DNA of 64,000 nucleotides from Clostridiaceae bacterium (lineage in GTDB: Bacteria; Bacillota; Clostridia; Lachnospirales; Lachnospiraceae). Shown here piece by piece: positions 1-64,000 of this stretch (the stretch's first letter is position 1; each line of letters starts with the position of its first letter). The stretch is from positions 1 through 64,000 of the forward strand of contig CAJSZV010000020.1 in assembly GCA_910574345.1 (NCBI GenBank), read 5' to 3'. The notes under the pieces are model-generated. The model was given only the letters and a program-made list of their open reading frames with translations, ran no database searches and had not been told where the DNA came from. Both the position numbers and the translations under genes were made by a program.

Positions 1-10
1 TAAAAAGTTA

Positions 11-42
11 TCCGAGAAAACAGTTTTTGTTTTCTCGGATTT
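11..42 (+). terminator. Intrinsic terminator-like hairpin
   Basis: An 11-bp perfect stem (TCCGAGAAAAC at 11-21 against its complement at 29-39) with a 7-nt T-rich loop, followed by TTT. The first three bases of the window are TAA, so it may end transcription of a gene lying to the left. It sits just before the SD of the next gene. Confidence 0.55.
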
Positions 43-75
43 CTGCATAAATAAATCATTTTAAGGAGGATAACT

Positions 76-3000
76 ATGAACAAAGCATATGGGTACAAGG
101 CATGGCAGAAGAATTTTAACCGCCATGTAAACAAGGGGGAAAAGGGAATCCGTATCCTTGCCCCTGCCCCTTATAAAATCAAGGAAGAACGGAATAAATT
201 AGACCCTGTGACCGGGGAAGTCATGCTCGATCAGGACGGTATGCCGCAGACGGAGGAAGTAGAGGTAAAAATCCCCGCCTTTCGTGCCGTGTCCGTGTTT
301 GACGTATCGCAGACGGACGGGGAGCCAATCCCGGAACTGGAAGCAAAGGAGCTTTTATCCACAGTGGAGGGCTATGAGGATTTTATCAAGGCTATCACTT
401 ACGTTGCGCCTGCCCCAGTCGGTTTTGAGGACATTCCCGGCGATTCAAAGGGATATTTCAGCCCGACGGAAAACCGGATTGCGGTGCAGGAGGGTATGAG
501 CGAGAGCCAGACCTTAAAGACAATGGTACATGAAACAGCACATTCCATGCTGCATAGTAAGGAAGTCAATAAAGGGGATATTCTTGCCCCGGCAAAGGAC
601 AGGAACACCAAAGAGGTGGAAGCCGAGAGCATCGCCTATACGGTGTGCCAGCACTTCGGCATAGACACATCAGAATATTCTTTCGGGTATATTGCCGGAT
701 GGAGCAGCGGAAAGGACATGAAGGAGCTGAAATCTTCCCTTGACACAATCCGCAGGACTGCATCGGAGCTGATCACGGGCATTGAGGAACAGCTTATAGA
801 AATACAACGTGACCGGGAAATGATGCAGGAGCAGGAAAAGGAGAGCCTCTTGCTGATACAGAACAGTGACCTTTCCGAGTACAGCCTTTTAAGTGTCCGG
901 GGAATGGATGCGGCGGAGGTCGTGGAAGCACTCTCTGCCATGAACGAGGATGACAGGCTGAGCGTTGCCGCATATCTGGAGAGCAGGGGCGCATGGACGA
1001 CGGAGGTTGCCAATGAGCAGACGAGGGAATTCAGGGAGTACCACCTTGATGTGCGGTACAATACGGATACCAATGAGATCATCAACATAAAAGCGGCGAT
1101 AGAGAAAAACAGGGCAGAAAGGGAAGCGCAGCTTCTGCATGGGGATACCGATAAATATGGCATTTACCAGTTAAAGGATGATCCGGGGCTTCGGGATTTT
1201 CACTTTGCAGGCACAGCGGAGCTTTTGAAAAGAGGTATCCTTTCTGACGATTTCAGGGAAATCCAGCCAGGAAACTATAACCTTGTCTATGCGGGGGAGC
1301 TTTCGGACATACATGGACAGTCGCAAAGGGAGAAGCTGAATGCGATTTATGAGAAATTCAACATAGACCACCCGGCAGATTATAGAGGGCATTCCCTTTC
1401 CGTCAGTGATATTGTAGTGCTGCATGAGGACGGGGAGAACAGCGCACACTTTGTAGATTCTTACGGATTTACAAAACTTCCTGAGTTTATGAGGACATTA
1501 GAGGGTGTAAAAGAGCAGGATACCCAAAAGGCGGAGCCGGAAGAAAAAAAGGAAACTTCTGGACATGATGTCCAGAAGCCGGAAGCGGAAAAAACAGAAC
1601 AGAAAACCTATCCGGATTTCTATGGGCATACCCTGCGTTATGCAGCCGATCATGGGGAAGTGGACAGATATATGGAATCCCACAAATTTGACCGGGAATG
1701 TAAGGAAGCGATTGAGGGAACAATCCGGCAGAATTTTGATGGTATGCACTTAAAGCATGATATTGTGAAGCCTCTGGCGGAAAAGTATGGTGCGGAGCGC
1801 ATGGCGTTTATCCTTGCCAATACAATTCAGCAGGAATCGTGGGATGGACGTTTTTCAAGGGATAACAAAGCGTGGGCATCGGAGTTTTCCATTCCTGAAA
1901 ATCTCGTGCATGGAATAGATATGAACCGTGAACTGATTGTGAGCAGCCACCCGGCAGTTTTGGACGGTTTTATCGGTATGTTCCGCAGGGAAGTCCTGGA
2001 ACGGGAAAAAGAAATGTCTGCCGGACAGGATATACAGAAGCCAGAAGCAGAGCAGCCGGAGCCGGAACAGACAAAGGAGGAGCAGGCAGAAACAGAAAGA
2101 CTTAAACCGCAGGCGGAGCAGAGCGGGCAGGAGAAGTCGGCCAGGGCACCGGAATCAGAGGATTTGGACGAGGGTGACGAGATCATTGACCTTGGAGATG
2201 AAAAGGATAAAGTCCTTGCGGAAATGAAGCAGTCTTTAGAGGGAGGGCAGGAAACTTCTGGACACGATGTCCAGAAGCCGGAACAGGCAGAAACAGAGCT
2301 TGCCTTTCAGATCGCAGACCGTTACATCAGCGTACAGGAAACAGAGGGCGGCTATAGCTATTCTGTTATGGACTTGGATTATAAGGAGTTATATGAGGAT
2401 ATATATCACAATCCTGATGTCAGTATCCGGGAAGCGTTTGATGAAATCATGGAAGATTTGAAAATAATCCCTTTTGACAATGGCGCAAGGGGAAATATGC
2501 GTGACGGTGACGAGCGGATACCGATTGATTATGATGGATTGATGGAGAAGGTGGAAGCGGCAAAAGCGATTGCGCCGCAGAGCAGTGTGGTGGCAGATTT
2601 CAAGGCAAAGACAAATGAGCTGTTCCATGAGACCAGCGAGATGAACCCGGCAGAGATAGAAGAAACTGTAAAATGCCATGTGCAGGCGCAGTTAGAGGAA
2701 TCCGGCATGGATGCTGTGATTGTGGATGTGGCGGTAGTCGGGAGCCGCTGCCGGGGGCTGGAGCAGGAAGGCTCTGACATTGATGTGGTAGTGGAGCTTT
2801 CCACGAATGAGCGGGAAGATGTGCTGTTTGATATGCTGAATGAAAACGGGCTTTCTATCGGCGGTGTAAAGGTAGATATTAACCCGATCACGGCACAGAG
2901 GACGGGGAGCCTTGAAACATATCTTCTGCTGGCGGAGGACTATCTGGAGGGAATGCGTGAAGCGAGGGAGAGAGACCTGGCTGCCAACATTTCCAGAGAA

Positions 3001-3912
3001 GAAAACCAAAAAGAAACGAAAGAAAGCCCGTTCCCGGAGCAGGCGGAACCAGAAGCAATGCAGACAGAACCGGAAGTGACGCTGACGGTAGCGGAGTGCG
3101 GCGAGTTCCACAATTTAGGCGAGTTTTATGAGAATATCCCTACAGTAGAGGAAGCTGTCGCAATCTGGAAACAGATACCGCCGGAGCGCATGAACGGAAT
3201 TCCCGCAATCGGCGTCAATATCCATACACCGGGAACGGAGGCGTTTGAGGATGTGGGGATTGACATTTTAACCGGGAAACGGATTGACCTGGATATTTTA
3301 GAGTATATCCCTGACATCAAGGGCAATCCGCAGGCAATGGAAGTGATTGCGGAGCTTGTGGCAAAGCTGCCGGAAATGGAAATAGACGGACGTATGAGCG
3401 AGGAATTTGAAGCGAAGGTATGGGAGAAGCGTATGCCCGATCTGACACCTGCAGAACAGTTTGCGGTAGAGATTGACCGTTTTATGTATGATTATGATAC
3501 CGCCCTTTACCGTGACAATTCCCAGGGTATGACGGTGAATGTGTCCGAGATTGCAGAAGCCTTAAATCAGAGAGATACCCATGACCTTGGGCTGTGGCTT
3601 GTTGATGTGTTTTCAGAGGGAACAGAACCGGAACAAAAGAGAGTTATGGAGATTCTTAAAAAACTCACAGAGTATAAGCCCCTTGCCAAAGTTGAGGAAA
3701 TGGAAGAACAGAATTATAATATGGTTGATGATGTGCTGAATAACGGTGCTGGGGAAAAGGCACAAAAGGAAGAAAACAAAAGGGAGCAGGAGCGTCCTGC
3801 GGCAAGGACTTCTTTAAAAGCCCGCCTTGCAGAGAAAAAGGCGCTTGTTTCCGGCCAGGGGAAAGACCATGACGCACAGGAAAATGCAAAAAATAATCAG
3901 AGGGAGATGTAA
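76..3912 (+). CDS. ArdC-type large polyvalent protein with YodL, DUF3849-like and nucleotidyltransferase-like domains
   Basis: A 1278-residue cytoplasmic protein of the kind carried by Firmicute conjugative elements and probably delivered or used during transfer for anti-restriction. Residues 5-30 match the second half of the ArdC N-terminal domain (GYKAWQ...NRHVNKGEKGIRI). The zinc-peptidase-like part has HETAH at 152-156 and a downstream VEAESIAY segment supplying a possible third ligand. A YodL-type domain (RGHSLSVSDIVVLHEDGE) follows, then a DUF3849-like domain (YPDFYGHTLRYA...). Near residue 890 the segment GSRCRG...EGSDIDVVVEL has the GS...DxD pattern of a nucleotidyltransferase fold. 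A C-terminal large-polyvalent-protein domain contains PPERMNGI. Linkers are rich in E, Q and P and partly repeated (SGHDVQKPE occurs twice). SD AAGGAGGA at 63-70 supports the ATG at 76, yet relatives usually carry 40-60 more N-terminal residues; TAA codons at 1-3 and 52-54 close the upstream frame. Family assignment is from motifs; the function is inferred. Confidence 0.8.
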   Translation: MNKAYGYKAWQKNFNRHVNKGEKGIRILAPAPYKIKEERNKLDPVTGEVMLDQDGMPQTEEVEVKIPAFRAVSVFDVSQTDGEPIPELEAKELLSTVEGYEDFIKAITYVAPAPVGFEDIPGDSKGYFSPTENRIAVQEGMSESQTLKTMVHETAHSMLHSKEVNKGDILAPAKDRNTKEVEAESIAYTVCQHFGIDTSEYSFGYIAGWSSGKDMKELKSSLDTIRRTASELITGIEEQLIEIQRDREMMQEQEKESLLLIQNSDLSEYSLLSVRGMDAAEVVEALSAMNEDDRLSVAAYLESRGAWTTEVANEQTREFREYHLDVRYNTDTNEIINIKAAIEKNRAEREAQLLHGDTDKYGIYQLKDDPGLRDFHFAGTAELLKRGILSDDFREIQPGNYNLVYAGELSDIHGQSQREKLNAIYEKFNIDHPADYRGHSLSVSDIVVLHEDGENSAHFVDSYGFTKLPEFMRTLEGVKEQDTQKAEPEEKKETSGHDVQKPEAEKTEQKTYPDFYGHTLRYAADHGEVDRYMESHKFDRECKEAIEGTIRQNFDGMHLKHDIVKPLAEKYGAERMAFILANTIQQESWDGRFSRDNKAWASEFSIPENLVHGIDMNRELIVSSHPAVLDGFIGMFRREVLEREKEMSAGQDIQKPEAEQPEPEQTKEEQAETERLKPQAEQSGQEKSARAPESEDLDEGDEIIDLGDEKDKVLAEMKQSLEGGQETSGHDVQKPEQAETELAFQIADRYISVQETEGGYSYSVMDLDYKELYEDIYHNPDVSIREAFDEIMEDLKIIPFDNGARGNMRDGDERIPIDYDGLMEKVEAAKAIAPQSSVVADFKAKTNELFHETSEMNPAEIEETVKCHVQAQLEESGMDAVIVDVAVVGSRCRGLEQEGSDIDVVVELSTNEREDVLFDMLNENGLSIGGVKVDINPITAQRTGSLETYLLLAEDYLEGMREARERDLAANISREENQKETKESPFPEQAEPEAMQTEPEVTLTVAECGEFHNLGEFYENIPTVEEAVAIWKQIPPERMNGIPAIGVNIHTPGTEAFEDVGIDILTGKRIDLDILEYIPDIKGNPQAMEVIAELVAKLPEMEIDGRMSEEFEAKVWEKRMPDLTPAEQFAVEIDRFMYDYDTALYRDNSQGMTVNVSEIAEALNQRDTHDLGLWLVDVFSEGTEPEQKRVMEILKKLTEYKPLAKVEEMEEQNYNMVDDVLNNGAGEKAQKEENKREQERPAARTSLKARLAEKKALVSGQGKDHDAQENAKNNQREM

Positions 3913-3916
3913 GGAT

Positions 3917-4123
3917 ATGAAACATAATTTTACCGTGGAAGAAGTAAATTTCATCTGTATATTTGAAGGAGAGAGCCGGAGCAAGGCCATAGAGGATATG
4001 GAGAGAGCCTTGCCGCATCTTGATGATCCGGATATGGTGGAGCTGTCCAACAGGGTAATCGGGAAGCTGCGGGGTATGACAGATGAAGAATTTGAGGAGC
4101 TTGAACTGGCAGAAGCAGATTAA
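3917..4123 (+). CDS. TTRAP-like transposon-transfer assisting protein
   Basis: A 68-residue acidic protein starting MKHNFTVEEVNFICIFEG and containing a helical MTDEEFEELELAEAD tail. It resembles the short transposon-transfer assisting proteins that follow ArdC/LPD genes in Tn1549-like elements. The chosen ATG at 3917 lies 4 nt after the stop of the polyvalent-protein gene and follows AAGGAT; a longer in-frame start at 3827 lies deep inside the previous gene and is unlikely. The two genes probably form one operon ended by the hairpin at 4135-4184. Biochemical role unknown. Confidence 0.7.
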   Translation: MKHNFTVEEVNFICIFEGESRSKAIEDMERALPHLDDPDMVELSNRVIGKLRGMTDEEFEELELAEAD

Positions 4124-4134
4124 AATGTAAAGGA

Positions 4135-4184
4135 AACAGGCTTTCTTCCCGCTTGAAACGTGGGAAAGAAAAGCCTGTTTTTTT
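4135..4184 (+). terminator. Strong intrinsic terminator
   Basis: AACAGGCTTTCTTCCC and GGGAAAGAAAAGCCTGTT form a long, slightly imperfect stem followed by a T-run. It ends the polyvalent-protein/TTRAP operon. Confidence 0.85.
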
Positions 4185-4316
4185 GTTCCTCTTTCCGGAT
4201 AATGCCGATTTGGAGGGCATAGCTGGCATGAAGCACTTTGGAATGATATGGCTTTTTCGTTTGCAGAAGTAGACCAATATCTATATCATACACCATGAAT
4301 CGACACAAAACCCCTC

Positions 4317-4345
4317 TTGTATGACAGACAAATTTCTGCTATAAT
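4317..4345 (+). promoter_or_regulatory. Extended -10 promoter upstream of the AAGC repeat element
   Basis: TTGTAT at 4317-4322 and TATAAT at 4340-4345 are separated by 17 bp, and a TG at 4337-4338 gives an extended -10 (TGCTATAAT). A transcript would begin near 4352 and run through the inverted repeats and AAGC tract into the first cargo gene at 4654, unless stopped by the hairpin at 4545-4591. Confidence 0.6.
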
Positions 4346-4379
4346 TGCGTTGATATATTTTGCAAATTTTTCGGAAAGG

Positions 4380-4524
<145 letters not shown>

Positions 4525-4544
4525 AATTTTATACCGTCAAAAGT

Positions 4545-4591
4545 GGCGCTCTTATGCTCACAGGAAACTGTGTGGCGGGGAGCGCCTTTTT
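4545..4591 (+). terminator. Terminator or attenuator before the cargo gene cluster
   Basis: GGCGCTC at 4545-4551 pairs with GAGCGCC at 4580-4586 and is followed by TTTTT. Inside it lies a second hairpin, CACAG-GAAA-CTGTG (4559-4572), with a GNRA-type loop. It is placed between the leader promoter and the first cargo gene, so it may end a short AAGC-containing RNA or act as an attenuator. Confidence 0.6.
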
Positions 4592-4653
4592 GCTTTGATT
4601 ATTAGCAGGGAAGTAGGAAAAATATTCTTTGGAATATTAAGAGGTGGGCTTAG

Positions 4654-5292
4654 TTGAAAAATAAGAGAGAAATTATCGGCCTCTTTTTGATTTGTGCGCT
4701 TATGGTTTCACTTGGGCTGGCATTTAATCCGGAGGAAGATCAGAGATATTTGCCTTTTCTGGTAGTTATGGCCTTTGTAACGCTGATGTTCTTTCTTGTG
4801 AAGATTGGCCAGTCCGATTTGAAAAGGCATCATAAAACACTTTTCTTTTTCTTTGCTTCACTGGCCGAGATGCTGTGGCTTGGATGGGTTGGCATAACAT
4901 TAAATGGGTGGTTTACCCTGGGCTTTATGGGGGTAGTCTGTGTCACATGGTTTTTAGTCAATCTCGTCTATGTTTATTTGCACCAACGGCGAGTAGTATC
5001 CCGGTGGAATATAGCCTATACAGCATGGAAGTCCGGGGGCAGCGCAGAGAATTATCTGAAAGAGATGGAACAGTGTGAGATAGAGATAAAAAACGATACA
5101 GGCATCATGCTTGTATACGGTGGCATTCCCTTAAATGATTATATTTCAGTTCATAAAATTTATCTGCTGAAAGAAATGGAAAGGAATCAGGAATGTCTTG
5201 CTCTGCTAAAAAATATCATGCCCAAAATTAAAAATCCGGAAGTGCAGAAGGCTCTTTCGGAAATAGAAACGGAGATTACAAAAAGGCTATAA
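4654..5292 (+). CDS. Membrane protein with four TM segments, function unknown
   Basis: A 212-residue protein with hydrophobic segments at about 7-24, 33-50, 62-83 and 87-110, followed by a soluble helical C-terminal part (about 120-212) that resembles a short TPR-like helical tail. The start is TTG at 4654, preceded by a GAGGTGGG SD-like sequence. It is the first of about 20 co-directional small genes; position and neighbours suggest a membrane immunity-type or accessory protein, but no family is recognised. The next gene starts 33 nt later. Confidence 0.75.
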   Translation: MKNKREIIGLFLICALMVSLGLAFNPEEDQRYLPFLVVMAFVTLMFFLVKIGQSDLKRHHKTLFFFFASLAEMLWLGWVGITLNGWFTLGFMGVVCVTWFLVNLVYVYLHQRRVVSRWNIAYTAWKSGGSAENYLKEMEQCEIEIKNDTGIMLVYGGIPLNDYISVHKIYLLKEMERNQECLALLKNIMPKIKNPEVQKALSEIETEITKRL

Positions 5293-5324
5293 GCTATTGA
5301 AAATACAAATGTGAGGCTACAAAC

Positions 5325-6002
5325 ATGAAAAAATGTACGATAGGACTGTTTTCAAAAATTATTGCATTTCTGGTCTTTGCGGGTTTTTTTGTTCCATTGA
5401 TGGGCATTTCTTTTTATTTTGCGTTCCTCTATCCACAGACACCACATGAGGAACGGCTGATTTTTCTGGCCGGGATATTCATGTGCGGCGGTCTTGTGGC
5501 CTTTGCCATTTACCGCACGTTTTATCTGGGGCTTATCTGGGCGGAATATGATATGGAAAAGGTAATCTTCCATTATTCCCGCAAAGAAGAATACAGGTTC
5601 CAGTGGGAAGAAATACCGGGGAGCCAGGTGCAGGTTGAGCGGGCAGGTGGTGGATATGTTTTCTATATCCAGGGGAATGGGCGGCAGAGAAAGATTCCTC
5701 TGAACCGTCTTTCAAAAGGCTATAAAGATTTTGAAAAAACACTGGAGCTGGCAGGAGTGCTGCATCGGATCGGCGTAAAGACAATGGAAGAATTTAGGAG
5801 GGATGCAGAACGGGTATTTGAACAGTTCCAAATGTATCGTGAGGCTCACCCAGGTTCCACTCCACCAAAGCCGGAAGGAAACTGTGTGATCTGTCCGGAC
5901 TGTCAGGGAAAAGGGCTGCATCTTAAAAAACTACCGCTGCTGAAGGTGGATGTGGGAAAGGTCTGTAAGACTTGCGGCGGCTCTGGTTATCTGCCGAAAT
6001 AA
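5325..6002 (+). CDS. Two-TM protein with PH-like core and DnaJ-like zinc-binding tail
   Basis: A 225-residue protein with two TM segments (about 9-33 and 43-65), then a beta-rich PH-like section (about 70-160) and a helical stretch. The C-terminus has two cysteine pairs, CPDC at 190-193 and CKTC at 214-217, each followed by a Gly-rich turn (CPDCQGKG and CKTCGGSG). That is the repeat pattern of the DnaJ zinc domain, here with two units rather than four. This tail is predicted to face the cytoplasm. The combination is unusual and no function can be assigned. It belongs to the cargo cluster of small unknown and immunity-like genes. Confidence 0.75.
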   Translation: MKKCTIGLFSKIIAFLVFAGFFVPLMGISFYFAFLYPQTPHEERLIFLAGIFMCGGLVAFAIYRTFYLGLIWAEYDMEKVIFHYSRKEEYRFQWEEIPGSQVQVERAGGGYVFYIQGNGRQRKIPLNRLSKGYKDFEKTLELAGVLHRIGVKTMEEFRRDAERVFEQFQMYREAHPGSTPPKPEGNCVICPDCQGKGLHLKKLPLLKVDVGKVCKTCGGSGYLPK

Positions 6003-6037
6003 TAACATGCTGTGAATATATCATGATGGAGGAAATA

Positions 6038-7069
6038 GTGTATCACTGGTGTGATAATTTTGAAAAACTTATGACAAAGTTTAAGCGGCGATGTGGAATG
6101 GTTTTTTCTCTGTTCTTTTGTGTGTTGCTCTGCGGCTGTCAGGTTCTGTTTCCGGAAGAGCATACAGAGTTAATTGTGGACGGGAAATATAGACCTTTCA
6201 ATGTTCCAAGGATGACGATGGAAAAGTTGATGGAGCTGGTGGAGGCGGAGGATGTTGATTACATTTATGAGGTGTTCTCTCCAGCTGTTAGGGAAAACAC
6301 AGAAGGGCTTTATGAGCAAATTCAGGAATTTATTCGCTTTGTAGAGGAAAATGTAACCGCTTGGGATTTTTCTTCGGGGAGTGGAACCATAGATCGCAAG
6401 AGCGGTGTTACGTTAGCAAAACAAACCAATTTATATACGTTTGAAACAAGCAGTGGAATTTACAGATGTGATATTTCAGATGTGGTAAATAATACAACCC
6501 AAGAGGACACGATAGGTTTTTCAAATATAATGATTTTTCCCGAAGAGCTGTCCAAAGAATATGCGCCCAAGAAGCCAGCAGGCGTTTATATCGTATACCG
6601 GGTGGAGGATATACCGCCGAATGCCTCGGCTGAACCGTTTTCTCTGGAAATATTGATGCAGTTCACCGCCGAAGGAAACTCGGATGATGTTTATGAGTTG
6701 TTTTCCCTAAATGCAAAGAAAAATGCGAAAGAGTTGAAGGGAAAAACATTAGAATTGATGGATTTTTTGAATGAGCAGGTTATTTCTTGGGAGCCGTACA
6801 CATGGACAAAGAACATAGAAATTGTAAATGGAGCTAAAGTTACAACACAGGAAATGTTCTTCTATCTGCACACAAACAGTGAGATGTATCGCTGTGATAT
6901 TCGTGAAGTTTTGGAAAATAGAAGTCAAGAGACCGATACCGGATTCTCCAGCATTTCGATTTTTCCGGCACTGTACCCTGGTGAAAAGCCGGAATACGAA
7001 GACGAGGTTTATAAAGGGTATTGCACCTGGGGTCGGGAGAATATGGGCATTTCTATAGTGTACCAGTAG
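6038..7069 (+). CDS. Lipoprotein with tandem DUF5104-like domains
   Basis: About 343 residues. A lipoprotein signal (VFSLFFCVLLCGC) is followed by two homologous halves. Both contain the same order: an IYEVFSP or VYELFSL element, a helical FIRFVEE or LMDFLNE element, the motif YRCDI, and GFSNIMIFP or GFSSISIFP. This is the layout of DUF5104 domains found near polymorphic-toxin loci, and it is duplicated in one chain. I chose GTG at 6038 because GGAGGA lies at 6028-6033; ATG at 6071 would also leave a lipoprotein signal but lacks an SD. An in-frame extension to 5972 would overlap the previous gene. It is predicted to be anchored outside the membrane, where it could neutralise an incoming toxin or modify the envelope. 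Confidence 0.65.
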   Translation: MYHWCDNFEKLMTKFKRRCGMVFSLFFCVLLCGCQVLFPEEHTELIVDGKYRPFNVPRMTMEKLMELVEAEDVDYIYEVFSPAVRENTEGLYEQIQEFIRFVEENVTAWDFSSGSGTIDRKSGVTLAKQTNLYTFETSSGIYRCDISDVVNNTTQEDTIGFSNIMIFPEELSKEYAPKKPAGVYIVYRVEDIPPNASAEPFSLEILMQFTAEGNSDDVYELFSLNAKKNAKELKGKTLELMDFLNEQVISWEPYTWTKNIEIVNGAKVTTQEMFFYLHTNSEMYRCDIREVLENRSQETDTGFSSISIFPALYPGEKPEYEDEVYKGYCTWGRENMGISIVYQ

Positions 7070-7097
7070 GAGAACCAAGTCAACTAAGGAGATTCGT

Positions 7098-7613
7098 ATG
7101 GGATTGTTTGACAGATTAAAAAAGAAAGACGAAACAAAGGATGATTTTCTACTGTTTGATAATTACCCCTTTAAGCTCGCCGTGATACAGCAGCTCATGT
7201 ATGAGCAGGAAGTTTTGGAAAACAAGTATAAGGGTGGAGATCGGTACTTTGAAATATACACGGATGCGGCTGAGGTTTCGGACGAAGAATCCATAAATCG
7301 TTTGAAATCATATATCGAGCAGGGAAATAACTTTTTTAAGAAATTAAAAATTCCTTGCTCTCTGGCAGATAAGGTAACGAAACTTTATGTTGGTGAGGAA
7401 CTGGATGTATATTACCATATCAATCCACAGTGGCTTGATTTTGATACATATTTTGAGGATGGAAAGGACTTTGACATTACAGATATAAGCGAAAGGGAAA
7501 TTCGGCAGTTTCCGAACCTTGCTTCAATCACATTCAATATGTATCATGCTCCCTCAGAGGAATTGGTTAAGAAAATAATGGGCTGGGGAATTGAAGTGCA
7601 TCTTCCAAATTAA
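7098..7613 (+). CDS. DUF6892-like protein
   Basis: A 171-residue soluble protein with a basic N-terminus (MGLFDRLKKK). The C-terminal half reads IPCSLADKVTKLYV...DVYYHINPQWLDFD...FPNLASITF, which fits the DUF6892-type pattern (hydrophobic strand, I-x-P-x-W, acidic run, FPNL). Members occur in immunity-rich gene clusters. SD AAGGAG lies before ATG 7098, 28 nt after the lipoprotein gene. Assignment is by motif memory; the binding partner is unknown. Confidence 0.6.
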   Translation: MGLFDRLKKKDETKDDFLLFDNYPFKLAVIQQLMYEQEVLENKYKGGDRYFEIYTDAAEVSDEESINRLKSYIEQGNNFFKKLKIPCSLADKVTKLYVGEELDVYYHINPQWLDFDTYFEDGKDFDITDISEREIRQFPNLASITFNMYHAPSEELVKKIMGWGIEVHLPN

Positions 7614-7669
7614 CAAAGTATAGGAACCTTGAATGCACCGAGAGCAGGTGAAAGGAATGAAAAAGCAGA

Positions 7670-8434
7670 ATGGAAAAAGATGAGACATACAGGCAAAGAT
7701 CATTTTTTCAGACAGGAATGCCGCTATTTGTGGTTGCATTGTTTTTTCTGATTGCGGCTTTGTGCTTTTGCCTTAAAAGAGGTACGCTTTTATTGGCAGT
7801 AGTTTTGCTTGTAATTGGGCTCCTGTTCCTGATGCTGGGAGCAGGAAGAGTAAAAAAGGAGACAAAAAATATCCTGCGGTTTGTTCAGGAAAGCTCCGTT
7901 TTTTATCACAGATGCTATCCGCCTTTGAGAGTAACTGATATTCTGGACTGTTTAAAGAAGGAAGGTTTTGAAGTGGCGGAATATCCTTTTGGCAATTATT
8001 ATTGTCATCGGAACATCGGCCAGAAATTCGGATGTCATTTCTTTATAGCAAATAATGACACACCGGATTGTCCGGAAGCAGAAAGTTATTCGGAGTTATT
8101 CATTCGGATTGTCTGTGAATCAGGTATGTCACTTGGCAGCCAGTATCTGCTGGATATGGAGTATGGAGCCAGACTGGAACAGAAATCGCCTGAATATATC
8201 CAGGCGGTGCGGGAAGGTTTTATGCATAATAAACAGGGGGTTCCATTTGGATTTCGACTTGCCTATGACACTCAGGGCGATATTTTGTATTGTGCGGAGG
8301 CGATTGTCCGTATCATATGGCATAAAAGTGACCCACTTGCAATCTATGTCAGTGAACTGCTGAAAAAGCTGTTTTTTGAGCAGGACAGGCGGCAGGATGT
8401 AATCAAAGAGGAAAATAAGGGATGGCCGATATGA
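7670..8434 (+). CDS. Two-TM protein of unknown function
   Basis: A 254-residue protein with hydrophobic segments at about 17-34 and 40-56, then a soluble domain of about 190 residues containing several Cys/His (FYHRCYPP, NYYCHRN, FGCHFF). No family recognised. ATG 7670 follows an AGGTGAAAGGAATG region. Its end overlaps the next gene (starts 8422) by 13 nt, implying translational coupling with the PH-like membrane protein downstream. Confidence 0.7.
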   Translation: MEKDETYRQRSFFQTGMPLFVVALFFLIAALCFCLKRGTLLLAVVLLVIGLLFLMLGAGRVKKETKNILRFVQESSVFYHRCYPPLRVTDILDCLKKEGFEVAEYPFGNYYCHRNIGQKFGCHFFIANNDTPDCPEAESYSELFIRIVCESGMSLGSQYLLDMEYGARLEQKSPEYIQAVREGFMHNKQGVPFGFRLAYDTQGDILYCAEAIVRIIWHKSDPLAIYVSELLKKLFFEQDRRQDVIKEENKGWPI

Positions 8435-9711
8435 GAAACGAAAAAGTGGAATCCACGAATGAAATCAGCCCTGAGCTGCAGGGAAGTGTCCTGCGAGGAA
8501 TTTTAGGAAGTATCGCGGGAATGTTTGTCTGCATTATGGCTATGCTGTTATGCGGGCTGTTCCAGATAGAAAAATCCGGTATGATGCTCCAGCTTTTTGC
8601 AGGACTGGTGATCGGGTGGTTTTATCGTCTGTTTCATGGACGGCGTTCTAAAATGGTGGCCTATGTCACTGTAGGTATATGTACCGTACTGGCCAGTGCC
8701 CTTTGGGTAGTGTTACTGGCACTGTTACCCGCTATTGGCTCCCATGTTCATTTAACCGTAGCGGACTGGGGTAGATTGTGGAGCATGATTTGGGAGCTGT
8801 TGCTTTTATGTGTCGGTTTGGGGTTGATTGGCTTTTTCGTTACCAGAAGAAGTCTGCTGGCTTATGCAGATTGGAAAAGAGCCCCTTGGCATATCGCATA
8901 TGCAGGAGGCAATGGGGCATTATACAACCTGCTCCCGGAAAAACTTCCTGCTATAAATCCGCCGACGCACTTTGCCGTATATAGCCGCTTTACACCGGGA
9001 ACACATATTATCGTGGAAGGCAGCAGTTTCCGGTGGAGAAGACGGTTCCGTAAAGACCTTGTATTTTCTGTCCATGACATTACCGGTGTGGTTCTAGGGC
9101 CAGGGAATGGCTGTAATGTACTCTATGACAGGAACTATCAGGTACTGGCTAAATTTGCAGGCAGCATGGAACACGCAGATTTGCTACTCCTATGGCTGCT
9201 CCAATGGAACATACCCATAGATAGGGCTCCTGCTGAATGGCGTTCCCCGGTTGAGAGCAGAGCTGAACCGGAAGCAGAGGAATCTTCTGTTCTTCAGCGG
9301 CAATTCATTCTCCGCCTAAAACGCTCTACCCGGATTGGATTTGCAGGGATTGGATGGTTTCTTTTACTGATTGGACTGGCTCTTTTACTGGTGATTGACT
9401 TTTCTACGTTGAGTATGGTAGAACGGTCAGCTATCATTATCGTCACGCTGGCCGCAATGGGGATGAGTATTGTCTATTTACGAATGGGAAAGGTAAGCGG
9501 GGTGGAAGTAGACGGGGAACAGATGCGGGTGGTTTCCCGGTTCGGACGGACTACAGAGTTTTCAGTAAGGGAAGTGTCCTCTGTTTCCAGAAGTATGGGC
9601 TGGATTGTTTTGTATGACAGAGAGTTTAAGACATTGGCAAAAATTGATTCCTATCTGGAAAACCTTGATAGGCTAAAAGAGTATCTGGCGTTTTATGGGA
9701 TAAAGTGGTGA
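8422..9711 (+). CDS. Multi-TM protein with two PH-like repeats
   Basis: A 429-residue membrane protein. The N-terminal part has about four TM segments (roughly 28-50, 55-70, 78-100 and 120-140), followed by a soluble domain, two further TM segments (about 310-335 and 338-355) and a C-terminal domain. The two soluble domains share the pattern FSVHDITGVV...NVLYDRNYQVLAKF and FSVREVSSVS...IVLYDREFKTLAKI, so they are internal homologues resembling bacterial PH-like domains. Coupled by overlap to the preceding gene. A smaller PH-like membrane protein recurs at 21246. Role unknown; envelope protection is an inference from context. Confidence 0.75.
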   Translation: MADMRNEKVESTNEISPELQGSVLRGILGSIAGMFVCIMAMLLCGLFQIEKSGMMLQLFAGLVIGWFYRLFHGRRSKMVAYVTVGICTVLASALWVVLLALLPAIGSHVHLTVADWGRLWSMIWELLLLCVGLGLIGFFVTRRSLLAYADWKRAPWHIAYAGGNGALYNLLPEKLPAINPPTHFAVYSRFTPGTHIIVEGSSFRWRRRFRKDLVFSVHDITGVVLGPGNGCNVLYDRNYQVLAKFAGSMEHADLLLLWLLQWNIPIDRAPAEWRSPVESRAEPEAEESSVLQRQFILRLKRSTRIGFAGIGWFLLLIGLALLLVIDFSTLSMVERSAIIIVTLAAMGMSIVYLRMGKVSGVEVDGEQMRVVSRFGRTTEFSVREVSSVSRSMGWIVLYDREFKTLAKIDSYLENLDRLKEYLAFYGIKW

Positions 9712-9747
9712 TTAGAGATTTAGAAAACCATTTTCAACGGAGGAAAA

Positions 9748-10218
9748 ATGTACAATCGGTATCATGACATCAAAAAATTCATAACCGATCCGGAAAAGCT
9801 GCAAATTGTAAACAGTTCGGAAGTCTATATTTCGAGTGAAGAAAATTATGATATTGTGGTGGATTTGGCGGGGCATATAGCAGATTTTGAAGGATTGAAG
9901 CCGTTCATTGTTCTTGTGGCTCAAAGCCTTTGCGAACTTGATAATACCGCTCAAAAATTTGACAGACTATATAGCAAGAGCAGCCAATTCCCTTATGATG
10001 TGGAGATTGTTTTTATTGATACTCCATATGTGACCCTTGAATATTGGGGAAGAGAAGAAAATACACAGTTTAAAGTTGTTTTTGAGTACAATAAAGATAA
10101 GTTCATGCTCAAAAGTTTTGGAACAATACTGGATGTGCCAACAGACTGGGAGCAGGCTGTTTTTAAAGAAAACAAGCAGACCCAAAAGAAAAGTCTTTTT
10201 CACAGGTTGATACATTAG
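9748..10218 (+). CDS. Small soluble protein, putative immunity protein
   Basis: A 156-residue acidic protein rich in aromatic residues (MYNRYHDIKKF..., DVEIVFIDTPYVTLEYWG, FKVVFEYN). Alternating beta strands and an uncharged fold are typical of cytosolic immunity proteins of polymorphic toxins, but I do not recognise the family. An SD (ACGGAGG) lies directly upstream of ATG 9748. From here to about 14.6 kb the sequence becomes visibly AT-rich. Confidence 0.7.
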   Translation: MYNRYHDIKKFITDPEKLQIVNSSEVYISSEENYDIVVDLAGHIADFEGLKPFIVLVAQSLCELDNTAQKFDRLYSKSSQFPYDVEIVFIDTPYVTLEYWGREENTQFKVVFEYNKDKFMLKSFGTILDVPTDWEQAVFKENKQTQKKSLFHRLIH

Positions 10219-10271
10219 AGATAATCTTACGTTGAAAAAATGCTGTATAATACGACAGTGGGGTAGTTGGT

Positions 10272-10691
10272 ATGTATTCCTATCTTGAGATAGTAAATGA
10301 TTTATTAAAGGAATTTCCGGAAATAAGCAAAAATTATGAGGAAGAAATAACTTGGATCAAGGATACTTTTCAAAATCAGGAAACGGGAGGTCAGACAATC
10401 TATTTTGACCGCTGTTTTTGTGATTACATTGGCCGCCTGCTGATGAATAAGTGTCAAGATAACATTAAAATAGAAAAGGTATTTGCTTTTTTAGAGAATA
10501 TGGCTGTAAGTGAAGATCAGGAAGTCAGAAATCTGTTACAAGTAACAGTTTTAGAATATCTTCGCAGTTGGTATCTATTACAGAACAAATCTGAGAAGCT
10601 CATGCTGCCGGAAACAAAGAAATTATTTGATTGTGTAAAGAGTTATCTGCAGGAACCGGCACAAGATGCGCTTCCCTATTTTTCTACATAA
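10272..10691 (+). CDS. DUF7674-like immunity-type protein
   Basis: A 139-residue all-helical protein. The segment VFAFLENMAVSEDQEVRNLL followed by QVTVLEYL is the hallmark pattern of DUF7674-type proteins often seen in immunity arrays. ATG 10272 follows a GGGGTAG SD-like site. It is 53 nt after the previous gene. Function inferred from context only. Confidence 0.6.
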   Translation: MYSYLEIVNDLLKEFPEISKNYEEEITWIKDTFQNQETGGQTIYFDRCFCDYIGRLLMNKCQDNIKIEKVFAFLENMAVSEDQEVRNLLQVTVLEYLRSWYLLQNKSEKLMLPETKKLFDCVKSYLQEPAQDALPYFST

Positions 10692-10738
10692 TATATTGAT
10701 GTGTGGAAATCATTTTGGATAGAAAGGATGTTTGAATA

Positions 10739-10993
10739 GTGGAAGATCAATATACTCGTTGGCAAACAAGAAGGAGAAGTCTTCCGGATCAAAAGAAAAG
10801 TGGAAACGGCTGGATACTTGGAAAGTCATGTTCAACATTGCATTTAACATATCAAATATATAATCTTGCCGAGGAAGCAGAACAACAAAAAGCTATTCTC
10901 CGGCTGATTATTCCTCAAAAATGCAAATTAAGTCCAAAGTTAAAAGATTTTTTGAAAGAACATAAATATGTAAGGATAATTAGGAGGGATTAA
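10739..10993 (+). pseudogene. Small ORF, probable frameshifted gene
   Basis: A GTG-initiated frame of 84 codons with an AAAGG SD about 11 nt upstream. Its first third is poor protein sequence (WQTRRRSLPDQKK), whereas the +1 frame from about 10740 reads as a plausible domain (INILVGKQEGEVFRIKRK ... GYLESHVQHCI) and stops at a TAA near 10843. From about 10845 the GTG frame looks natural (IYNLAEEAEQQKAILRLIIP). The simplest view is one ancestral gene of about 85 codons broken by a 1-nt indel near 10835. A real 84-residue protein cannot be excluded. Confidence 0.4.
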
Positions 10994-10998
10994 CCAAA

Positions 10999-11445
10999 AT
11001 GGGATTATATTTATGTATATTTGATCAAGAGGAAGAAGATATTTGTGGAGTTGAAGTCGGACTATATAGTTATTTTGAAGAATTTAGAAAGTTAATCTCT
11101 AAATATATAAATAAAGGCTTTGTTTCTAAAGTTTTTAAGCGTAAGAGCAAATTTTCATTACCAATGACAACTTTATTAAACCATTCCGATTGTGATGGGA
11201 GTTGGAGTGTTGATGAATGCGCCCAGTTAAAATTGGAATTACAAGAAATCAAACAGGTATTTACTAATGAACCACCTGATTTATCAATAGTTGAATTAAA
11301 ACAAGATATTTTTAAGTTTTATGGGATAAAACCTGAAAATTTATTTGAATGTTTTATTGATTCGGATTGTGAGTTCTTAATCGACAGGTTGATTGGCCTA
11401 TGCGATCTGGCAATTCAAATGAATAGGCCAATAATGTTTCAATAA
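10999..11445 (+). CDS. Imm70-like immunity protein
   Basis: A 148-residue protein beginning MGLYLCIFDQEEEDICGVEVG, with YFEEFR, then LLNHSDCDGSWSVDECAQLK and a helical C-terminus. The start and the HSDCDGxW motif match what I know of Imm70-type immunity proteins. SD AGGAGG lies just before ATG 10999, 5 nt after the preceding disrupted ORF. No matching toxin gene is near. Predicted to be cytosolic and to bind and block one toxin family. Confidence 0.6.
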   Translation: MGLYLCIFDQEEEDICGVEVGLYSYFEEFRKLISKYINKGFVSKVFKRKSKFSLPMTTLLNHSDCDGSWSVDECAQLKLELQEIKQVFTNEPPDLSIVELKQDIFKFYGIKPENLFECFIDSDCEFLIDRLIGLCDLAIQMNRPIMFQ

Positions 11446-11575
11446 CATTAAAATACTTGTATAAATTTAAGGGATATACTCTCCAGCGGATAACCAAAAC
11501 GACAGATAAGAACTAAATGTTTTTCTATAATATAAGTTGGAAGTTTCATGTCAAAAAAGAAAAGGAGATTGAATT

Positions 11576-12166
11576 ATGGGAATTTTTGAAAAATTCATGA
11601 AGAAGAAAGAAGTAAAAAGACCCAAATTGATTGTTTTTGAGAAAGAAAACATTGATAATGATTATGCGAATTTTGAATTGAAGATAAAACCCCGAATTTC
11701 CATTGATGAGGGTTTTTCACAAGAAGCATATCAGCTTCTTGCAGGAAGGCGTAAGGAAATGCTGGAGCAAATTGAAGAAATCATTTTCAGTAATTATCTT
11801 GATGAAGATAGCGAAGACTTGGCATCGGAGATTGACAGTTTTCCAGATATCCGCTATTTCACGGGAAATTATTATGTTGTGTATGAAAGCTATGGTTTCA
11901 ATTATCGGGATAGAAATTACCGTTCTTATCATATTAAAGACGGCCAATATAGAAATGTAAGATATAAAGGAAATGAACGAAAAGAATCTTATCTCCCGTT
12001 GGACAGTGATGAAATCATAAGGTATTATAAAATCTTTATCCAGGTTGGGTTGACCGGAAATGAAAACGGACAGGAAGAAGATTATATGAGCCTTGATCTG
12101 GTTGCGGAGATTGCTTCACCAGATGATAAGATTGAGTTTGAAGTTTTATCGCATGGTGTAATGTAA
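11576..12166 (+). CDS. Hypothetical soluble protein
   Basis: A 196-residue protein starting MGIFEKFMKKKEVKRPK. This short basic start resembles that of the DUF6892-like protein at 7098 (MGLFDRLKKK), a common leader among these cluster proteins. The remainder is acidic and aromatic-rich (YYVVYESYGFNYRDRNY). No family recognised; immunity-like by context. SD AAAGGAG precedes ATG 11576. The 130 nt before it contain no gene. Confidence 0.7.
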   Translation: MGIFEKFMKKKEVKRPKLIVFEKENIDNDYANFELKIKPRISIDEGFSQEAYQLLAGRRKEMLEQIEEIIFSNYLDEDSEDLASEIDSFPDIRYFTGNYYVVYESYGFNYRDRNYRSYHIKDGQYRNVRYKGNERKESYLPLDSDEIIRYYKIFIQVGLTGNENGQEEDYMSLDLVAEIASPDDKIEFEVLSHGVM

Positions 12167-12224
12167 ATTGGAAACAGCATATAAGAACTAAGCATTTTCA
12201 CGTAATACAAGGAGGAGAATCCAT

Positions 12225-12602
12225 ATGTTACATTGGATTGCGATTATACTTGGAATTATCTTTACACTTTTTCAACTTTTTTATGCCTTTATAGTAATAT
12301 GCAGCCTGATAGAAAATACGGGGTATAAAATCCTTAGCGTTGTTTTTGGCATCTGCCATGCAATTTCACCAGTATTGTTCGTATTCTTTGGTTATCAATG
12401 CCTTTTGCGTAAGATAGCACAATATGGTGCATTAAGGGCAGGTATCGGTATCGTTGTTTGCTTAGTCATATATTTTTTGGTTGTTTCAATATGGAATAGA
12501 ATTGTATTGGGATATACTCCCGAAACATGGAAAATAAGTCTGTTAACGATAGCACAAGTGATTGTTTCGGCTATATTTATTTACGGCTTTTTGTATTTTT
12601 AG
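12225..12602 (+). CDS. Small four-TM membrane protein
   Basis: A 125-residue, almost wholly hydrophobic protein with TM segments at about 3-25, 34-54, 70-90 and 103-123. SD AAGGAGGAG precedes ATG 12225. Small polytopic proteins of this kind can be immunity proteins against membrane-acting toxins; nothing more specific can be read. Confidence 0.7.
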   Translation: MLHWIAIILGIIFTLFQLFYAFIVICSLIENTGYKILSVVFGICHAISPVLFVFFGYQCLLRKIAQYGALRAGIGIVVCLVIYFLVVSIWNRIVLGYTPETWKISLLTIAQVIVSAIFIYGFLYF

Positions 12603-12685
12603 GCAAGCAATATGGAATGCAGACTACTCTGTCATTTTGCAGGCAGGTACAGAAAGTGGAATTGTAAGAACAGCAAGGAGGCATC

Positions 12686-12967
12686 ATGATGAAAAAAGGC
12701 TATTATTATTTTGGGGAATGCGGAAGCATGGAGAAAATATTATTGGCAATAGGAATTATTGCTGCGGTTATTTCATGTTTTTTTCTATTTAAGGGCGGAT
12801 ATTTGCCGCTAATAGATGATCATTTCTATTTTACAACATATAATGCGTGGTTTTTGTTCTTTTTATCAATGAGCATCTTTGCGTTTATAGTTGACATTTG
12901 CCTGCATAAAATATGCAGGGATATAGCTACATGCTTGAAAGAAATTGAAGAAAAAGAAAAGAACTGA
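12686..12967 (+). CDS. Small two-TM membrane protein
   Basis: A 93-residue protein with TM segments at about 17-36 and 50-70 and a charged C-terminal helix ending KEIEEKEKN. SD AAGGAGG at about 12674-12680 fits ATG 12686. Unrecognised; lies between the four-TM protein and a lipoprotein gene in the cargo cluster. Confidence 0.65.
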   Translation: MMKKGYYYFGECGSMEKILLAIGIIAAVISCFFLFKGGYLPLIDDHFYFTTYNAWFLFFLSMSIFAFIVDICLHKICRDIATCLKEIEEKEKN

Positions 12968-13066
12968 TTGAATAATATATATTTTATTTCAACTTAGAGA
13001 ATTGTTAAGTAGCTGAAATTTCAGCGATTGCAAATATGAATATGTATTAAGGAATCTGCGGGGATA

Positions 13067-13564
13067 ATGATTATGATAAAAATGAAAGTGCTAATCTTTA
13101 TGGCAATACTTATACTGACATTAACTGGATGCGGAAAAGCAGAACAGGAACAGCTAATAATATATTCTTTCAGTGGAGAGAATGAACAGCTTGCAGTTTC
13201 AAATGGCATTATTGTTCTGAATGGCACAGAAGAAACATTTGTTGGTGGTGATTTAAAGGTAACTGGTGATTTTTTCGATGACATCACATCATACTCTACT
13301 ACATTTTACACTATGTCTGGTAGTGAAAAGGACATTATCCTTTCAAATAGTGTAGTAGATATGACAGGAGGAACGGTCAATGTTTCCAGTGATTTGGGAC
13401 AAATATCGGGAGAGAGTACAATTAGGAGAATAAATATAGATGATGCAAATGATTTGGAAAACACCCTTTATTTTGAACTTGCTGTGAAAGATAAGAATGG
13501 TAAAGAAAGTGTATATCAGTTACAAATGTCTTTAACAGAAATAACCCAAAATCATAGTAATTAA
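13067..13564 (+). CDS. Putative lipoprotein, function unknown
   Basis: A 165-residue protein with a lipoprotein signal (MKVLIFMAILILTLTGCG; lipobox LTGC). The mature part is beta-rich (IIYSFSGENEQLAVSNGIIVLNG, in two stretches) and lacks recognisable catalytic motifs. ATG 13067 follows GCGGGGATA. Predicted to be anchored on the outer face of the membrane, with a possible role like that of the DUF5104 lipoprotein at 6038. Confidence 0.7.
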   Translation: MIMIKMKVLIFMAILILTLTGCGKAEQEQLIIYSFSGENEQLAVSNGIIVLNGTEETFVGGDLKVTGDFFDDITSYSTTFYTMSGSEKDIILSNSVVDMTGGTVNVSSDLGQISGESTIRRINIDDANDLENTLYFELAVKDKNGKESVYQLQMSLTEITQNHSN

Positions 13565-13674
13565 ATTCGGACTGATTTCTGTCTATTGAGAAAATTGTGG
13601 AGGATTACCCGTTAAAAACGATTATCGTTGCACTAACAAATCGGAAGTTGAAAAGAAAAAAAGAGGTGAAGTGT

Positions 13675-14283
13675 GTGGAATATGTAAGAGAAATATTTGC
13701 ACAATATGACAGGCAATGTATTCGAGTTTATCAAGCATATAATCCTATAATCGCAAAAGAAGCAATTTCTTTGCAGACATTTGGAGAAAATTTTGATGTT
13801 AATCGCATGACATGGATAAAGCCATCTTTTTTATGGCTCATGCATCGCTCTAACTGGGGAACTAAAAAAAATCAGGAATGTATTTTAGCCATAGACGTAT
13901 ATCAGTCAAAGTTTAATGAAATACTGCAAAAAGCAGTGCTGACATCGCCGGACTCTAAAAGTTATACCGGTATACAGTGGGAAAAAGCTTTTGATGAAAC
14001 AACAGTATACTGCCAATGGGATTCAGATCGAAATATAAATGGAAATGCAATCAATCGTGCGGCAATCCAAATAGGGTTAAAAAGAAATACATTAAGAGAG
14101 TTTTTAGATACAGGTATTTGCAGAATAGAGGACTTAACACCGCTGGTGAAAAAATGGAATGAACAAAGAAAAAACGGAAAACTAAACTCTAAAAATCTGC
14201 CAGTAGAGAGGATATATCCGGTCAAAGATAAAACAATCAGAAACAGGCTGAATATGACATATGGAAGTGTTAAAAAAGCTTAA
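13675..14283 (+). CDS. DUF4291 family protein
   Basis: A 202-residue protein. REIFAQYDRQCIRVYQAYNP, RMTWIKPSFLWLMHRSNWG and the following QECILAIDVY are the signature blocks of DUF4291, whose biochemical function is not established. I place the start at GTG 13675, where AGAGGTGA ends 6 nt upstream and the length fits the family; the frame could extend to GTG 13597, adding residues not seen in relatives. It lies within the immunity-like cluster, downstream of a lipoprotein. Confidence 0.8.
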   Translation: MEYVREIFAQYDRQCIRVYQAYNPIIAKEAISLQTFGENFDVNRMTWIKPSFLWLMHRSNWGTKKNQECILAIDVYQSKFNEILQKAVLTSPDSKSYTGIQWEKAFDETTVYCQWDSDRNINGNAINRAAIQIGLKRNTLREFLDTGICRIEDLTPLVKKWNEQRKNGKLNSKNLPVERIYPVKDKTIRNRLNMTYGSVKKA

Positions 14284-14354
14284 TACTTTTCAAGCGCAGT
14301 ATGAAATAGAACCACCATATCCGTATATTGAACTTATGAAACAAGGGGGAAAAG

Positions 14355-14615
14355 ATGTCACATAGCAAACATACAAAGCGGGGTTATTCTTTATATATCG
14401 AAAATTGGAACCGATCTGCTAAAAAGTACATAAATATTTGTTGTATATGTGGACATAAAGGCTATAGTCCTGTAATAGAACAGGGTGATTTTTGCAGTAC
14501 TCTTGAAAATAAAGCGATTTACAGAGAACTATCAAAAACACTTTGTAAACTGGAATTAGATGAGTTAGGGCGTTGTAAAGACTGTGCAAGGGTGCAAGAT
14601 AAACATATGAGTTGA
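14355..14615 (+). CDS. Small cysteine-rich, zinc-ribbon-like protein
   Basis: An 86-residue protein with CCICG at about 29-33 and CKDC near residue 75, which could form one zinc site. Starts MSHSKHTKRGYSLYIENWNRS. ATG 14355 follows AAGGGGGAAAAG. Family not recognised. It marks the end of the AT-rich part of the cargo cluster. Confidence 0.65.
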   Translation: MSHSKHTKRGYSLYIENWNRSAKKYINICCICGHKGYSPVIEQGDFCSTLENKAIYRELSKTLCKLELDELGRCKDCARVQDKHMS

Positions 14616-14676
14616 TAAAGCAAATTTGACGAAGAGGAATTTTTATGGAAAAAGAAAGGATTGCAAGGAGGAACCT

Positions 14677-15450
14677 ATGAAATACACTCTCGATACAGAT
14701 TTTTCATCACTGAACGGGCCAAAGGCAGCCAACTGGATCATGGGCTTTCAGGATATGGCTGAGGATGCTTTTGCGGACAGCAGCAGCCATTCACGGCTTT
14801 TGGGGAATCTTCTGATTCTGGAACCATATTTACATACGATTCGCCAGGGGCTGGCAGACAGGTGCAGGACGGTTCCGGCCATTCTTCAGGAGGCTCTTGA
14901 CATACTTTGGGATTATCTGGAAGGCAGGAAAGCACCGTCCGATTTTCAGGATTTTGCCAATAATCTCTATGCTGCTACCCTCAATTATAATGTAGGGGAA
15001 GAAATAACCGATGCACAGGCGGAATTTTATGAAAAACATATAGATATTCCCTGGGGAAGCACCTGTGAATGGCAGATACTCACATGGCTTTCTGTTCTTT
15101 TGATGGAAGTGGTTGCAATCAGCGGTGGGAGGCTGGATTTTGAAGAATATGAGGAATATGAACAGGACGTGGATTTTGCGGAAATGGAGGAAATGCTGAA
15201 TATGCTGGCGGATGCCTTTATTGATCTTACCAATACGCCGCTCCCATCCAATAAAGCATCAGACGTAATGAACGCACAGGAACAGGTTTACCAGACACCG
15301 CTGTTCCGGCAGTTTATAGAACGCATTCAAAATGGGCTGAAAGCTGCGCTGTCTGCTACACCGGAGCAGTATCCGGCTCTCCAGGAAGAATATCGTCAGT
15401 ATGCGATCCTCCCGGAAGAATATGCTGCAAAACTGTTAGGTTGTTTGTGA
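14677..15450 (+). CDS. Soluble helical protein, putative immunity or hypothetical protein
   Basis: A 257-residue, predominantly helical acidic protein (MKYTLDTDFSSLNGPKAANW...), with a very acidic stretch around FEEYEEYEQDVDFAEMEEML. AAGGAGG at 14664-14670 fixes the start at ATG 14677, 17 codons inside the longest frame. No domain recognised. From here to 21 kb the sequence is visibly richer in G+C than the preceding 5 kb, suggesting that the cluster was assembled from different sources. Confidence 0.65.
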   Translation: MKYTLDTDFSSLNGPKAANWIMGFQDMAEDAFADSSSHSRLLGNLLILEPYLHTIRQGLADRCRTVPAILQEALDILWDYLEGRKAPSDFQDFANNLYAATLNYNVGEEITDAQAEFYEKHIDIPWGSTCEWQILTWLSVLLMEVVAISGGRLDFEEYEEYEQDVDFAEMEEMLNMLADAFIDLTNTPLPSNKASDVMNAQEQVYQTPLFRQFIERIQNGLKAALSATPEQYPALQEEYRQYAILPEEYAAKLLGCL

Positions 15451-15481
15451 TCTTTAAAAATATATGAGGGAGAGTTGGACT

Positions 15482-16405
15482 ATGTTTTTGAAAAAAGAAA
15501 AACCTGAATTTGAAATACGCCCATTATACTCCATCCGTGAAGAGTTGGAATTGATAAAGGAGTTCTGCTGGCAGCCTAAACTGGCCGCAGGCAAGATTTA
15601 CACGGAGGAAGAAATAGATGCAGTGGAGCAGCGGCTGAACTATAAGCTGCCACAACCTCTAAGAGAGCTTTATTTGGTGCTGGGCGACTATGTATGTGAA
15701 AAGAAAGACACCTATTTCTGCCGCCCGGAGGAACTCCACTGGAGCGGACAGTACCTACTGGTGGAGGCCATGGAAAGAACCCGTCGGGGATGTGGGATCT
15801 ACCGAAAAGACCCCTATGCGTCGGTTTATAGCTGGGAGCGGAACGGGGTCAACATTTACGGCGAAGTGCAGGATGAAAAGCCGAAATCAGAGGTGATAAG
15901 AAAAAGTGCACGTGATCAGTATTTCTCGAAACAATGCTTTTATTGGGATATTGTTATTATCCAACATGTGCTGGATAAGGTAATGAGGGATTGGTGGGAG
16001 CTGCATCAGACCCGGATGACAGAGGAACTGTCTCCTTTTTATATCGGCTGCTCTCTGCCGAGGAAACTGGACGAACTGCAGAAAGTCCGTCAAAGAATGG
16101 AGGAGTGGCTGGTTCCCATCTCGTCAAAAGCAGAGCTTTTAAGGGTAGAGATGTCCGGAAAGAATGCAGGGCCAGAGAATTATGTGGTTTATGCTTATAC
16201 GAATCCGGAGAAGACCCTGCTGGTTCTATCTTTCAGCGCCCAGCAGAAATATGGGCTGATCACGAAGGAGCCGGTTCCCTACTCCTTTGCAGAACGGGTG
16301 GAAGAAAAAACCGGGATGCTGTTCTGGTCATGGAATGGGCAGGGCAGGAAACGGATGGAGGAAAAAGAAAAGGAAATGCGGGCAGCGGGCCTGTTTAAGA
16401 GGTGA
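15482..16405 (+). CDS. SMI1/KNR4 (SUKH) domain protein
   Basis: A 307-residue cytosolic protein. Residues about 35-65 (YTEEEIDAVEQRLNYKLPQP followed by LRELYLVLGDY) are the classic SUKH entry motif; SUKH proteins are among the most common immunity proteins of contact-dependent toxin systems and bind toxin domains directly. The start at ATG 15482 has GAGGGA about 10 nt upstream; an in-frame ATG at 15464 is less well placed. Its end abuts the SD of the second SUKH gene (start 16411), so the two are coupled. Confidence 0.8.
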   Translation: MFLKKEKPEFEIRPLYSIREELELIKEFCWQPKLAAGKIYTEEEIDAVEQRLNYKLPQPLRELYLVLGDYVCEKKDTYFCRPEELHWSGQYLLVEAMERTRRGCGIYRKDPYASVYSWERNGVNIYGEVQDEKPKSEVIRKSARDQYFSKQCFYWDIVIIQHVLDKVMRDWWELHQTRMTEELSPFYIGCSLPRKLDELQKVRQRMEEWLVPISSKAELLRVEMSGKNAGPENYVVYAYTNPEKTLLVLSFSAQQKYGLITKEPVPYSFAERVEEKTGMLFWSWNGQGRKRMEEKEKEMRAAGLFKR

Positions 16406-16410
16406 AAACT

Positions 16411-17292
16411 ATGTATGCAATCGAAAAGGAACTGAAAATACTCCGGCAATTTATCAGCCCGAAGCATATAGAAGGCTTGAAAAAGTGGAAATGTTATTCA
16501 GAGGATGAAATTCTGGCGGCAGAGAAGCGGCTTCATGTAAAGCTTCCATCTCCTATCCGGGATATTTACCGGCACATGGCAGACCTGTTAGTCACCAGCG
16601 GTTATCTGCGGCCATTGGAGCTTCTTCATTGGGAGGGAAGATATCTGGGATTCTTTCTTGCCCCCGGAGAAGGAGATATCATCGGGATACGAAAGGGCAA
16701 AACTTCCGGTGGTCTATACGCATGGGAAGAAAATGATCCAAAAGACATGGCCTGGGAATATGAGGATGAACTGGCAGATGCCTGTGAGGAGGGGGATGAG
16801 GTGAGAAAGCAGAAGGCTGTGGCAGCTTACCAGAAATACTGGAAAAAGCGGAATATTCCTTTGATTCACGCTCCCCTGAACATTCATAAGCTGGAACATG
16901 AACCCAGGTTTAACCATGCCCCGGACGCATATGGGCTGTTCCTAGTGATTCATGCCATCCGTGAATGGGAGGAGATGTCATGGCGTGAGCACGCCGATGA
17001 TCGAACCTGCCTGTTCAGTGATTTTTTCCCCGCAAAGTTTTCGATGGAGTATTTCCAAAGGATAGCTGATCGGATTAAGGATGATTTTAAACCCCTTTCA
17101 GACCATCCGGAACTGACCAGTCTGGGCGATTTTCCTTTGCAGATGGCATATGTCCACAAAAATCAGGAAGCCCTGCTGGTTCTGGGGCAGGAGCCCGTCT
17201 GTTTTATGGTGCTGACAAAGACGGATGCAAAGGGTGACCTCCTTGAAAAGCTTCAGGAACAGACTGGCCTGGCTTTTCATGTGGGATTTTAG
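16411..17292 (+). CDS. SMI1/KNR4 (SUKH) domain protein, tandem paralogue
   Basis: A 293-residue protein. YSEDEILAAEKRLHVKLPSP then IRDIYRHMADLL is the SUKH motif, and the overall layout (LRPLELLHWEGRYLGF against the EELHWSGQYLLV of its neighbour) shows that it is a paralogue of the protein at 15482. Start chosen at ATG 16411 with AGAGGTGA 6 nt upstream; GTG 16402 is also in frame and overlaps the previous stop. Paralogous tandem immunity genes are typical of arrays that track toxin variants. Confidence 0.8.
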   Translation: MYAIEKELKILRQFISPKHIEGLKKWKCYSEDEILAAEKRLHVKLPSPIRDIYRHMADLLVTSGYLRPLELLHWEGRYLGFFLAPGEGDIIGIRKGKTSGGLYAWEENDPKDMAWEYEDELADACEEGDEVRKQKAVAAYQKYWKKRNIPLIHAPLNIHKLEHEPRFNHAPDAYGLFLVIHAIREWEEMSWREHADDRTCLFSDFFPAKFSMEYFQRIADRIKDDFKPLSDHPELTSLGDFPLQMAYVHKNQEALLVLGQEPVCFMVLTKTDAKGDLLEKLQEQTGLAFHVGF

Positions 17293-17341
17293 AAAAAGGC
17301 CGGCCGGACAGAAAATAAGAGAGCCGGTGAGGAAACAGATT

Positions 17342-18568
17342 ATGAGAAAAAAGAACAGAACAGGAAAACGGCTGCGGCTGACACCTCTTATATTGGGAGG
17401 CTATGCTGCGTTTCTGGGGGTTGGTCTGATAGTGATTGGACTTGCTGAAATGAAGGAAGGGATCGGTATTGTCCGGCTACTGATTGGGCTTGGCATGGCG
17501 GGCTTTGGCTTGTTGGGAATATGGGATGGAGTGCGTGATCTGGTGGGGCCAGATAAAAAATCGGAGCAGTCGCCGGCCAGCCAGTTTATCCTTACAGATA
17601 CATCTGGAAACAGAACCTCCAATGTTACAGTGGAGATTTTACAAAAACAGTTGGAAAGCCTGATGGAAAGTGATAAAGGGGGCGTTTTCAAACTCCAGAT
17701 CCTGCCGCCTTTTCCCATACAGGAGATAGGGAATATAAGCCAGATTTTCTGTATATTCCATGAGGTCTTTCGGTTGACGCTATTTTTGGAAGAATCTAAA
17801 GGCGGATATGAATCGTACCATAAAAGCGCAGAGTTTGACGAGGCGAAGAACTGGCTTGAAAAACTCCTGACTGGCAGTGCTGATCTTTCGGGGTGGAAAA
17901 AAATAGAGAATGGATATGACGATGAAGATGAGAGCAGCGAGGAAGAGGACACCGAATGGGAGGAAAGCAGCGCTTGCCCAGGCGAAGCTGAGGATACCGG
18001 AGACGAGAACCGCCCGGAAGATACAAATGAGACAGCGGAGGCAGTTACTGGTTTTGACAAACCAGATGCTTTGATAGATACAGAAGAAGCCACGGCAGGG
18101 AAGAGCGAAACGGATACCCGGCAGACTGAGGAAAACATAAAATCTTTCTGGCAGCAGCTTCAAAGAGAACAGAAAGGCCAAATGCGGAACTGGCGTCAGC
18201 TTCTGGTGATTTTTGGAGAGAGCTGGCATGATGAACACACATTTTTCTCCGCCAGAGATGTGGAACTGGCCATTGACGGCATCTATGAAGGAACATACAC
18301 AAAGGTATTCCTGGAATGGGGAACGCAGGCACTTGATTTCTTCCCCGGCGTTCAAAATGACTTGATGGTGATTTGGTGTACCAATAACACAGGAAAAGGG
18401 GATACCAGGTTTCTGGCGAAAGAAGGAACCGTGACGCAGGTGAAATTCTGGCTGGTTAATTATTTGAAGTCCGGTGTTTTTGAAGAAATGAGCGGTTGGG
18501 CTGATGTTACTGCCCAGATAGAAAAAGCAAATAGAAAGGGCAAAAAGAAACATGGGAAAGTATTTTAG
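17342..18568 (+). CDS. Membrane-anchored protein with acidic linker
   Basis: A 408-residue protein. Two TM segments lie near the N-terminus (about 14-34 and 40-60), followed by a soluble domain (about 75-190), a long acidic low-complexity linker (about 195-275, rich in E, D, S and T) and a C-terminal soluble domain ending in a basic tail (ANRKGKKKHGKVF). ATG 17342 follows GTGAGGAA; the longer frame from 17225 overlaps the SUKH gene and is rejected. Its 3' end overlaps the next gene by 17 nt. Unrecognised; the two soluble halves joined by a flexible acidic linker may be separate binding modules. Confidence 0.7.
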   Translation: MRKKNRTGKRLRLTPLILGGYAAFLGVGLIVIGLAEMKEGIGIVRLLIGLGMAGFGLLGIWDGVRDLVGPDKKSEQSPASQFILTDTSGNRTSNVTVEILQKQLESLMESDKGGVFKLQILPPFPIQEIGNISQIFCIFHEVFRLTLFLEESKGGYESYHKSAEFDEAKNWLEKLLTGSADLSGWKKIENGYDDEDESSEEEDTEWEESSACPGEAEDTGDENRPEDTNETAEAVTGFDKPDALIDTEEATAGKSETDTRQTEENIKSFWQQLQREQKGQMRNWRQLLVIFGESWHDEHTFFSARDVELAIDGIYEGTYTKVFLEWGTQALDFFPGVQNDLMVIWCTNNTGKGDTRFLAKEGTVTQVKFWLVNYLKSGVFEEMSGWADVTAQIEKANRKGKKKHGKVF

Positions 18569-19787
18569 CGATGTGGTGGATAAGGCCATTGAAGATCTCT
18601 ATTATTGTTGTGATAATGACAAGGCAAAAGCGGCGGCGGACGCATTATTGTCTGCGACAAAGGACGGGGATGGGGACGCCTGCTATTTCCTCTCCCGCTG
18701 TTTTTCCGGCCCCTGTTACAGCTGGGAATACCACCCCTTTGAAGAAAATGAGGCGGCGGCCTATGCCATGCTCCATCAGGCTATCTCCTTGGGCAGCGCC
18801 GCTGCGGTTCTGGGAGCGCTGCGTATGGATTTGCTGACACCGGAGTTTAAGGAGATTATGCCCTTTGACAGTATAAAAGAAGCATGGGATGTAATCTATG
18901 AAAAAGCCGAGAACGGATGCGCATTCTGCCAGTACATGATTGGGAACGCCTATTATTATCTGGACATCATAGAGATTGAAGATCATAAGGAAAGTGACTT
19001 CGCAAATAAGGGAGCCTGGAATGCATGGAAACAGCAGCAGATAAAACAGTGCCTGCCCTGGTTTGAAAAGTCATTTTCCGGAGGTATGATTCTGGCGGGG
19101 CGGAATTACTGCCATTATTATCAGTATGGCCGGGGAGAATACATTCCGCCGGAGCCAGAAAAGGAAGTTTCTATCACACGCCAGGGTGCAGAATGGGGCT
19201 ACCCGGAGTGTATGTATGCCTACGCTCATCACCTTATCTATAAGGAGAATAACCACAAAGAAGCTCTACCTTGGGCACTGAAAGCGGCAGAAGCCGGGCA
19301 CCTGTGGAGTTGGCATATTATAGGGGATATTTATTGGGACGGTACAGCAGTGGAGCGTAATCTGCCCTATGCGCTCCAGTGCTACGAAAAAACAGCCAGC
19401 TATGGCAATGATAGTTATGCCTGCCGCCAACTGGGGCGTCTGTATTTCCACGGCTGGGGTACAGCTGTGGACTATGCACGGGCGGTTCAATGGCTGGAGA
19501 GAAATCAGGAGCCGGAATATGCCCTGAATGATCTGCTGGGGATCTGTTACCTGCTGGGATACGGTTGCCGGCAAGACCCGGCAAGAGGAAAAGCGTTATT
19601 GGAGAAAAGCGAAAAATCCCGCTATAAAAGCTATGGTCTGGGAATGATGTATGCAGAGGGAATCGGTGTACGGGAGGATATAGAAAAAGGTGTTGAGTAT
19701 CTGAAAGAGGCAGGAAATTACGGGCCGGCAATCGAGGCTCTGAAACATTACAAGAAAAGCCTGTTTGGGGTCTGGCGGAGAAAATAA
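18552..19787 (+). CDS. Sel1-repeat (TPR-like) protein
   Basis: A 411-residue soluble protein built of Sel1-like repeats, each with the A-x-x-x-L-G-x-x-Y pattern: for example FCQYMIGNAYYY, WSWHIIGDIYWDG, YACRQLGRLYFHGWG and KSYGLGMMYAEGIGV. Sel1 repeats are scaffolds for protein-protein contacts. Start ATG 18552 lies inside the end of the previous gene (17-nt overlap), so the pair is probably translated in a coupled way. No signal peptide or TM. In this setting it may act as an immunity or adaptor protein. Confidence 0.8.
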   Translation: MGKYFSDVVDKAIEDLYYCCDNDKAKAAADALLSATKDGDGDACYFLSRCFSGPCYSWEYHPFEENEAAAYAMLHQAISLGSAAAVLGALRMDLLTPEFKEIMPFDSIKEAWDVIYEKAENGCAFCQYMIGNAYYYLDIIEIEDHKESDFANKGAWNAWKQQQIKQCLPWFEKSFSGGMILAGRNYCHYYQYGRGEYIPPEPEKEVSITRQGAEWGYPECMYAYAHHLIYKENNHKEALPWALKAAEAGHLWSWHIIGDIYWDGTAVERNLPYALQCYEKTASYGNDSYACRQLGRLYFHGWGTAVDYARAVQWLERNQEPEYALNDLLGICYLLGYGCRQDPARGKALLEKSEKSRYKSYGLGMMYAEGIGVREDIEKGVEYLKEAGNYGPAIEALKHYKKSLFGVWRRK

Positions 19788-19816
19788 GAACATTTAGAAA
19801 AGGAGGCAGATTGTCC

Positions 19817-20473
19817 ATGAGCTATTCCTTAATGATTGCGCCTTTCGATTTTGCTAACCATAATAAAATTGCAGCGCAACAGTTTTTTGATAATTACGCA
19901 TTTTTTGAGCTGACACCCAAACGGGCTAAGGAATATTTTTTGTGGTTTAAGAATGAAATCCCTAACCGGATCACTATGCTCTGGGAATATATGAAGGAGG
20001 AACGCCCGGAAAGCCAGCCCTTTGACTATTCTCCGGAATCGTTGATTCCGTTATGGGATTGGTATGAAACAAAAATCAAACAGGTTCCCCAGACGAGGAA
20101 AGAAATTGAGTATAATGTTTCAAGATTTCCGAAGTGGATGGAGGAAAATGTCCGAAAAATAACCATGAAATATACAGATGAAACACTATCTCTTGCGTTG
20201 GATATTTCCATATATTATGGAGAAACGATCATTAAAAATTATCCCAATATGTATTGGGGGCATTTTACAAGGCCAAAGCGTGAACTCTTTGCCAATAAAC
20301 CTGTGATACTGAAGTTAAATAACAAGAAGAAGTATGTTGCAGCCAGTCAGGTAGTATTTGTATGTATGCTAAAATCCAGTGAAAGACCTGACAAGAATCG
20401 GTTGTATGACCTGTACCGCTTTAGTGAAGATGAGTTTGATCCAATAAAGCCAAGTTATTGGGATAGCTGGTAA
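19817..20473 (+). CDS. Hypothetical protein, immunity-like
   Basis: A 218-residue soluble protein (MSYSLMIAPFDFANHNKIAAQ) whose C-terminal half (LALDISIYYGETIIKNYPN, YWGHFTRPKRE) resembles uncharacterised proteins encoded beside polymorphic-toxin loci. AGGAGG at 19801-19806 serves either TTG 19811 (4 nt) or ATG 19817 (10 nt); I prefer the ATG. No catalytic motif seen. Confidence 0.65.
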   Translation: MSYSLMIAPFDFANHNKIAAQQFFDNYAFFELTPKRAKEYFLWFKNEIPNRITMLWEYMKEERPESQPFDYSPESLIPLWDWYETKIKQVPQTRKEIEYNVSRFPKWMEENVRKITMKYTDETLSLALDISIYYGETIIKNYPNMYWGHFTRPKRELFANKPVILKLNNKKKYVAASQVVFVCMLKSSERPDKNRLYDLYRFSEDEFDPIKPSYWDSW

Positions 20474-20502
20474 CCATAATCTGTTAAAGGAGACTATATT
20501 TT

Positions 20503-21186
20503 ATGACAACAGCAAAAAAGTATTTGGGGATATTGAGAGAACGTGAACCGCAATTATGGAAAGAGCCATTCAAAGAATCCGGCTTTACAGAGAAAGATTT
20601 ATCAGATATTGAAAAAGGGCTTGGATATAAGCTGCCAGCGCCATACCGTGAATTTTTGTTAAGTTATGAAATGCCGAAAGATATTACTGTACTTGTTTCC
20701 TTTTGCGGCGATTCCTTTGCGTGTTCATGGAGTGAAACCTTTTCCCGTGAGAAAAATGGCTATATCTCCCGGCCTGAATTTGATATTGGCCCAACGGTTG
20801 AGTTTGAGTGGCACAATATTCAAGGACACAGCGGGGCAGAGTTTTTGAAGAATCTCCAGCAGGAACAGAAAACGCAGGATTACTGCCCCTGCTTTTTGGA
20901 GGCAGGGTTTATCAGGGTCGGAAATGTATATGGGTATTTGGTGTATCTGGATTTGGTAAGCGGCGGCATCGTCACAATACATGAAGAGGGCGTATATGAC
21001 ATGATGGGTGCCGGGGTAGATTGGGCCAGCAGATCAGAAGTAAGGAAATATATGGAAACACGAGAGCTTTATATCTGTAAGGACTTTAATGATTTTCTTC
21101 GTTTTGCTTGCACTGGTGACTTTCTTGATGAGAATGAAGCAAGATTCCCTACACAGGAGGAACTGGAGCAGGATTATTCTTATTAA
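20503..21186 (+). CDS. SMI1/KNR4 (SUKH) domain protein
   Basis: A 227-residue protein. FTEKDLSDIEKGLGYKLPAP followed by YREFLLSYEMP (about residues 26-55) is the SUKH signature, and the later GYLVYLDLVSGGIVTIHEEG matches the second conserved block of the family. Third SUKH gene of the cluster, with AAAGGAG before ATG 20503. Predicted to be a cytosolic immunity protein; the cognate toxin is not in the window. Confidence 0.8.
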   Translation: MTTAKKYLGILREREPQLWKEPFKESGFTEKDLSDIEKGLGYKLPAPYREFLLSYEMPKDITVLVSFCGDSFACSWSETFSREKNGYISRPEFDIGPTVEFEWHNIQGHSGAEFLKNLQQEQKTQDYCPCFLEAGFIRVGNVYGYLVYLDLVSGGIVTIHEEGVYDMMGAGVDWASRSEVRKYMETRELYICKDFNDFLRFACTGDFLDENEARFPTQEELEQDYSY

Positions 21187-21245
21187 CTCTTATCTTAATA
21201 AGGATTGTTTTAAGATAGAACAAACAGATAAAAGGAGATTGTATT

Positions 21246-21722
21246 ATGATAAGTGGAATAATTTTTATACTAATTATTGTAGGTGGGATAGCGCTGATCG
21301 TTTGGTATTTGAAATCATTTTATGCCGAACGTGAAAACCGGGCAAAAAAGGCGGAGGAACACCGGAGCAAACATGGTGGAGAATGTATTCTGGAATGGAG
21401 TGGAAGTCTTTCAAGCGGTGCGCCGGATGCAGAATTTGGAAAGCTGATTGTAGAGGTTCCAAAGAAACGTGGAGGCGGTGCAGCATGTTTTTATGAAAAA
21501 GGACTGGTACTGGAAAAAAAGCGTCTGCCCTATTCAGAAATTAAAGATGTTCTGTTTGTAGCTGCCACATCAAATAAGAAATACACTTTGAAACAAGCTG
21601 CAAGGGATATGGGTGTTTTATGGATATACCCCAAAAAAGGAGCTACGATAGGGCTGAGGGAAATGAGCTATCAGTTTGATAATGAAATAATGGAGAAAAT
21701 CAAACAAGGACTTGGCTTTTAA
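21246..21722 (+). CDS. One-TM protein with PH-like domain
   Basis: A 158-residue protein with an N-terminal TM (about 4-24), a charged linker and a beta-rich PH-like domain (FGKLIVEVPKKRGGG ... GLVLEKKRLPYSEIKDVLFV) ending in an amphipathic helix (EIMEKIKQGLGF). AAAGGAG lies before ATG 21246. Similar in general plan to the PH-like modules of the protein at 8422. Last gene of the cargo cluster. At about 21835-21875 a short sequence again encodes KLAVEVPKN, which may be a fragment of a duplicated copy. Confidence 0.7.
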   Translation: MISGIIFILIIVGGIALIVWYLKSFYAERENRAKKAEEHRSKHGGECILEWSGSLSSGAPDAEFGKLIVEVPKKRGGGAACFYEKGLVLEKKRLPYSEIKDVLFVAATSNKKYTLKQAARDMGVLWIYPKKGATIGLREMSYQFDNEIMEKIKQGLGF

Positions 21723-22155
21723 GCAATATTTTATCAAAGTTCAACAGTTGCCAATGTAAATGCCATTCAGAAAATCGTTGGATGGGCGGCTGTTCTAAAT
21801 CGGACAGGCAGTTAATTTAGAACAAGCCAGAAATTGGCTGTAGAAGTTCCGAAAAACGGAAAAGAGAATAAGACAGTAATAGGAAAGTATATTTTGAGGG
21901 GTGTACTGCGTTTCATTAAAATGTGCGATTGCAGTATGCCTTTCAATATATGAGAAGTATTAAGAGAGTAAAGACTGTTGATTGACATGGGAACCCGTCA
22001 ATAGTTTTAAGATGCAAATGGAGAGTATTATGATAAAAAAGTATGGGAATGTACGAAAGCGTACAAATAAAAACGTTGACGGATTGCCGTATAGTAAAAG
22101 GTGTATCGTGATGAAGTGAGAGCTTCTAAGCGATGCACCTTTTTTAATGTCGAAT
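21723..22155. other. Intergenic boundary between cargo cluster and mobilisation genes
   Basis: No intact gene is seen. It contains an inverted repeat (GTTCTAAAT at 21792-21800 with ATTTAGAAC at 21815-21823), a possible hairpin around 21898-21942 (GGTGTACTGC with GCAGTATGCC), a small ATTGAC/GTCAAT hairpin near 21982-22003, a possible remnant related to the preceding gene, and the terminator at 22097-22146 that separates the convergent transcription units. Confidence 0.6.
22097..22146. terminator. Bidirectional terminator between convergent genes
   Basis: AAAAGGTGTATCG (from 22097) pairs with CGATGCACCTTTTTT (to 22146); T-runs exist on both strands. It serves the rightward cargo cluster and the leftward relaxase gene. 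Confidence 0.8.
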
Positions 22156-23556
22156 TTAGAGAGATTGCGTATCTTTATCAATTTTTTTGTCAACAACCTG
22201 ATGTCCTGGAGTGCGGGCAAGATATTGGTTGAGAGTATCCAGTTTCCGGTTAAGATCGGCAGTTTCTTTCTCAGCAGCTTTATAAGTTTTCTGTAGAGCC
22301 TGCTTTTTGGAATAAAGTGCATTGTAATCGCTGCGGAGTTTTTCAACGTCAATATTCTTCGGATTGATGCCAAAACGCTTCAGCATATTTTCAGCACCGT
22401 CGTGAAGAATAAGCTCTGTTTCATGGCGGCGTAGGTAAGCGTCTTTGTCCTTGGACTTCTGGTAGCGCACATGATAGATATGGTTGGCTTTATACTGCTC
22501 TGCATACTTCAAAACCTGTCCGAAATCCTTTAGCTGGCGCTCGGTTTCCACAAGGCTCTCACGGGCTGTTTTTGCCAGTGTGGACTTGGCGGCAACCTGC
22601 TTTTCAAGCTCTGTTATAGAGCCTGCCTGACTGTAGCTTGCGGCGGCAATTTTAAGGTTTTGGATGTCTGCCCAATGTTTCAAACCGGGGCTTTGTGTGA
22701 ATTTATCCTCGGTGGTGTCAATGAGATTTTTCCTTGAATAATCTTTGACAATGGGCTTTTTTCTGACAGGGAATGGAACACGCTTTTTATCCTTTACAAG
22801 TGCCTTTTCCTCAATGCGCTCCTTGATCCGTTCTTTGGTGTACTCCATACCTAAAGACTTTGCGCTGCCACGGATAAAACGCTCCCTGTCCAGAGGACGG
22901 AATGAGATAAATTTATGCGCTTTTTCCCCGAAGTCCTCGCCTTTGATTTCGTAGCCTTTTGCCCGGATCAGCTCAATGCAGTCCTCGTAAGTTTCAGCGT
23001 TTTTTATTGCTTCATCAATGTCGGCTTTTAACTGTTCTTTCCATGCCGAACCATTTTTGCCAGCCTGCCATTCCTTGTAAGTTTTTCCCCGCTTTTCCCC
23101 CGGAGTGATAACAGATAATTCATGTTCCCTGCAGAGGGTATCGCTCAGATTGCGGATGTTGTAATAGGTCTTTTTACAGTCGTGATATTTCTCATGGTTT
23201 ATGTTATCAGCAGCGCAGAAAATGATGTGGTTATGGACGTGCCCTTTGTCAATGTGCGTAGTGACAACATAGGAATATTTCCCCTCTAAAAGTTTGTCGG
23301 CAAGCTCCACGCCTATCTGGTGGGCTTCCTTATAAGAAACTTCACCAGGGAGAAAAGACTGTATCAGATGATAGGCTTTGTTTGGATTGGACTGGCTGGT
23401 TTTTGACAGCGCAAATTTGAAATCATAGGCGGCGGTTTCAGGGCTGCAACCATAAGAAGAAATCAGTATGCCCTCATCAGTTTTGGCAGGGTTGCAGATG
23501 TAGTCTACTGCTTTATTGACGGTTGCCGTGATAGCATGGATTTTTGTGTATGCCAT
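22156..23556 (-). CDS. Relaxase/mobilisation nuclease, MOBP-like
   Basis: A 466-residue relaxase that would nick at oriT and lead the transferred strand. The N-terminus (MAYTKIHAITATVNKAVDYI) has a candidate catalytic Tyr at residue 19. The HIDKGHVHNH motif at 101-110 gives the metal-binding histidine triad (H101, H108, H110). The C-terminal half is a coiled coil (about 320-450). It fits the Tn1549-like relaxases in length. The start overlaps the end of mobC by 52 nt, the usual arrangement, so the two are translated together. The gene reads leftward, opposite to the cargo cluster. Confidence 0.9.
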   Translation of the reverse strand: MAYTKIHAITATVNKAVDYICNPAKTDEGILISSYGCSPETAAYDFKFALSKTSQSNPNKAYHLIQSFLPGEVSYKEAHQIGVELADKLLEGKYSYVVTTHIDKGHVHNHIIFCAADNINHEKYHDCKKTYYNIRNLSDTLCREHELSVITPGEKRGKTYKEWQAGKNGSAWKEQLKADIDEAIKNAETYEDCIELIRAKGYEIKGEDFGEKAHKFISFRPLDRERFIRGSAKSLGMEYTKERIKERIEEKALVKDKKRVPFPVRKKPIVKDYSRKNLIDTTEDKFTQSPGLKHWADIQNLKIAAASYSQAGSITELEKQVAAKSTLAKTARESLVETERQLKDFGQVLKYAEQYKANHIYHVRYQKSKDKDAYLRRHETELILHDGAENMLKRFGINPKNIDVEKLRSDYNALYSKKQALQKTYKAAEKETADLNRKLDTLNQYLARTPGHQVVDKKIDKDTQSL

Positions 23557-23846
23557 ACCTTTTGCATCAGCTCCTTTACTTCTTTTACATCGGCTTTATA
23601 TACGTTACCTGTGGCATTCATGCGCTTTGCAATCTGGTTTAAATTGTTCCCGATTTTAGCAAGCGCAGCATTGTACTCCCGAAGCTCGGAATAGTCAATG
23701 TCATAAACATAGCCGTAAATGATTAGGTGCCGTAGGAAAGAGGATTTGTCTTTCATATTGGAGGCTTTGAATTTCTGTTCCAGTATGTAAAGTTCATCAT
23801 CGCTCAGACGTAAGGTTAAGCGGTTTTGGCGCACTCTGTTCTCCAT
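23505..23846 (-). CDS. mobC: MobC-like relaxosome protein
   Basis: A 113-residue ribbon-helix-helix-type accessory protein. MENRVRQNRLTLRLSDDELY is followed by the MobC hallmark KIGNNLNQIAKRMNATG. It would bind near oriT and help load the relaxase. The ATG at 23846 is supported by AAGGAG 11 nt upstream; an in-frame ATG at 23867 lies before that SD and is unlikely. Overlaps the relaxase start. Confidence 0.85.
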   Translation of the reverse strand: MENRVRQNRLTLRLSDDELYILEQKFKASNMKDKSSFLRHLIIYGYVYDIDYSELREYNAALAKIGNNLNQIAKRMNATGNVYKADVKEVKELMQKVWHTQKSMLSRQPSIKQ

Positions 23847-23867
23847 TGTTTGGTAAGCTCCTTTCAT

Positions 23868-24219
23868 TAAAACTGATTTGTTTTTTGTAATATGCCGTAT
23901 CCGGCAGGGAGGTTTTTCAAGCGTAAAAATTCAGAAATTCCGCAGAGGTAATTTCCGGATTTTGTAGCGTAAAGGGGGTCAGGGGGATGTGCCCTCTGCA
24001 AGCCGATTTTCTCAAGTTTCCGCTTGGAGAAACTTGGGCAAATCGAAGCCTATGGACGTCCATAGGCAGTGCTTGCTATTCTTCTGCAAACTGCCCATAG
24101 GGAGTTTGCGTGTTGTACGAGCTTAGGCGAGTGTCTTACAACACATAAGGGCGTTATCGCCCGGTCTTTTGTAAAGCCTTTCGGTATCTGGCTTTCAGAG
24201 GATTGTTTTGATAAATAAA
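23868..24219. other. oriT-like hairpin-rich region upstream of mobC
   Basis: No gene in this stretch. It holds a series of inverted repeats: AAGTTTC/GAAACTT (about 24014-24035), CCTATGGA-CG-TCCATAGG (24049-24066), GCAAACTGCCC/GGGAGTTTGC (24086-24109), TGTTGTA/TACAACA (24111-24142) and GGGCG-TTAT-CGCCC (24149-24162). A cluster of hairpins immediately upstream of mobC and relaxase genes is where oriT lies in related elements. The nick site itself was not identified. Confidence 0.55.
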
Positions 24220-24274
24220 AAACTGCCACAACCAGAGCAGGGCATAGCTACCCTGTTCCAACTCATAGCAGTTT
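24220..24274 (-). terminator. Nested hairpin, terminator or attenuator in the mobC leader
   Basis: Outer arms AAACTGC (24220-24226) and GCAGTTT (24268-24274) enclose an inner hairpin GAGCAGGG (24235-24242)/CCCTGTTC (24251-24258). Read on the minus strand the outer stem is followed by TTTTTTA, so it is an intrinsic terminator for leftward transcription. It lies upstream of mobC and could attenuate the mobilisation operon or end a short RNA. Confidence 0.6.
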
Positions 24275-24440
24275 GAGTGTACGTTTATGAATTTATGATT
24301 TTATCCATTAAAGATTTTACCAAGCGGCAGAGGAAAAGTCAATCAGAGATACAAACGAAAAGCAGAAAAAGAAAGCATGATTTTCAGCATGGGAAAAGAA
24401 CTGGAAGCGGCTGGGAAATTTTCTTGAAATAATTTTGTGT

Positions 24441-24461
24441 ATAGGAAAGGTATTTTCCTAT
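24441..24461. promoter_or_regulatory. Palindromic operator upstream of the HTH gene
   Basis: ATAGGAAA-GGTAT-TTTCCTAT is a perfect 8-bp inverted repeat about 50 bp before the HTH gene. It just precedes a TATGAT hexamer (24475-24480) that may be the -10. It is well placed for autoregulation by the gene at 24511. Confidence 0.5.
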
Positions 24462-24510
24462 ATGTTTTGTAGACTATGATTGGAACTTATTAAAGGAGAG
24501 GAGGTGAAGC

Positions 24511-24840
24511 ATGAATACCACTGACCGCAGAATGGAAATCATTAACATTCTGATTGTCCGGCGGCGTACAACAGCAAATGAACTGGCAGAAGAATTTGGA
24601 GTTACCACCCGCACGATACGAAATGATATTCAGGCTTTATCTCCGGGGTATCCTATTTACACACAGCAGGGTGGGGCTGGAGGAATTTTCATGGGAGATG
24701 ATTACAAGCCATACATAAATACCCTTTCTTCTGATGAGCTGGATACTTTGTGCGAGATATACAGACAAGCAGAGGGATCACAAAAGAAGATTCTATTACA
24801 GATTTTGAATAAGTACGGCCCAGATAAACTGGAGATATAA
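24511..24840 (+). CDS. DeoR/HTH_11-type transcriptional regulator
   Basis: A 109-residue protein. Residues 1-60 form a winged helix-turn-helix (RRMEIINILIVRRRTTANEL, then AEEFGVTTRTIRNDIQAL). The remaining 45 residues (DELDTLCEIYRQAEGSQKKI...) are a short helical tail, so the ligand-binding or WYL domain usual in long relatives is absent. GGAGAGGAGGTGAAGC gives a strong SD before ATG 24511. Such short regulators are standard in Tn1549-like elements between the mobilisation genes and the recombinase. It probably controls the divergent mob operon and itself through the palindrome at 24441. Confidence 0.8.
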   Translation: MNTTDRRMEIINILIVRRRTTANELAEEFGVTTRTIRNDIQALSPGYPIYTQQGGAGGIFMGDDYKPYINTLSSDELDTLCEIYRQAEGSQKKILLQILNKYGPDKLEI

Positions 24841-24855
24841 ACTTGTCATTCCGCT

Positions 24856-24915
24856 AAAGCACATAATCTTTACAAGAACCGTTCATAGCAGACGGAGAGT
24901 GCTTATGTGCTTTTT
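24856..24915 (+). terminator. Terminator after the HTH gene
   Basis: AAAGCACATAA (from 24856) pairs with TTATGTGCTTTTT (to about 24915) across a 35-nt loop. It would end transcription of the regulator gene. Confidence 0.55.
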
Positions 24916-25127
24916 GGGCTGACAAGTCCAGAGATGATTTTATCCAAAACAGGCGGAGGTTTTCTGCCAGGGCGTACCTTGAAAATTGAATATATAAATA
25001 CATACAGGACGTGTGGGATGTGCGGAGCCGCTATGCGGACACGCCAAGAGCTACCTGCTCTCATTTTTGTATGGGAGTGTATACGAAGGAATACTGTAAT
25101 CTGGTATTGAAGTTAAGGCGGTGAGCG

Positions 25128-25307
25128 ATGAATGTCTGGCGAAAAGTGCAGCAGTTGCATGAGGCAATGAGGCATATCTTTGATAATGATACTTCCGGAT
25201 TTTCCGGTCAATTTAGAATGACGGTGCGATACCGATGTGGGCAGTGTAATGAGCTGTCACTTGTATGTATTTTTTTGATAGAGATTAAGAGAAATTTTGT
25301 CTGCTGA
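25128..25307 (+). CDS. Small cysteine-containing ORF in the element backbone
   Basis: A 59-codon frame: MNVWRKVQQLHEAMRHIFDN ... YRCGQCNELSLVC. A GGCGGTGAGCG SD-like site precedes ATG 25128. The CGQC pair and position before the SHOCT-like gene and recombinase resemble the small accessory ORFs of Tn1549-like elements, but the hydrophobic end (CIFLIEIKRNFVC) may be out-of-frame readthrough of a decayed gene. The surrounding stretch 24916-25127 shows no convincing gene. Confidence 0.35.
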   Translation: MNVWRKVQQLHEAMRHIFDNDTSGFSGQFRMTVRYRCGQCNELSLVCIFLIEIKRNFVC

Positions 25308-25379
25308 TGAGAGCCGGGAAAGGGTTTCGTGGTTGTCATGGGCAGATAAAATCTTATTGTAATGTTTGGAGGTGATTTT

Positions 25380-25556
25380 TTGGGTAAAAAAGAGGAAATA
25401 AACCTTGTTATGGGGCATGATGAAGAAATTATCATGGCGCTTGCAATGATACGGCATATGTATCATAAAGGAGAAATTTCCGAGATTGTGTATAAGAATA
25501 TCCGAAAAGATTATTTGCCTAAGATAAAAAGTGTTGCACTTAGAGAAAAATTGTGA
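25380..25556 (+). CDS. SHOCT-like small protein
   Basis: A 58-residue protein. The segment IIMALAMIRHMYHKGEISEI then VYKNIRKDY resembles the short SHOCT-type helical hairpin that commonly precedes the serine recombinase in this type of element. I prefer TTG at 25380, which follows a near-perfect SD (GGAGGTGA at 25368-25375); the in-frame ATG at 25362 lies upstream of that SD. Confidence 0.6.
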   Translation: MGKKEEINLVMGHDEEIIMALAMIRHMYHKGEISEIVYKNIRKDYLPKIKSVALREKL

Positions 25557-25604
25557 TATTATGAATGTGTGGTAACAAAGTAGGAAATTAAGAGGGCGGA
25601 AATA

Positions 25605-27263
25605 ATGGAAAGAACTGTAGCGATTTATGCGAGAGTTTCAACCGAACATGAAGCGCAACTTTCAGCCTTAGAAAATCAAGTTCAGTATTATGATGATCTT
25701 CTTGCAAAGCATCCAGACTGGACACTATATGAAAGATATATAGATGAAGGGATAACGGGTACTTCTGTAAAAAAGCGGCAGAGTTTTTTAAGAATGATGG
25801 AAGATGCAGAAGATAGGAAATTTGACCTGATTATTACAAGAGAGGTTTCGAGGTTTGCGAGGAATACAGTTGATACTTTGCAGCAAACAAGAATATTAAA
25901 AAAATATGGTGTGGAGGTGTATTTTACAGAGGATAATATTTGGACAATGAATGACGAGGACGGAGAGCTACGTTTGACAATCATGGCAACTTTGGCGCAG
26001 AATGAAAGTAAAAAGACTTCGATCAGGGTAAAGGCTGGACAGAAAGTTTCATTTCAGAATGCTGTGCCGTATGGAACAGGAAATATACTCGGTTATGACA
26101 GAGCTGGAAAGGAATTTGTTATCAACGAGGAACAGGCAAAAACAGTTCGCATGATCTTTGATATGTATCTTGACGGAATGGGGCTAAGGCAGATACAATT
26201 TGCTTTGGAAGGTGCAGGGAGGCTAACCGCTACTGGACTGAAAAATTGGAGTTGTTCTACTATCAGTAGGGTACTTAATAATGCTTTCTATTGTGGAACG
26301 ATTGTATATAGGAAAGAATATGTACCTGATTATCTGGAGCAAAAGAAAATCAAAAATCACGGAGAGATAGAAAATATAGTGGCAGAAGGTACGCATATTC
26401 CTATTGTTACTAAGGAAGAATATGCCAGAGTGAAAAAGAAGATGGATGCTAAAACACAATCTGTCGATAATCGTGGCAAGAGGGGGAAACACGCATCAGG
26501 AGACGTGTGGACAAAAAAATTGAAGTGTAGCTGTTCGGGTGGCAGCTTTAACCGGAGAGTTTGGCATAGGGTAGCGTCAGGAGAACCACAATACGCATAT
26601 CAGTGTTACAGACAGATTACCACAGGTACTATTGCTACAAGAACAAAGAAAGGTCTTAGTCTGGAGGGCATTTGTGAGGCTCCAATGGTTCCGAGATGGA
26701 AATTAGAGGTTATGGCAAAAGTAATTTTTCAAAATTTTTGGAAAGACCGGACGACGGTAAGGCTGATTGCCGAGGAAATGCTTGAAAAACATATCCAAGA
26801 TGACCGATACATAAATTTTGAAAAAGAAATTAAAGAGTTAAAAACCAAGATTGCCAAAACTGATAAAAAGTACGAAAATCTTGTTGATCTGCGGGTAAAT
26901 GGCGAAATTGACAAAGCCATGTTTGACCTAAAGAAAAAGGAACTGTTGGAAGATAAGGAAAGACTTGAAAAGCAGTTAGAAGGTTATCAAGTAGACGAGG
27001 ATATGTCGGATGAGGACTATAATCGCAGACTGGAGGTATTAAAATGCGGGCTGGAAAATAATTTTGATTTTTCAGTTTATGACATTCCAGAGGAAATAAT
27101 AGATGATTTTGTGGATGAGATAATTGTTTATAAAGACTGTTTCTTATGGAAATTGAGTATGTTTGGCGATGAAACACGGATGAAACTTTGTGTAAACAAG
27201 GATAAGTCCGTAGAAATTGAAAAAACCCCTAACGTTGATACACGCTGCACAGGCGGCGATTAA
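25605..27263 (+). CDS. Large serine recombinase (site-specific integrase of the element)
   Basis: A 552-residue recombinase expected to catalyse integration and excision. The resolvase domain starts VAIYARVSTEHE with catalytic Ser12, and FDLIITREVSRFARN carries the conserved arginines. The recombinase domain follows (about 160-260; PYGTGNILGYDRAGKEFVIN), then a zinc-ribbon region that appears partly degenerate (KLKCSCSGGSF ... CYRQ) and a long coiled coil (about 400-470; KEIKELKTKIAKTDKKYENL). It lies at the right end of the element, where attR is expected. A co-factor (directionality factor) was not recognised. AGAGGGCGG precedes ATG 25605. Confidence 0.92.
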   Translation: MERTVAIYARVSTEHEAQLSALENQVQYYDDLLAKHPDWTLYERYIDEGITGTSVKKRQSFLRMMEDAEDRKFDLIITREVSRFARNTVDTLQQTRILKKYGVEVYFTEDNIWTMNDEDGELRLTIMATLAQNESKKTSIRVKAGQKVSFQNAVPYGTGNILGYDRAGKEFVINEEQAKTVRMIFDMYLDGMGLRQIQFALEGAGRLTATGLKNWSCSTISRVLNNAFYCGTIVYRKEYVPDYLEQKKIKNHGEIENIVAEGTHIPIVTKEEYARVKKKMDAKTQSVDNRGKRGKHASGDVWTKKLKCSCSGGSFNRRVWHRVASGEPQYAYQCYRQITTGTIATRTKKGLSLEGICEAPMVPRWKLEVMAKVIFQNFWKDRTTVRLIAEEMLEKHIQDDRYINFEKEIKELKTKIAKTDKKYENLVDLRVNGEIDKAMFDLKKKELLEDKERLEKQLEGYQVDEDMSDEDYNRRLEVLKCGLENNFDFSVYDIPEEIIDDFVDEIIVYKDCFLWKLSMFGDETRMKLCVNKDKSVEIEKTPNVDTRCTGGD

Positions 27264-27318
27264 TGAGGCGTAATGTTTGGTCAGGTTTTCACCTAGATTA
27301 GAAGCTAACTTTGCAATG

Positions 27319-27342
27319 GTCTGGTGCTAAGCTTTACCAGAC
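27319..27342. repeat. Small hairpin downstream of the recombinase
   Basis: GTCTGGT (27319-27325) and ACCAGAC (27336-27342) form a 7-bp perfect stem, followed a few bases later by TTTTT. It lies 56 bp after the recombinase stop, in the zone where the attachment site and element end are expected. It may be a weak terminator. The stretch 27264-27448 contains no other recognisable feature. Confidence 0.45.
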
Positions 27343-27448
27343 TGTTACGGTTTTTCCTAATATTTATCAAAAATATGTGCTGCACTTTAGGAAATATTTA
27401 TCCATATCAGCGCATATTATATTAGGAACAAAAGAAGGGAATAGATCT

Positions 27449-27598
27449 ATGTATTTAGTAAAGACAAGAGCTGTACCTTTCTCAGAGGAAAAGCCGGTTG
27501 AGAAGAAAACAAAACGGTATATACCGCCACGTTATAGCTCTAAGAAGAAAACTCCAACTGAACAAAGTGCGCATGTGAAAAACGAAGACCTTGTCTGA
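27449..27598 (+). CDS. Small basic protein, hypothetical
   Basis: A 49-residue Lys-rich protein: MYLVKTRAVPFSEEKPVEKK and so on, without recognisable domains. The ATG at 27449 follows AAGAAGGGAATAG; the frame is open further upstream (to 27311), but that part is poor protein sequence. A strong terminator follows at 27630. It may be a small backbone gene of the element or of the adjoining two-gene unit. Confidence 0.4.
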   Translation: MYLVKTRAVPFSEEKPVEKKTKRYIPPRYSSKKKTPTEQSAHVKNEDLV

Positions 27599-27629
27599 GA
27601 AAGAGTAAAGCAGCTTAAATATAGGTAAG

Positions 27630-27673
27630 AACAGACTCCTGTTAGCAGTGACATGCGATGGGAGTCTGTTTTT
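27630..27673 (+). terminator. Intrinsic terminator
   Basis: AACAGACTCC (27630-27639) pairs perfectly with GGAGTCTGTT (27661-27670), followed by TTT. It isolates the upstream element from the membrane-protein gene that starts at 27692. Confidence 0.75.
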
Positions 27674-27691
27674 GTGAAGAGGTTTGATAGG

Positions 27692-29187
27692 ATGAAAAAG
27701 ATTAAATCTGTGTTTGGAAGGATTTCCAAATGGTGCCTTCTTATTATTAGTTTCATTCTTTTTCTATGGAATTATAAGGAAATTGTATGTCAATGTAAAG
27801 ATGGCGGATGTTCTTTTTTGAAAAATATGGGAATATTGAAAATTTTGGAGACAGTTAGTGAAAACGGACTAAAAAGTTTCCCTTGGTTTTTTCACTCGCT
27901 TTACCATAATATAGAAGCTCTTTCTTTGGCCAACGCTGCCTCGTTTTTTTCTCTTTTTGCCATGGTGATTGCATTGATTCAGGCGGTATATCCCTATCGT
28001 CTTGGTGAAGTGTACGGATATCCCATTGCACGTTTAAAGAGCGCATTTGGTAAACAGAAAGAAATACGGGAATTAATATTTTGCGCTTTTATTGCTGTTG
28101 TGGCAGAACTTTTAAAATTACATATTTTGGAAACCGGTATCATAGCTGTGGGCTATGTGATAATTGGAAAATGGGTTTATGAGATTGTTAATTGGTACGG
28201 AACCTTTGAGAATAAAGAGAAGGAATTTACTAAGCAATTCGAAAAAAATTTAGAAGTTGTTTTGAAGAAACAGGACGAAATCACGTCAGAAGAGAGAGAA
28301 ATATATGAATTGACAGAACGTCTGATAAAGAGCGGAGGGGTTGAAGAGCGGAAAATTTTGGAAGCAATGGCTTGTAATCTTTATCAGTTAAAAACGGAAT
28401 TGAATGAAAAACAGTATCAGAAAATCTTTGAACTTAGCTTTTATATGGCACAACTGATTATAGAAAATAATTTGAAAACTAATCATATAGAAAACTCCTG
28501 GAATTTTAAAATGCTGAAAGAATGTGTGTTGGGAAGCGGCTGTCAATTAAGAGATATGGAAGCAAGAAGTCCATGGTTGGAGGCAGAAGAAGGTTTTATT
28601 ATGGGGATTCTTTGCGGCTGCTTAACAGAAAATAATCTTAATGTTTCAAGATGGTGTATTTATGATGTCCTGTCTGCGATTCACAGGCAGATGAATCAGA
28701 TGAGAGCAGCAGAAATTACAGGGATGCTGTTAGTGTACTGACACATTTACATTTCGTCAAATGACTCGCCTGAATTTCCATCTGCCATGTTGTCGTCGGT
28801 CAACGATGCCACCGCATCGCCTCCCTCCTCCGCCTTGCAGGCTGAAAATTCATTCTGCGTCATTTAACTGAAAGTAAATGTGTCAGCACACTAGTCTTCC
28901 TGGAACTTTACTGTAATATTAATGAAGACGCAATAAATAGTATTGATATGATGGTAAAGGGAAATTATTTAGCCGCCAATATCACAAAACGGTTTTGCAT
29001 TGAGAATTCGAAACTCAAAATGGAAAGATTTTATCATATGCTTCTTCACTTAAATTTTGTAGAGGCAATTACAGAATATGATCTGATTGATACGTTATTG
29101 CAGGAATTAGAAGGTAAGCAGGAGATGATTCCAAAGACTATGTTTGGGGTGATGAAGGTGCTTTCTGGAAACCAATGGGGGATATGA
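27692..29187 (+). pseudogene. Membrane protein of two-gene unit, split by a MITE
   Basis: Ancestral 444-codon gene now in two pieces: 27692-28732 and 28894-29187. The left piece ends in a TGA at 28739-28741 contributed by the inserted element; removing 28733-28893 joins TTA to GTC and restores one open frame (GMLLV + FLELYCNINEDAINSI). The N-terminal half has about four TM segments (roughly residues 12-31, 80-102, 125-145 and 150-170), the remainder is helical and cytoplasmic (about 180-444). AAGAGG 9 nt before ATG 27692 fixes the start. The next gene begins 1 nt after the restored stop, so the two form an operon. Truncated product of 349 residues may still be made. No known family recognised. 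Confidence 0.75.
28733..28891. mobile_element. 159-bp MITE, IS630/Tc1-mariner-like
   Basis: The ends are imperfect inverted repeats of about 36 bp: left GTGTACTGACACATTTAC (28733-28750) continuing ATTTCGTCAAATGAC; right end read inward GTGTGCTGACACATTTAC continuing TTTCAGTTAAATGAC. TA flanks both sides (28731-28732 and 28892-28893), a target duplication typical of IS630/Tc1-mariner elements. No transposase is encoded, so it needs one supplied in trans. It interrupts the membrane-protein gene. Family placement rests on the TA duplication and is an inference. Confidence 0.85.
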
Positions 29188-29188
29188 T

Positions 29189-31915
29189 ATGAATATTTGC
29201 AGACCGATTACATTTTATAATAATTTTGTTCCGCCGTCCACAGCTGTACAGGAGTGGAAATATGAAGCATTGGGATACTATGACGGTATTGATATTGACG
29301 AAAATATTATAAGTGACGGCGATGGATTTAATCTCAAGCTGCTGTGGGAGAATTTAGAAGACAAGGCAGAGAAGCTTTCAGGACACTATAATGCCCAAAC
29401 ACTTTATGCTTTCAGGACAGAGGATGAAAATGTAAAAATTACAGATGAGGCATTTTGGAAGGGTGAGTCAAAAGAGGAAGATATTCATTATCCATTTCTG
29501 TTTATTATGATGGTTCGATTGAATCTGTCGGCCAATAAAGTGAAAACAGTAAGGGAAAATATAGAGCAGGCCGTATACCAAAAGGAGCTGAAAGTAATTA
29601 CTTATTTGTCTCTGGACAATAATGATATGATTGTTGTTTTAAAAAGCAGGACATACGATAATGCGGCGGGGTTTATAGATCAGTTCCACATGCAATATGT
29701 TAAAGACAATACAAAACAGAGGGAACTGATTTATGACAGCTTTTCAGTGGGGGGAATAAGCAAAGAATATATAAAGTCATTAAAGATTTCCGATCCGGAC
29801 AACAGCCCTTCTATTGAGAGAATCTGCATAAGGGCAATTGAAAAGAAACCGGGTACAATTAAAACCATGAAGGAAAAATTAGAGGACCGCTTTGGTTTGG
29901 GCAAGGTGGAGAGCTATCCGGTACTTGGATGCGAAGATGAGGTGTTCTTATTAAATGGCATAGCATCTGACAAATTTTGGAAGCTGTATGAGAATAAGGA
30001 GGGATTATTATCCAACTCCAATAAGGAATATCAGGATTCGGTTTATGGTATGACTACATTGATACTCCAACAGAGAAAGTACTCTGCATACTTGGAATGT
30101 TTAAAAAATATTCATGGAGAGAAGCAGCAAAATGTCAAGAAAATGTGTGAGGATTTTCGGAGTGAACTGTTGGATATTGGCTTAAAAGCCACAATACGTG
30201 AGAGAATGTATTTAAAGGCTATACTGCAGATAATAAATGCCTTGCAGAAGTATGAAAATATGGAGTATGCAGATTATACATATTTAATTTTGTATTACCC
30301 TATGAAAATGCTTTTAAAGCTGATAAAAGAGGAGAAAAGACGTGGAAAAGAAAGAGAGGAGGAGCAGATTGAGAGCTTACAGCAAATCTCGGATTTCTTT
30401 TATGCAATCAATCTTCTGGCCCAGAACTCTATTCGGTTAGAGCGTCAATTTATTCAAAGTGTGGATTTAAATGCCAGAATCTATGAAGCGCCGGTGCAGC
30501 TGAACGCTTTTTATGCTTCTTATTTTAGTCTGCTGAAAGATATATTGAATAAAGGGGTGGAAAAGGGCGATTATGAGTTTATGATTTGCCCAGGCATGGT
30601 AGAATATTTGAATGTGCGGAGAGTGCTCCCTAGTGCATCGCGGGAAAATAGACTTCTTTTGGTAGAGATTCCTGAGCATCAGATCTATGATGTTAAAAAT
30701 CAGCTTATGGTGATGGCCCATGAAGCAGCACATTTTGTAGGGCGGGATATCAGACATAGAACGGAACGTCACAGGATGATGTTGGAAGCGATTGTAAAGT
30801 CGGTAAGTACATTTCTTGTGTTGGATGACGAAATGCACCCCTATTGTACGGAAAAATCAATCGGGATTTTTGAAGAGGAATATTTGTTACAGTTAGAGAA
30901 TGCAGTAAAGGCGTATTATGAAGGAATAGAACAGAGTGACATACGTATTGAAGAGGACCGATATCATACGGAATATATGAAGGAGGATTTGTGGGTTTGT
31001 GCTCAGACCACTCTCATTGAACATGAAGAACTTTTAGACCGAATTGGAAAGCAGGCTTTTGATAAGTTTGGCAGGGACATGGAAGGAAAAAACTCAGACC
31101 CGGCACTGAAGCTTGAGAAGTTTAGACGATTTAAAGCGGCATTTGGGGAAGGTAAGACCTCTTTTTTGACAAAGACTACAGTTCCTGAGATCAGATTGTC
31201 GGATGAATGCTGTATTAATAATATTGTGGACAGCAATATTCATCTTATGAAGGAGGCGTTTGCGGATAGTATCAGTATACTGCTTTTACAGCTTTCACCG
31301 GAGGAATATATAGAGAGCTTGTTTGGCAGTTCAGAGCAAATAGGGAAATTACAAGACCATGCAAGGACAATTGACTGGAGGATTGCTCTGGTAAGCAAGG
31401 TGGTACCGGATTATTGTGACGAAAGGCACCGGAAGTTATGGGACATGGAACATCTGGAAGCTGCTGCAGAGAATGCGAATAATGAGGAACTGAAAATTTT
31501 AATAAAAAGGGTTATAGGTTTATTGAAAAATTATTTGTCGGGGACAAAAAGCATATTTGAAATTTATGAGGAGGATGAAAAAAGAAAAGATGAAGAGAAA
31601 TTATTTTTGGAAAGGAGGGGAATAAACCGATTATACAATCGGGAGTTAAGTGAAGTATTCATAAAGTATTTAAAGTTATGCTGTGAAATGTTTTACCGTA
31701 AAGAGCGAGATGTCTACAGAAGAAGGGATATACGCCGATTAAGGGAAATTTGGAGCAAACTGAAAACAATTAATAATATCGAAGATTCTATTATTTACAT
31801 TCGCAGCTTTATTGAAGATTATAAGAGAGATAAAATTTTTCAAAAAGAGAATAAAAAATATATATGTAAAAGAAGAATTTTGAAAGCTGTATTATTAAGG
31901 AGACAAAAAACATGA
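29189..31915 (+). CDS. Large protein with HEAAH zinc-metallopeptidase motif
   Basis: A 908-residue soluble protein. The metallopeptidase core has HEAAH at 511-515 (MAHEAAHFVG) and a downstream EAFAD at 689-693 that could give the third zinc ligand, as in gluzincin-type peptidases. The N-terminal 210 residues are mixed alpha/beta with two sections reading YEALGYYDGIDID and ITYLSLDNNDMIVVLKS, which may be a sensory domain. The middle (about 320-440) and C-terminus (about 790-908) are helical and charged. It starts 1 nt after the membrane-protein gene, so the two probably act together, for example as a membrane-linked protease. No family recognised. The last 20 residues are basic and overlap the leader of the next gene; the stop TGA overlaps the chemoreceptor ATG. 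Confidence 0.75.
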   Translation: MNICRPITFYNNFVPPSTAVQEWKYEALGYYDGIDIDENIISDGDGFNLKLLWENLEDKAEKLSGHYNAQTLYAFRTEDENVKITDEAFWKGESKEEDIHYPFLFIMMVRLNLSANKVKTVRENIEQAVYQKELKVITYLSLDNNDMIVVLKSRTYDNAAGFIDQFHMQYVKDNTKQRELIYDSFSVGGISKEYIKSLKISDPDNSPSIERICIRAIEKKPGTIKTMKEKLEDRFGLGKVESYPVLGCEDEVFLLNGIASDKFWKLYENKEGLLSNSNKEYQDSVYGMTTLILQQRKYSAYLECLKNIHGEKQQNVKKMCEDFRSELLDIGLKATIRERMYLKAILQIINALQKYENMEYADYTYLILYYPMKMLLKLIKEEKRRGKEREEEQIESLQQISDFFYAINLLAQNSIRLERQFIQSVDLNARIYEAPVQLNAFYASYFSLLKDILNKGVEKGDYEFMICPGMVEYLNVRRVLPSASRENRLLLVEIPEHQIYDVKNQLMVMAHEAAHFVGRDIRHRTERHRMMLEAIVKSVSTFLVLDDEMHPYCTEKSIGIFEEEYLLQLENAVKAYYEGIEQSDIRIEEDRYHTEYMKEDLWVCAQTTLIEHEELLDRIGKQAFDKFGRDMEGKNSDPALKLEKFRRFKAAFGEGKTSFLTKTTVPEIRLSDECCINNIVDSNIHLMKEAFADSISILLLQLSPEEYIESLFGSSEQIGKLQDHARTIDWRIALVSKVVPDYCDERHRKLWDMEHLEAAAENANNEELKILIKRVIGLLKNYLSGTKSIFEIYEEDEKRKDEEKLFLERRGINRLYNRELSEVFIKYLKLCCEMFYRKERDVYRRRDIRRLREIWSKLKTINNIEDSIIYIRSFIEDYKRDKIFQKENKKYICKRRILKAVLLRRQKT

Positions 31916-33615
31916 TCAACTACATTCAAAACTTAAAAATCAGATTTAAACTTTATATCCTCATAGGAGTTGCGCTCATAGGCATGCTTGTGATCGGCGG
32001 AATGTCATTTAACCTTATGGGCCGGATGAATGACATGGCAAGTGACATTTCAACCAGCTGGCTTCCCAGCATTAACACGGCAAGGGAGCTGACCACTACG
32101 ATTTCCAATATCCGTCTCAATGAATTAGGGTATCTCACTGCGATTTCTGATGATGTCCAGGCATCCAGCCTTCAGTATCTGCAAAAGGAAAAGGAAGAAA
32201 TGAATACCCTCATAGCCACATATGGCGGATTGATCGACGAGGAAGAAAGAAGCTTTTATGAGAATGCGCTGAATCTCTGGACTCAGTACGATAAAGCGGA
32301 TGAAGAGATGATAGCCTTGGCAAAGCAGGGCCGCACGGAAGAAGCCCGCGGGATTCTGGAAGGCCAATGTGTGGAGCTTTACAATTCATTGAACAGCGCT
32401 TTTAATGATATTATTGTTTACAATTCGGAAGGAAGCGATGCTGCGACAGAGGAAAGCTTTTCCCTTTACAGAACTGCCACATTCCTTATGGCGGCAGTTA
32501 TTATAGTGATCATCCTTGTGGGAGTGTTCTTCTCATTTGTGATTATACGCCTCATCAAAGCCCCGATTTCTGAAATCGAGAGTGCCGCTATTAAAATGGC
32601 CGATGGTGATTTGGATGTAGAGATTTCTTATACCTCGAAGGATGAACTGGGGATTCTCGCAAATCAGGTGCGCAGATTAATCAAAAAGCTTCAGGTTATC
32701 ATTGATGATGAGAATAAGTTCCTTGCCAAAATGGCTGACGGTGATTTTACGGTGGATTCCATCTGCGAAGAAGAATATACGGGAGGCTTTCGTCCCCTGC
32801 TTATTTCCTTCCGGGGCATTGCAGATAAGCTTAACGACACCATGATGCAGATCAATCAAAGCTCCTCTCAGGTTGCAAGCGGATCCGAACAGGTTGCAAG
32901 CGGCTCCCAGGCCCTTTCCCAGGGAGCCACACAGCAGGCCAGTTCCGTGGAGGAACTTGCTGCCACCATTAGTGAGATCTCCGGAAAGGTAAAGCAGAAT
33001 GCAGACAGTGCACAGCAGGCCAACGAAAAGGCAGGCAGCATCAGTATGGAAATGAATGTGAGCAGCGAAAAGATGCAGCAGATGATAGAGGCAATGAGGG
33101 ATATCAGCAGCTGTTCCAATGAAATCGGCAAAATCATTAAGACAATTGAGGATATTGCTTTCCAGACCAACATTCTTGCCCTTAACGCTGCAGTCGAAGC
33201 GGCCAGGGCAGGCAGTGCAGGAAAAGGGTTTGCCGTAGTAGCCGATGAAGTCCGCAATCTGGCAAGCAAAAGTGCGGAGGCATCGAAAAATACTTCCGTA
33301 TTGATTGAAAACTCCTTAAAGGCAGTGGAAAACGGAACCCAGATTGCCGATGAGACAGCCCGGTCTCTGTTCCAGGCTGTAAACGGCGTAAGCGAAATGA
33401 CAGACATTATCGGGCAGATATCAGAGGCCAGCAGCATGCAGGCTGATTCCATCTCCCAGATTACCATGGGGATTGACCAGATTTCAAACGTTGTTCAGAC
33501 CAACTCGGCGACTGCCCAGGAAAGCGCGGCCGCAAGTGAGGAATTGTCCAGCCAGTCACAGATTATGAAGAGCCTTGTGGGAAAGTTTAAACTGAAAGGC
33601 GGCAGGAAAATTTAG
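31912..33615 (+). CDS. Methyl-accepting chemotaxis protein
   Basis: A 567-residue chemoreceptor. TM1 (about 12-32), an extracellular four-helix-bundle (4HB_MCP-like) ligand domain (about 35-185), TM2 (about 190-212), a HAMP domain (about 213-265), a second HAMP-like unit (FLAKMADGDFTV, about 267-310) and a cytoplasmic signalling rod whose tip holds AFQTNILALNAAVEAARAG (about 415-433). It would pass ligand signals to CheA/CheW. AAGGAGA at 31897-31903 gives an independent SD, so this gene need not depend on the overlapping upstream gene. No ligand can be named. A perfect terminator follows at 33641. Confidence 0.95.
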   Translation: MINYIQNLKIRFKLYILIGVALIGMLVIGGMSFNLMGRMNDMASDISTSWLPSINTARELTTTISNIRLNELGYLTAISDDVQASSLQYLQKEKEEMNTLIATYGGLIDEEERSFYENALNLWTQYDKADEEMIALAKQGRTEEARGILEGQCVELYNSLNSAFNDIIVYNSEGSDAATEESFSLYRTATFLMAAVIIVIILVGVFFSFVIIRLIKAPISEIESAAIKMADGDLDVEISYTSKDELGILANQVRRLIKKLQVIIDDENKFLAKMADGDFTVDSICEEEYTGGFRPLLISFRGIADKLNDTMMQINQSSSQVASGSEQVASGSQALSQGATQQASSVEELAATISEISGKVKQNADSAQQANEKAGSISMEMNVSSEKMQQMIEAMRDISSCSNEIGKIIKTIEDIAFQTNILALNAAVEAARAGSAGKGFAVVADEVRNLASKSAEASKNTSVLIENSLKAVENGTQIADETARSLFQAVNGVSEMTDIIGQISEASSMQADSISQITMGIDQISNVVQTNSATAQESAAASEELSSQSQIMKSLVGKFKLKGGRKI

Positions 33616-33640
33616 AGAGCTGCAGAAAATGGGAGGAGTT

Positions 33641-33685
33641 AAAAGAGAGCCCTTGAAGGAACCGAACCTTCAAGGGCTCTCTTTT
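33641..33685. terminator. Perfect bidirectional terminator
   Basis: A 19-bp perfect inverted repeat (AAAAGAGAGCCCTTGAAGG and its complement) with a 7-nt loop and T-runs on both strands. It separates the chemoreceptor from the convergent response regulator. Confidence 0.95.
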
Positions 33686-33721
33686 GGGCTCCGGTTCAGC
33701 GCCAAGCTTACCATTGCTTCG

Positions 33722-34525
33722 TCAATCATCTTTTCCTGTCTGCTTCTGCTCCTTCACAAACTTAGCCGGCGTACATCCGATATATTTTTTAAATACCTTG
33801 ATAAAATATTTATAATCATAGAATCCTGTTTTGTCCGCCACTTCATAGATGAGGAGTTCATCTAAGCACAGAAGTTCCACAGCCTTTGCGATGCGGTAAC
33901 GGTTCAAATAGCTGTTGAAGGTATAGCCTGTGACGGCCTTCAATTTTCCGTTGAGCCAGCTGGAGGAGACACCCATCTGGCTGCTGACTTCATAGAGGTT
34001 GATCTTTTTATGATAATTGGCGCTGATAATTGCAAGAAGCTCTCTTGTATATTTATCCGAATCGGCTAATTTTTCCACATGAGAAATATCAAGCACCTTA
34101 TCTTCCAGCAGTTTCACCCTGGCTTGATTAACATAATATTCATTCATCTTGCGCTCTTTCCGCTGTGCCGTCAGCTTGCGGATACAGAGACGGAGCTCGT
34201 CAAAATCCACAGGCTTGGTAAGATAATCTTTTACCCCTAAGCGGATGGCTTTTTTGGCATATTCAAAATCACTGTAACCCGATAAGATCACTGCCTCAAA
34301 GTCATGGTGCCCTCCGAAATGTTCCAGCATGGCCAGACCGTCCATAACAGGCATGCGGATATCACAGATTACAATATCCGGCTCATGGTCTTGGATCAGT
34401 TTCAGCCCTTCTTCCCCGTCCGATGCTTCCCCGCAGACACAGCAGTCCAGTTCAGACCAGTTGACCATATAGGCCAGCCCTTTTCGGATCAGTTCTTCAT
34501 CTTCCACAAGGAGTATTTTATACAT
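33722..34525 (-). CDS. Response regulator with AraC-type output (YesN-like)
   Basis: A 267-residue cytosolic regulator. The receiver domain (1-120) has acidic residues E8/D9, phosphoacceptor D55 (IVICDIRMPVMDG) and K near 105 (LTKPVDF). The C-terminal AraC/XylS domain has two HTH motifs (VSSQMGVSSSWLNGKLKAVT and YEVADKTGFYDYKYFIKVFK). It is encoded immediately downstream of its kinase and probably activates the divergent ABC-transporter operon starting at 36467. Compact relative to the second YesN-like protein in this window (533 residues), since it has no long middle domain. Confidence 0.93.
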   Translation of the reverse strand: MYKILLVEDEELIRKGLAYMVNWSELDCCVCGEASDGEEGLKLIQDHEPDIVICDIRMPVMDGLAMLEHFGGHHDFEAVILSGYSDFEYAKKAIRLGVKDYLTKPVDFDELRLCIRKLTAQRKERKMNEYYVNQARVKLLEDKVLDISHVEKLADSDKYTRELLAIISANYHKKINLYEVSSQMGVSSSWLNGKLKAVTGYTFNSYLNRYRIAKAVELLCLDELLIYEVADKTGFYDYKYFIKVFKKYIGCTPAKFVKEQKQTGKDD

Positions 34526-34546
34526 ATCTGTTCATCCTTTCTCTGC

Positions 34547-36286
34547 TCAAAAGACATGTTCATCATCAGTCACAGGAGGAAGCCTTAGGGTTACACGGGT
34601 TCCCTCATTTGGAACGCTGTCTATGAAAAGTCCGTAATGTTCCCCGTAGATGAGCCGGATTGTCCGGCACACGCTGTAAAGTCCGAAATGAACCGTATCC
34701 GGTTTTTCGTCCTGAAAAGAAGCGCGGATGGCCTGGAGAGTTTCGCTGCTCATGCCGCTGCCGTTATCAATGACAGAGAGCTCCACATAATCATTCCATG
34801 ACATTCCCCTGACATTGATATGAATGGATTTCTTGTGCTTCATTCCATGGTTCAGACAGTTTTCCGCAATGGGCTGCAAAAGGTATTTGGGAAGCCGGTA
34901 GGAGTACAGGGATTCATCTACGTCCAGGGAATACCCAAGGCAGGCTCCAAAACGCATTTGCTGAAGGAAAAAATAGTCTTCTAAAAAATCCAGTTCTGTT
35001 TTCAAATCCGTTTCACTGTGCCCCTGTTCTATATTATAGCGCAGAAGCTTGGAAAGACATAAGATCATATTGGCTGCGATCTCCGGCTTCATAATTATGC
35101 TGTATCGTATGGATTCCAGTGTGTTGAACACAAAGTGGGGGTTAAACTGGCTTTTTAATTGTTTGATTTCCAAAATTTGTTTATAGTGGTTTAGCTCTTC
35201 GTTTTTTCTGATCATTTTTTTCAGATCCATGGCAAGGCGGTTTAAGGCGTTATTGAGAATCTGGAATTCATCAAAGGTCTGGTTGGTTAGCTGATAGTCC
35301 AGATCCCCCTGCCCTATATGCCTGGCAGCTTCCACCAGCTCATCAATAGCGGAAAGGTTGCGGTTGGTGAAGGAAGAGGAAAGGCGGAATATAAATAGGC
35401 TGCTTATGCCAAGAAGAAGTACAATAAAACAGGTTCCATAGGTCAAAAGCTGTTTTTGAAACATGAGAGAGCTGTAAGTAAACAGCTGAAAATTTCTGTC
35501 CGGCGTGGCGGAGCGGGAGATATAATAATCCCGGCCATGGAAGAAGCTTAAGGCCAGGGATTCCGGCGATGCATAATGTTTGGTGGATGCATAGATCTTG
35601 TCACTGGGAGCGCTGGAGTACTGGGTATCTATGATAATATTGTTGTACCGGTCAGTCACAACCACTCTTGAGAATTCATACTGCCATATGTGGTCATACA
35701 GATCGGAATATCTGAGATCGAAGATCAGGATTCTGCCGGGGCAGTTTACAGATTCGGGGATTTTTTTGGCAAACAGCAGGCTTCCCGTCTGATAATTGTC
35801 ATAATAAAGGTGATTGACCGTCACGTAGAACTGGTCGGGAGAATCCTTAAGGGTCAGGCAAATCCTGGTCAAAAGCTGACTTTCCATGAAAGTATCCAGA
35901 TTGTCCTTATAAAGATTGGTGGAAACGGGATGTAAGAGCGAGTCCATAAGCAGGAAATTGCAGCGGATTTTTTGGCTGTTGCAGAAATCATAAAGGGTGC
36001 GGTTGGTTCGGCTGACCCCATCCTTTTGACCGGACAGGGCTTTTTGAAGGTCGTCCGAGTACGCCAGACTCATGATCTTATGTTCATATTCTCCATAGAC
36101 AGAGCTTAAAAAACTGCGTATGGTGGATTCCTTTGACTTGGAAGAGGATAAAATATAGGTGTAGGAGTTGATGGAAATAAAAACGATAAAAACAAGATAC
36201 AATATGGTGATAATGGTAAAAGCATAGCGCAAATTTTTGATAAAGAGATAATCTCTGTACTTTCGGGGAAGCTTTTGCTGATCCAT
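34547..36286 (-). CDS. LytS/YesM-type sensor histidine kinase
   Basis: A 579-residue membrane kinase. TM1 (about 20-42), a large extracellular sensor domain (about 45-290), TM2 (about 295-315), HAMP (about 318-370), His_kinase domain with phosphoacceptor H384 in SQFNPHFVFNTLE, and HATPase_c with NCLNHGMKHK and DNGSGM. The ATG at 36286 is fixed by AAGGAG; the longer open frame to 36463 reads poorly and lacks an SD. Its stop is 21 nt from the response-regulator start, so they are an operon. It lies divergent to the AfuA-like binding protein and may sense the same substrate. Confidence 0.93.
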   Translation of the reverse strand: MDQQKLPRKYRDYLFIKNLRYAFTIITILYLVFIVFISINSYTYILSSSKSKESTIRSFLSSVYGEYEHKIMSLAYSDDLQKALSGQKDGVSRTNRTLYDFCNSQKIRCNFLLMDSLLHPVSTNLYKDNLDTFMESQLLTRICLTLKDSPDQFYVTVNHLYYDNYQTGSLLFAKKIPESVNCPGRILIFDLRYSDLYDHIWQYEFSRVVVTDRYNNIIIDTQYSSAPSDKIYASTKHYASPESLALSFFHGRDYYISRSATPDRNFQLFTYSSLMFQKQLLTYGTCFIVLLLGISSLFIFRLSSSFTNRNLSAIDELVEAARHIGQGDLDYQLTNQTFDEFQILNNALNRLAMDLKKMIRKNEELNHYKQILEIKQLKSQFNPHFVFNTLESIRYSIIMKPEIAANMILCLSKLLRYNIEQGHSETDLKTELDFLEDYFFLQQMRFGACLGYSLDVDESLYSYRLPKYLLQPIAENCLNHGMKHKKSIHINVRGMSWNDYVELSVIDNGSGMSSETLQAIRASFQDEKPDTVHFGLYSVCRTIRLIYGEHYGLFIDSVPNEGTRVTLRLPPVTDDEHVF

Positions 36287-36466
36287 AGGAACAACTCCTT
36301 CATAAAAGTGGTCTTTAATAGCATAAGCGAAAGTAAGAAAATTATCAATAGAAGTTGTTTTTTTTACGCTTTTTATGCAGAAAGTCGTATTTAAGAAAGA
36401 TAAACAGAATGATACCATTGAATTGTCAGAATAAACAAGGAGATATTTGCGAAGGAGGGGCAACGA

Positions 36467-37588
36467 ATGAAGAAAAATTTATGGAAACTTGTTGGCGGTA
36501 TGGCTATGGCAGCGGTGCTTTCCGGATGTTCAGGCAAGGGGGCCGAGACGCCGGCTGCGTCCTCAGCACCTGCCCAGAAGACCGAGACAAAGGCGCCTGA
36601 GGAAACAGAAAAGCAGAGCCAGTCAGGGCAGGACAATGCAGAGGAAAATATTCTGGTTCTCTATACGGCCAGAAGCGAGCAGCTCAATGATGCGATTATC
36701 CCAGGGTTTGAAGCGGAGACGGGAATCAAAGTCGAGATTATAACAGGAACTACGGGAGAGTGCTTAAAGAGAGTGCAGTCTGAGACAGCCAATCCGGGCG
36801 GAGACATATTGTGGGCAGCGGATGAGACCATGCTTGCCAGCTATCAGGATCTGTTTATGCAGTATGTATCCTCGGAAAACGACAATATGATGGATGGATT
36901 TAAGAATAAGTCCGGGTATTTCACGCCTGCCTTTGCGGATCCCACGGTTATGATTATCAATAAAAATCTGATCGGAGATATAAAGATTGAGGGGTTTGCA
37001 GACCTTTTGAATCCGGAATTAAAGGGAAAGATCGCTTTTGGCGATCCTACAACCTTAAGTTCCGCATACCAGAGCCTGGTTGCCATGCTGTATGGAATGG
37101 GCAAGGACGGAGACCCCATGTCTGAGGAAGCGTGGAACTTTATTGATGAATTTATCGCCAATGTGGACGGCAAATATGCCAACGGCGGCAGCCAGGTTCC
37201 GAAAAGCGTGGCGGAGGGTGAGTATATCGTAGGCCTTACCTGGGAGGACCCGGTTGTGAATTACATCAGAAACGGAGCGCCGGTGGAACTTATCTTCCCC
37301 AAGGAAGGAGCTATCTTCCCAGGTGAGTCCGTTCAGATTATAAACGGATGCAAACATCCGGAAAATGCCAAGAAATTTGTGGATTACATGTTAAGTGAAA
37401 AGGCTCAGAGCTTTGTAGGACAGAATCTCAACGCCCGGCCCTTAAGAAAAGGGGTGGAGCTGGGAGATCACATGGTTCCCACAGAAGATGTTACCATATC
37501 ATCAGTCTACGACGAGGCGTGGGCGGCGGAGAACAAGAGCCGCATTACGGAAATGTTTACTGAGCATAGAGAGGATTCTATGAATTAG
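36467..37588 (+). CDS. AfuA-like ABC transporter substrate-binding lipoprotein
   Basis: A 373-residue lipoprotein: signal and lipobox MAMAAVLSGCSG, a Thr/Glu/Ala-rich spacer (about 25-60), then a type-2 periplasmic-binding fold (ILVLYTARSEQLNDAIIPGF, PGGDILWAADETML, LTWEDPVVNYIRNGAP, PKEGAIFPGESV). The family was first annotated for ferric iron, but members such as AfuA bind sugar phosphates and others bind phosphonates. The Fe-binding tyrosine pair typical of FbpA is not evident. Neighbouring GDPD and kinase genes point to a phosphate ester. GAAGGAGGGG precedes ATG 36467. First gene of a likely seven-gene run. Confidence 0.88.
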   Translation: MKKNLWKLVGGMAMAAVLSGCSGKGAETPAASSAPAQKTETKAPEETEKQSQSGQDNAEENILVLYTARSEQLNDAIIPGFEAETGIKVEIITGTTGECLKRVQSETANPGGDILWAADETMLASYQDLFMQYVSSENDNMMDGFKNKSGYFTPAFADPTVMIINKNLIGDIKIEGFADLLNPELKGKIAFGDPTTLSSAYQSLVAMLYGMGKDGDPMSEEAWNFIDEFIANVDGKYANGGSQVPKSVAEGEYIVGLTWEDPVVNYIRNGAPVELIFPKEGAIFPGESVQIINGCKHPENAKKFVDYMLSEKAQSFVGQNLNARPLRKGVELGDHMVPTEDVTISSVYDEAWAAENKSRITEMFTEHREDSMN

Positions 37589-37607
37589 AAAAGATAGGAG
37601 CTGGCAT

Positions 37608-38717
37608 ATGAGCGTAGCAATTAAGATTGACAATGTGACAAAGCGTTATGGAGACCACACCGTAATCAAAGGATTGTCGGCAGAGATCCGGCCGGGAGAA
37701 TTCTTTACCCTATTAGGACCGTCAGGATGCGGCAAGACTACATTGCTGCGCATGATCATCGGGTTTAATTCCATTGAAGAGGGGACCATTGGGGTCAATG
37801 ACACCGTAATCAATGATGTTCCGGTGAATAAAAGGAATATGGGTATGGTCTTCCAGGACTATGCCGTATTTCCCCATATGACTGTGGGAGATAATGTGGG
37901 TTTTGGACTGAAGATGAAAAAAATGAACAAGGATGAGACCCGCAGAGAAGTAGACCGGATTTTGGAAGTAGTGAAAATAAAAGACTTAAGGGACCGTATG
38001 CCAGCGGCCCTTTCAGGCGGCCAGCGGCAGAGGGTGGCTTTGGCCAGGGCGATTGTCATCCAGCCCGAGGTGCTTTTAATGGATGAACCTTTGTCCAATC
38101 TAGATGCGAAGCTGAGAGTGGAGATGAGAAATGCCATTAAAAGCATTCAGCATCAGATCGGAATCACTACGGTGTATGTAACCCATGACCAGGAGGAAGC
38201 CTTAGCGGTCTCCGACAGGATTGCCGTTATGAATGACGGAATTATCCAGCAGATCGGCACTCCCAGGCAGATCTATAAGCGCCCGGCCAATGGTTTTGTG
38301 GCGACATTTATCGGACAGAGCAATATGATTCAGGCGGTCATTGTGAAAAAGGGAGAAAGGGTGTTTTTGGAATTTTCCGATGATTTTCTCCTTGAGATGA
38401 AGAATTTGTCAGATCAGGCGGAGCACGGACAGAAGGTGTGCGTATCCGTGAGGCCGGAAGAATTTGAGATGGCGGCGGATTCCCGTACAGAGGGCATAAG
38501 GGCCGTTATCAGGAGCAGCGTGTTTTTAGGGGCAGCCATCCATTACTTCCTGGAAGATATGGCAGGCCGGGAGATGGAGGTAATCAGCAGCACGGATCAG
38601 GAGGATGTGACGGAGGAGGGAAAAGAGGTAAGACTGATTCCGGCGGCATCTAAGATTAATGTTTTTACGGAAGACGGCGCGCGCTCTCTGATTCATGAGA
38701 GAGGAGGAGTGGGATGA
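37608..38717 (+). CDS. ABC transporter ATPase (AfuC/PotA-like)
   Basis: A 369-residue cytoplasmic ATPase. Walker A GPSGCGKTT (37-45), signature LSGGQRQRVALARA, Walker B VLLMDEPLSNLDAKLR, switch His in VYVTHDQEEALA, followed by a C-terminal TOBE-type regulatory domain (about 240-369). It powers import by the fused permease encoded next; the genes overlap by 4 nt (ATG 38714). Confidence 0.95.
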   Translation: MSVAIKIDNVTKRYGDHTVIKGLSAEIRPGEFFTLLGPSGCGKTTLLRMIIGFNSIEEGTIGVNDTVINDVPVNKRNMGMVFQDYAVFPHMTVGDNVGFGLKMKKMNKDETRREVDRILEVVKIKDLRDRMPAALSGGQRQRVALARAIVIQPEVLLMDEPLSNLDAKLRVEMRNAIKSIQHQIGITTVYVTHDQEEALAVSDRIAVMNDGIIQQIGTPRQIYKRPANGFVATFIGQSNMIQAVIVKKGERVFLEFSDDFLLEMKNLSDQAEHGQKVCVSVRPEEFEMAADSRTEGIRAVIRSSVFLGAAIHYFLEDMAGREMEVISSTDQEDVTEEGKEVRLIPAASKINVFTEDGARSLIHERGGVG

Positions 38718-40375
38718 TGTCTTCAAAAAAGAGATGGAATCTCTGGCTGGCCATAGGTTCTGTTCTTCTGGCCCTTCTCCTTTTGTTTGTCGTATTTCCC
38801 CTGGTGCTGATCTTGTATAAAAGTGTTCTGGCGCCTGGAGACGGGGGATTTACCTTACAGTATTTTCAGAAGTTTTTTTCAAAAAAATATTACTGGAGCA
38901 CGATTATCAACAGTTTTAAGGTGACTGTCTGTTCTACCATTCTCTCTGTTATGATCGGCATGCCTTTGGCATATCTCATGAGAAGTACGAAGATCGCCGG
39001 AGAGCGGATACTGAACCTTTTGATTATTATTTCCTATGTGTCTCCGCCCTTTATCGGAGCCTATGCCTGGATTCAGCTTTTGGGGAGAAACGGACTTCTG
39101 ACCAAAGCCGTGAATTTCCTGTTTCAGTGTTCTTTTGAGGGGATTTATGGTTTTGCCGGAATCGTGCTGGTGTTCTCTCTCCAGACCTTTCCCCTGGTGT
39201 ATCTTTACGTGTCAGGCGCCCTCAAGAATATGGATAATTCCTTTATCGAGGCGGCGGAGAGTCTGGGATGTGTGGGTATCCGGCGAATGTGGCAGATCAT
39301 CGTTCCTCTGATTATGCCCACTCTGCTGGCAAGCGCTCTTTTGGTATTTATTCATGTGTTCTGTGATTTCGGAACTCCTATGCTTATCGGCGAGGGCTAC
39401 CGCACTTTCCCGACTCTGCTTTACAACCAGTTTATGGGGGAGGTTAAGGCGGATGATAATTTCGCCGCGGCCCTTTGTGTCCTCAGTATCTTTTTTATCA
39501 TGGTACTGCTTATGCTTCAAAAGCTGCTGGCAAAAAGATGGTCATTCTCCATGTCTTCTATGCGGCCTCTGATGCCCAAAAAGAAGGAAGGCATCCAGAA
39601 TATTCTGATTCATGGCTACACATACCTGGTAATTGCCTTTGCCCTGATTCCCCAGGTAACGGTTATTGTCACATCCTTCATGGAGATCAAGGGCGGGGTG
39701 GTGTATACAGGCGTATTTTCACTGGACAATTATAAAAATGTACTGCTGACCAAGGATAATACGGCGATTTTTAATACCTATAAGTTTGGATTGTGCGCAA
39801 TCATTCTGGTGCTGATTGTGGGGGTCCTGACGGCTTACCTGACTGCCAGGAAACCGTCCTGGGTCAGTTCGGGGCTGGACATGATCTCCATGCTGCCTTT
39901 TGTGATTCCTGGCACCGTGCTTAGCATTGCGTTTTTATATGCATTTAACAAACCGCCTGTCTATATTTCCGGCACGGCTGTGATCCTGATTATTGCCCTG
40001 GCAATCCGCAGGATGCCTTATACCATACGCTCCAGCAATGCGATTATCGCACAGATCAGTCCCAGTATGGAGGAGGCTTCCGTCAGCCTTGGGGCATCGG
40101 AGTGGACTACCTTTTTTCAGATCATCCTTCCCATGATGGCTCCGGGAGTGATGTCGGGGGCGGTTATGAGCTGGATTACCATTATATGTGAACTCAGCGC
40201 ATCCATTATTCTCTATACTACAAGAACAAGAACCCTTGCAGTGGCCGTATATTCGGAAGTGGTGAAAAATAATTATGGGAATGCGGCTGTGTACGCCACA
40301 ATTCTTACCTTGACGTCCGTGATATCCCTGGCGCTGTTTTTCAAGGTGAGCGGGAAGCAGGATATCAGCATCTAG
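38714..40375 (+). CDS. ABC transporter permease, two fused permease domains (AfuB-like)
   Basis: A 553-residue polytopic membrane protein with about 12 TM segments. Both halves carry a BPD_transp_1 domain: the first with the EAA-type loop EAAESLGCVGIRRMWQIIVP, the second with EEASVSLGASEWTTFFQIIL. This duplicated architecture is typical of FbpB/AfuB permeases, so one chain forms the whole channel. Coupled by overlap to the ATPase gene. Followed after 19 nt by the GDPD gene. Confidence 0.95.
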   Translation: MMSSKKRWNLWLAIGSVLLALLLLFVVFPLVLILYKSVLAPGDGGFTLQYFQKFFSKKYYWSTIINSFKVTVCSTILSVMIGMPLAYLMRSTKIAGERILNLLIIISYVSPPFIGAYAWIQLLGRNGLLTKAVNFLFQCSFEGIYGFAGIVLVFSLQTFPLVYLYVSGALKNMDNSFIEAAESLGCVGIRRMWQIIVPLIMPTLLASALLVFIHVFCDFGTPMLIGEGYRTFPTLLYNQFMGEVKADDNFAAALCVLSIFFIMVLLMLQKLLAKRWSFSMSSMRPLMPKKKEGIQNILIHGYTYLVIAFALIPQVTVIVTSFMEIKGGVVYTGVFSLDNYKNVLLTKDNTAIFNTYKFGLCAIILVLIVGVLTAYLTARKPSWVSSGLDMISMLPFVIPGTVLSIAFLYAFNKPPVYISGTAVILIIALAIRRMPYTIRSSNAIIAQISPSMEEASVSLGASEWTTFFQIILPMMAPGVMSGAVMSWITIICELSASIILYTTRTRTLAVAVYSEVVKNNYGNAAVYATILTLTSVISLALFFKVSGKQDISI

Positions 40376-40394
40376 AGAAAGGCGGTTGTATTAT

Positions 40395-41048
40395 ATGGAT
40401 AAGAGTTACAAAGTAATTGCTCATACAGGGTGTATGGGCACGATGATGAATCAGTTGGAGTCTGTCAGAAAAGCTCTGGAATATGAGGTGGATTATATTG
40501 AGGTGGATGTGCGGTTTGGAGCTGACGGACCGATTTTGACCCATAATCTTCCTGAGGAAGGAAAAGGGTGCATATTGCTGAGGGATGTGCTGCCTGTGAT
40601 ACAGAAGGTCCCCGGTGTGGGGATAGCCTTGGATTTGAAAGAGTGGGACAGGGTGAGAGAGACGGTTGAGGTCCTGGATCAGTATGGAATGAGAGACAGG
40701 GCTGTTTATCTGGGGAATTTTATGGGGGATATGGACCATATGAAAGAGAATGGGGGAGGTGTTCCCTGTTTTCCAAATGTGTACCGGGAGCAGATAAAGG
40801 GGCGCTCGGCGAGGGAACTGGATGAAACAGCCAGGGAGGCGGCAAAGAGGGGCGCTCAGGCTGTGGGGATGAATTATCTTGCAGTGACAAAGGAGGTGGT
40901 GGAGGCTTTTCACAGGCACGGAGTGGGTGTTTCTGTGTGGACTGTGGATGAACAGGACGCAGTGACGGACATGAGGGACATAGGAGTTGACTTTATAACG
41001 TCAGATCGGCTGGATTTTATTACGGACAGAATGTTTAGAGAAAACTAA
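40395..41048 (+). CDS. Glycerophosphodiester phosphodiesterase family protein
   Basis: A 217-residue GDPD-family enzyme expected to split glycerophosphodiesters to glycerol 3-phosphate and an alcohol such as choline. VIAHTGCMG gives the N-terminal His, DYIEVDVRFGADGPILTHN the EVDV metal site and second His, and GVGVSVWTVDEQDAV the C-terminal strand; FITSDRLDF is the usual end. No signal peptide, so it acts in the cytoplasm on an imported substrate. I prefer ATG 40395 over TTG 40386. Placement directly after the permease suggests that the transporter imports its substrate. Confidence 0.88.
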   Translation: MDKSYKVIAHTGCMGTMMNQLESVRKALEYEVDYIEVDVRFGADGPILTHNLPEEGKGCILLRDVLPVIQKVPGVGIALDLKEWDRVRETVEVLDQYGMRDRAVYLGNFMGDMDHMKENGGGVPCFPNVYREQIKGRSARELDETAREAAKRGAQAVGMNYLAVTKEVVEAFHRHGVGVSVWTVDEQDAVTDMRDIGVDFITSDRLDFITDRMFREN

Positions 41049-41133
41049 TAATTTGTTCACACCTAGTACAGAGGTTTTGTGTATACTCATGTTAAGATTC
41101 CTGGAAGAAGGGAATTAAGACAAGGAGATATGA

Positions 41134-41544
41134 ATGAACATATTATTTTTTTTGACCCCCAAAAGCGAAGTGGCATACATCTATGATGATCAGACACTGC
41201 GCCAGGCGCTGGAGATTATGGAGTATCACCGGTATACGGCTGTTCCCGTGATCAATAAACTTGGAAAATACATAGGAACCATTACCGAAGGAGATATGCT
41301 CTGGGGAATTAAGAATCAGTACAACTTAAGCCTCAAAGGAGCGGAACATATGCCGGTGACCACCATTCCCAGAAGATCCGATAACCACCCGGTGTCCATC
41401 AATGCCACCATGGAGGATATGATTGACAAGGCTCTGAACCAGAATTTTGTACCCGTAGTTGACGATCAGGAGAATTTCATCGGGATTATTACCAGGAAGG
41501 ATATTATCCGCTATTGTTACGAACAGCTGCGGGACGAGGGGTGA
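41134..41544 (+). CDS. Two-CBS-domain protein
   Basis: A 136-residue protein made of two CBS motifs (LRQALEIMEYHRYTAVPVIN with IGTITEGDML; MEDMIDKALNQNFVPVVDDQ with IGIITRKDII). CBS pairs bind adenosyl nucleotides and regulate partner proteins. It stands alone here and may control the adjoining kinase or the transporter. AAGGAGATATGA precedes ATG 41134; an AT-rich 85-nt gap before it contains a TATACT hexamer (41082-41087) that may be a -10. Confidence 0.9.
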   Translation: MNILFFLTPKSEVAYIYDDQTLRQALEIMEYHRYTAVPVINKLGKYIGTITEGDMLWGIKNQYNLSLKGAEHMPVTTIPRRSDNHPVSINATMEDMIDKALNQNFVPVVDDQENFIGIITRKDIIRYCYEQLRDEG

Positions 41545-41572
41545 CGGGGAAGAGAGTCACAGGGGAAGAGAC

Positions 41573-42580
41573 ATGAACTTTCAGAGGCTGGAAAGTTATA
41601 AGAAAGCGGCGGCACAGGCGTGCCGGTACTATGGACACAGAGCGTTACGGAATGTAAGCCTTCTCTGTCTTTCGGAGAATGCGACCTTTCTTTTGGCAGA
41701 AGATTCTCGTGATAAGTTCCGGGCGGTTATGCGGGTAGCCAGAGTCGGATATCACAGCCGGGCGGAGATTGAGGCCGAGCTCAGATGGCTTGAACATCTT
41801 GGAAAGTCAGATGCAGTGAGGGCAGTTTATCCGGTTTCCAATATCCGGGGGAATCTTTTGACGCAGGTGGAAGAAGAAAGGCAAGTATACGTGTGTGTTG
41901 TATTTCAGTATTTGGAAGGGCATACCTTAAACCCCAGGCAGGACTTAAGCGCTGCGGCGGATTTTAGACAGACAGGACGGACAGCGGCCCTGCTTCACAG
42001 GGACGCCATGGACTGGAAAGAGAGCGGAACCCTTTTAAGGCCCCATTGGAATTATGAGAACATGGTCGGAACCCATGGTCTGTTCGGCAATTGGAGAGAA
42101 TGCAGGGAATTGGATTTCCGGGGATATGACACTATTGACCTGGCATGCCGCCGGATCAGACAGAGGCTTGAGAATTATGGAAAGAATGAAAATAACTATG
42201 GTCTGATTCATGCCGATCTGCGGGCGGCCAATCTTTTAAAAGACGGTTCCGTGCTCCATGTCCTGGACTTTGATGACTGCGGTTTCGGATGGCATCTCTA
42301 TGATCTGGCTGCGTCTGTGAGTTTTATAGAAGACGACCTGCGGTTGGGCCAGTGGATTGGGGCATGGCTGGAAGGGTATCAGAGCGTACTTCCTCTGGAG
42401 AAAAGAGATCTTTTGGAGATACCTACTTTTATTATGGCCAGAAGGATTCAGCTTTTGGCCTGGCTTACAAGCCACGAGGATTCGGATCCCGTAAAGGGAC
42501 AGTATCCGGGATTTGCCGGAGAGACTGTGAGACTGGCGGGAGAGTATGAAAGGTATCTTTTAAACCATTTACATGAATAA
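41573..42580 (+). CDS. APH/choline-kinase-like phosphotransferase
   Basis: A 335-residue kinase-fold protein. Catalytic loop LIHADLRAANLL (H-x-D-x4-N) and metal-binding DFDDCGFGW are clear; the N-lobe holds ATFLLAEDSRDKFRAVMRVA. APH-family members phosphorylate small alcohols (choline, ethanolamine, homoserine, aminoglycosides). Beside a GDPD it could phosphorylate the alcohol released from a glycerophosphodiester, an inference from context. GGGGAAGAG precedes ATG 41573; the longer frame from 41459 overlaps the CBS gene and is rejected. The gap to the CBS gene is 28 nt. Confidence 0.85.
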   Translation: MNFQRLESYKKAAAQACRYYGHRALRNVSLLCLSENATFLLAEDSRDKFRAVMRVARVGYHSRAEIEAELRWLEHLGKSDAVRAVYPVSNIRGNLLTQVEEERQVYVCVVFQYLEGHTLNPRQDLSAAADFRQTGRTAALLHRDAMDWKESGTLLRPHWNYENMVGTHGLFGNWRECRELDFRGYDTIDLACRRIRQRLENYGKNENNYGLIHADLRAANLLKDGSVLHVLDFDDCGFGWHLYDLAASVSFIEDDLRLGQWIGAWLEGYQSVLPLEKRDLLEIPTFIMARRIQLLAWLTSHEDSDPVKGQYPGFAGETVRLAGEYERYLLNHLHE

Positions 42581-42617
42581 AGTATAAATTCATCAGAAAA
42601 AAACACATGGGAATTGT

Positions 42618-42674
42618 CTCCCTCAAAGGTTATAATTAGGTGCAAAAGACACATCTGTTATACCTTGAGGGAGG
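42618..42674. promoter_or_regulatory. Palindrome joining a -10 element and the SD of the heparinase gene
   Basis: CTCCCTCAAAGGTTATAA (42618-42635) is an inverted match of TTATACCTTGAGGGAG (42658-42673), with two single-base bulges. The left arm overlaps TATAAT (42631-42636), a candidate -10 without a good -35; the right arm contains the SD GAGGGAGG (42667-42674). It could be an operator, or an RNA stem hiding the SD if transcription starts further upstream. Confidence 0.5.
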
Positions 42675-42680
42675 TTTTTT

Positions 42681-44501
42681 ATGTTCAGAGAAATGGTTTC
42701 GAATGCGGAAATTGTCCGTGTATTTGATTTGTATCCCCCGGCTGCCGACAGAGAGGTGTGGGAGGGCATACCGCAGGATTACAGAAGGCAGTTGGAGGAA
42801 GAGGGAGAAAAGTGGCTGAATTACCGGTTTTTACCTATCTATGCCACAGATTTTATGGAGTTTTGCCGGACGGGAAACCGCAGCCGCTATGAGGAGAAGC
42901 TGTTTTTGAGACGGACAGCCCTGAATGCTCTGGTGCTGGCGGAGTGTGTGAGATATGACGGCCGATATATGGATGCCATTGTCAATCTTGTCTTTTTAAT
43001 CTGTGAGGAAAGCGCCTGGCAGCTTCCGGCTCATAATTCCTATATTCGGGATACGCCTCAGTTCCTTCTTCCCGATGTGACAAGACCGGTTATTGATCTG
43101 TTCGCGGCGGAGACGGGAGCGGTTCTTGCTGTGGCTGAGTATCTTCTGAGGGAATCTTTTGCCAGGCTTAGTCCGGCTGTTTCTGTGATGGTAAATCATA
43201 ACTTGGAGACAAGAATCTTTCACCCTTACCTGGAAAGTCATTTCTGGTGGATGGGGGACGGAGTGTCTCCCATGAACAACTGGACTTCCTGGTGTACCCA
43301 GAATGTACTTCTGGCCGCATTTACAAGGCAGATGGAGGGGAGGGTACAGAAGGAGATCATGAAAAAGGCCTGTGAAAGCCTTGATTATTTTCTTGACGAG
43401 TATGGGGAGGACGGGTGCTGCGATGAGGGCGCTCAGTATTACCGCCATGCAGGGCTGACCTTGTTTAATGCCATGGAAGTATTAAACCATGTGACCGGGC
43501 AGGCCTTTTCGGCTCTTTACAGGGAACATAAGATTGGCAATATAGCCGATTATATCAGAAAAGTCCATGTAGACGGCCCTTATTATGTGAATTTTGCGGA
43601 CTGCTCACCCATAGCGGGCAGATGCGGCGCCAGGGAATATCTGTTTGGAAAAAGGACATGCAATGAAAAGCTCATGGCCTTCGCAGCCAGGGATTACAGA
43701 GAGGGGGGACAGGCCCTGGGAACAGAGGAGCACAATCTTTTTTACCGGGTTCAGTCCGCATTCTGTCATGAGGAGATGGCAGAATATGCGGGGGAGGAAG
43801 GAAAGGCATCAGACTGTTATTTTGCCAGCGCAGGACTTTTTGTGGCCAGGGACGAAAAATTCTGTCTGGCAGTGAAGGCAGGAGATAACAATGACAGCCA
43901 TAATCATAATGATGCGGGCAGCTTTACCATTTATAAAAACGGTCATCCTCTTTTTATTGACGTGGGAGTGGAGAGTTATACCAGGAAGACCTTCTCCCCT
44001 CAGCGGTATGAGATATGGACCATGCAGTCTCAGTACCATAATCTTCCTGCCTTTGGAGGTGTCATGGAGAAGGCCGGGGAAGAATTTTGCGCTTCGGATG
44101 TGGAATATGAGTTCGGTGAGAAAAGGGCATGGATTGGAATGGAACTGGCCCGTGCCTATGGGGATGAAAGGGTGAAGTCCTATGTGAGGGAGGTTTGTCT
44201 GGAGAAGGGAAAGAATATTTCCATAACCGACAGATATGAGGGAGAACTGGAACCTGTGGTTTTGTCTCTTATGACTTATGAGAGGCCGGAGATTGCCGGA
44301 ATGGAAAAATCCATGGATACGCTGGTGATGAATATAGGTGATCTGGGGATTTGCCGCATCAGCGGGGCTGCAAAGGCGGAGACGGAAGAAATTCCCATTA
44401 CAGATCCCAGACTGATGGCGACATGGAAGCATAATATTTTCCGTACACTGGTAACTTTTGAAGGAAGGACAATAAGGCTTGAAGTTACAGGCAGTCTCTA
44501 A
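42681..44501 (+). CDS. Heparinase II/III-like polysaccharide lyase
   Basis: A 606-residue protein with an alpha/alpha toroid (about 1-350) and a C-terminal beta-sheet domain. The heparinase II/III signature is NDSHNHNDAGSFTIYKNGHP followed by LFIDVGVESY (about 405-430); other active-site candidates are in WTSWCTQN and DEGAQYYRH. It is expected to cleave uronic-acid-containing glycans by beta-elimination, giving unsaturated oligosaccharides that the GH88 enzyme at 51988 can open. No signal peptide is evident, so it probably acts on imported oligosaccharides. Convergent with the response regulator (5 nt between stops). Confidence 0.88.
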   Translation: MFREMVSNAEIVRVFDLYPPAADREVWEGIPQDYRRQLEEEGEKWLNYRFLPIYATDFMEFCRTGNRSRYEEKLFLRRTALNALVLAECVRYDGRYMDAIVNLVFLICEESAWQLPAHNSYIRDTPQFLLPDVTRPVIDLFAAETGAVLAVAEYLLRESFARLSPAVSVMVNHNLETRIFHPYLESHFWWMGDGVSPMNNWTSWCTQNVLLAAFTRQMEGRVQKEIMKKACESLDYFLDEYGEDGCCDEGAQYYRHAGLTLFNAMEVLNHVTGQAFSALYREHKIGNIADYIRKVHVDGPYYVNFADCSPIAGRCGAREYLFGKRTCNEKLMAFAARDYREGGQALGTEEHNLFYRVQSAFCHEEMAEYAGEEGKASDCYFASAGLFVARDEKFCLAVKAGDNNDSHNHNDAGSFTIYKNGHPLFIDVGVESYTRKTFSPQRYEIWTMQSQYHNLPAFGGVMEKAGEEFCASDVEYEFGEKRAWIGMELARAYGDERVKSYVREVCLEKGKNISITDRYEGELEPVVLSLMTYERPEIAGMEKSMDTLVMNIGDLGICRISGAAKAETEEIPITDPRLMATWKHNIFRTLVTFEGRTIRLEVTGSL

Positions 44502-44506
44502 AGCCG

Positions 44507-46108
44507 TTATTCCTCCGCAGCCTGCTGGGCAAATTCCCTGGGGGACATTCCCACGACTTTTTTGAACACTTTGCTGAAATAGAAAGCGCTCTCAAATCCC
44601 AGCTGGTCAGCCACTTCATATACTTTCAGATCCTGCTCCAGGAGCATGGTCTTGGCCCGGCTGATCTTCATCTGGGTGATGTATTCGGAAAAACCGGTGC
44701 CGCAGGTCTTTTTAAAAAGGACGCTTAAGTAGTTAGGGCTGAGGCCGAACACAGCGGCCACCTCGTTGAGCGTCAGGCGCTCGTCAACATGGTTTTGAAT
44801 GTATTTCTGGACATTGGCGATGGCATGCTCCTTGTAGGTGATGCGCTTGGCCTTTAAGGTGTCGCACAGTCCGTCCCGGAGACGTGTCATCCAGTCAGCC
44901 ACCTGCTCCACGTTGCCCATGCGGTAGATGGAGCGGTAGCTGTCCGCGTCATCGGAAAAAATCCCGCTGATGGTCTCGTCTCCGTTTGGCAGCATGGAAA
45001 GGGCGAGATAAAGGATGTTGCAGGCTCCGTCGATTGCCTGCAGATAGCGGAGGGGATTGGAGCAAAACAGGTCAATGATCTGGGTTAAGGTATCGTAAAG
45101 CACACCGGTGTCAAACTCTTCAAAGGCCCGGATCAGATCGTTTTTAAACAAGGTTATATTGAAGGAGTTTTTGATGGAATCCGGTTTTACCTGATTATAG
45201 TCCCGGTAAGGGTCTTTGGTGGTGGCGGATGTAAAGGCGATTCTTGCATCCTGGTAGGAATCGCTGATTTTTAAAGGCGCATCGACTGCAGATCCTATGC
45301 CCACTGTGAGAAACACATTAAAATAGTTATGTACCATGGTTCCCGCATTGTTAAGGGCATCCATCATCTTTTTGCGGTCCTCCTCCTTAACCGAAGGAAA
45401 ATGGAAGATGACGGAGAAGTGCTTCATGTCCAGAGAGATCACCTCGCAGGGCAGGTGGCGGTTCAAAATATCCTTTACCATCTGGAGGGTGCTGGCGTAC
45501 AGGTTTATCAGCTGTTCATGGCTCATCTGCTGGAGAGTGTCCTCCACGATTTCACAGTGGGCGGCAGCATAGTACTGATCGGAAAAGTTAAGGTTTAAGT
45601 CCTTTACCTGGAGCAGAAACTGTTCTTCATTGTCAAAGAGATTGTGAAGAAGACGAAGAAAAAATTTGTCCCGGTAAGTCTGCAAAAGGGGACGTCCGCT
45701 GCCGCGCATGGCTTCCGTGGCTTTTAGGTCATTGAGCCGTTTTAAGGCGTTTTTAATAGACTGGCCCAGGGACTGGGCATCCAGTTCAAGCTTGACGAGA
45801 TAATCCGCCACTTCATAGGAAAGAGCCTGCCTTGCCAGTTCGAACTCCTCATAGCTGGTGAGAATGATAAAAAGAGGAATCCGCCCGTAAGTTTCCCGGC
45901 AGGTCTTAGCCAGGTCCAGGCCGTTCATAATGGGCATACGGATATCCGTGATGACGATCTCAGGGGAATATTCCTCAATCATCTCCAGGGCGGCAGCGCC
46001 GTTCATGGCGCTCCCGCAGATCTCGATGCCGTAGTCCGCCCAGTTTAACATGGATTTGATACCGATCTGTACCAGGGGTTCATCGTCAACAATCAGTAAT
46101 TTTATCAT
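44507..46108 (-). CDS. YesN-type response regulator with AraC output
   Basis: A 533-residue regulator. Receiver domain with D8/D9 and phosphoacceptor D55 (IVITDIRMPIMNG), a long middle helical region (about 130-420), and a C-terminal AraC domain (about 435-530: LNEVAAVFGLSPNYLSVLFK and YEVADQLGFESAFYFSKVFK). It pairs with the kinase encoded upstream and probably activates the divergent sugar-transporter operon at 48314 and the glycan-degrading genes around it. Confidence 0.94.
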   Translation of the reverse strand: MIKLLIVDDEPLVQIGIKSMLNWADYGIEICGSAMNGAAALEMIEEYSPEIVITDIRMPIMNGLDLAKTCRETYGRIPLFIILTSYEEFELARQALSYEVADYLVKLELDAQSLGQSIKNALKRLNDLKATEAMRGSGRPLLQTYRDKFFLRLLHNLFDNEEQFLLQVKDLNLNFSDQYYAAAHCEIVEDTLQQMSHEQLINLYASTLQMVKDILNRHLPCEVISLDMKHFSVIFHFPSVKEEDRKKMMDALNNAGTMVHNYFNVFLTVGIGSAVDAPLKISDSYQDARIAFTSATTKDPYRDYNQVKPDSIKNSFNITLFKNDLIRAFEEFDTGVLYDTLTQIIDLFCSNPLRYLQAIDGACNILYLALSMLPNGDETISGIFSDDADSYRSIYRMGNVEQVADWMTRLRDGLCDTLKAKRITYKEHAIANVQKYIQNHVDERLTLNEVAAVFGLSPNYLSVLFKKTCGTGFSEYITQMKISRAKTMLLEQDLKVYEVADQLGFESAFYFSKVFKKVVGMSPREFAQQAAEE

Positions 46109-46157
46109 AATGCAGCGTTCCTCCTTTTTTCTCTGCGGGCATGGGCTGTGCTGTCTG

Positions 46158-48011
46158 TCAAGTCATGGGGACGCAGGGGATTAAGATCGTCATGGTGGTG
46201 TAGACACCAGGTTCGCTTTCTATGGAAATTCCGTAACCAGGCCCGTAATCATACTGAATCCGCTGATTCACATTGGCAATACCCACCTGTCGGAAAAAAT
46301 CAGCGCTTTTTTTAGCGGGAGACTGGTGAAGGGCTTTTTCAATGGTTTCTTTTGTCATACCTACACCATTGTCCGTAACAGAGATGTTTAAATCTTTTCC
46401 GTCTTCTCTGTCCTGTACATGGACATCCACGGTTATTTTGCCGGCGGAGCCTTTGGGTTCGATTCCATGGAACAGGGCGTTTTCGATAATGGGCTGAAGA
46501 GAGAAGCGGTGGATCATACACTGATACAGATCTTCTGACTCAATGTTGTATTCAATGGAAATACTGCCGCCGTAGCGGTACTGCTGAATAAGAAAATAAT
46601 CTTTTACCAGGTCAAGTTCTTCTTTTAAAGGAATCATGGCGGAATTTCCCTTGGCAACGCGTTTTAAAAGACGGGCCAGAGCGGTGGTCATCTCCGCGAT
46701 TCCGGTGACTCCCTGGATGGTGGCCATCCATTTAATGGAGTTTAACGTATTATAGAGAAAATGAGGGTTGATCTGGCTTTGAAGGATCTGATATTCCAGG
46801 TCTTTCTTTTGTTTCTCATCGTCAATCCTTTTTTCCATAAGACTGACCACATCTCTGGACAAGCTGTTAATGCCCCGCCCGATATCTCCCAGCTCATGGT
46901 TCCACTCGATAGAGTCGTCCCTGGAAAAATCGCCGTGGGCGATCTCATGGATCTTTTTCTGGATCTTGGATACAGGCTGATTAATGGTCTTGGTCAATGA
47001 ATAAACCATGAAAAATCCGAGGGACAGGATGACAGCACAGATACCGGCAATGAGCAGAAGATAGACTTTTCTCTGCTGCTCCAGCTGTTCTCTTGACAGA
47101 ATCTGATGAAGATACCATCCTTTCTGGCCCAGAGAGCGGGTAATCAGGGTTTCCGTTTTTCCATTATCCATCCGTATTTTTTCAACCAGAGTACCGGCAT
47201 CTAAATCTTTGACCTTTTCTCTGGACAGAATTGTATAATCCGGCGTGATCTCCTGGAATTCGCTTCCGTGGAGGAGATAGCATGCTTCACCGATGGTGAG
47301 ATAGACGCGGCTGTCCTCAGGAAAGGGAAAGGACTTTAAATTATCCATAATCACATTGCTGGATACGGACATATAGACCCAGCCGATGACATTGGCTCCA
47401 AAAGTATTGTAAATGGGACGTGCCATAGGAATAATAGGGACCGACGGCCCTTTTTCCTGGGAAAATGGGTCGTTGACAATACCGATCCACTGATAATCAG
47501 GGCTTGAAAGAAGGGTACGGAACATGTCCAATTCCGCCAGAGAACTGACTTTATAAGAAAAGGTTTCTCCGGAGGTAGCCAATATCTGCAGAAAGTTGGT
47601 GGTGGTCGTATTGGAGATAATAAGCCTTGTGATATAGCGGGAAGGCTTCGTATTATAGTATTCTTCTTTCAGACGGTTAAAGGAATTGATGGCCACGGCT
47701 CTGAGTCCCTTGTCCTCTTTGGAGACGATGGCCAGAGGTTCCTTGTCATGAAAGGTTTCCAGATATCCCACAATATCATTATTGAACCGGCACCAGTTGG
47801 CAAAATACACCAGATCTTTCATATCAGAAGATACGTTGTTGGCCACAAGCTGCAGATTGAATTCCACAGACTGGATCTGGTTGCGCCGAAGGAGGGACTG
47901 AAACACATTGAAACAGACGGCCACAGTCACCAGGGTGATAAGAAGGGTGGTCCCCAGGGTGATGACGATGATTTTTCCTTTCAGTGTTTTAAAAAGCGGC
48001 TGCAGTTTCAT
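46158..48011 (-). CDS. YesM-type sensor histidine kinase
   Basis: A 617-residue membrane kinase. TM1 (about 15-35), extracellular dCache-like sensor (about 40-300), TM2 (about 305-327), HAMP (about 328-385), phosphoacceptor H417 in QSQINPHFLYNTLNSI, and HATPase_c with ENALFHGIEPKG and DNGVGMT. Members sense sugars, often together with a binding protein. The operon order is kinase then regulator, divergent from the ABC genes. A 302-nt intergenic region separates it from the binding-protein gene and should contain both promoters. Confidence 0.94.
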   Translation of the reverse strand: MKLQPLFKTLKGKIIVITLGTTLLITLVTVAVCFNVFQSLLRRNQIQSVEFNLQLVANNVSSDMKDLVYFANWCRFNNDIVGYLETFHDKEPLAIVSKEDKGLRAVAINSFNRLKEEYYNTKPSRYITRLIISNTTTTNFLQILATSGETFSYKVSSLAELDMFRTLLSSPDYQWIGIVNDPFSQEKGPSVPIIPMARPIYNTFGANVIGWVYMSVSSNVIMDNLKSFPFPEDSRVYLTIGEACYLLHGSEFQEITPDYTILSREKVKDLDAGTLVEKIRMDNGKTETLITRSLGQKGWYLHQILSREQLEQQRKVYLLLIAGICAVILSLGFFMVYSLTKTINQPVSKIQKKIHEIAHGDFSRDDSIEWNHELGDIGRGINSLSRDVVSLMEKRIDDEKQKKDLEYQILQSQINPHFLYNTLNSIKWMATIQGVTGIAEMTTALARLLKRVAKGNSAMIPLKEELDLVKDYFLIQQYRYGGSISIEYNIESEDLYQCMIHRFSLQPIIENALFHGIEPKGSAGKITVDVHVQDREDGKDLNISVTDNGVGMTKETIEKALHQSPAKKSADFFRQVGIANVNQRIQYDYGPGYGISIESEPGVYTTMTILIPCVPMT

Positions 48012-48264
48012 AACATGTCCTTGTCCTTTATCATGTCTTTGGGTGCTGATTATGAAAAGTATGAACTATTTTATGTAAAAAGTCAACAAAAAGAATGAAA
48101 AATTCATGGGGAAACGGGCATGCAATATGTGACATGTATACAACCATAAAAAATTACAGCAACTTCATAAAAAATTCCATGGAAATAAAAACAGACGGAT
48201 TTGCAGGAAGAAAAATTGAATCTTTTGTGCAATTTTTTCCATTTAGGGAAAAGGATATTTTCAG

Positions 48265-48270
48265 TATACT
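48265..48270 (+). promoter_or_regulatory. Candidate -10 of the sugar ABC operon
   Basis: TATACT lies about 44 nt before the ATG of the binding-protein gene. The best 17-bp-spaced upstream hexamer (TTTAGG, 48242-48247) is a poor -35, as expected for a promoter that needs an activator such as the YesN-like regulator. The remainder of 48012-48264 is AT-rich, without a gene. Confidence 0.4.
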
Positions 48271-48313
48271 TAATGCATAGCAAAGAGCTAGTAAAAAAGA
48301 GGAGGAAAACGAA

Positions 48314-49693
48314 ATGAAAAAAAGATTACTTGGTTTGACGCTGGCATGCAGCATGGCGGCCATGAGTCTGGCAGGCTGCGGAGGAAACTCAGGAAGCGAG
48401 ACGACAGCAGCAGGGGCGGAGACGACGAAGGCGGCAGAGACGACCCAGGCAGAAAAAGCCGGAGAGGCGGAGACGACTCAGGCAGCGGCAGCAGAGGGGG
48501 ACACCGTATTAAAGTGGGCGGTTTGGGATATTTCTTCCACTGTATATTATCAGCCTCTGATCGACGCTTTTGAAGCGGCAAACCCGGGAGTAAAGATTGA
48601 GATGGTGGATTTGGGCTCTGCAGATTACCAGACGGTTTTGGCTACGGAGCTGACGGGAAGCGGATCTGATTTTGATATCGCGACCATCAAGGATGTGCCG
48701 GGTTACACTACTCTGGTAAACAAGGGCGTATTGGAAGCGCTGGATGACTATATTGCCAAAGACAGTGTGGATCTGTCCCAGTACGGCGGCATCACAGATC
48801 AGGTAACCGTAGACGGAAAGCTGTACGAACTTCCATTCAGAAGCGATTTCTGGGTAATGTTCTATAATAAAGATGTGTTTGACAAGGCAGGCGTGGCTTA
48901 TCCTACCAACGATATGACCTTCGAGCAGTATGATGCTCTGGCCAGAAGCGTTACCAACACCACACCGGGTGAGGAAGTTTACGGCGCCCATTATCACACA
49001 TGGAGATCCGCAGTTCAGCTGTTTGGCATTCTGGACGGCAAAAACTCTATCGTGGACGGCAATTATGAGTTCTTAAAGCCCTACTATGAGATGATCTTAA
49101 AGCAGCAGGAAGACGGCGTATGCCAGGACTATGCAACCTTGAAGACTTCCAGCCTTCACTATTCAGGCGCCTTTGCACAGGGCAATGTAGCTATGATGAA
49201 CATGGGTTCCTGGTTTATTCCAACCTTGATCGAGAAATTAAAGAGCGGCGAATACGGCGAGGAAGTAGCAAACTGGGGACTTGTAAAATATCCTCACGCA
49301 GAGGGTGTAGAGCCGGGTTCTACTCTGGCAACCATTACTTGTCTGTCGATTCCCACATCAGCGCCCCACAAGGATCTGGCCTGGGAGTTTGTAAAATTTG
49401 TGTGCGGACCTGAGGGAGCGGAGGTTGTGGCTCAGACAGGTACCATCCCTGCAATTACCACAGACGCAGTTGTGGAAGCCATCTCCGGTATGGAAGGCTT
49501 CCCCGCGGATCCGGAAAGCGCCGAGGCATTAAAGACTGCCAATACCTATCTGGAGATGCCTGTTCATGCAAAGAGCTCTGAGATCGAGACCGTTCTCAAT
49601 GAGGGCCATGACAACATTATGACTGAGGGCAGCACCATTGACGAGGGAATCGCTGAGATGACCGAAGGCGTTCAGGCAATTTTAGGACAGTAA
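48314..49693 (+). CDS. Sugar ABC transporter substrate-binding lipoprotein
   Basis: A 459-residue lipoprotein: signal MKKRLLGLTLACSMAAMSLA ending in the lipobox LAGCGG, then a low-complexity Thr/Ala/Glu linker (about 25-62) and a type-1 sugar-binding fold of the UgpB/MalE class (LKWAVWDISSTVYYQPLIDA, PGVKIEMVDLGSADYQTVLA, GNVAMMNMGSWFIPTLIEKL). It captures oligosaccharides for the two permeases downstream. GAGGAGGAAAACGAA precedes the ATG. No ATPase gene is in the cluster, so a shared MsmK-type ATPase elsewhere is expected. Confidence 0.95.
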   Translation: MKKRLLGLTLACSMAAMSLAGCGGNSGSETTAAGAETTKAAETTQAEKAGEAETTQAAAAEGDTVLKWAVWDISSTVYYQPLIDAFEAANPGVKIEMVDLGSADYQTVLATELTGSGSDFDIATIKDVPGYTTLVNKGVLEALDDYIAKDSVDLSQYGGITDQVTVDGKLYELPFRSDFWVMFYNKDVFDKAGVAYPTNDMTFEQYDALARSVTNTTPGEEVYGAHYHTWRSAVQLFGILDGKNSIVDGNYEFLKPYYEMILKQQEDGVCQDYATLKTSSLHYSGAFAQGNVAMMNMGSWFIPTLIEKLKSGEYGEEVANWGLVKYPHAEGVEPGSTLATITCLSIPTSAPHKDLAWEFVKFVCGPEGAEVVAQTGTIPAITTDAVVEAISGMEGFPADPESAEALKTANTYLEMPVHAKSSEIETVLNEGHDNIMTEGSTIDEGIAEMTEGVQAILGQ

Positions 49694-49700
49694 ATCACCA

Positions 49701-49728
49701 CGGACGGGCCAGTTACCTGGCCCGTCCG
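49701..49728 (+). terminator. Stable hairpin between binding protein and permease genes
   Basis: CGGACGGGCCA and TGGCCCGTCCG make an 11-bp perfect stem with a 6-nt loop and no long T-run. Hairpins at this place usually protect the abundant binding-protein mRNA and allow partial readthrough into the permease genes. Confidence 0.8.
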
Positions 49729-49757
49729 ATTTAAGGAAAGGGCAAGGCTTTGTGAGT

Positions 49758-50831
49758 ATGGCGAATCAGAAGAATATTGACCCGGAAAAGGTAAAAGAAA
49801 AATTAGCAGTACTGGAACCCCAGCTTTTATCTCTTCAGGAAGAATTAAAGAATACTTCCGACAAGAAAAAACGCGATAAACTTATTGGCAGAATTGAATA
49901 TACCCAGGGGAAGATCAAGCAGGCAAAGACAGGGGAGCGGCTGAGCCGCCAGACAAAAAGGGATATGGTGGCATATTCTTTCATCGCTCCTAACTTTATC
50001 GGATTCTGTGTGTTTACCCTGGTTCCCATTATCTTTGCATTTATTTTGGCTTTTGCGGAGTGGGACGGCAATAACCAAATGAAATTCGTGGCGTTCAACA
50101 ACTTTATTCAGGCATTTCAAAATGACCGTTTTCTGGCGTCCCTTAAGAACACCATTATCTACTGTATCGCAACAGTCCCGCTGACACTGGCCTGTTCTCT
50201 GGGGCTTGCCATTATCCTGAATCAGAAAGTAAAGGGACGGAACTTTTTCAGAACCGTAAGTTTCTTCCCCTATGTTGCTTCTCTGGTAGCCGTGGCAGCA
50301 GTTTGGAACATGCTGTTCAGCCCCCAGAAAAGCGGCCCAGTCAATATGATTCTGTATAACCTGGGAGTGGCGGCAAAGAGTCTTCCCAAGTGGTCCGCGG
50401 ACAAGGACTGGGTTATGTTTACCGTGGTTTTGTTCAGTGTGTGGAAAAACATGGGCTATTACATGGTGATCTATCTGGCGGGCCTTCAGGGCGTCAATGC
50501 GGAACTTTATGAGGCCTGCAGCCTGGACGGGGCCAATACCTGGCAGAAGTTTCTTTACATTACCTGGCCCCAGCTTCAGCCCACCACATTTTTTGTCACC
50601 ATTATGCTGACAATCAACTGTTTCAAAGTATATGATATCGTGTACATGCTGGCAGGAGGTTCCAACGGCGTGCTGAACAAATCGGCTATTGTTTTGGTAT
50701 ATCATATCTACGAAGAGGCTTTCCGCAACTGGAACTTAGGTTATGCCAGCGCTGTGGCTATGGTATTGTTCCTTATGGTACTGGCTGTGACTCTGATTCA
50801 GTTCAGAGGCGAGAAGAAATATGCAAACTAG
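49758..50831 (+). CDS. Sugar ABC transporter permease (MalF/UgpA-like)
   Basis: A 357-residue membrane protein with a charged helical N-terminal extension of about 60 residues (NIDPEKVKEKLAVLEPQLLS), unusual for the family, then six TM segments. The cytoplasmic EAA loop is YEACSLDGANTWQKFLYITW. Start ATG 49758 or GTG 49752 (in frame); CAAGG is close. It pairs with the permease at 50844. Confidence 0.93.
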   Translation: MANQKNIDPEKVKEKLAVLEPQLLSLQEELKNTSDKKKRDKLIGRIEYTQGKIKQAKTGERLSRQTKRDMVAYSFIAPNFIGFCVFTLVPIIFAFILAFAEWDGNNQMKFVAFNNFIQAFQNDRFLASLKNTIIYCIATVPLTLACSLGLAIILNQKVKGRNFFRTVSFFPYVASLVAVAAVWNMLFSPQKSGPVNMILYNLGVAAKSLPKWSADKDWVMFTVVLFSVWKNMGYYMVIYLAGLQGVNAELYEACSLDGANTWQKFLYITWPQLQPTTFFVTIMLTINCFKVYDIVYMLAGGSNGVLNKSAIVLVYHIYEEAFRNWNLGYASAVAMVLFLMVLAVTLIQFRGEKKYAN

Positions 50832-50843
50832 GGAGGGCAAGAG

Positions 50844-51680
50844 ATGAAAGTACAAAGTAAAAGCTACAAATTCTGGCGGGTGATCCTTTATGTAGTGTTG
50901 ATCGCTTTGTCAGTCCTGATGCTGATCCCTTTTGCATGGATGCTGTCGGCTTCTGTAAAACTGGATAAGGATGTATTTATCTTCCCCATTGAGTGGATTC
51001 CAAAGAATCCGAGATGGCAAAACTATATCGACATCTGGACTAAGATCCCTCTGTCCAAATTCGTTCTGAATACCACTAAGCTTACGATTATCGTAACCTG
51101 CTTACAGCTTCTGACCAGCAGCTTCGCAGCTTACGCATTTGCTAAACTGGATTTTAAATATAAGAACCTTTTGTTTATGGCCTACATTTCCACCATTGCC
51201 ATGCCCTGGCAGGTGTATATGGTTCCCCAGTTTATTATGATGAGGGGTATGGGAATGAATGATACCCACATGGCGATTATCTGTCTCCAGGCTTTCTCGG
51301 CTTTCGGCGTGTTCATGATGAGACAGTTCTATCAGGGAATTCCCGACGAATTGTGTGAGGCAGCGAGGATAGACGGTATGAGCGAGTATAAGATCTACTC
51401 AAAGATCATGCTGCCCCTGTCAAAGCCGGCGCTGTCCACACTGACTATCTTCACCTTTGTGGCTACCTGGAATGACTTCTTAGGGCCTATGATCTACTTA
51501 AAGACCGAGGCGAAAAAGACCCTGCAGATCGGACTCAGGATGTTTATCAGCCAGTATTCTTCCGAGTACGGACTTATTATGGCGGCTTCCGTGCTGTCCC
51601 TGATTCCGGTTCTCATCGTGTTTTTGTCACTGCAGAAATATTTTGTAGAAGGAATTGCAGCTACGGGCGTGAAGGGATGA
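50844..51680 (+). CDS. Sugar ABC transporter permease (MalG/UgpE-like)
   Basis: A 278-residue permease with six TM segments and the EAA loop CEAARIDGMSEYKIYSKIML. GGAGGGCAAGAG precedes ATG 50844, 12 nt after its partner gene. Together with the binding protein it imports oligosaccharides, probably the uronate-containing products handled by the enzymes around it. Confidence 0.95.
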   Translation: MKVQSKSYKFWRVILYVVLIALSVLMLIPFAWMLSASVKLDKDVFIFPIEWIPKNPRWQNYIDIWTKIPLSKFVLNTTKLTIIVTCLQLLTSSFAAYAFAKLDFKYKNLLFMAYISTIAMPWQVYMVPQFIMMRGMGMNDTHMAIICLQAFSAFGVFMMRQFYQGIPDELCEAARIDGMSEYKIYSKIMLPLSKPALSTLTIFTFVATWNDFLGPMIYLKTEAKKTLQIGLRMFISQYSSEYGLIMAASVLSLIPVLIVFLSLQKYFVEGIAATGVKG

Positions 51681-51695
51681 CAGAGGCAGTGGCAC

Positions 51696-51729
51696 AAAAC
51701 CGGCCGCCGGGGATGAGGCGGCTGGTTTT
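51696..51729 (+). terminator. Terminator after the permease genes
   Basis: AAAACCGGCCGCC and GGCGGCTGGTTTT form a 13-bp stem with one G-T pair and an 8-nt loop. The T-run is short (TTTT), so readthrough to the GH88 gene is possible. Confidence 0.7.
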
Positions 51730-51742
51730 GACGTTAACCTGT

Positions 51743-51811
51743 ATTCCGGCCCTGTACGGTCAGCGCAGCAAGCGGGCAGACCTACCGGAAGGGTTCGACA
51801 CTTTCATAGTA
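51743..51811 (+). repeat. 69-bp direct repeat, copy 1
   Basis: Begins ATTCCGGCCCTGTACGGTCA and ends GACACTTTCATAGTA. Nearly identical (a few substitutions) to copy 2 at 51900-51968. It contains a possible hairpin (GGTC...GACC with CGC-AGCAA-GCG inside). Confidence 0.9.
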
Positions 51812-51854
51812 CCCCCCATGCCTGCTATCAGGCACCACCATGAATGAAAGGGGT

Positions 51855-51878
51855 TTACTATGAACCCTCCGGGGGATG
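51855..51878 (-). repeat. Partial inverted copy of the 69-bp repeat
   Basis: Read on the minus strand, this stretch gives CCGGAGGGTTCATAGTA, matching the 3' end of the 69-bp repeat (CCGGAAGGGTTC...CATAGTA) with an internal 8-nt deletion. It lies between the two direct copies. Confidence 0.55.
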
Positions 51879-51899
51879 CACACGGAATGCAAAAACGGC

Positions 51900-51968
51900 A
51901 TTCCGGCGCTGTACGGTCAGCGCAGCAAGTGCGCAGACCTACCGGAAGGGTTCGACACTTTCATAGTA
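51900..51968 (+). repeat. 69-bp direct repeat, copy 2
   Basis: Begins ATTCCGGCGCTGTACGGTCA and ends with the same GACACTTTCATAGTA, only 20 nt before the GH88 start codon. Same length as copy 1. Located in the 307-nt gap between the transporter and GH88 genes, which otherwise holds no gene. Confidence 0.9.
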
Positions 51969-51987
51969 ATCAGAAAGGAGACTGTGA

Positions 51988-53190
51988 ATGAATGGGAAGA
52001 CAAAAGAATTGCTGAGAGATAAACCGGCGATTCAGGAGGACGAGATTGGGAGATGTTTGGATTTTGCTCTTGAACAGGTGGGGCGGAATCTTAAGGAGTT
52101 TACCTGTAAGTTTAAGAGGGCTTTCAGCACAGACGGCTTTTATGATGCCACAGAAAATGAGAACTGGACCACCGGATTCTGGACGGGGCAGATATGGCTG
52201 GCGTGGGAGTGGGCTGTAAAGTCCGGCAGAAAAGAACTGGCGGAGGAGCTTAAAAAGGCGGGAGAGATTCAGATTGACAGTTTTCTGAGGAGGATTGACG
52301 AGAAGGACGGAGTGGACCATCATGATATGGGGTTTCTTTACTCTCCGTCCTGTGTGGCCGGCTACAAACTGACCGGAAGCAGGAACGGGAGGGAGGCTGC
52401 CATTAAGGCGGCGGATCAGCTGATTACAAGGTTCCATCCCGTAGGGGAATTTATCCAGGCATGGGGACCTATGGATCAGCCGGAGAATTATCGGTTTATT
52501 ATAGACTGTCTTTTGAACCTGCCTTTGCTTTACTGGGCTTCTCAGGAGACCGGGGATTCAAAGTACCGGGATATTGCCGAGAAACATATTCATACGGCCA
52601 TCGCCAATGTAATCCGGGAGGATTACTCTACCTGGCATACATTTTTTATGAATATGGACACGGGAGAGCCGGATCACGGGGCCACCTGTCAAGGTTATCG
52701 GGACGGTTCCGCCTGGGCCAGAGGCCAGGCATGGGGTGTCTACGGCACGGCTATGGCCTACCGCTACACGAAGAGGAAAGAGTATATTGAGGATTTCAAA
52801 CATGTGACGGGATATTTTCTGGAGCATCTTCCCTCAGACCTGGTTCCCTACTGGGATCTGGAATTCGGGGAGGGATGTGACGAACCAAGAGATTCTTCTT
52901 CTGCTTCCATTGCTGCCTGCGGCATGCTTGAGATGGCAGGATATATGGAGCCGGAGGATGCCGGGTATTACAGGGAAACGGCAAAAAAGATCATGAAGTC
53001 CGTGGCGGACAATTATGCTGTCAAGTCTTTTCATGAGTCTAACGGCCTGGTGCTTCACAGTACATATTCTAAGAAATCGCCCTATAATACCTGTACGCCG
53101 GAAGGAGTAGACGAGTGCAATATCTGGGGCGATTACTTTTACATGGAAGCCCTTACCAGATTAAGCGGCGAGTGGAATCCTTACTGGTAA
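51988..53190 (+). CDS. GH88 unsaturated glucuronyl hydrolase
   Basis: A 400-residue alpha/alpha-barrel enzyme that removes unsaturated uronic acids from lyase products by vinyl-ether hydration. Signatures: NWTTGFWTGQIWLAWEWA, DHHDMGFLYSPS with D113, IIDCLLNLPLLYW with D173 (the two catalytic Asp by analogy with Bacillus UGL D88/D149), ARGQAWGVYG and EPRDSSSASIAA. No signal peptide, hence cytoplasmic. It acts after the heparinase-like enzyme. AGAAAGGAG precedes ATG 51988. Confidence 0.93.
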   Translation: MNGKTKELLRDKPAIQEDEIGRCLDFALEQVGRNLKEFTCKFKRAFSTDGFYDATENENWTTGFWTGQIWLAWEWAVKSGRKELAEELKKAGEIQIDSFLRRIDEKDGVDHHDMGFLYSPSCVAGYKLTGSRNGREAAIKAADQLITRFHPVGEFIQAWGPMDQPENYRFIIDCLLNLPLLYWASQETGDSKYRDIAEKHIHTAIANVIREDYSTWHTFFMNMDTGEPDHGATCQGYRDGSAWARGQAWGVYGTAMAYRYTKRKEYIEDFKHVTGYFLEHLPSDLVPYWDLEFGEGCDEPRDSSSASIAACGMLEMAGYMEPEDAGYYRETAKKIMKSVADNYAVKSFHESNGLVLHSTYSKKSPYNTCTPEGVDECNIWGDYFYMEALTRLSGEWNPYW

Positions 53191-53320
53191 TGCGCGTGGG
53201 AACTTTACGGTTATGGGGCAAAGCATAGTCCTGGCCTGCACAGCCTTTTGATGGGTTCCGGGCGAGCTTAATCATAAGATTTGTAAAGATATACATAACA
53301 AACAAAGGAGCGGTACAATT

Positions 53321-55027
53321 ATGAAACTGGAGACTAAGGAAGACTTCCGTCAGTGGATGGATAAAGTCTTAAGTCCCTTAAAGCCTTTATACAGTGAAGG
53401 CGGCGCCAGACTCCACCTGGGAGACAGCGGCGTAACCTATCCTCAGGTCAGCATTGAGATGGAAGCTTTTTCAAGGCCTTTATGGGCCCTGGTTCCCTTC
53501 TGGGCAGGAGGCGGAGAAGATCAGGAATTCGAAGCCATTTACCGGAAGGGCCTGACAAGCGGAACCGACAGGGACCATAAAGAGTACTGGGGCGGATTTA
53601 CGGATTATGACCAGAGATTCGTGGAGATGGCGGCCATTGCAAGCGGGATTATCTTTGCGCCGGAAAAGGTATGGGAACCTCTGACAGAGAAGGCCAGGGG
53701 AAACTTAGCCGGCTGGCTGTACGGAATCAATGAGCATATCATCCCGGACTGCAACTGGCAGTTTTTTATGATCCTGGTCAATACAGCCCTTAAAAAGCGG
53801 GGATACAGATACAGTGAGGAAAAGCTTAAGTCCGGTCTTGAAAAGGTGGAATCCTACTATCTGGGAGACGGATGGTATCGGGACGGAGGTTCTGCTCAGA
53901 AGGACTATTATATATCCTTTGCCATGCATTATTACGGGCTTTTGTATGCAAAAGCCATGGAAGAGGAAGAGCCGGAACGATGCCGGCGCTTTAAAGAACG
54001 GGCGGAAAGATTTGCCAGGGATTTTATCTATTGGTTTGATGAAAACGGCGGGGCCCTTCCCTATGGGCGGAGTCTGGCTTACCGCTTCGGGGAAGCCGCC
54101 TTCTGGTCCGCCTATGTGTTTGCAGGGTTAGAGGAAATCCCTGCAGCTGTGGTGAAAGGCATTCTGGTGCGTCACCTGGCCTGGTGGGACAGCCAGAAGA
54201 TCTATGACCGGGACGGGGTACTGACCATAGGTTACGCGTACCCTAACCTGATTATGGCCGAACGGTACAATGCTCCGGGTTCTCCCTACTGGGGGATGAA
54301 GAGCCTTCTGTGTCTGGCACTGCCTGACGATCACCAGTTCTGGTCCCTTAAGGCAGCGCCTATGCCAAAACTGGAAGAAGTGAAATGTCTGAAACAGGCG
54401 GATATGATCGTGCACCGCCATGGAAAAGATGTGACGGCATATCCGGCAGGGGTCTGTGAGAAATACGGCCACGGCCATGTGCCGGAGAAGTACTCCAAGT
54501 TCGCCTACTCCACAAGATTCGGATTCTCTGTGGCCAGGAGTCAGATCGTTCTCCATGAGAACGCTCCGGACTCTGCTCTGGCCTTTGTCATCGACGGGGA
54601 TGATTATGTGTTTGTGAGAAAGGTAAGCCTGTCTTACGAGGTGAAAGAGGACCGGGTGATCAGTACCTGGCAGCCGTTTCCGGGAATTACGGTCACTTCT
54701 ACAGTGATCCCGGAAGCAGAGGGGCACTTAAGGATTCATGAGATCGAGAGCAGCTTTGACTGTACGGCTTATGACTGTGGATTTTCCGTGGAAAAATTTA
54801 CGGCAGGATATGAACAGAAAGCAGAGGGCAGCCGGGCAGCGGTTCAATATGATCATATGGGATGTATGGTTTCCGGCAGCGGACCAGAGGCAAAGGGAAT
54901 GGTGATTGAGGCGGATCCCAACACCAATGTGCTGTATCCCAACGGAAGCATTCCGGCGGTATCCTACCGGATTGAGAAAGGAAAGAAGGCTCATCTGGAA
55001 ACCAGGGTGCAGACATTTGTTAAATAA
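53321..55027 (+). CDS. DUF2264 family protein
   Basis: A 568-residue protein: an alpha/alpha toroid (about 1-330) followed by a beta-rich C-terminal domain. Typical DUF2264 motifs are FSRPLWALVPFWAGGG, EYWGGFTDYDQRFVEMAAIA, NWQFFMILVN and DGWYRDGG. The family occurs in glycan-degradation loci and is thought to be lyase- or hydrolase-like, but its activity is not settled. No signal peptide. Lies between GH88 and GH2 genes in the same direction; the 130-nt gap upstream contains only the SD CAAAGGAG. Confidence 0.88.
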   Translation: MKLETKEDFRQWMDKVLSPLKPLYSEGGARLHLGDSGVTYPQVSIEMEAFSRPLWALVPFWAGGGEDQEFEAIYRKGLTSGTDRDHKEYWGGFTDYDQRFVEMAAIASGIIFAPEKVWEPLTEKARGNLAGWLYGINEHIIPDCNWQFFMILVNTALKKRGYRYSEEKLKSGLEKVESYYLGDGWYRDGGSAQKDYYISFAMHYYGLLYAKAMEEEEPERCRRFKERAERFARDFIYWFDENGGALPYGRSLAYRFGEAAFWSAYVFAGLEEIPAAVVKGILVRHLAWWDSQKIYDRDGVLTIGYAYPNLIMAERYNAPGSPYWGMKSLLCLALPDDHQFWSLKAAPMPKLEEVKCLKQADMIVHRHGKDVTAYPAGVCEKYGHGHVPEKYSKFAYSTRFGFSVARSQIVLHENAPDSALAFVIDGDDYVFVRKVSLSYEVKEDRVISTWQPFPGITVTSTVIPEAEGHLRIHEIESSFDCTAYDCGFSVEKFTAGYEQKAEGSRAAVQYDHMGCMVSGSGPEAKGMVIEADPNTNVLYPNGSIPAVSYRIEKGKKAHLETRVQTFVK

Positions 55028-55031
55028 TTGA

Positions 55032-58364
<3,333 letters not shown>

Positions 58365-58383
58365 AAATATTATGGCAGATAAA

Positions 58384-58414
58384 TATGCCGGCCCCGGAAC
58401 TTCCGGGGCCGGCA
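58384..58414. terminator. GC-rich terminator after the GH2 gene
   Basis: ATGCCGGCCCCGG and CCGGGGCCGGCAT form a 13-bp perfect stem with loop AACTT, followed by GTTTT. It also lies just beyond the stop of the convergent rubredoxin gene. Confidence 0.9.
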
Positions 58415-58421
58415 TGTTTTA

Positions 58422-58580
58422 TCACATCTTTACAAACACATCTTTACCCAGGCTGCATATGGGGCATACCCAGTCATCAGGAATGTCCTCAAAAGCAGTG
58501 CCGGGAGCAATGCCGTTATCAGGATCACCGACCTCAGGATCATAGATGTAGCCGCATGGTTCGCACAGATATTTGTCCAT
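58422..58580 (-). CDS. Rubredoxin
   Basis: A 52-residue iron protein read leftward: starts [20 protein letters not shown]. The four iron ligands are in CEPCG (C6, C9) and CPIC (C39, C42); [15 protein letters not shown] is the standard C-terminal block. Rubredoxins pass electrons to oxygen- and peroxide-reducing enzymes in anaerobes. AGGAGGTACTTTCC precedes the ATG. It stands alone, without an oxidoreductase partner nearby. Confidence 0.95.
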
Positions 58581-58744
58581 GGAAAGTACCTCCTATATAT
58601 AAATAATGATGTAGTATGGGCAGAGATGGGGGAGATTATTCATCTTGCCATTTCTTCTGTTTTTTATAATACGAGAAGAGACAAGGAAGATATCAACACC
58701 AAAAGGTGTTGCAGGGATGCTGCAATGGTCTTATATATTCAAAC

Positions 58745-59092
58745 TTACATCTTATCTGTATCTTTTCCGGGCTGCATCTTAGCCTGAGCATTCAAAAGAT
58801 CCCTGGCCGTGTGAATCAGATAATCCTGAAGAACCGGGGACAGTTCATCAAAAATCGCAAAAAATTCCCGTTGCTTTCTGTCGTTTTCTATAAACATATC
58901 TCCATCACCGGTGCGCAGCCAGTGCTCATTGACACAGAATTGGGAGCAGATAGCTTTAATATTCTGTTCCGTCACAGTAGCGTCCTTTTTCTCCATATAA
59001 CTGATGGCATTCTGCTTTAGTCCAATCTTATCGGCAAATTCTTTTTGACTTAGATCAAGAGCCTTTCTCAATTCACGGATACGAGCATTCAT
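58745..59092 (-). CDS. XRE-family transcriptional regulator
   Basis: A 115-residue repressor-like protein. The HTH spans about residues 5-60 (LRKALDLSQKEFADKIGLKQ then NAISYMEKK), followed by VNEHWLRTGDGDMF, a block common to phage and plasmid-type repressors, and a helical C-terminus. A GGAGG SD precedes the ATG. It is divergent from the 48-residue ORF at 59243, with back-to-back promoters, so it probably represses both directions. Confidence 0.92.
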   Translation of the reverse strand: MNARIRELRKALDLSQKEFADKIGLKQNAISYMEKKDATVTEQNIKAICSQFCVNEHWLRTGDGDMFIENDRKQREFFAIFDELSPVLQDYLIHTARDLLNAQAKMQPGKDTDKM

Positions 59093-59111
59093 CTATATTA
59101 CCTCCAAAGTC

Positions 59112-59140
59112 ATAATATCAATGGATGATAGGAAAGTCAA
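59112..59140 (-). promoter_or_regulatory. Promoter of the XRE regulator
   Basis: On the minus strand, TTGACT (59135-59140) and TATTAT (59112-59117) are separated by 17 bp. Confidence 0.7.
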
Positions 59141-59159
59141 GGAAAATAAACCAAACTGA

Positions 59160-59188
59160 TTGACAAGAATCAATAGTTGATTTATAGT
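59160..59188 (+). promoter_or_regulatory. Promoter of the 48-residue ORF and recombinase-like gene, with operator
   Basis: TTGACA (59160-59165) and TATAGT (59183-59188) are separated by 17 bp. Overlapping it is the inverted repeat ATTGAcaagaaTCAAT and a further TTGATTT, likely binding sites of the divergent XRE protein. Confidence 0.7.
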
Positions 59189-59242
59189 TAAGTAATAAAA
59201 TCAATAAAGGATAATAACGGAAAATATTAGGAGGTAGCAGGT

Positions 59243-59389
59243 ATGGCAGACAGGAAAACAGATATGCAGACAATCTTTGCTGAGCTTTCGGAAAAAAACA
59301 AAGATATTATGCTGCTGGTTGCAAAAGGAATGAAAGCGGCGCAAGAGAGTACAAAACAGATGTATTCCCAGGCAAAACCAACTGTCTAG
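59243..59389 (+). CDS. Small 48-residue protein in XRE-divergent position
   Basis: Starts MADRKTDMQTIFAELSEKNK and ends SQAKPTV; one amphipathic helix (IMLLVAKGMKAAQES) is likely. TAGGAGGTAGCAG provides a strong SD. It lies between the regulated promoter at 59160 and the recombinase-like gene. No family recognised; small proteins in this position often modulate the adjoining repressor. Confidence 0.65.
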   Translation: MADRKTDMQTIFAELSEKNKDIMLLVAKGMKAAQESTKQMYSQAKPTV

Positions 59390-59435
59390 ACGAATCAGCA
59401 TAGGACGGAAGCGAATCAGGAATAGGGGGCAGGCA

Positions 59436-60329
59436 GTGAATGCAGAGACACAGATGAGAGCACAAAGCCAGACAGTAAGTCGGGCGAGAGAAACAGATCG
59501 AATTGCAGATTTTATCAGTTCCCAGGTCACCGGGCGGGGGCTGGATGAGAGGACAGAGAAGGCTTATCGTCAGGATCTGGAGCATTTTTATATATGGCTG
59601 AGTCAGGGATCAGAAGATAAACTGCAGGCCGAAGAAGGCAGAGACTGGGAAACAAAGATGGAAAGCTATCTGAACTATCTTTCCAAAGACCGGGGGCTGC
59701 GCTTTTCCACTATAACAAGAAAGTATAAAGTTCTTACTTACTATCTGGCCTATCTGGTAAGGCAGGGAGTTCTGCCGGAATGCCGTTCTCTGAAACTGAC
59801 TGTCCAGTTGTCCGATATGCCCCAAAAGGCACAGGATGGCGGTCCTATGTCAAGACATGAGGTGGATTCCCTTTTCCATGCGGTTAGAAGGGAATATGAA
59901 AATCTTGACAGTGATTTTCGAAAGAAGGTCTGTCTTAGAGATTTATTGATGCTGGAACTGCTTTTTTATCATGGAATTGAAGTCAGCGAACTTCTCTGTA
60001 TGAGAACATCGGATTATGACAGAAAGGCAGGGATTCTCCTTTTGCGCGGAAAGCGGGGGAAGGAGAGGCATGTCTACGTATTCTCCAAGACAGTAAGGGA
60101 GAATATGGAACGATGGATTGGAGAGAGGGATTATTTTGAGAGGGATAATGAATACCATGACCGAATGTTTCTCTCTAAATTGGGAAAGCCCCTCTCCATG
60201 AAGATGGTAATCAATGTAGTGGAGAAGTATCGGAAGCTGGCGGGGATTGAGAAGGCAGTTACGCCGAAGGACCTGAAAAGGAGTATGGAAAGGTATGGGA
60301 GGGAATTGGTGATGGAGATGTGTGGGTAA
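59436..60329 (+). CDS. Tyrosine-recombinase-like protein lacking catalytic residues
   Basis: A 297-residue protein with an N-terminal SAM-like core-binding domain (about 20-115; ERTEKAYRQDLEHFYIWLSQ) and a C-terminal integrase-like domain (about 130-290). The usual Arg of the G-x-R-x-S-E-L motif is Glu (YHGIEVSELLCM). The beta-hairpin Lys is kept (RGKRGKERHVYVF). The H-x-x-R box reads TPKDLKRSMERYG (both replaced by Lys), and the chain ends without the catalytic Tyr. It should therefore not recombine DNA but may bind it as a regulator. It directly precedes the capsule glycosyltransferase genes, overlapping none of them. Confidence 0.8.
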   Translation: MNAETQMRAQSQTVSRARETDRIADFISSQVTGRGLDERTEKAYRQDLEHFYIWLSQGSEDKLQAEEGRDWETKMESYLNYLSKDRGLRFSTITRKYKVLTYYLAYLVRQGVLPECRSLKLTVQLSDMPQKAQDGGPMSRHEVDSLFHAVRREYENLDSDFRKKVCLRDLLMLELLFYHGIEVSELLCMRTSDYDRKAGILLLRGKRGKERHVYVFSKTVRENMERWIGERDYFERDNEYHDRMFLSKLGKPLSMKMVINVVEKYRKLAGIEKAVTPKDLKRSMERYGRELVMEMCG

Positions 60330-60346
60330 GGAAAGGCGGTACAAAG

Positions 60347-60823
60347 ATGGGGAGAAAAAAGAGAAACCAAACATTAAAGATCTGTCTGGTGGGATCTTCC
60401 GGCGGCCATCTGACTCATCTGTACATGCTGAAACCGTTTTGGCAGGATAAGGAGCGATTCTGGGTTACCTTTGACAAGGAAGATGCCAGAAGCCTTTTGG
60501 CAGATGAGAACATGTATCCCTGCTATTTTCCCACGAACCGCAGCTTCAAGGCGCTGCTCATCAACACGAGGCTGGCCTGGAGGGTGCTGAAGAAAGAACG
60601 CCCGGATTTGATTCTCTCGTCAGGGGCAGCAGTGGCGGTGCCGTTTTTTTATCTGGGAAAACTTTTTGGCGCCAAGTTGATCTATATCGAAGTGTTTGAC
60701 CGAATCGACAAGGGCACCATGACAGGGAAGATGGTTTATCCCATAGCCGACCGGTTTATTGTACAGTGGGAAGAGCAGAAACAGGTTTATAAGAACGCTG
60801 TCAATTTAGGCAGTATTTTTTAG
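60347..60823 (+). CDS. Alg14/PssD-like glycosyltransferase subunit
   Basis: A 158-residue protein, the membrane-associated half of a split GT-B transferase. LKICLVGSSGGHLTHLYML carries the hallmark G-S-S-G-G-H-L, and LILSSGAAVAVPFFYLGKLF is the membrane-binding segment. It needs the Alg13-like partner encoded next. ATG 60347 follows AAGGCGGTACAAAG; the first capsule gene of the run. Confidence 0.9.
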   Translation: MGRKKRNQTLKICLVGSSGGHLTHLYMLKPFWQDKERFWVTFDKEDARSLLADENMYPCYFPTNRSFKALLINTRLAWRVLKKERPDLILSSGAAVAVPFFYLGKLFGAKLIYIEVFDRIDKGTMTGKMVYPIADRFIVQWEEQKQVYKNAVNLGSIF

Positions 60824-60841
60824 AAATTGGGGAAGAGCAAG

Positions 60842-61339
60842 ATGATATTTGTGACAGTGGGAACCCATGAACAGCCCTTTGACCGGCTTGTAACCTATAT
60901 AGACCAGAGAAAAAAAGAAGGAAAAATCAGGGATGATGTGGTGATTCAGATCGGCTTTGGCACCTATGAGCCCAAACACTGCGCTTGGGAGCGGATGATT
61001 CCCTATGGGAAGATGCACAAATATGTCGCAAAGGCCCGAATCGTCATCACCCACGGCGGCCCTGCCAGCTTTGTCATGCCGCTGCAGATGGGAAAGATCC
61101 CCATCGTAGTTCCGAGGCAGGCAGAATTTCATGAACATATCAACAACCATCAGGTAGAATTTGTACAAAAGGTGGCCAGGCGGATGGGGATCATCATACC
61201 TGTGATAGATATCGAGGAACTGGGGCAGGTGATAGATCGGTATGAGGATATGACCCGCTCAATGGATAAAAAGATAAACAGCAATAATATTGAGTTTAAC
61301 AGAGAGCTTGATGAGATCGTCAGGCAGCTGCTGAGGTAG
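60842..61339 (+). CDS. Alg13/PssE-like glycosyltransferase catalytic subunit
   Basis: A 165-residue protein beginning MIFVTVGTHEQPFDRL, the standard start of the family, with the nucleotide-sugar site ARIVITHGGPASFVMPLQMG. It pairs with the Alg14-like subunit to add the second sugar to a lipid-linked repeat unit, often galactose or glucuronate. The frame opens at TTG 60827, but the ATG at 60842 matches relatives. Confidence 0.9.
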   Translation: MIFVTVGTHEQPFDRLVTYIDQRKKEGKIRDDVVIQIGFGTYEPKHCAWERMIPYGKMHKYVAKARIVITHGGPASFVMPLQMGKIPIVVPRQAEFHEHINNHQVEFVQKVARRMGIIIPVIDIEELGQVIDRYEDMTRSMDKKINSNNIEFNRELDEIVRQLLR

Positions 61340-61351
61340 AGGAGGGATAGG

Positions 61352-62455
61352 ATGAGAGTACTGCATATCCCCACGGGCGGCTTGTTTGCGGACGGAATTC
61401 TCAGCTGTATCATGGCATATGCCCAGGCTATGGACCGGACCGATCTTGAGATCACGATTCTGGCGCCAAATCGCCCGGAAGAAAAGATATTGGAGAAGAT
61501 TCGAAAGGCAGACTGCCTTGTATCCGTGATCCCTTATCGGAAGCAGGATACAAAGCGGTATATCGAGGAGCTATACGGTTTTTTAAAGAATCATCCTTTT
61601 GATATCGTACATGTCCACGGCAGCAGCGCCATCATGTCGATGGAGCTTTTGACAGCCAGGGCGGCAGGTTGCAGGGTTCGGATTGCCCACAGTCATAATA
61701 CTGCGTGTGAGAATAAAAGATTAGACAGATTGCTGCGGCCGATTTTTCGCCGCTCTTTTGACTACGGATTTGCCTGCGGACAGGAAGCGGGAAAATGGCT
61801 GTTTCAGGATAAAAAATTTATCGTCATTCCCAACGGAAGGAATTTGGCAGAATATGAATTCAGGGAAGAGAGCAGGGCGTTCTGGAGAAATGAACTGGCG
61901 ATCCCGCCTGACAGTCTGGTAATCGGACATATAGGCTGTTTTAATTATCAAAAAAATCACGAGTATTTGCTGCGGGTTTTTAGCGAAATCGTCAAAGGGA
62001 TTTCTGATGCGCACCTGGTGATGATAGGAGTCGGAGAATACTTTGAGAAGATAGAAGAAGAAGTCAAAAAGTCAGGATTTGCCGCGAATGTTCACTTCAT
62101 GGGAACCACGGACCGAGTGGGAGAATTATTGTCCGCCATGGATATTATGCTGCTTCCAAGCCGCTATGAGGGTTTGCCGATAGTAGTCATCGAGTGGCAG
62201 GCCTCTGGTTTGCCCTGCATCATATCCGATGTCATAACCGATGAATGCAGGCTTACGGGGTTGGTTACAAAATTATCTATTGAAGAGGAACCACGAATAT
62301 GGGCAGAGACAGTCAAAAACATGTCGCTTCCTGATCGAAATAGTACGAGAGAAGAAATGAAAGAAAAGATAAAAGGGGCAGGTTATGATATCGAGTCCGG
62401 CGGAGTCCGGCTGAAACAATTATACCAGGCCTTTCTGAAAGAGAAAAACCGATGA
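61352..62455 (+). CDS. GT4 glycosyltransferase (EpsF-like)
   Basis: A 367-residue GT-B enzyme. The N-terminal domain has FDIVHVHGSSAIMS and RIAHSHNTACEN; the C-terminal domain has GHIGCFNYQKNHEYLLRVFS and the E-x7-E motif in PSRYEGLPIVVIEWQASGLP. Predicted to extend a capsular or exopolysaccharide repeat unit on the cytoplasmic face of the membrane. The stop overlaps the next start by 4 nt (ATG 62452). Confidence 0.93.
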   Translation: MRVLHIPTGGLFADGILSCIMAYAQAMDRTDLEITILAPNRPEEKILEKIRKADCLVSVIPYRKQDTKRYIEELYGFLKNHPFDIVHVHGSSAIMSMELLTARAAGCRVRIAHSHNTACENKRLDRLLRPIFRRSFDYGFACGQEAGKWLFQDKKFIVIPNGRNLAEYEFREESRAFWRNELAIPPDSLVIGHIGCFNYQKNHEYLLRVFSEIVKGISDAHLVMIGVGEYFEKIEEEVKKSGFAANVHFMGTTDRVGELLSAMDIMLLPSRYEGLPIVVIEWQASGLPCIISDVITDECRLTGLVTKLSIEEEPRIWAETVKNMSLPDRNSTREEMKEKIKGAGYDIESGGVRLKQLYQAFLKEKNR

Positions 62456-63366
62456 GACACGCATTCCTGATTATTGCTCACAATAACTGGTGGCAGTTAA
62501 GAACTCTGATTCAATTGCTGGATGAGAAGGATCATGATCTGTATATCCATATCGATAAAAAGAGTAGGGATTTTGTCCGTTCTGATTTTGAAGGGATTGC
62601 AGAGCAGTCCAGGCTCTGCTTTTACCAGGAGTATAAGGTTTACTGGGGTGGATACTCTCAGGTAGAAACGGAATTGTTCCTATTTGAGAAGGCACATGAG
62701 GTGAGATATGACTATTATCACCTGATTTCTGGCGGGGATCTGCCGTTAAAAAGCAACAGAGAAATTGATGGTTTTTTTGAGAGGAACAAGGGAAAGCAGT
62801 TCATCGAGTTTGACGAGGAGAAACTGAAGGAGGATCCGGAAATCTGCCGCAGAACCAGGCTGTATCACTGTCTGCAGAATTACAGGAGAGCTTTCCGATG
62901 TAAGTGGCTCAACGCTGTATTTACCTTCCTGGAGAGAGTCCTTCTGGGAGCTCAGATCCTTGTGGGTGTAAACAGGGAAAAAGACCTGGACTGGGTGATT
63001 CAGTACGGTTCCAATTGGGTCAGCATAACCGATGAACTGGTAGAAACACTTCTTGGAGAAAGGGAAAAGATCAGACAGATCTTTTCCTATACCAACTGTG
63101 CCGACGAGCTGTTTGTTCAGACGGTGGCATACAACTGTGGATTCAAGGAGTCTGTCTATACCTTGCCCGATGGCAGGACAAGCAATATGCGTTTTATAGA
63201 CTGGGGACGGGGGAGAAACGGAAATCCATATACCTTCCGGATGGAAGATGAAGAATTGCTTGGCAGACAGGAAGCATTGTTTGCAAGAAAGTTTTGTGAG
63301 GGTGTGGACAGGGGGATTATTGAACAATTGTCTGGGAAGCGATTGGCAGAGAAGAAAAACGGATAG
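62452..63366 (+). CDS. Core-2/I-branching (GT14-like) glycosyltransferase
   Basis: A 304-residue protein: HAFLIIAHNNWWQLRTLIQL, YIHIDKKSRDF, DYYHLISGGDLPLKSN and ADELFVQTVAYN are the blocks of the core-2/I-branching family, which adds N-acetylglucosamine, xylose or similar branches. In bacteria it occurs in capsule loci. Coupled by overlap to the GT4 gene. Confidence 0.9.
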   Translation: MRHAFLIIAHNNWWQLRTLIQLLDEKDHDLYIHIDKKSRDFVRSDFEGIAEQSRLCFYQEYKVYWGGYSQVETELFLFEKAHEVRYDYYHLISGGDLPLKSNREIDGFFERNKGKQFIEFDEEKLKEDPEICRRTRLYHCLQNYRRAFRCKWLNAVFTFLERVLLGAQILVGVNREKDLDWVIQYGSNWVSITDELVETLLGEREKIRQIFSYTNCADELFVQTVAYNCGFKESVYTLPDGRTSNMRFIDWGRGRNGNPYTFRMEDEELLGRQEALFARKFCEGVDRGIIEQLSGKRLAEKKNG

Positions 63367-63389
63367 AAAAGAAGAAACGGAGATGGATC

Positions 63390-64000
63390 ATGCCGACCTA
63401 TGAGGGATTTCGATTAAAGATGAATCAGATTAGGAGAGAATTGTTTGCAAAGCAAAGAGGAAAAGCATTAGTTCAGACGGATTTTACCATCCTGTCTAAC
63501 AATTGCTGGGGAGGTATGATCTATGAGAGCTATCATTTACAGAAAAGGACTCCCACAGTTGGTCTGTTTTTTATGGCAGAAGACTATATAAGGTTTTTGT
63601 CTGGTTTAAGAGAATACATGTCGTCAGAACTGCGGTTTATCAGGCCTGAAGAATCCAGATGGAAGAACGAAAAAACGATTGGTGACGATACGCGGTTTGG
63701 GACCTATCCCATAGGAAGGCTTCAGGCGGGAAGGGAAAGCGTAGAGCTGTTTTTTCTGCATTACCGCAGCGAGGAAGAAGCAAAAGAAAAGTGGGAGCGA
63801 AGGAAAAAACGTATAAACTGGGACAGATTGTTAGTGAAGTTTAATGATCAAAACGGCTGTACAGAAAAAGAAGTCAGAGATTTTTTGAATCTCCCTTATG
63901 AGAATAAACTGTTTTTTACCTGCAGAGATTGGGACGCATTCGCCGATGAAACGTATATTCGTATTCGCCAATTTCCAAAACATGATGTTATCATGGCCTC
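63390..64000 (+). CDS. DUF1919 capsule-biosynthesis protein, cut by window end
   Basis: At least 203 codons, open to the window edge. MPTYEGFRLKMNQIRRELFA is followed by TILSNNCWGGMIYESYHLQK, the DUF1919 signature found in exopolysaccharide loci, and later LLVKFNDQNGC and FTCRDWDAF. ACGGAGATGG serves as SD for ATG 63390; an ATG at 63383 is in another frame. Function undetermined, probably polysaccharide modification or polymer transfer. Confidence 0.88.
   Translation, partial: MPTYEGFRLKMNQIRRELFAKQRGKALVQTDFTILSNNCWGGMIYESYHLQKRTPTVGLFFMAEDYIRFLSGLREYMSSELRFIRPEESRWKNEKTIGDDTRFGTYPIGRLQAGRESVELFFLHYRSEEEAKEKWERRKKRINWDRLLVKFNDQNGCTEKEVRDFLNLPYENKLFFTCRDWDAFADETYIRIRQFPKHDVIMA

Follow-up and report, generated by a model that had tools for sequence, protein, structure and literature searches.

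Organization of the island and its flanks

We analyzed a 64,000-nucleotide stretch of DNA (the window), the first base of which coincides with the start of its contig. Between positions 4654 and 21722, the ORF list of the window contained 24 co-directional ORFs of 84 to 447 amino acids each, all on the positive strand. Gaps between them were no longer than 130 nt and overlaps, going by the starts assigned by the ORF finder, no longer than 68 nt.

The island is headed by a leader on the same strand. It comprises two candidate promoters, P1 (TTGTAT-17-TATAAT, 4317 to 4345), read from the sequence, and P2 (TTGACA-17-CATTCT, 4384 to 4412), found by eye, each with TGC before the -10 hexamer. These are followed by an (AAGC)18 tetranucleotide array detected by TRF (4414 to 4486) and by a conserved segment (4487 to 4602) with a hairpin and an intrinsic-terminator-like hairpin (4545 to 4591).

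Pfam families were assigned above cut-off to gene 3 (DUF5104, 75.2 bits, 5972 to 7069, start codon uncertain), gene 4 (DUF6892, 92.8 bits, 7098 to 7613), gene 8 (DUF7674, 56.9 bits, 10272 to 10691), gene 10 (Imm70, 35.8 bits, 10999 to 11445), gene 15 (DUF4291, 200.9 bits, 13597 to 14283), gene 18 (SUKH-1, 28.1 bits, 15464 to 16405), gene 21 (Sel1 repeats, 64.4 bits, 18552 to 19787) and gene 23 (SUKH-1, 27.7 bits, 20503 to 21186). Matches below cut-off were a DnaJ-like zinc-binding C terminus in gene 2 (5325 to 6002) and SUKH-1 in gene 19 (16402 to 17292). Gene 9 (10739 to 10993) is an 84-aa ORF 5' of the Imm70 gene. By eye, membrane proteins are encoded by genes 1 (4654 to 5292) and 5 (7670 to 8434), neither with a family over cut-off, and by genes 12 (12225 to 12602) and 13 (12686 to 12967). 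Gene 14 (13067 to 13564) appears lipoprotein-like, and gene 16 (14355 to 14615) is Cys-rich, with no family over cut-off. No family was assigned to genes 6 (8422 to 9711), 7 (9748 to 10218), 11 (11576 to 12166), 17 (14626 to 15450; low-confidence helical model), 20 (17225 to 18568), 22 (19811 to 20473) and 24 (21246 to 21722).

To the left, on the positive strand, Pfam identified a 1,278-aa DUF3849/YodL/LPD16 accessory protein of a conjugative-type element (76 to 3912) and a TTRAP (transposon-transfer assisting) protein (3827 to 4123; PF14203, E = 1.1e-22). To the right lie a MobA/VirD2-type relaxase (22156 to 23556) and a MobC/NikA-like mobilization protein (23505 to 23867), both on the negative strand and both 100% identical at the amino acid level in two related loci, L016 and L017. 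A DeoR/HTH_11-type HTH protein (24511 to 24840) and a large serine recombinase (25605 to 27263), both on the positive strand, follow; the latter begins 3.9 kb beyond gene 24. This bears out the arrangement proposed by an earlier sequence-only reading, which had placed about 20 small co-directional genes between conjugation genes and a mobilization/recombinase end.

That reading had also described the backbone as Tn1549-like. The element shares TTRAP, a DUF3849/YodL protein, MobC and the relaxase module with Tn1549-like integrative and conjugative elements (ICEs). In the strict sense, however, the label is not supported: Tn1549 uses a tyrosine integrase, whereas the element here has a serine-type recombinase. 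The scanned proteins include no resistance operon, and those scanned in the flanks include no transfer ATPase.

Immunity families and toxin searches

SUKH-1 in gene 19 scored 19.7 bits against the 25.4 needed, and its assignment is supported by 25% identity to the neighboring gene 18 (E = 1.8e-15). Seven of the nine SUKH-1 matches in the 5.6-Mb genome fall in this island or in a sister island on another contig, C6. This concentration exceeds chance. Three SUKH proteins, one of them under the cut-off, and Imm70 are thus found among the 24 genes; they are not all neighbors, and most of the genes are unnamed. Because DUF6892, DUF7674 and DUF5104 are not named as immunity families, recognized immunity proteins account for only about 4 of the 24. 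Of the seven genes called immunity-type in the sequence-only reading, all matched the families proposed, with gene 19 under its cut-off, but the immunity role of the three DUF families was not upheld. At six sites elsewhere that carry DUF6892 or DUF7674, no toxin was found among the eight neighbors scanned, which comprised an ABC-F-type ATPase, a nucleotidase-like protein, a cupin, a GNAT, a CxxCxxCC protein, an adenylosuccinate synthetase and two proteins without a family.

The claim that the island lacks toxins held in part. A Pfam scan found no full toxin among the 24 proteins, and neither LXG nor Tox-REase-7, the two families covered by the genome-wide search, had a match in the whole genome. 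A locally built profile detected no LXG in 36 loci holding islands or their flanks (566 kb); its sensitivity is limited, since of 14 control loci held out it recovered LXG in 9. These counts give no support to a T7SS/LXG toxin locus. The 84-aa ORF, in contrast, gave a weak match to Tox-REase-7 (E = 0.088). This conserved ORF may derive from the tip of a nuclease toxin, a suggestion based on a match that is not significant.

The sequence-only reading had proposed looking for island homologues beside LXG or other polymorphic toxins in related genomes. None was found beside LXG, the effector type covered: the 51 island families gave no match at an E value of 1e-3 in 625 kb of sequence surrounding LXG genes, taken as 40 stretches from 19 genomes of the same family. 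The search thus paired none of the island genes with a cognate toxin.

Phage-defense islands, too, typically consist of variable cargo that lies beside recombinases on a mobile element, so the arrangement would fit an anti-phage or other defense island. One of the 24 proteins matched KwaB weakly (E = 0.0074). PADLOC, however, reported no anti-phage system among the 24 proteins at an E value of 0.001, and SUKH and Imm70 point elsewhere. We regard this explanation as highly improbable.

The leader, the sister island and related arrays

A DNA search and a covariance model each found the leader twice in the genome, at the heads of the island and of its sister on C6. Nine more sites were found in 6 of 14 island-bearing genomes, and one in 37 other relatives searched. 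Its layout of promoter-like sites, AAGC repeats and terminator-like hairpin is conserved, and the copy number of the repeats varies from <2 to 18 across 10 leaders. The P1 block was also seen by eye at five sites (G545:C45, G556:C50, G556:C137, L023 and G562), and it is missing from the C6 leader. P2 was recognized by eye in nine leaders whose sequence extends that far, with a variable -10 hexamer; it is missing from the G562 leader. Covariation in the leader did not exceed that of shuffled controls. The first gene after the leader is gene 6 in G549 and, by eye, in G562. Two leader sites, G545:C45 and G545:C1, lack an immunity string. One leader site precedes HTH-cupin, PBP and metallo-beta-lactamase genes, with a few ORFs of unknown function in between, and another precedes a recombinase.

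Seven cargo genes between 15464 and 21722 occur in conserved order on C6, with 66 to 99% amino acid identity. A 468-bp block around gene 12 is 100% identical in both islands, the protein included, and is flanked by blocks of 86% and 96% identity. The C6 island also encodes Imm42 (121 bits) and another three SUKH proteins that pass the cut-off, and a phage-type integrase lies approximately 0.5 kb past its far end. L016 has 10.4 kb in common with the window at 97% identity, including the mobilization genes, while its 5' part is reordered and 68 to 87% identical.

Gene content and order are reshuffled among the relatives: the gene pool of five arrays comprised 59 families, four of which were common to all five. 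Members of this pool also occur in other genomes labeled Lachnospiraceae, Clostridia and the like, and the closest island genes belong to genomes labeled Lachnospiraceae, Clostridiaceae, Clostridia, Hungatella or plain bacterium. The host probably comes from the gut. In 20 of the 24 families, those with usable pairs, dN/dS ranged from 0.03 to 0.41; by this sequence-based measure, the testable genes are kept under purifying selection.

These comparisons bear on the possibility that the island is what is left of a polymorphic toxin locus, of the LXG, Rhs or a similar type, after the loss of toxin and secretion genes, with the downstream immunity genes retained. Strong Imm70 relatives exist in three other genomes, and in only one of them, G113, does the gene lie directly behind one that by eye resembles a toxin with a nuclease-like tip. 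Imm70 is listed with Tox-REase-10 in Zhang et al. 2012 (PMC3482391), and the 84-aa ORF may stem from an REase-fold toxin tip. The same paper, however, pairs Tox-REase-7 with immunity families other than Imm70. The lack of an LXG match in the 36 loci, the purifying selection on the 20 testable families and the reshuffled order, which is unlike the decay of one locus, also argue against a remnant, and we consider it improbable.

A more serious competitor, which we still judge less likely than immunity cargo, is general accessory cargo, that is, mixed surface, regulatory and helper genes with a minority of immunity genes, kept together because insertion behind a promoter is tolerated there. It would account for the roughly 20 of 24 genes with no immunity name, for the ordinary genes found among the scanned neighbors of DUF6892 and DUF7674 elsewhere and for the leader sites that precede other kinds of genes. 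Against it stand the strong concentration of SUKH in the two islands and the recurrence of SUKH, Imm70 and Imm42 in the sister island and relatives.

Interpretation and comparison with known systems

On balance, we favor, with some reserve, a heterogeneous polyimmunity locus that an ICE-like element carries as cargo; two such islands were found in the genome. The whole gene string would be transcribed from the leader as one unit, with expression kept low until read-through, as the terminator-like hairpin suggests, and perhaps tuned by the AAGC repeats. Toxins delivered by neighboring bacteria would be bound and neutralized by the SUKH and Imm70 proteins, and perhaps by several of the unnamed ones. 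Through recombination, genes would be gained, lost and exchanged between islands, and the island would spread along with the element. A bolder version, which we think rather unlikely, is a leader-anchored capture system. Here a dedicated leader, made up of a promoter, hypervariable AAGC repeats and a terminator-controlled RNA, would mark the site at which RBS-plus-ORF immunity cassettes are gained and would regulate them as a unit, with the whole repertoire induced once transcription or translation is disturbed by incoming toxins; the conserved toxin-derived mini-protein beside Imm70 would be part of the apparatus, not debris.

Orphan immunity arrays are best understood in Bacteroidales, in connection with type VI secretion systems (T6SS); to our knowledge, T6SS are not expected in Clostridia. 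If the favored reading is true, a mobile, shuffling, leader-headed counterpart exists in gut Lachnospiraceae-type Clostridia, and interbacterial toxin pressure there would be strong enough to favor transferable immunity repertoires. Experimenters would gain a defined gene set and a single candidate control element for finding the attacking toxins.

The AID-1 and rAID systems of Bacteroidales resemble the island in being mobile or recombinase-associated orphan immunity arrays that include SUKH, and functional SUKH orphan immunity is reported there (PMC12247911). They differ in that their cognate T6SS effectors are known and their protection has been tested, whereas no cognate effector was found near LXG genes for the island, the closest genes of which sit in Clostridia. 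Membership in AID is therefore not supported, and the proposal of a Gram-positive AID counterpart was not sustained by the 40 stretches around LXG genes. Nor is an AID-like array in a Firmicute as new as had been suggested: Zhang et al. 2012 (PMC3482391) described Firmicute polyimmunity loci, and Garrett et al. 2022 (PMC9484751) mention strings of orphan esaG in Staphylococcus aureus strains without esaD. In the latter paper, the esaG, tsaI and tipC strings of Firmicute T7SS loci are likewise reshaped by recombination, but most consist of paralogues of a single family in tandem at a T7SS locus, whereas the island is heterogeneous and lies away from T7SS toxin genes.

The closest likeness is to the polyimmunity loci described in 2012, in Firmicutes among others. 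According to PMC3482391, these are co-directional strings of immunity-type genes from unrelated families with small intergenic distances, as in the island with its 24 of 24 ORFs on one strand; they contain no toxin cassettes, vary between relatives and in several cases adjoin recombinases. About 13% of organisms with heterogeneous polyimmunity loci have more than one. The island differs in its minority of recognized immunity genes, its ICE-like carrier, its shared leader, the presence of two islands with a common gene pool in one genome and the conserved, possibly toxin-derived 84-aa ORF. Loci of this kind are already known; in its setting and in the leader common to both islands, this one seems to represent a new variant.

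Layout and protein families of the island

The island at 4654 to 21722 comprises 24 ORFs of 84 to 447 aa, all 24 on the positive strand, and neighboring ORFs lie no more than 130 nt apart or overlap by no more than 68 nt, judged by the ORF finder's starts. In the left flank, a TTRAP gene accompanies the gene for a 1,278-aa protein whose domains are DUF3849, YodL, and LPD16. The right flank encodes a relaxase and MobC, both from the negative strand, as well as an HTH protein and a serine recombinase of the large type. Because no transfer genes proper were found in the scanned part of the flanks, the element can be called only putatively conjugative. The window lies at the start of contig C20 of a genome of 5.6 Mb in 106 contigs; by eye, positions 27653 to 63366 contain apparent chemotaxis, two-component, sugar ABC transport, beta-galactosidase, and glycosyltransferase genes. 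For one island gene, the closest relatives are from genomes with the titles Lachnospiraceae, Clostridia, Clostridiaceae, Hungatella, or simply bacterium, and several of these genomes presumably belong to mouse-gut collections.

DUF5104, DUF6892, DUF7674, Imm70, DUF4291, and Sel1 scored above the Pfam cutoff in the island, as did SUKH-1 at 15464 and 20503. The SUKH protein at 16402 reached 19.7 bits against a cutoff of 25.4 and is related to the product of the neighboring gene. The remaining genes matched no Pfam family above cutoff. Thus, the family names assigned from motifs in the sequence-only reading were accurate; of the seven matches that it named as immunity-type, the three SUKH proteins and Imm70 hold, whereas the other three names denote DUFs rather than immunity families. 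At an E value of 0.001, three NCBIfam families matched one island protein each, and these matches look incidental. PADLOC returned nothing for the island proteins at the same threshold and a single KwaB match at 0.0074.

DUF6892 and DUF7674 are present in 6 and 9, respectively, of 250 genomes of the family, this genome counted. Twelve sites bearing them were taken, and ten proteins were scanned at 6 of the 12. Two carried the DUFs themselves; the eight neighbors were an ABC-F-type ATPase, a nucleotidase-like protein, a cupin, a GNAT protein, a CxxCxxCC protein, an adenylosuccinate synthetase, and two proteins without a family. A DUF7674 copy in another genus (stretch L121, G013:C5; profile E value, 8.7e-86) lies beside relaxase and MobC genes, and therefore DUF7674 too travels with mobilization genes. 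The DUF7674 gene of L121 is also adjoined by a serine-recombinase-like frame, and its sequence is close to that of window gene 8.

The AlphaFold2 model of gene 17 (F04) was uninformative (pLDDT, 45) and its PDB search was without a match, and PDB searches with Imm70, DUF4291, and the SUKH protein of gene 23 gave no convincing match. The SUKH protein of gene 18 had no relative in the viral contigs or plasmids searched, and a literature search for DUF4291 gave no paper. An island protein of two relatives' loci, F41 (L020, 3107 to 4588; L027, 4242 to 5723), is a lipoprotein-like protein of 493 aa with two similar halves and no family above cutoff. The comparative genomics is solid; for most island genes, the function is putative.

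A sister island and the shuffling of a common gene pool

A second island lies in this genome on contig C6, at about 53.2 to 84.3 kb. The two islands share the gene order F01-F00-F02-F07-F08-F05-F19, in which F01, F00, and F05 are the SUKH genes 18, 19, and 23, with extra genes between the last two in C6. They also share F15 (gene 6), the 84-aa ORF F03 (gene 9), F06 (Imm70), and F22 (gene 12), and the shared proteins are 66 to 100% identical. Additions in C6 include Imm42, DUF4132, part of DUF7677, and three more SUKH proteins above cutoff, one of them with leucine-rich repeats. Seven of the nine SUKH-1 matches in the whole genome fall within the two islands, which make up about 1% of its length. 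From a reading of translations, the C6 island region comes after a tyrosyl-tRNA synthetase gene. A phage-type integrase lies about 0.5 kb beyond the end of the island, and another 9 kb and 12 kb or so downstream of it are relatives of the window relaxase and MobC. Two uvrB-like frames were seen by eye on C6, a short start-like one at 85888 to 86223 (L010) and a full one at 121263 to 123356 (L129), about 35 kb apart, an arrangement suggestive of an element inserted into uvrB or close to it.

A scan of species genomes found the same gene pool, in pieces and often in another order, at 15 loci. In the stretches L016 and L017, the relaxase and MobC are 100% identical in protein sequence to those of the window. 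Positions 13637 to 24083 of the window align with L016 over 10.4 kb at 97% nucleotide identity, whereas toward the leader the sequence is rearranged, with 68 to 87% identity. Between the window and C6, identity is 100% in a block of 468 bp around F22, against 86% and 96% in the blocks beside it. Since identity differs block by block, the blocks have separate histories. Five arrays headed by the leader hold 59 families, four of which (F00, F01, F02, and F03) are common to all five. A polarity, with wider sharing of genes distant from the leader, was suggested by a rho of 0.38 (a value reached in 0 of 2,000 shuffles), but one conserved block drives this correlation and L023 shows the opposite trend (−0.17).

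With the L020/L027 pair and blocks shorter than 150 bp excluded, and for pairs that are not independent, 151 of 208 alignment-block ends lay within 40 nt of a start codon (random mean, 43.5) and 160 of 209 within 40 nt of a stop codon (random mean, 43.8). We rejected these counts as proof of gene-precise cassettes, because the same pattern would arise from faster intergenic divergence and from the selective loss of broken genes.

Of 24 families (22 cargo families, the relaxase, and MobC), 20 had usable pairs, and their dN/dS ratios were 0.03 to 0.41, some ratios coming from one to three pairs; L017 was excluded as a near copy of L016. Thus, the tested genes are being kept and are not decaying.

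The leader and the arrays that it heads

Upstream of gene 1, the leader (4317 to 4602) contains two promoter-like sites and two hairpins, one of which is strong and terminator-like, with a T run at its end. A generic promoter scan of the region gave no excess over shuffles (47 versus 43.5), which leaves conservation from leader to leader as the basis for reading these sites as promoters. The fold energy has a z score of −4.43, and none of 200 shuffles folds equally well. Covariation showed no excess, as 127 of 500 shuffles reached the observed percentage paired, and pairing is kept mainly through G-U changes; the structure therefore rests on energy and conservation. Rfam models run over 4100 to 22200 gave nothing in the leader and a single chance-level match elsewhere. 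An AAGC repeat of 18 copies lies inside the leader (4414 to 4486), and the copy number ranges from fewer than 2 to 18 across ten leaders, which suggests slippage.

The leader was also considered as a short peptide gene and rejected as such, since the frame is not kept and stops early in L023 and G556:C50. Searches with the peptide found no match in plasmids or phages, and four viral contigs matched over 12 to 13 residues only. The leader DNA had no match in plasmids or phages; an exact 16-base pattern from it occurs in 5 viral contigs.

The last 117 bases of the leader match the genome at two places only (E value, 0.01), the heads of the two islands, and a covariance model built from ten leaders found the same two sites. 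In 1.47 Mb of collected sequence from 82 sources, this model gave 11 matches, one site being present twice, and all were known leader sites. Nine further sites occur in 6 of the 14 genomes bearing island pieces, and the 37 other relatives searched yielded one, weaker site. Half of the 12 leader sites (6) head long arrays of genes from the common pool, namely, those of the window, C6, G544, G545:C29, G555, and L023, those of G544 and G545:C29 being near-identical. F15 comes first after the leader at 2 of the 12 (G549 and, by eye, G562). At G556:C50, the leader precedes a short string in which one protein is homologous to a C6 SUKH protein, and at G556:C137 it precedes F34. The remaining two sites differ: at G545:C45, an ORF also present in G549 comes first, followed by two ORFs of no known family and by ordinary genes, and at G545:C1 (L147, 18028 to 19641) the leader directly precedes a large serine recombinase gene.

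Possible toxin associations and known polyimmunity loci

At the loci collected first, F03 lies directly 5' of the Imm70 frame in 8 of 9 copies, the frame in L027 being only 93 aa; in L023, Imm70 is mostly missing and the end of F03 is altered. F03 is under purifying selection (dN/dS, 0.15). Its sole Pfam lead is Tox-REase-7 (E value, 0.088). By eye, its second half follows the register of the Tox-REase-7 core; the N-terminal part is missing, and some motif residues are not kept. The profile comparison was not significant, and the structure model (pLDDT, 70) gave no clear structural match. F03 may plausibly derive from a toxin. Zhang et al. 2012 (PMC3482391) list Imm70 alongside Tox-REase-10; Tox-REase-7 appears there together with different immunity families.

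Strong Imm70 matches were found in G113, G191, and G046. The one in G113 (165 bits), located outside the LXG matches listed, stands directly behind a toxin-like gene with a nuclease-like tip, by eye. On this contig (G113:C200; L085/L092), the toxin-like gene appears in tandem and in broken frames. Nothing toxin-like was seen by eye within 1.5 kb of Imm70 in G191 and G046.

This genome lacks LXG, a toxin-carrier domain that occurs in 22 of 299 genomes of the family. We took 40 stretches around LXG genes (625 kb from 19 of the 22 genomes), wholly or partly covering 46 of the 53 LXG matches listed. Homologues beside LXG, sought as a check on the sequence-only reading, did not appear: 51 island-family profiles gave 0 matches there at an E value of 1e-3, and a single weak SUKH-family match was seen near LXG genes at 0.0064. 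Control stretches (176 kb, 14 of 20 places) were likewise without island families, so this test shows absence and no contrast. A local LXG profile found 0 matches in 36 island or flank loci (566 kb), and 9 of 14 control loci were positive. The island is thus shown to be orphan only as regards LXG.

For the idea of an AID-like system in a Firmicute, the core of orphan immunity genes lends support, AID membership as such is unsupported, and the novelty is reduced, since strings of orphan immunity genes have already been published for Firmicutes. PMC3482391 names polyimmunity loci in Firmicutes, with recombinase adjacency and variable content, and PMC9484751 describes Firmicute T7SS loci with strings of orphan, recombining esaG genes. 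In Bacteroidales, orphan immunity proteins of the SUKH type gave protection when tested (PMC12247911); the accessible portion of a gut review (PMC8432619) speaks of polyimmunity loci generally and restricts AID to Bacteroidales, and the example in PMC13288982 is likewise from Bacteroidales. Our open-access literature search found no Firmicute or other Gram-positive immunity island on mobile elements and no leader control of immunity genes. As far as these searches go, four features are new: carriage on an ICE-like element, the presence of two islands in one genome, the leader common to them, and the conserved mini-ORF.

Most likely, the island is a mobile gene repertoire whose core consists of orphan immunity proteins, held under one leader and rebuilt by recombination. 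Our confidence is slightly reduced because, of the three genomes with a strong Imm70, only G113 has it behind a toxin-like gene, and because of the published Firmicute strings. The island matches the heterogeneous polyimmunity locus as described by Zhang et al. (2012; PMC3482391), and we lean modestly toward regarding it as such a locus carried by an ICE-like element.
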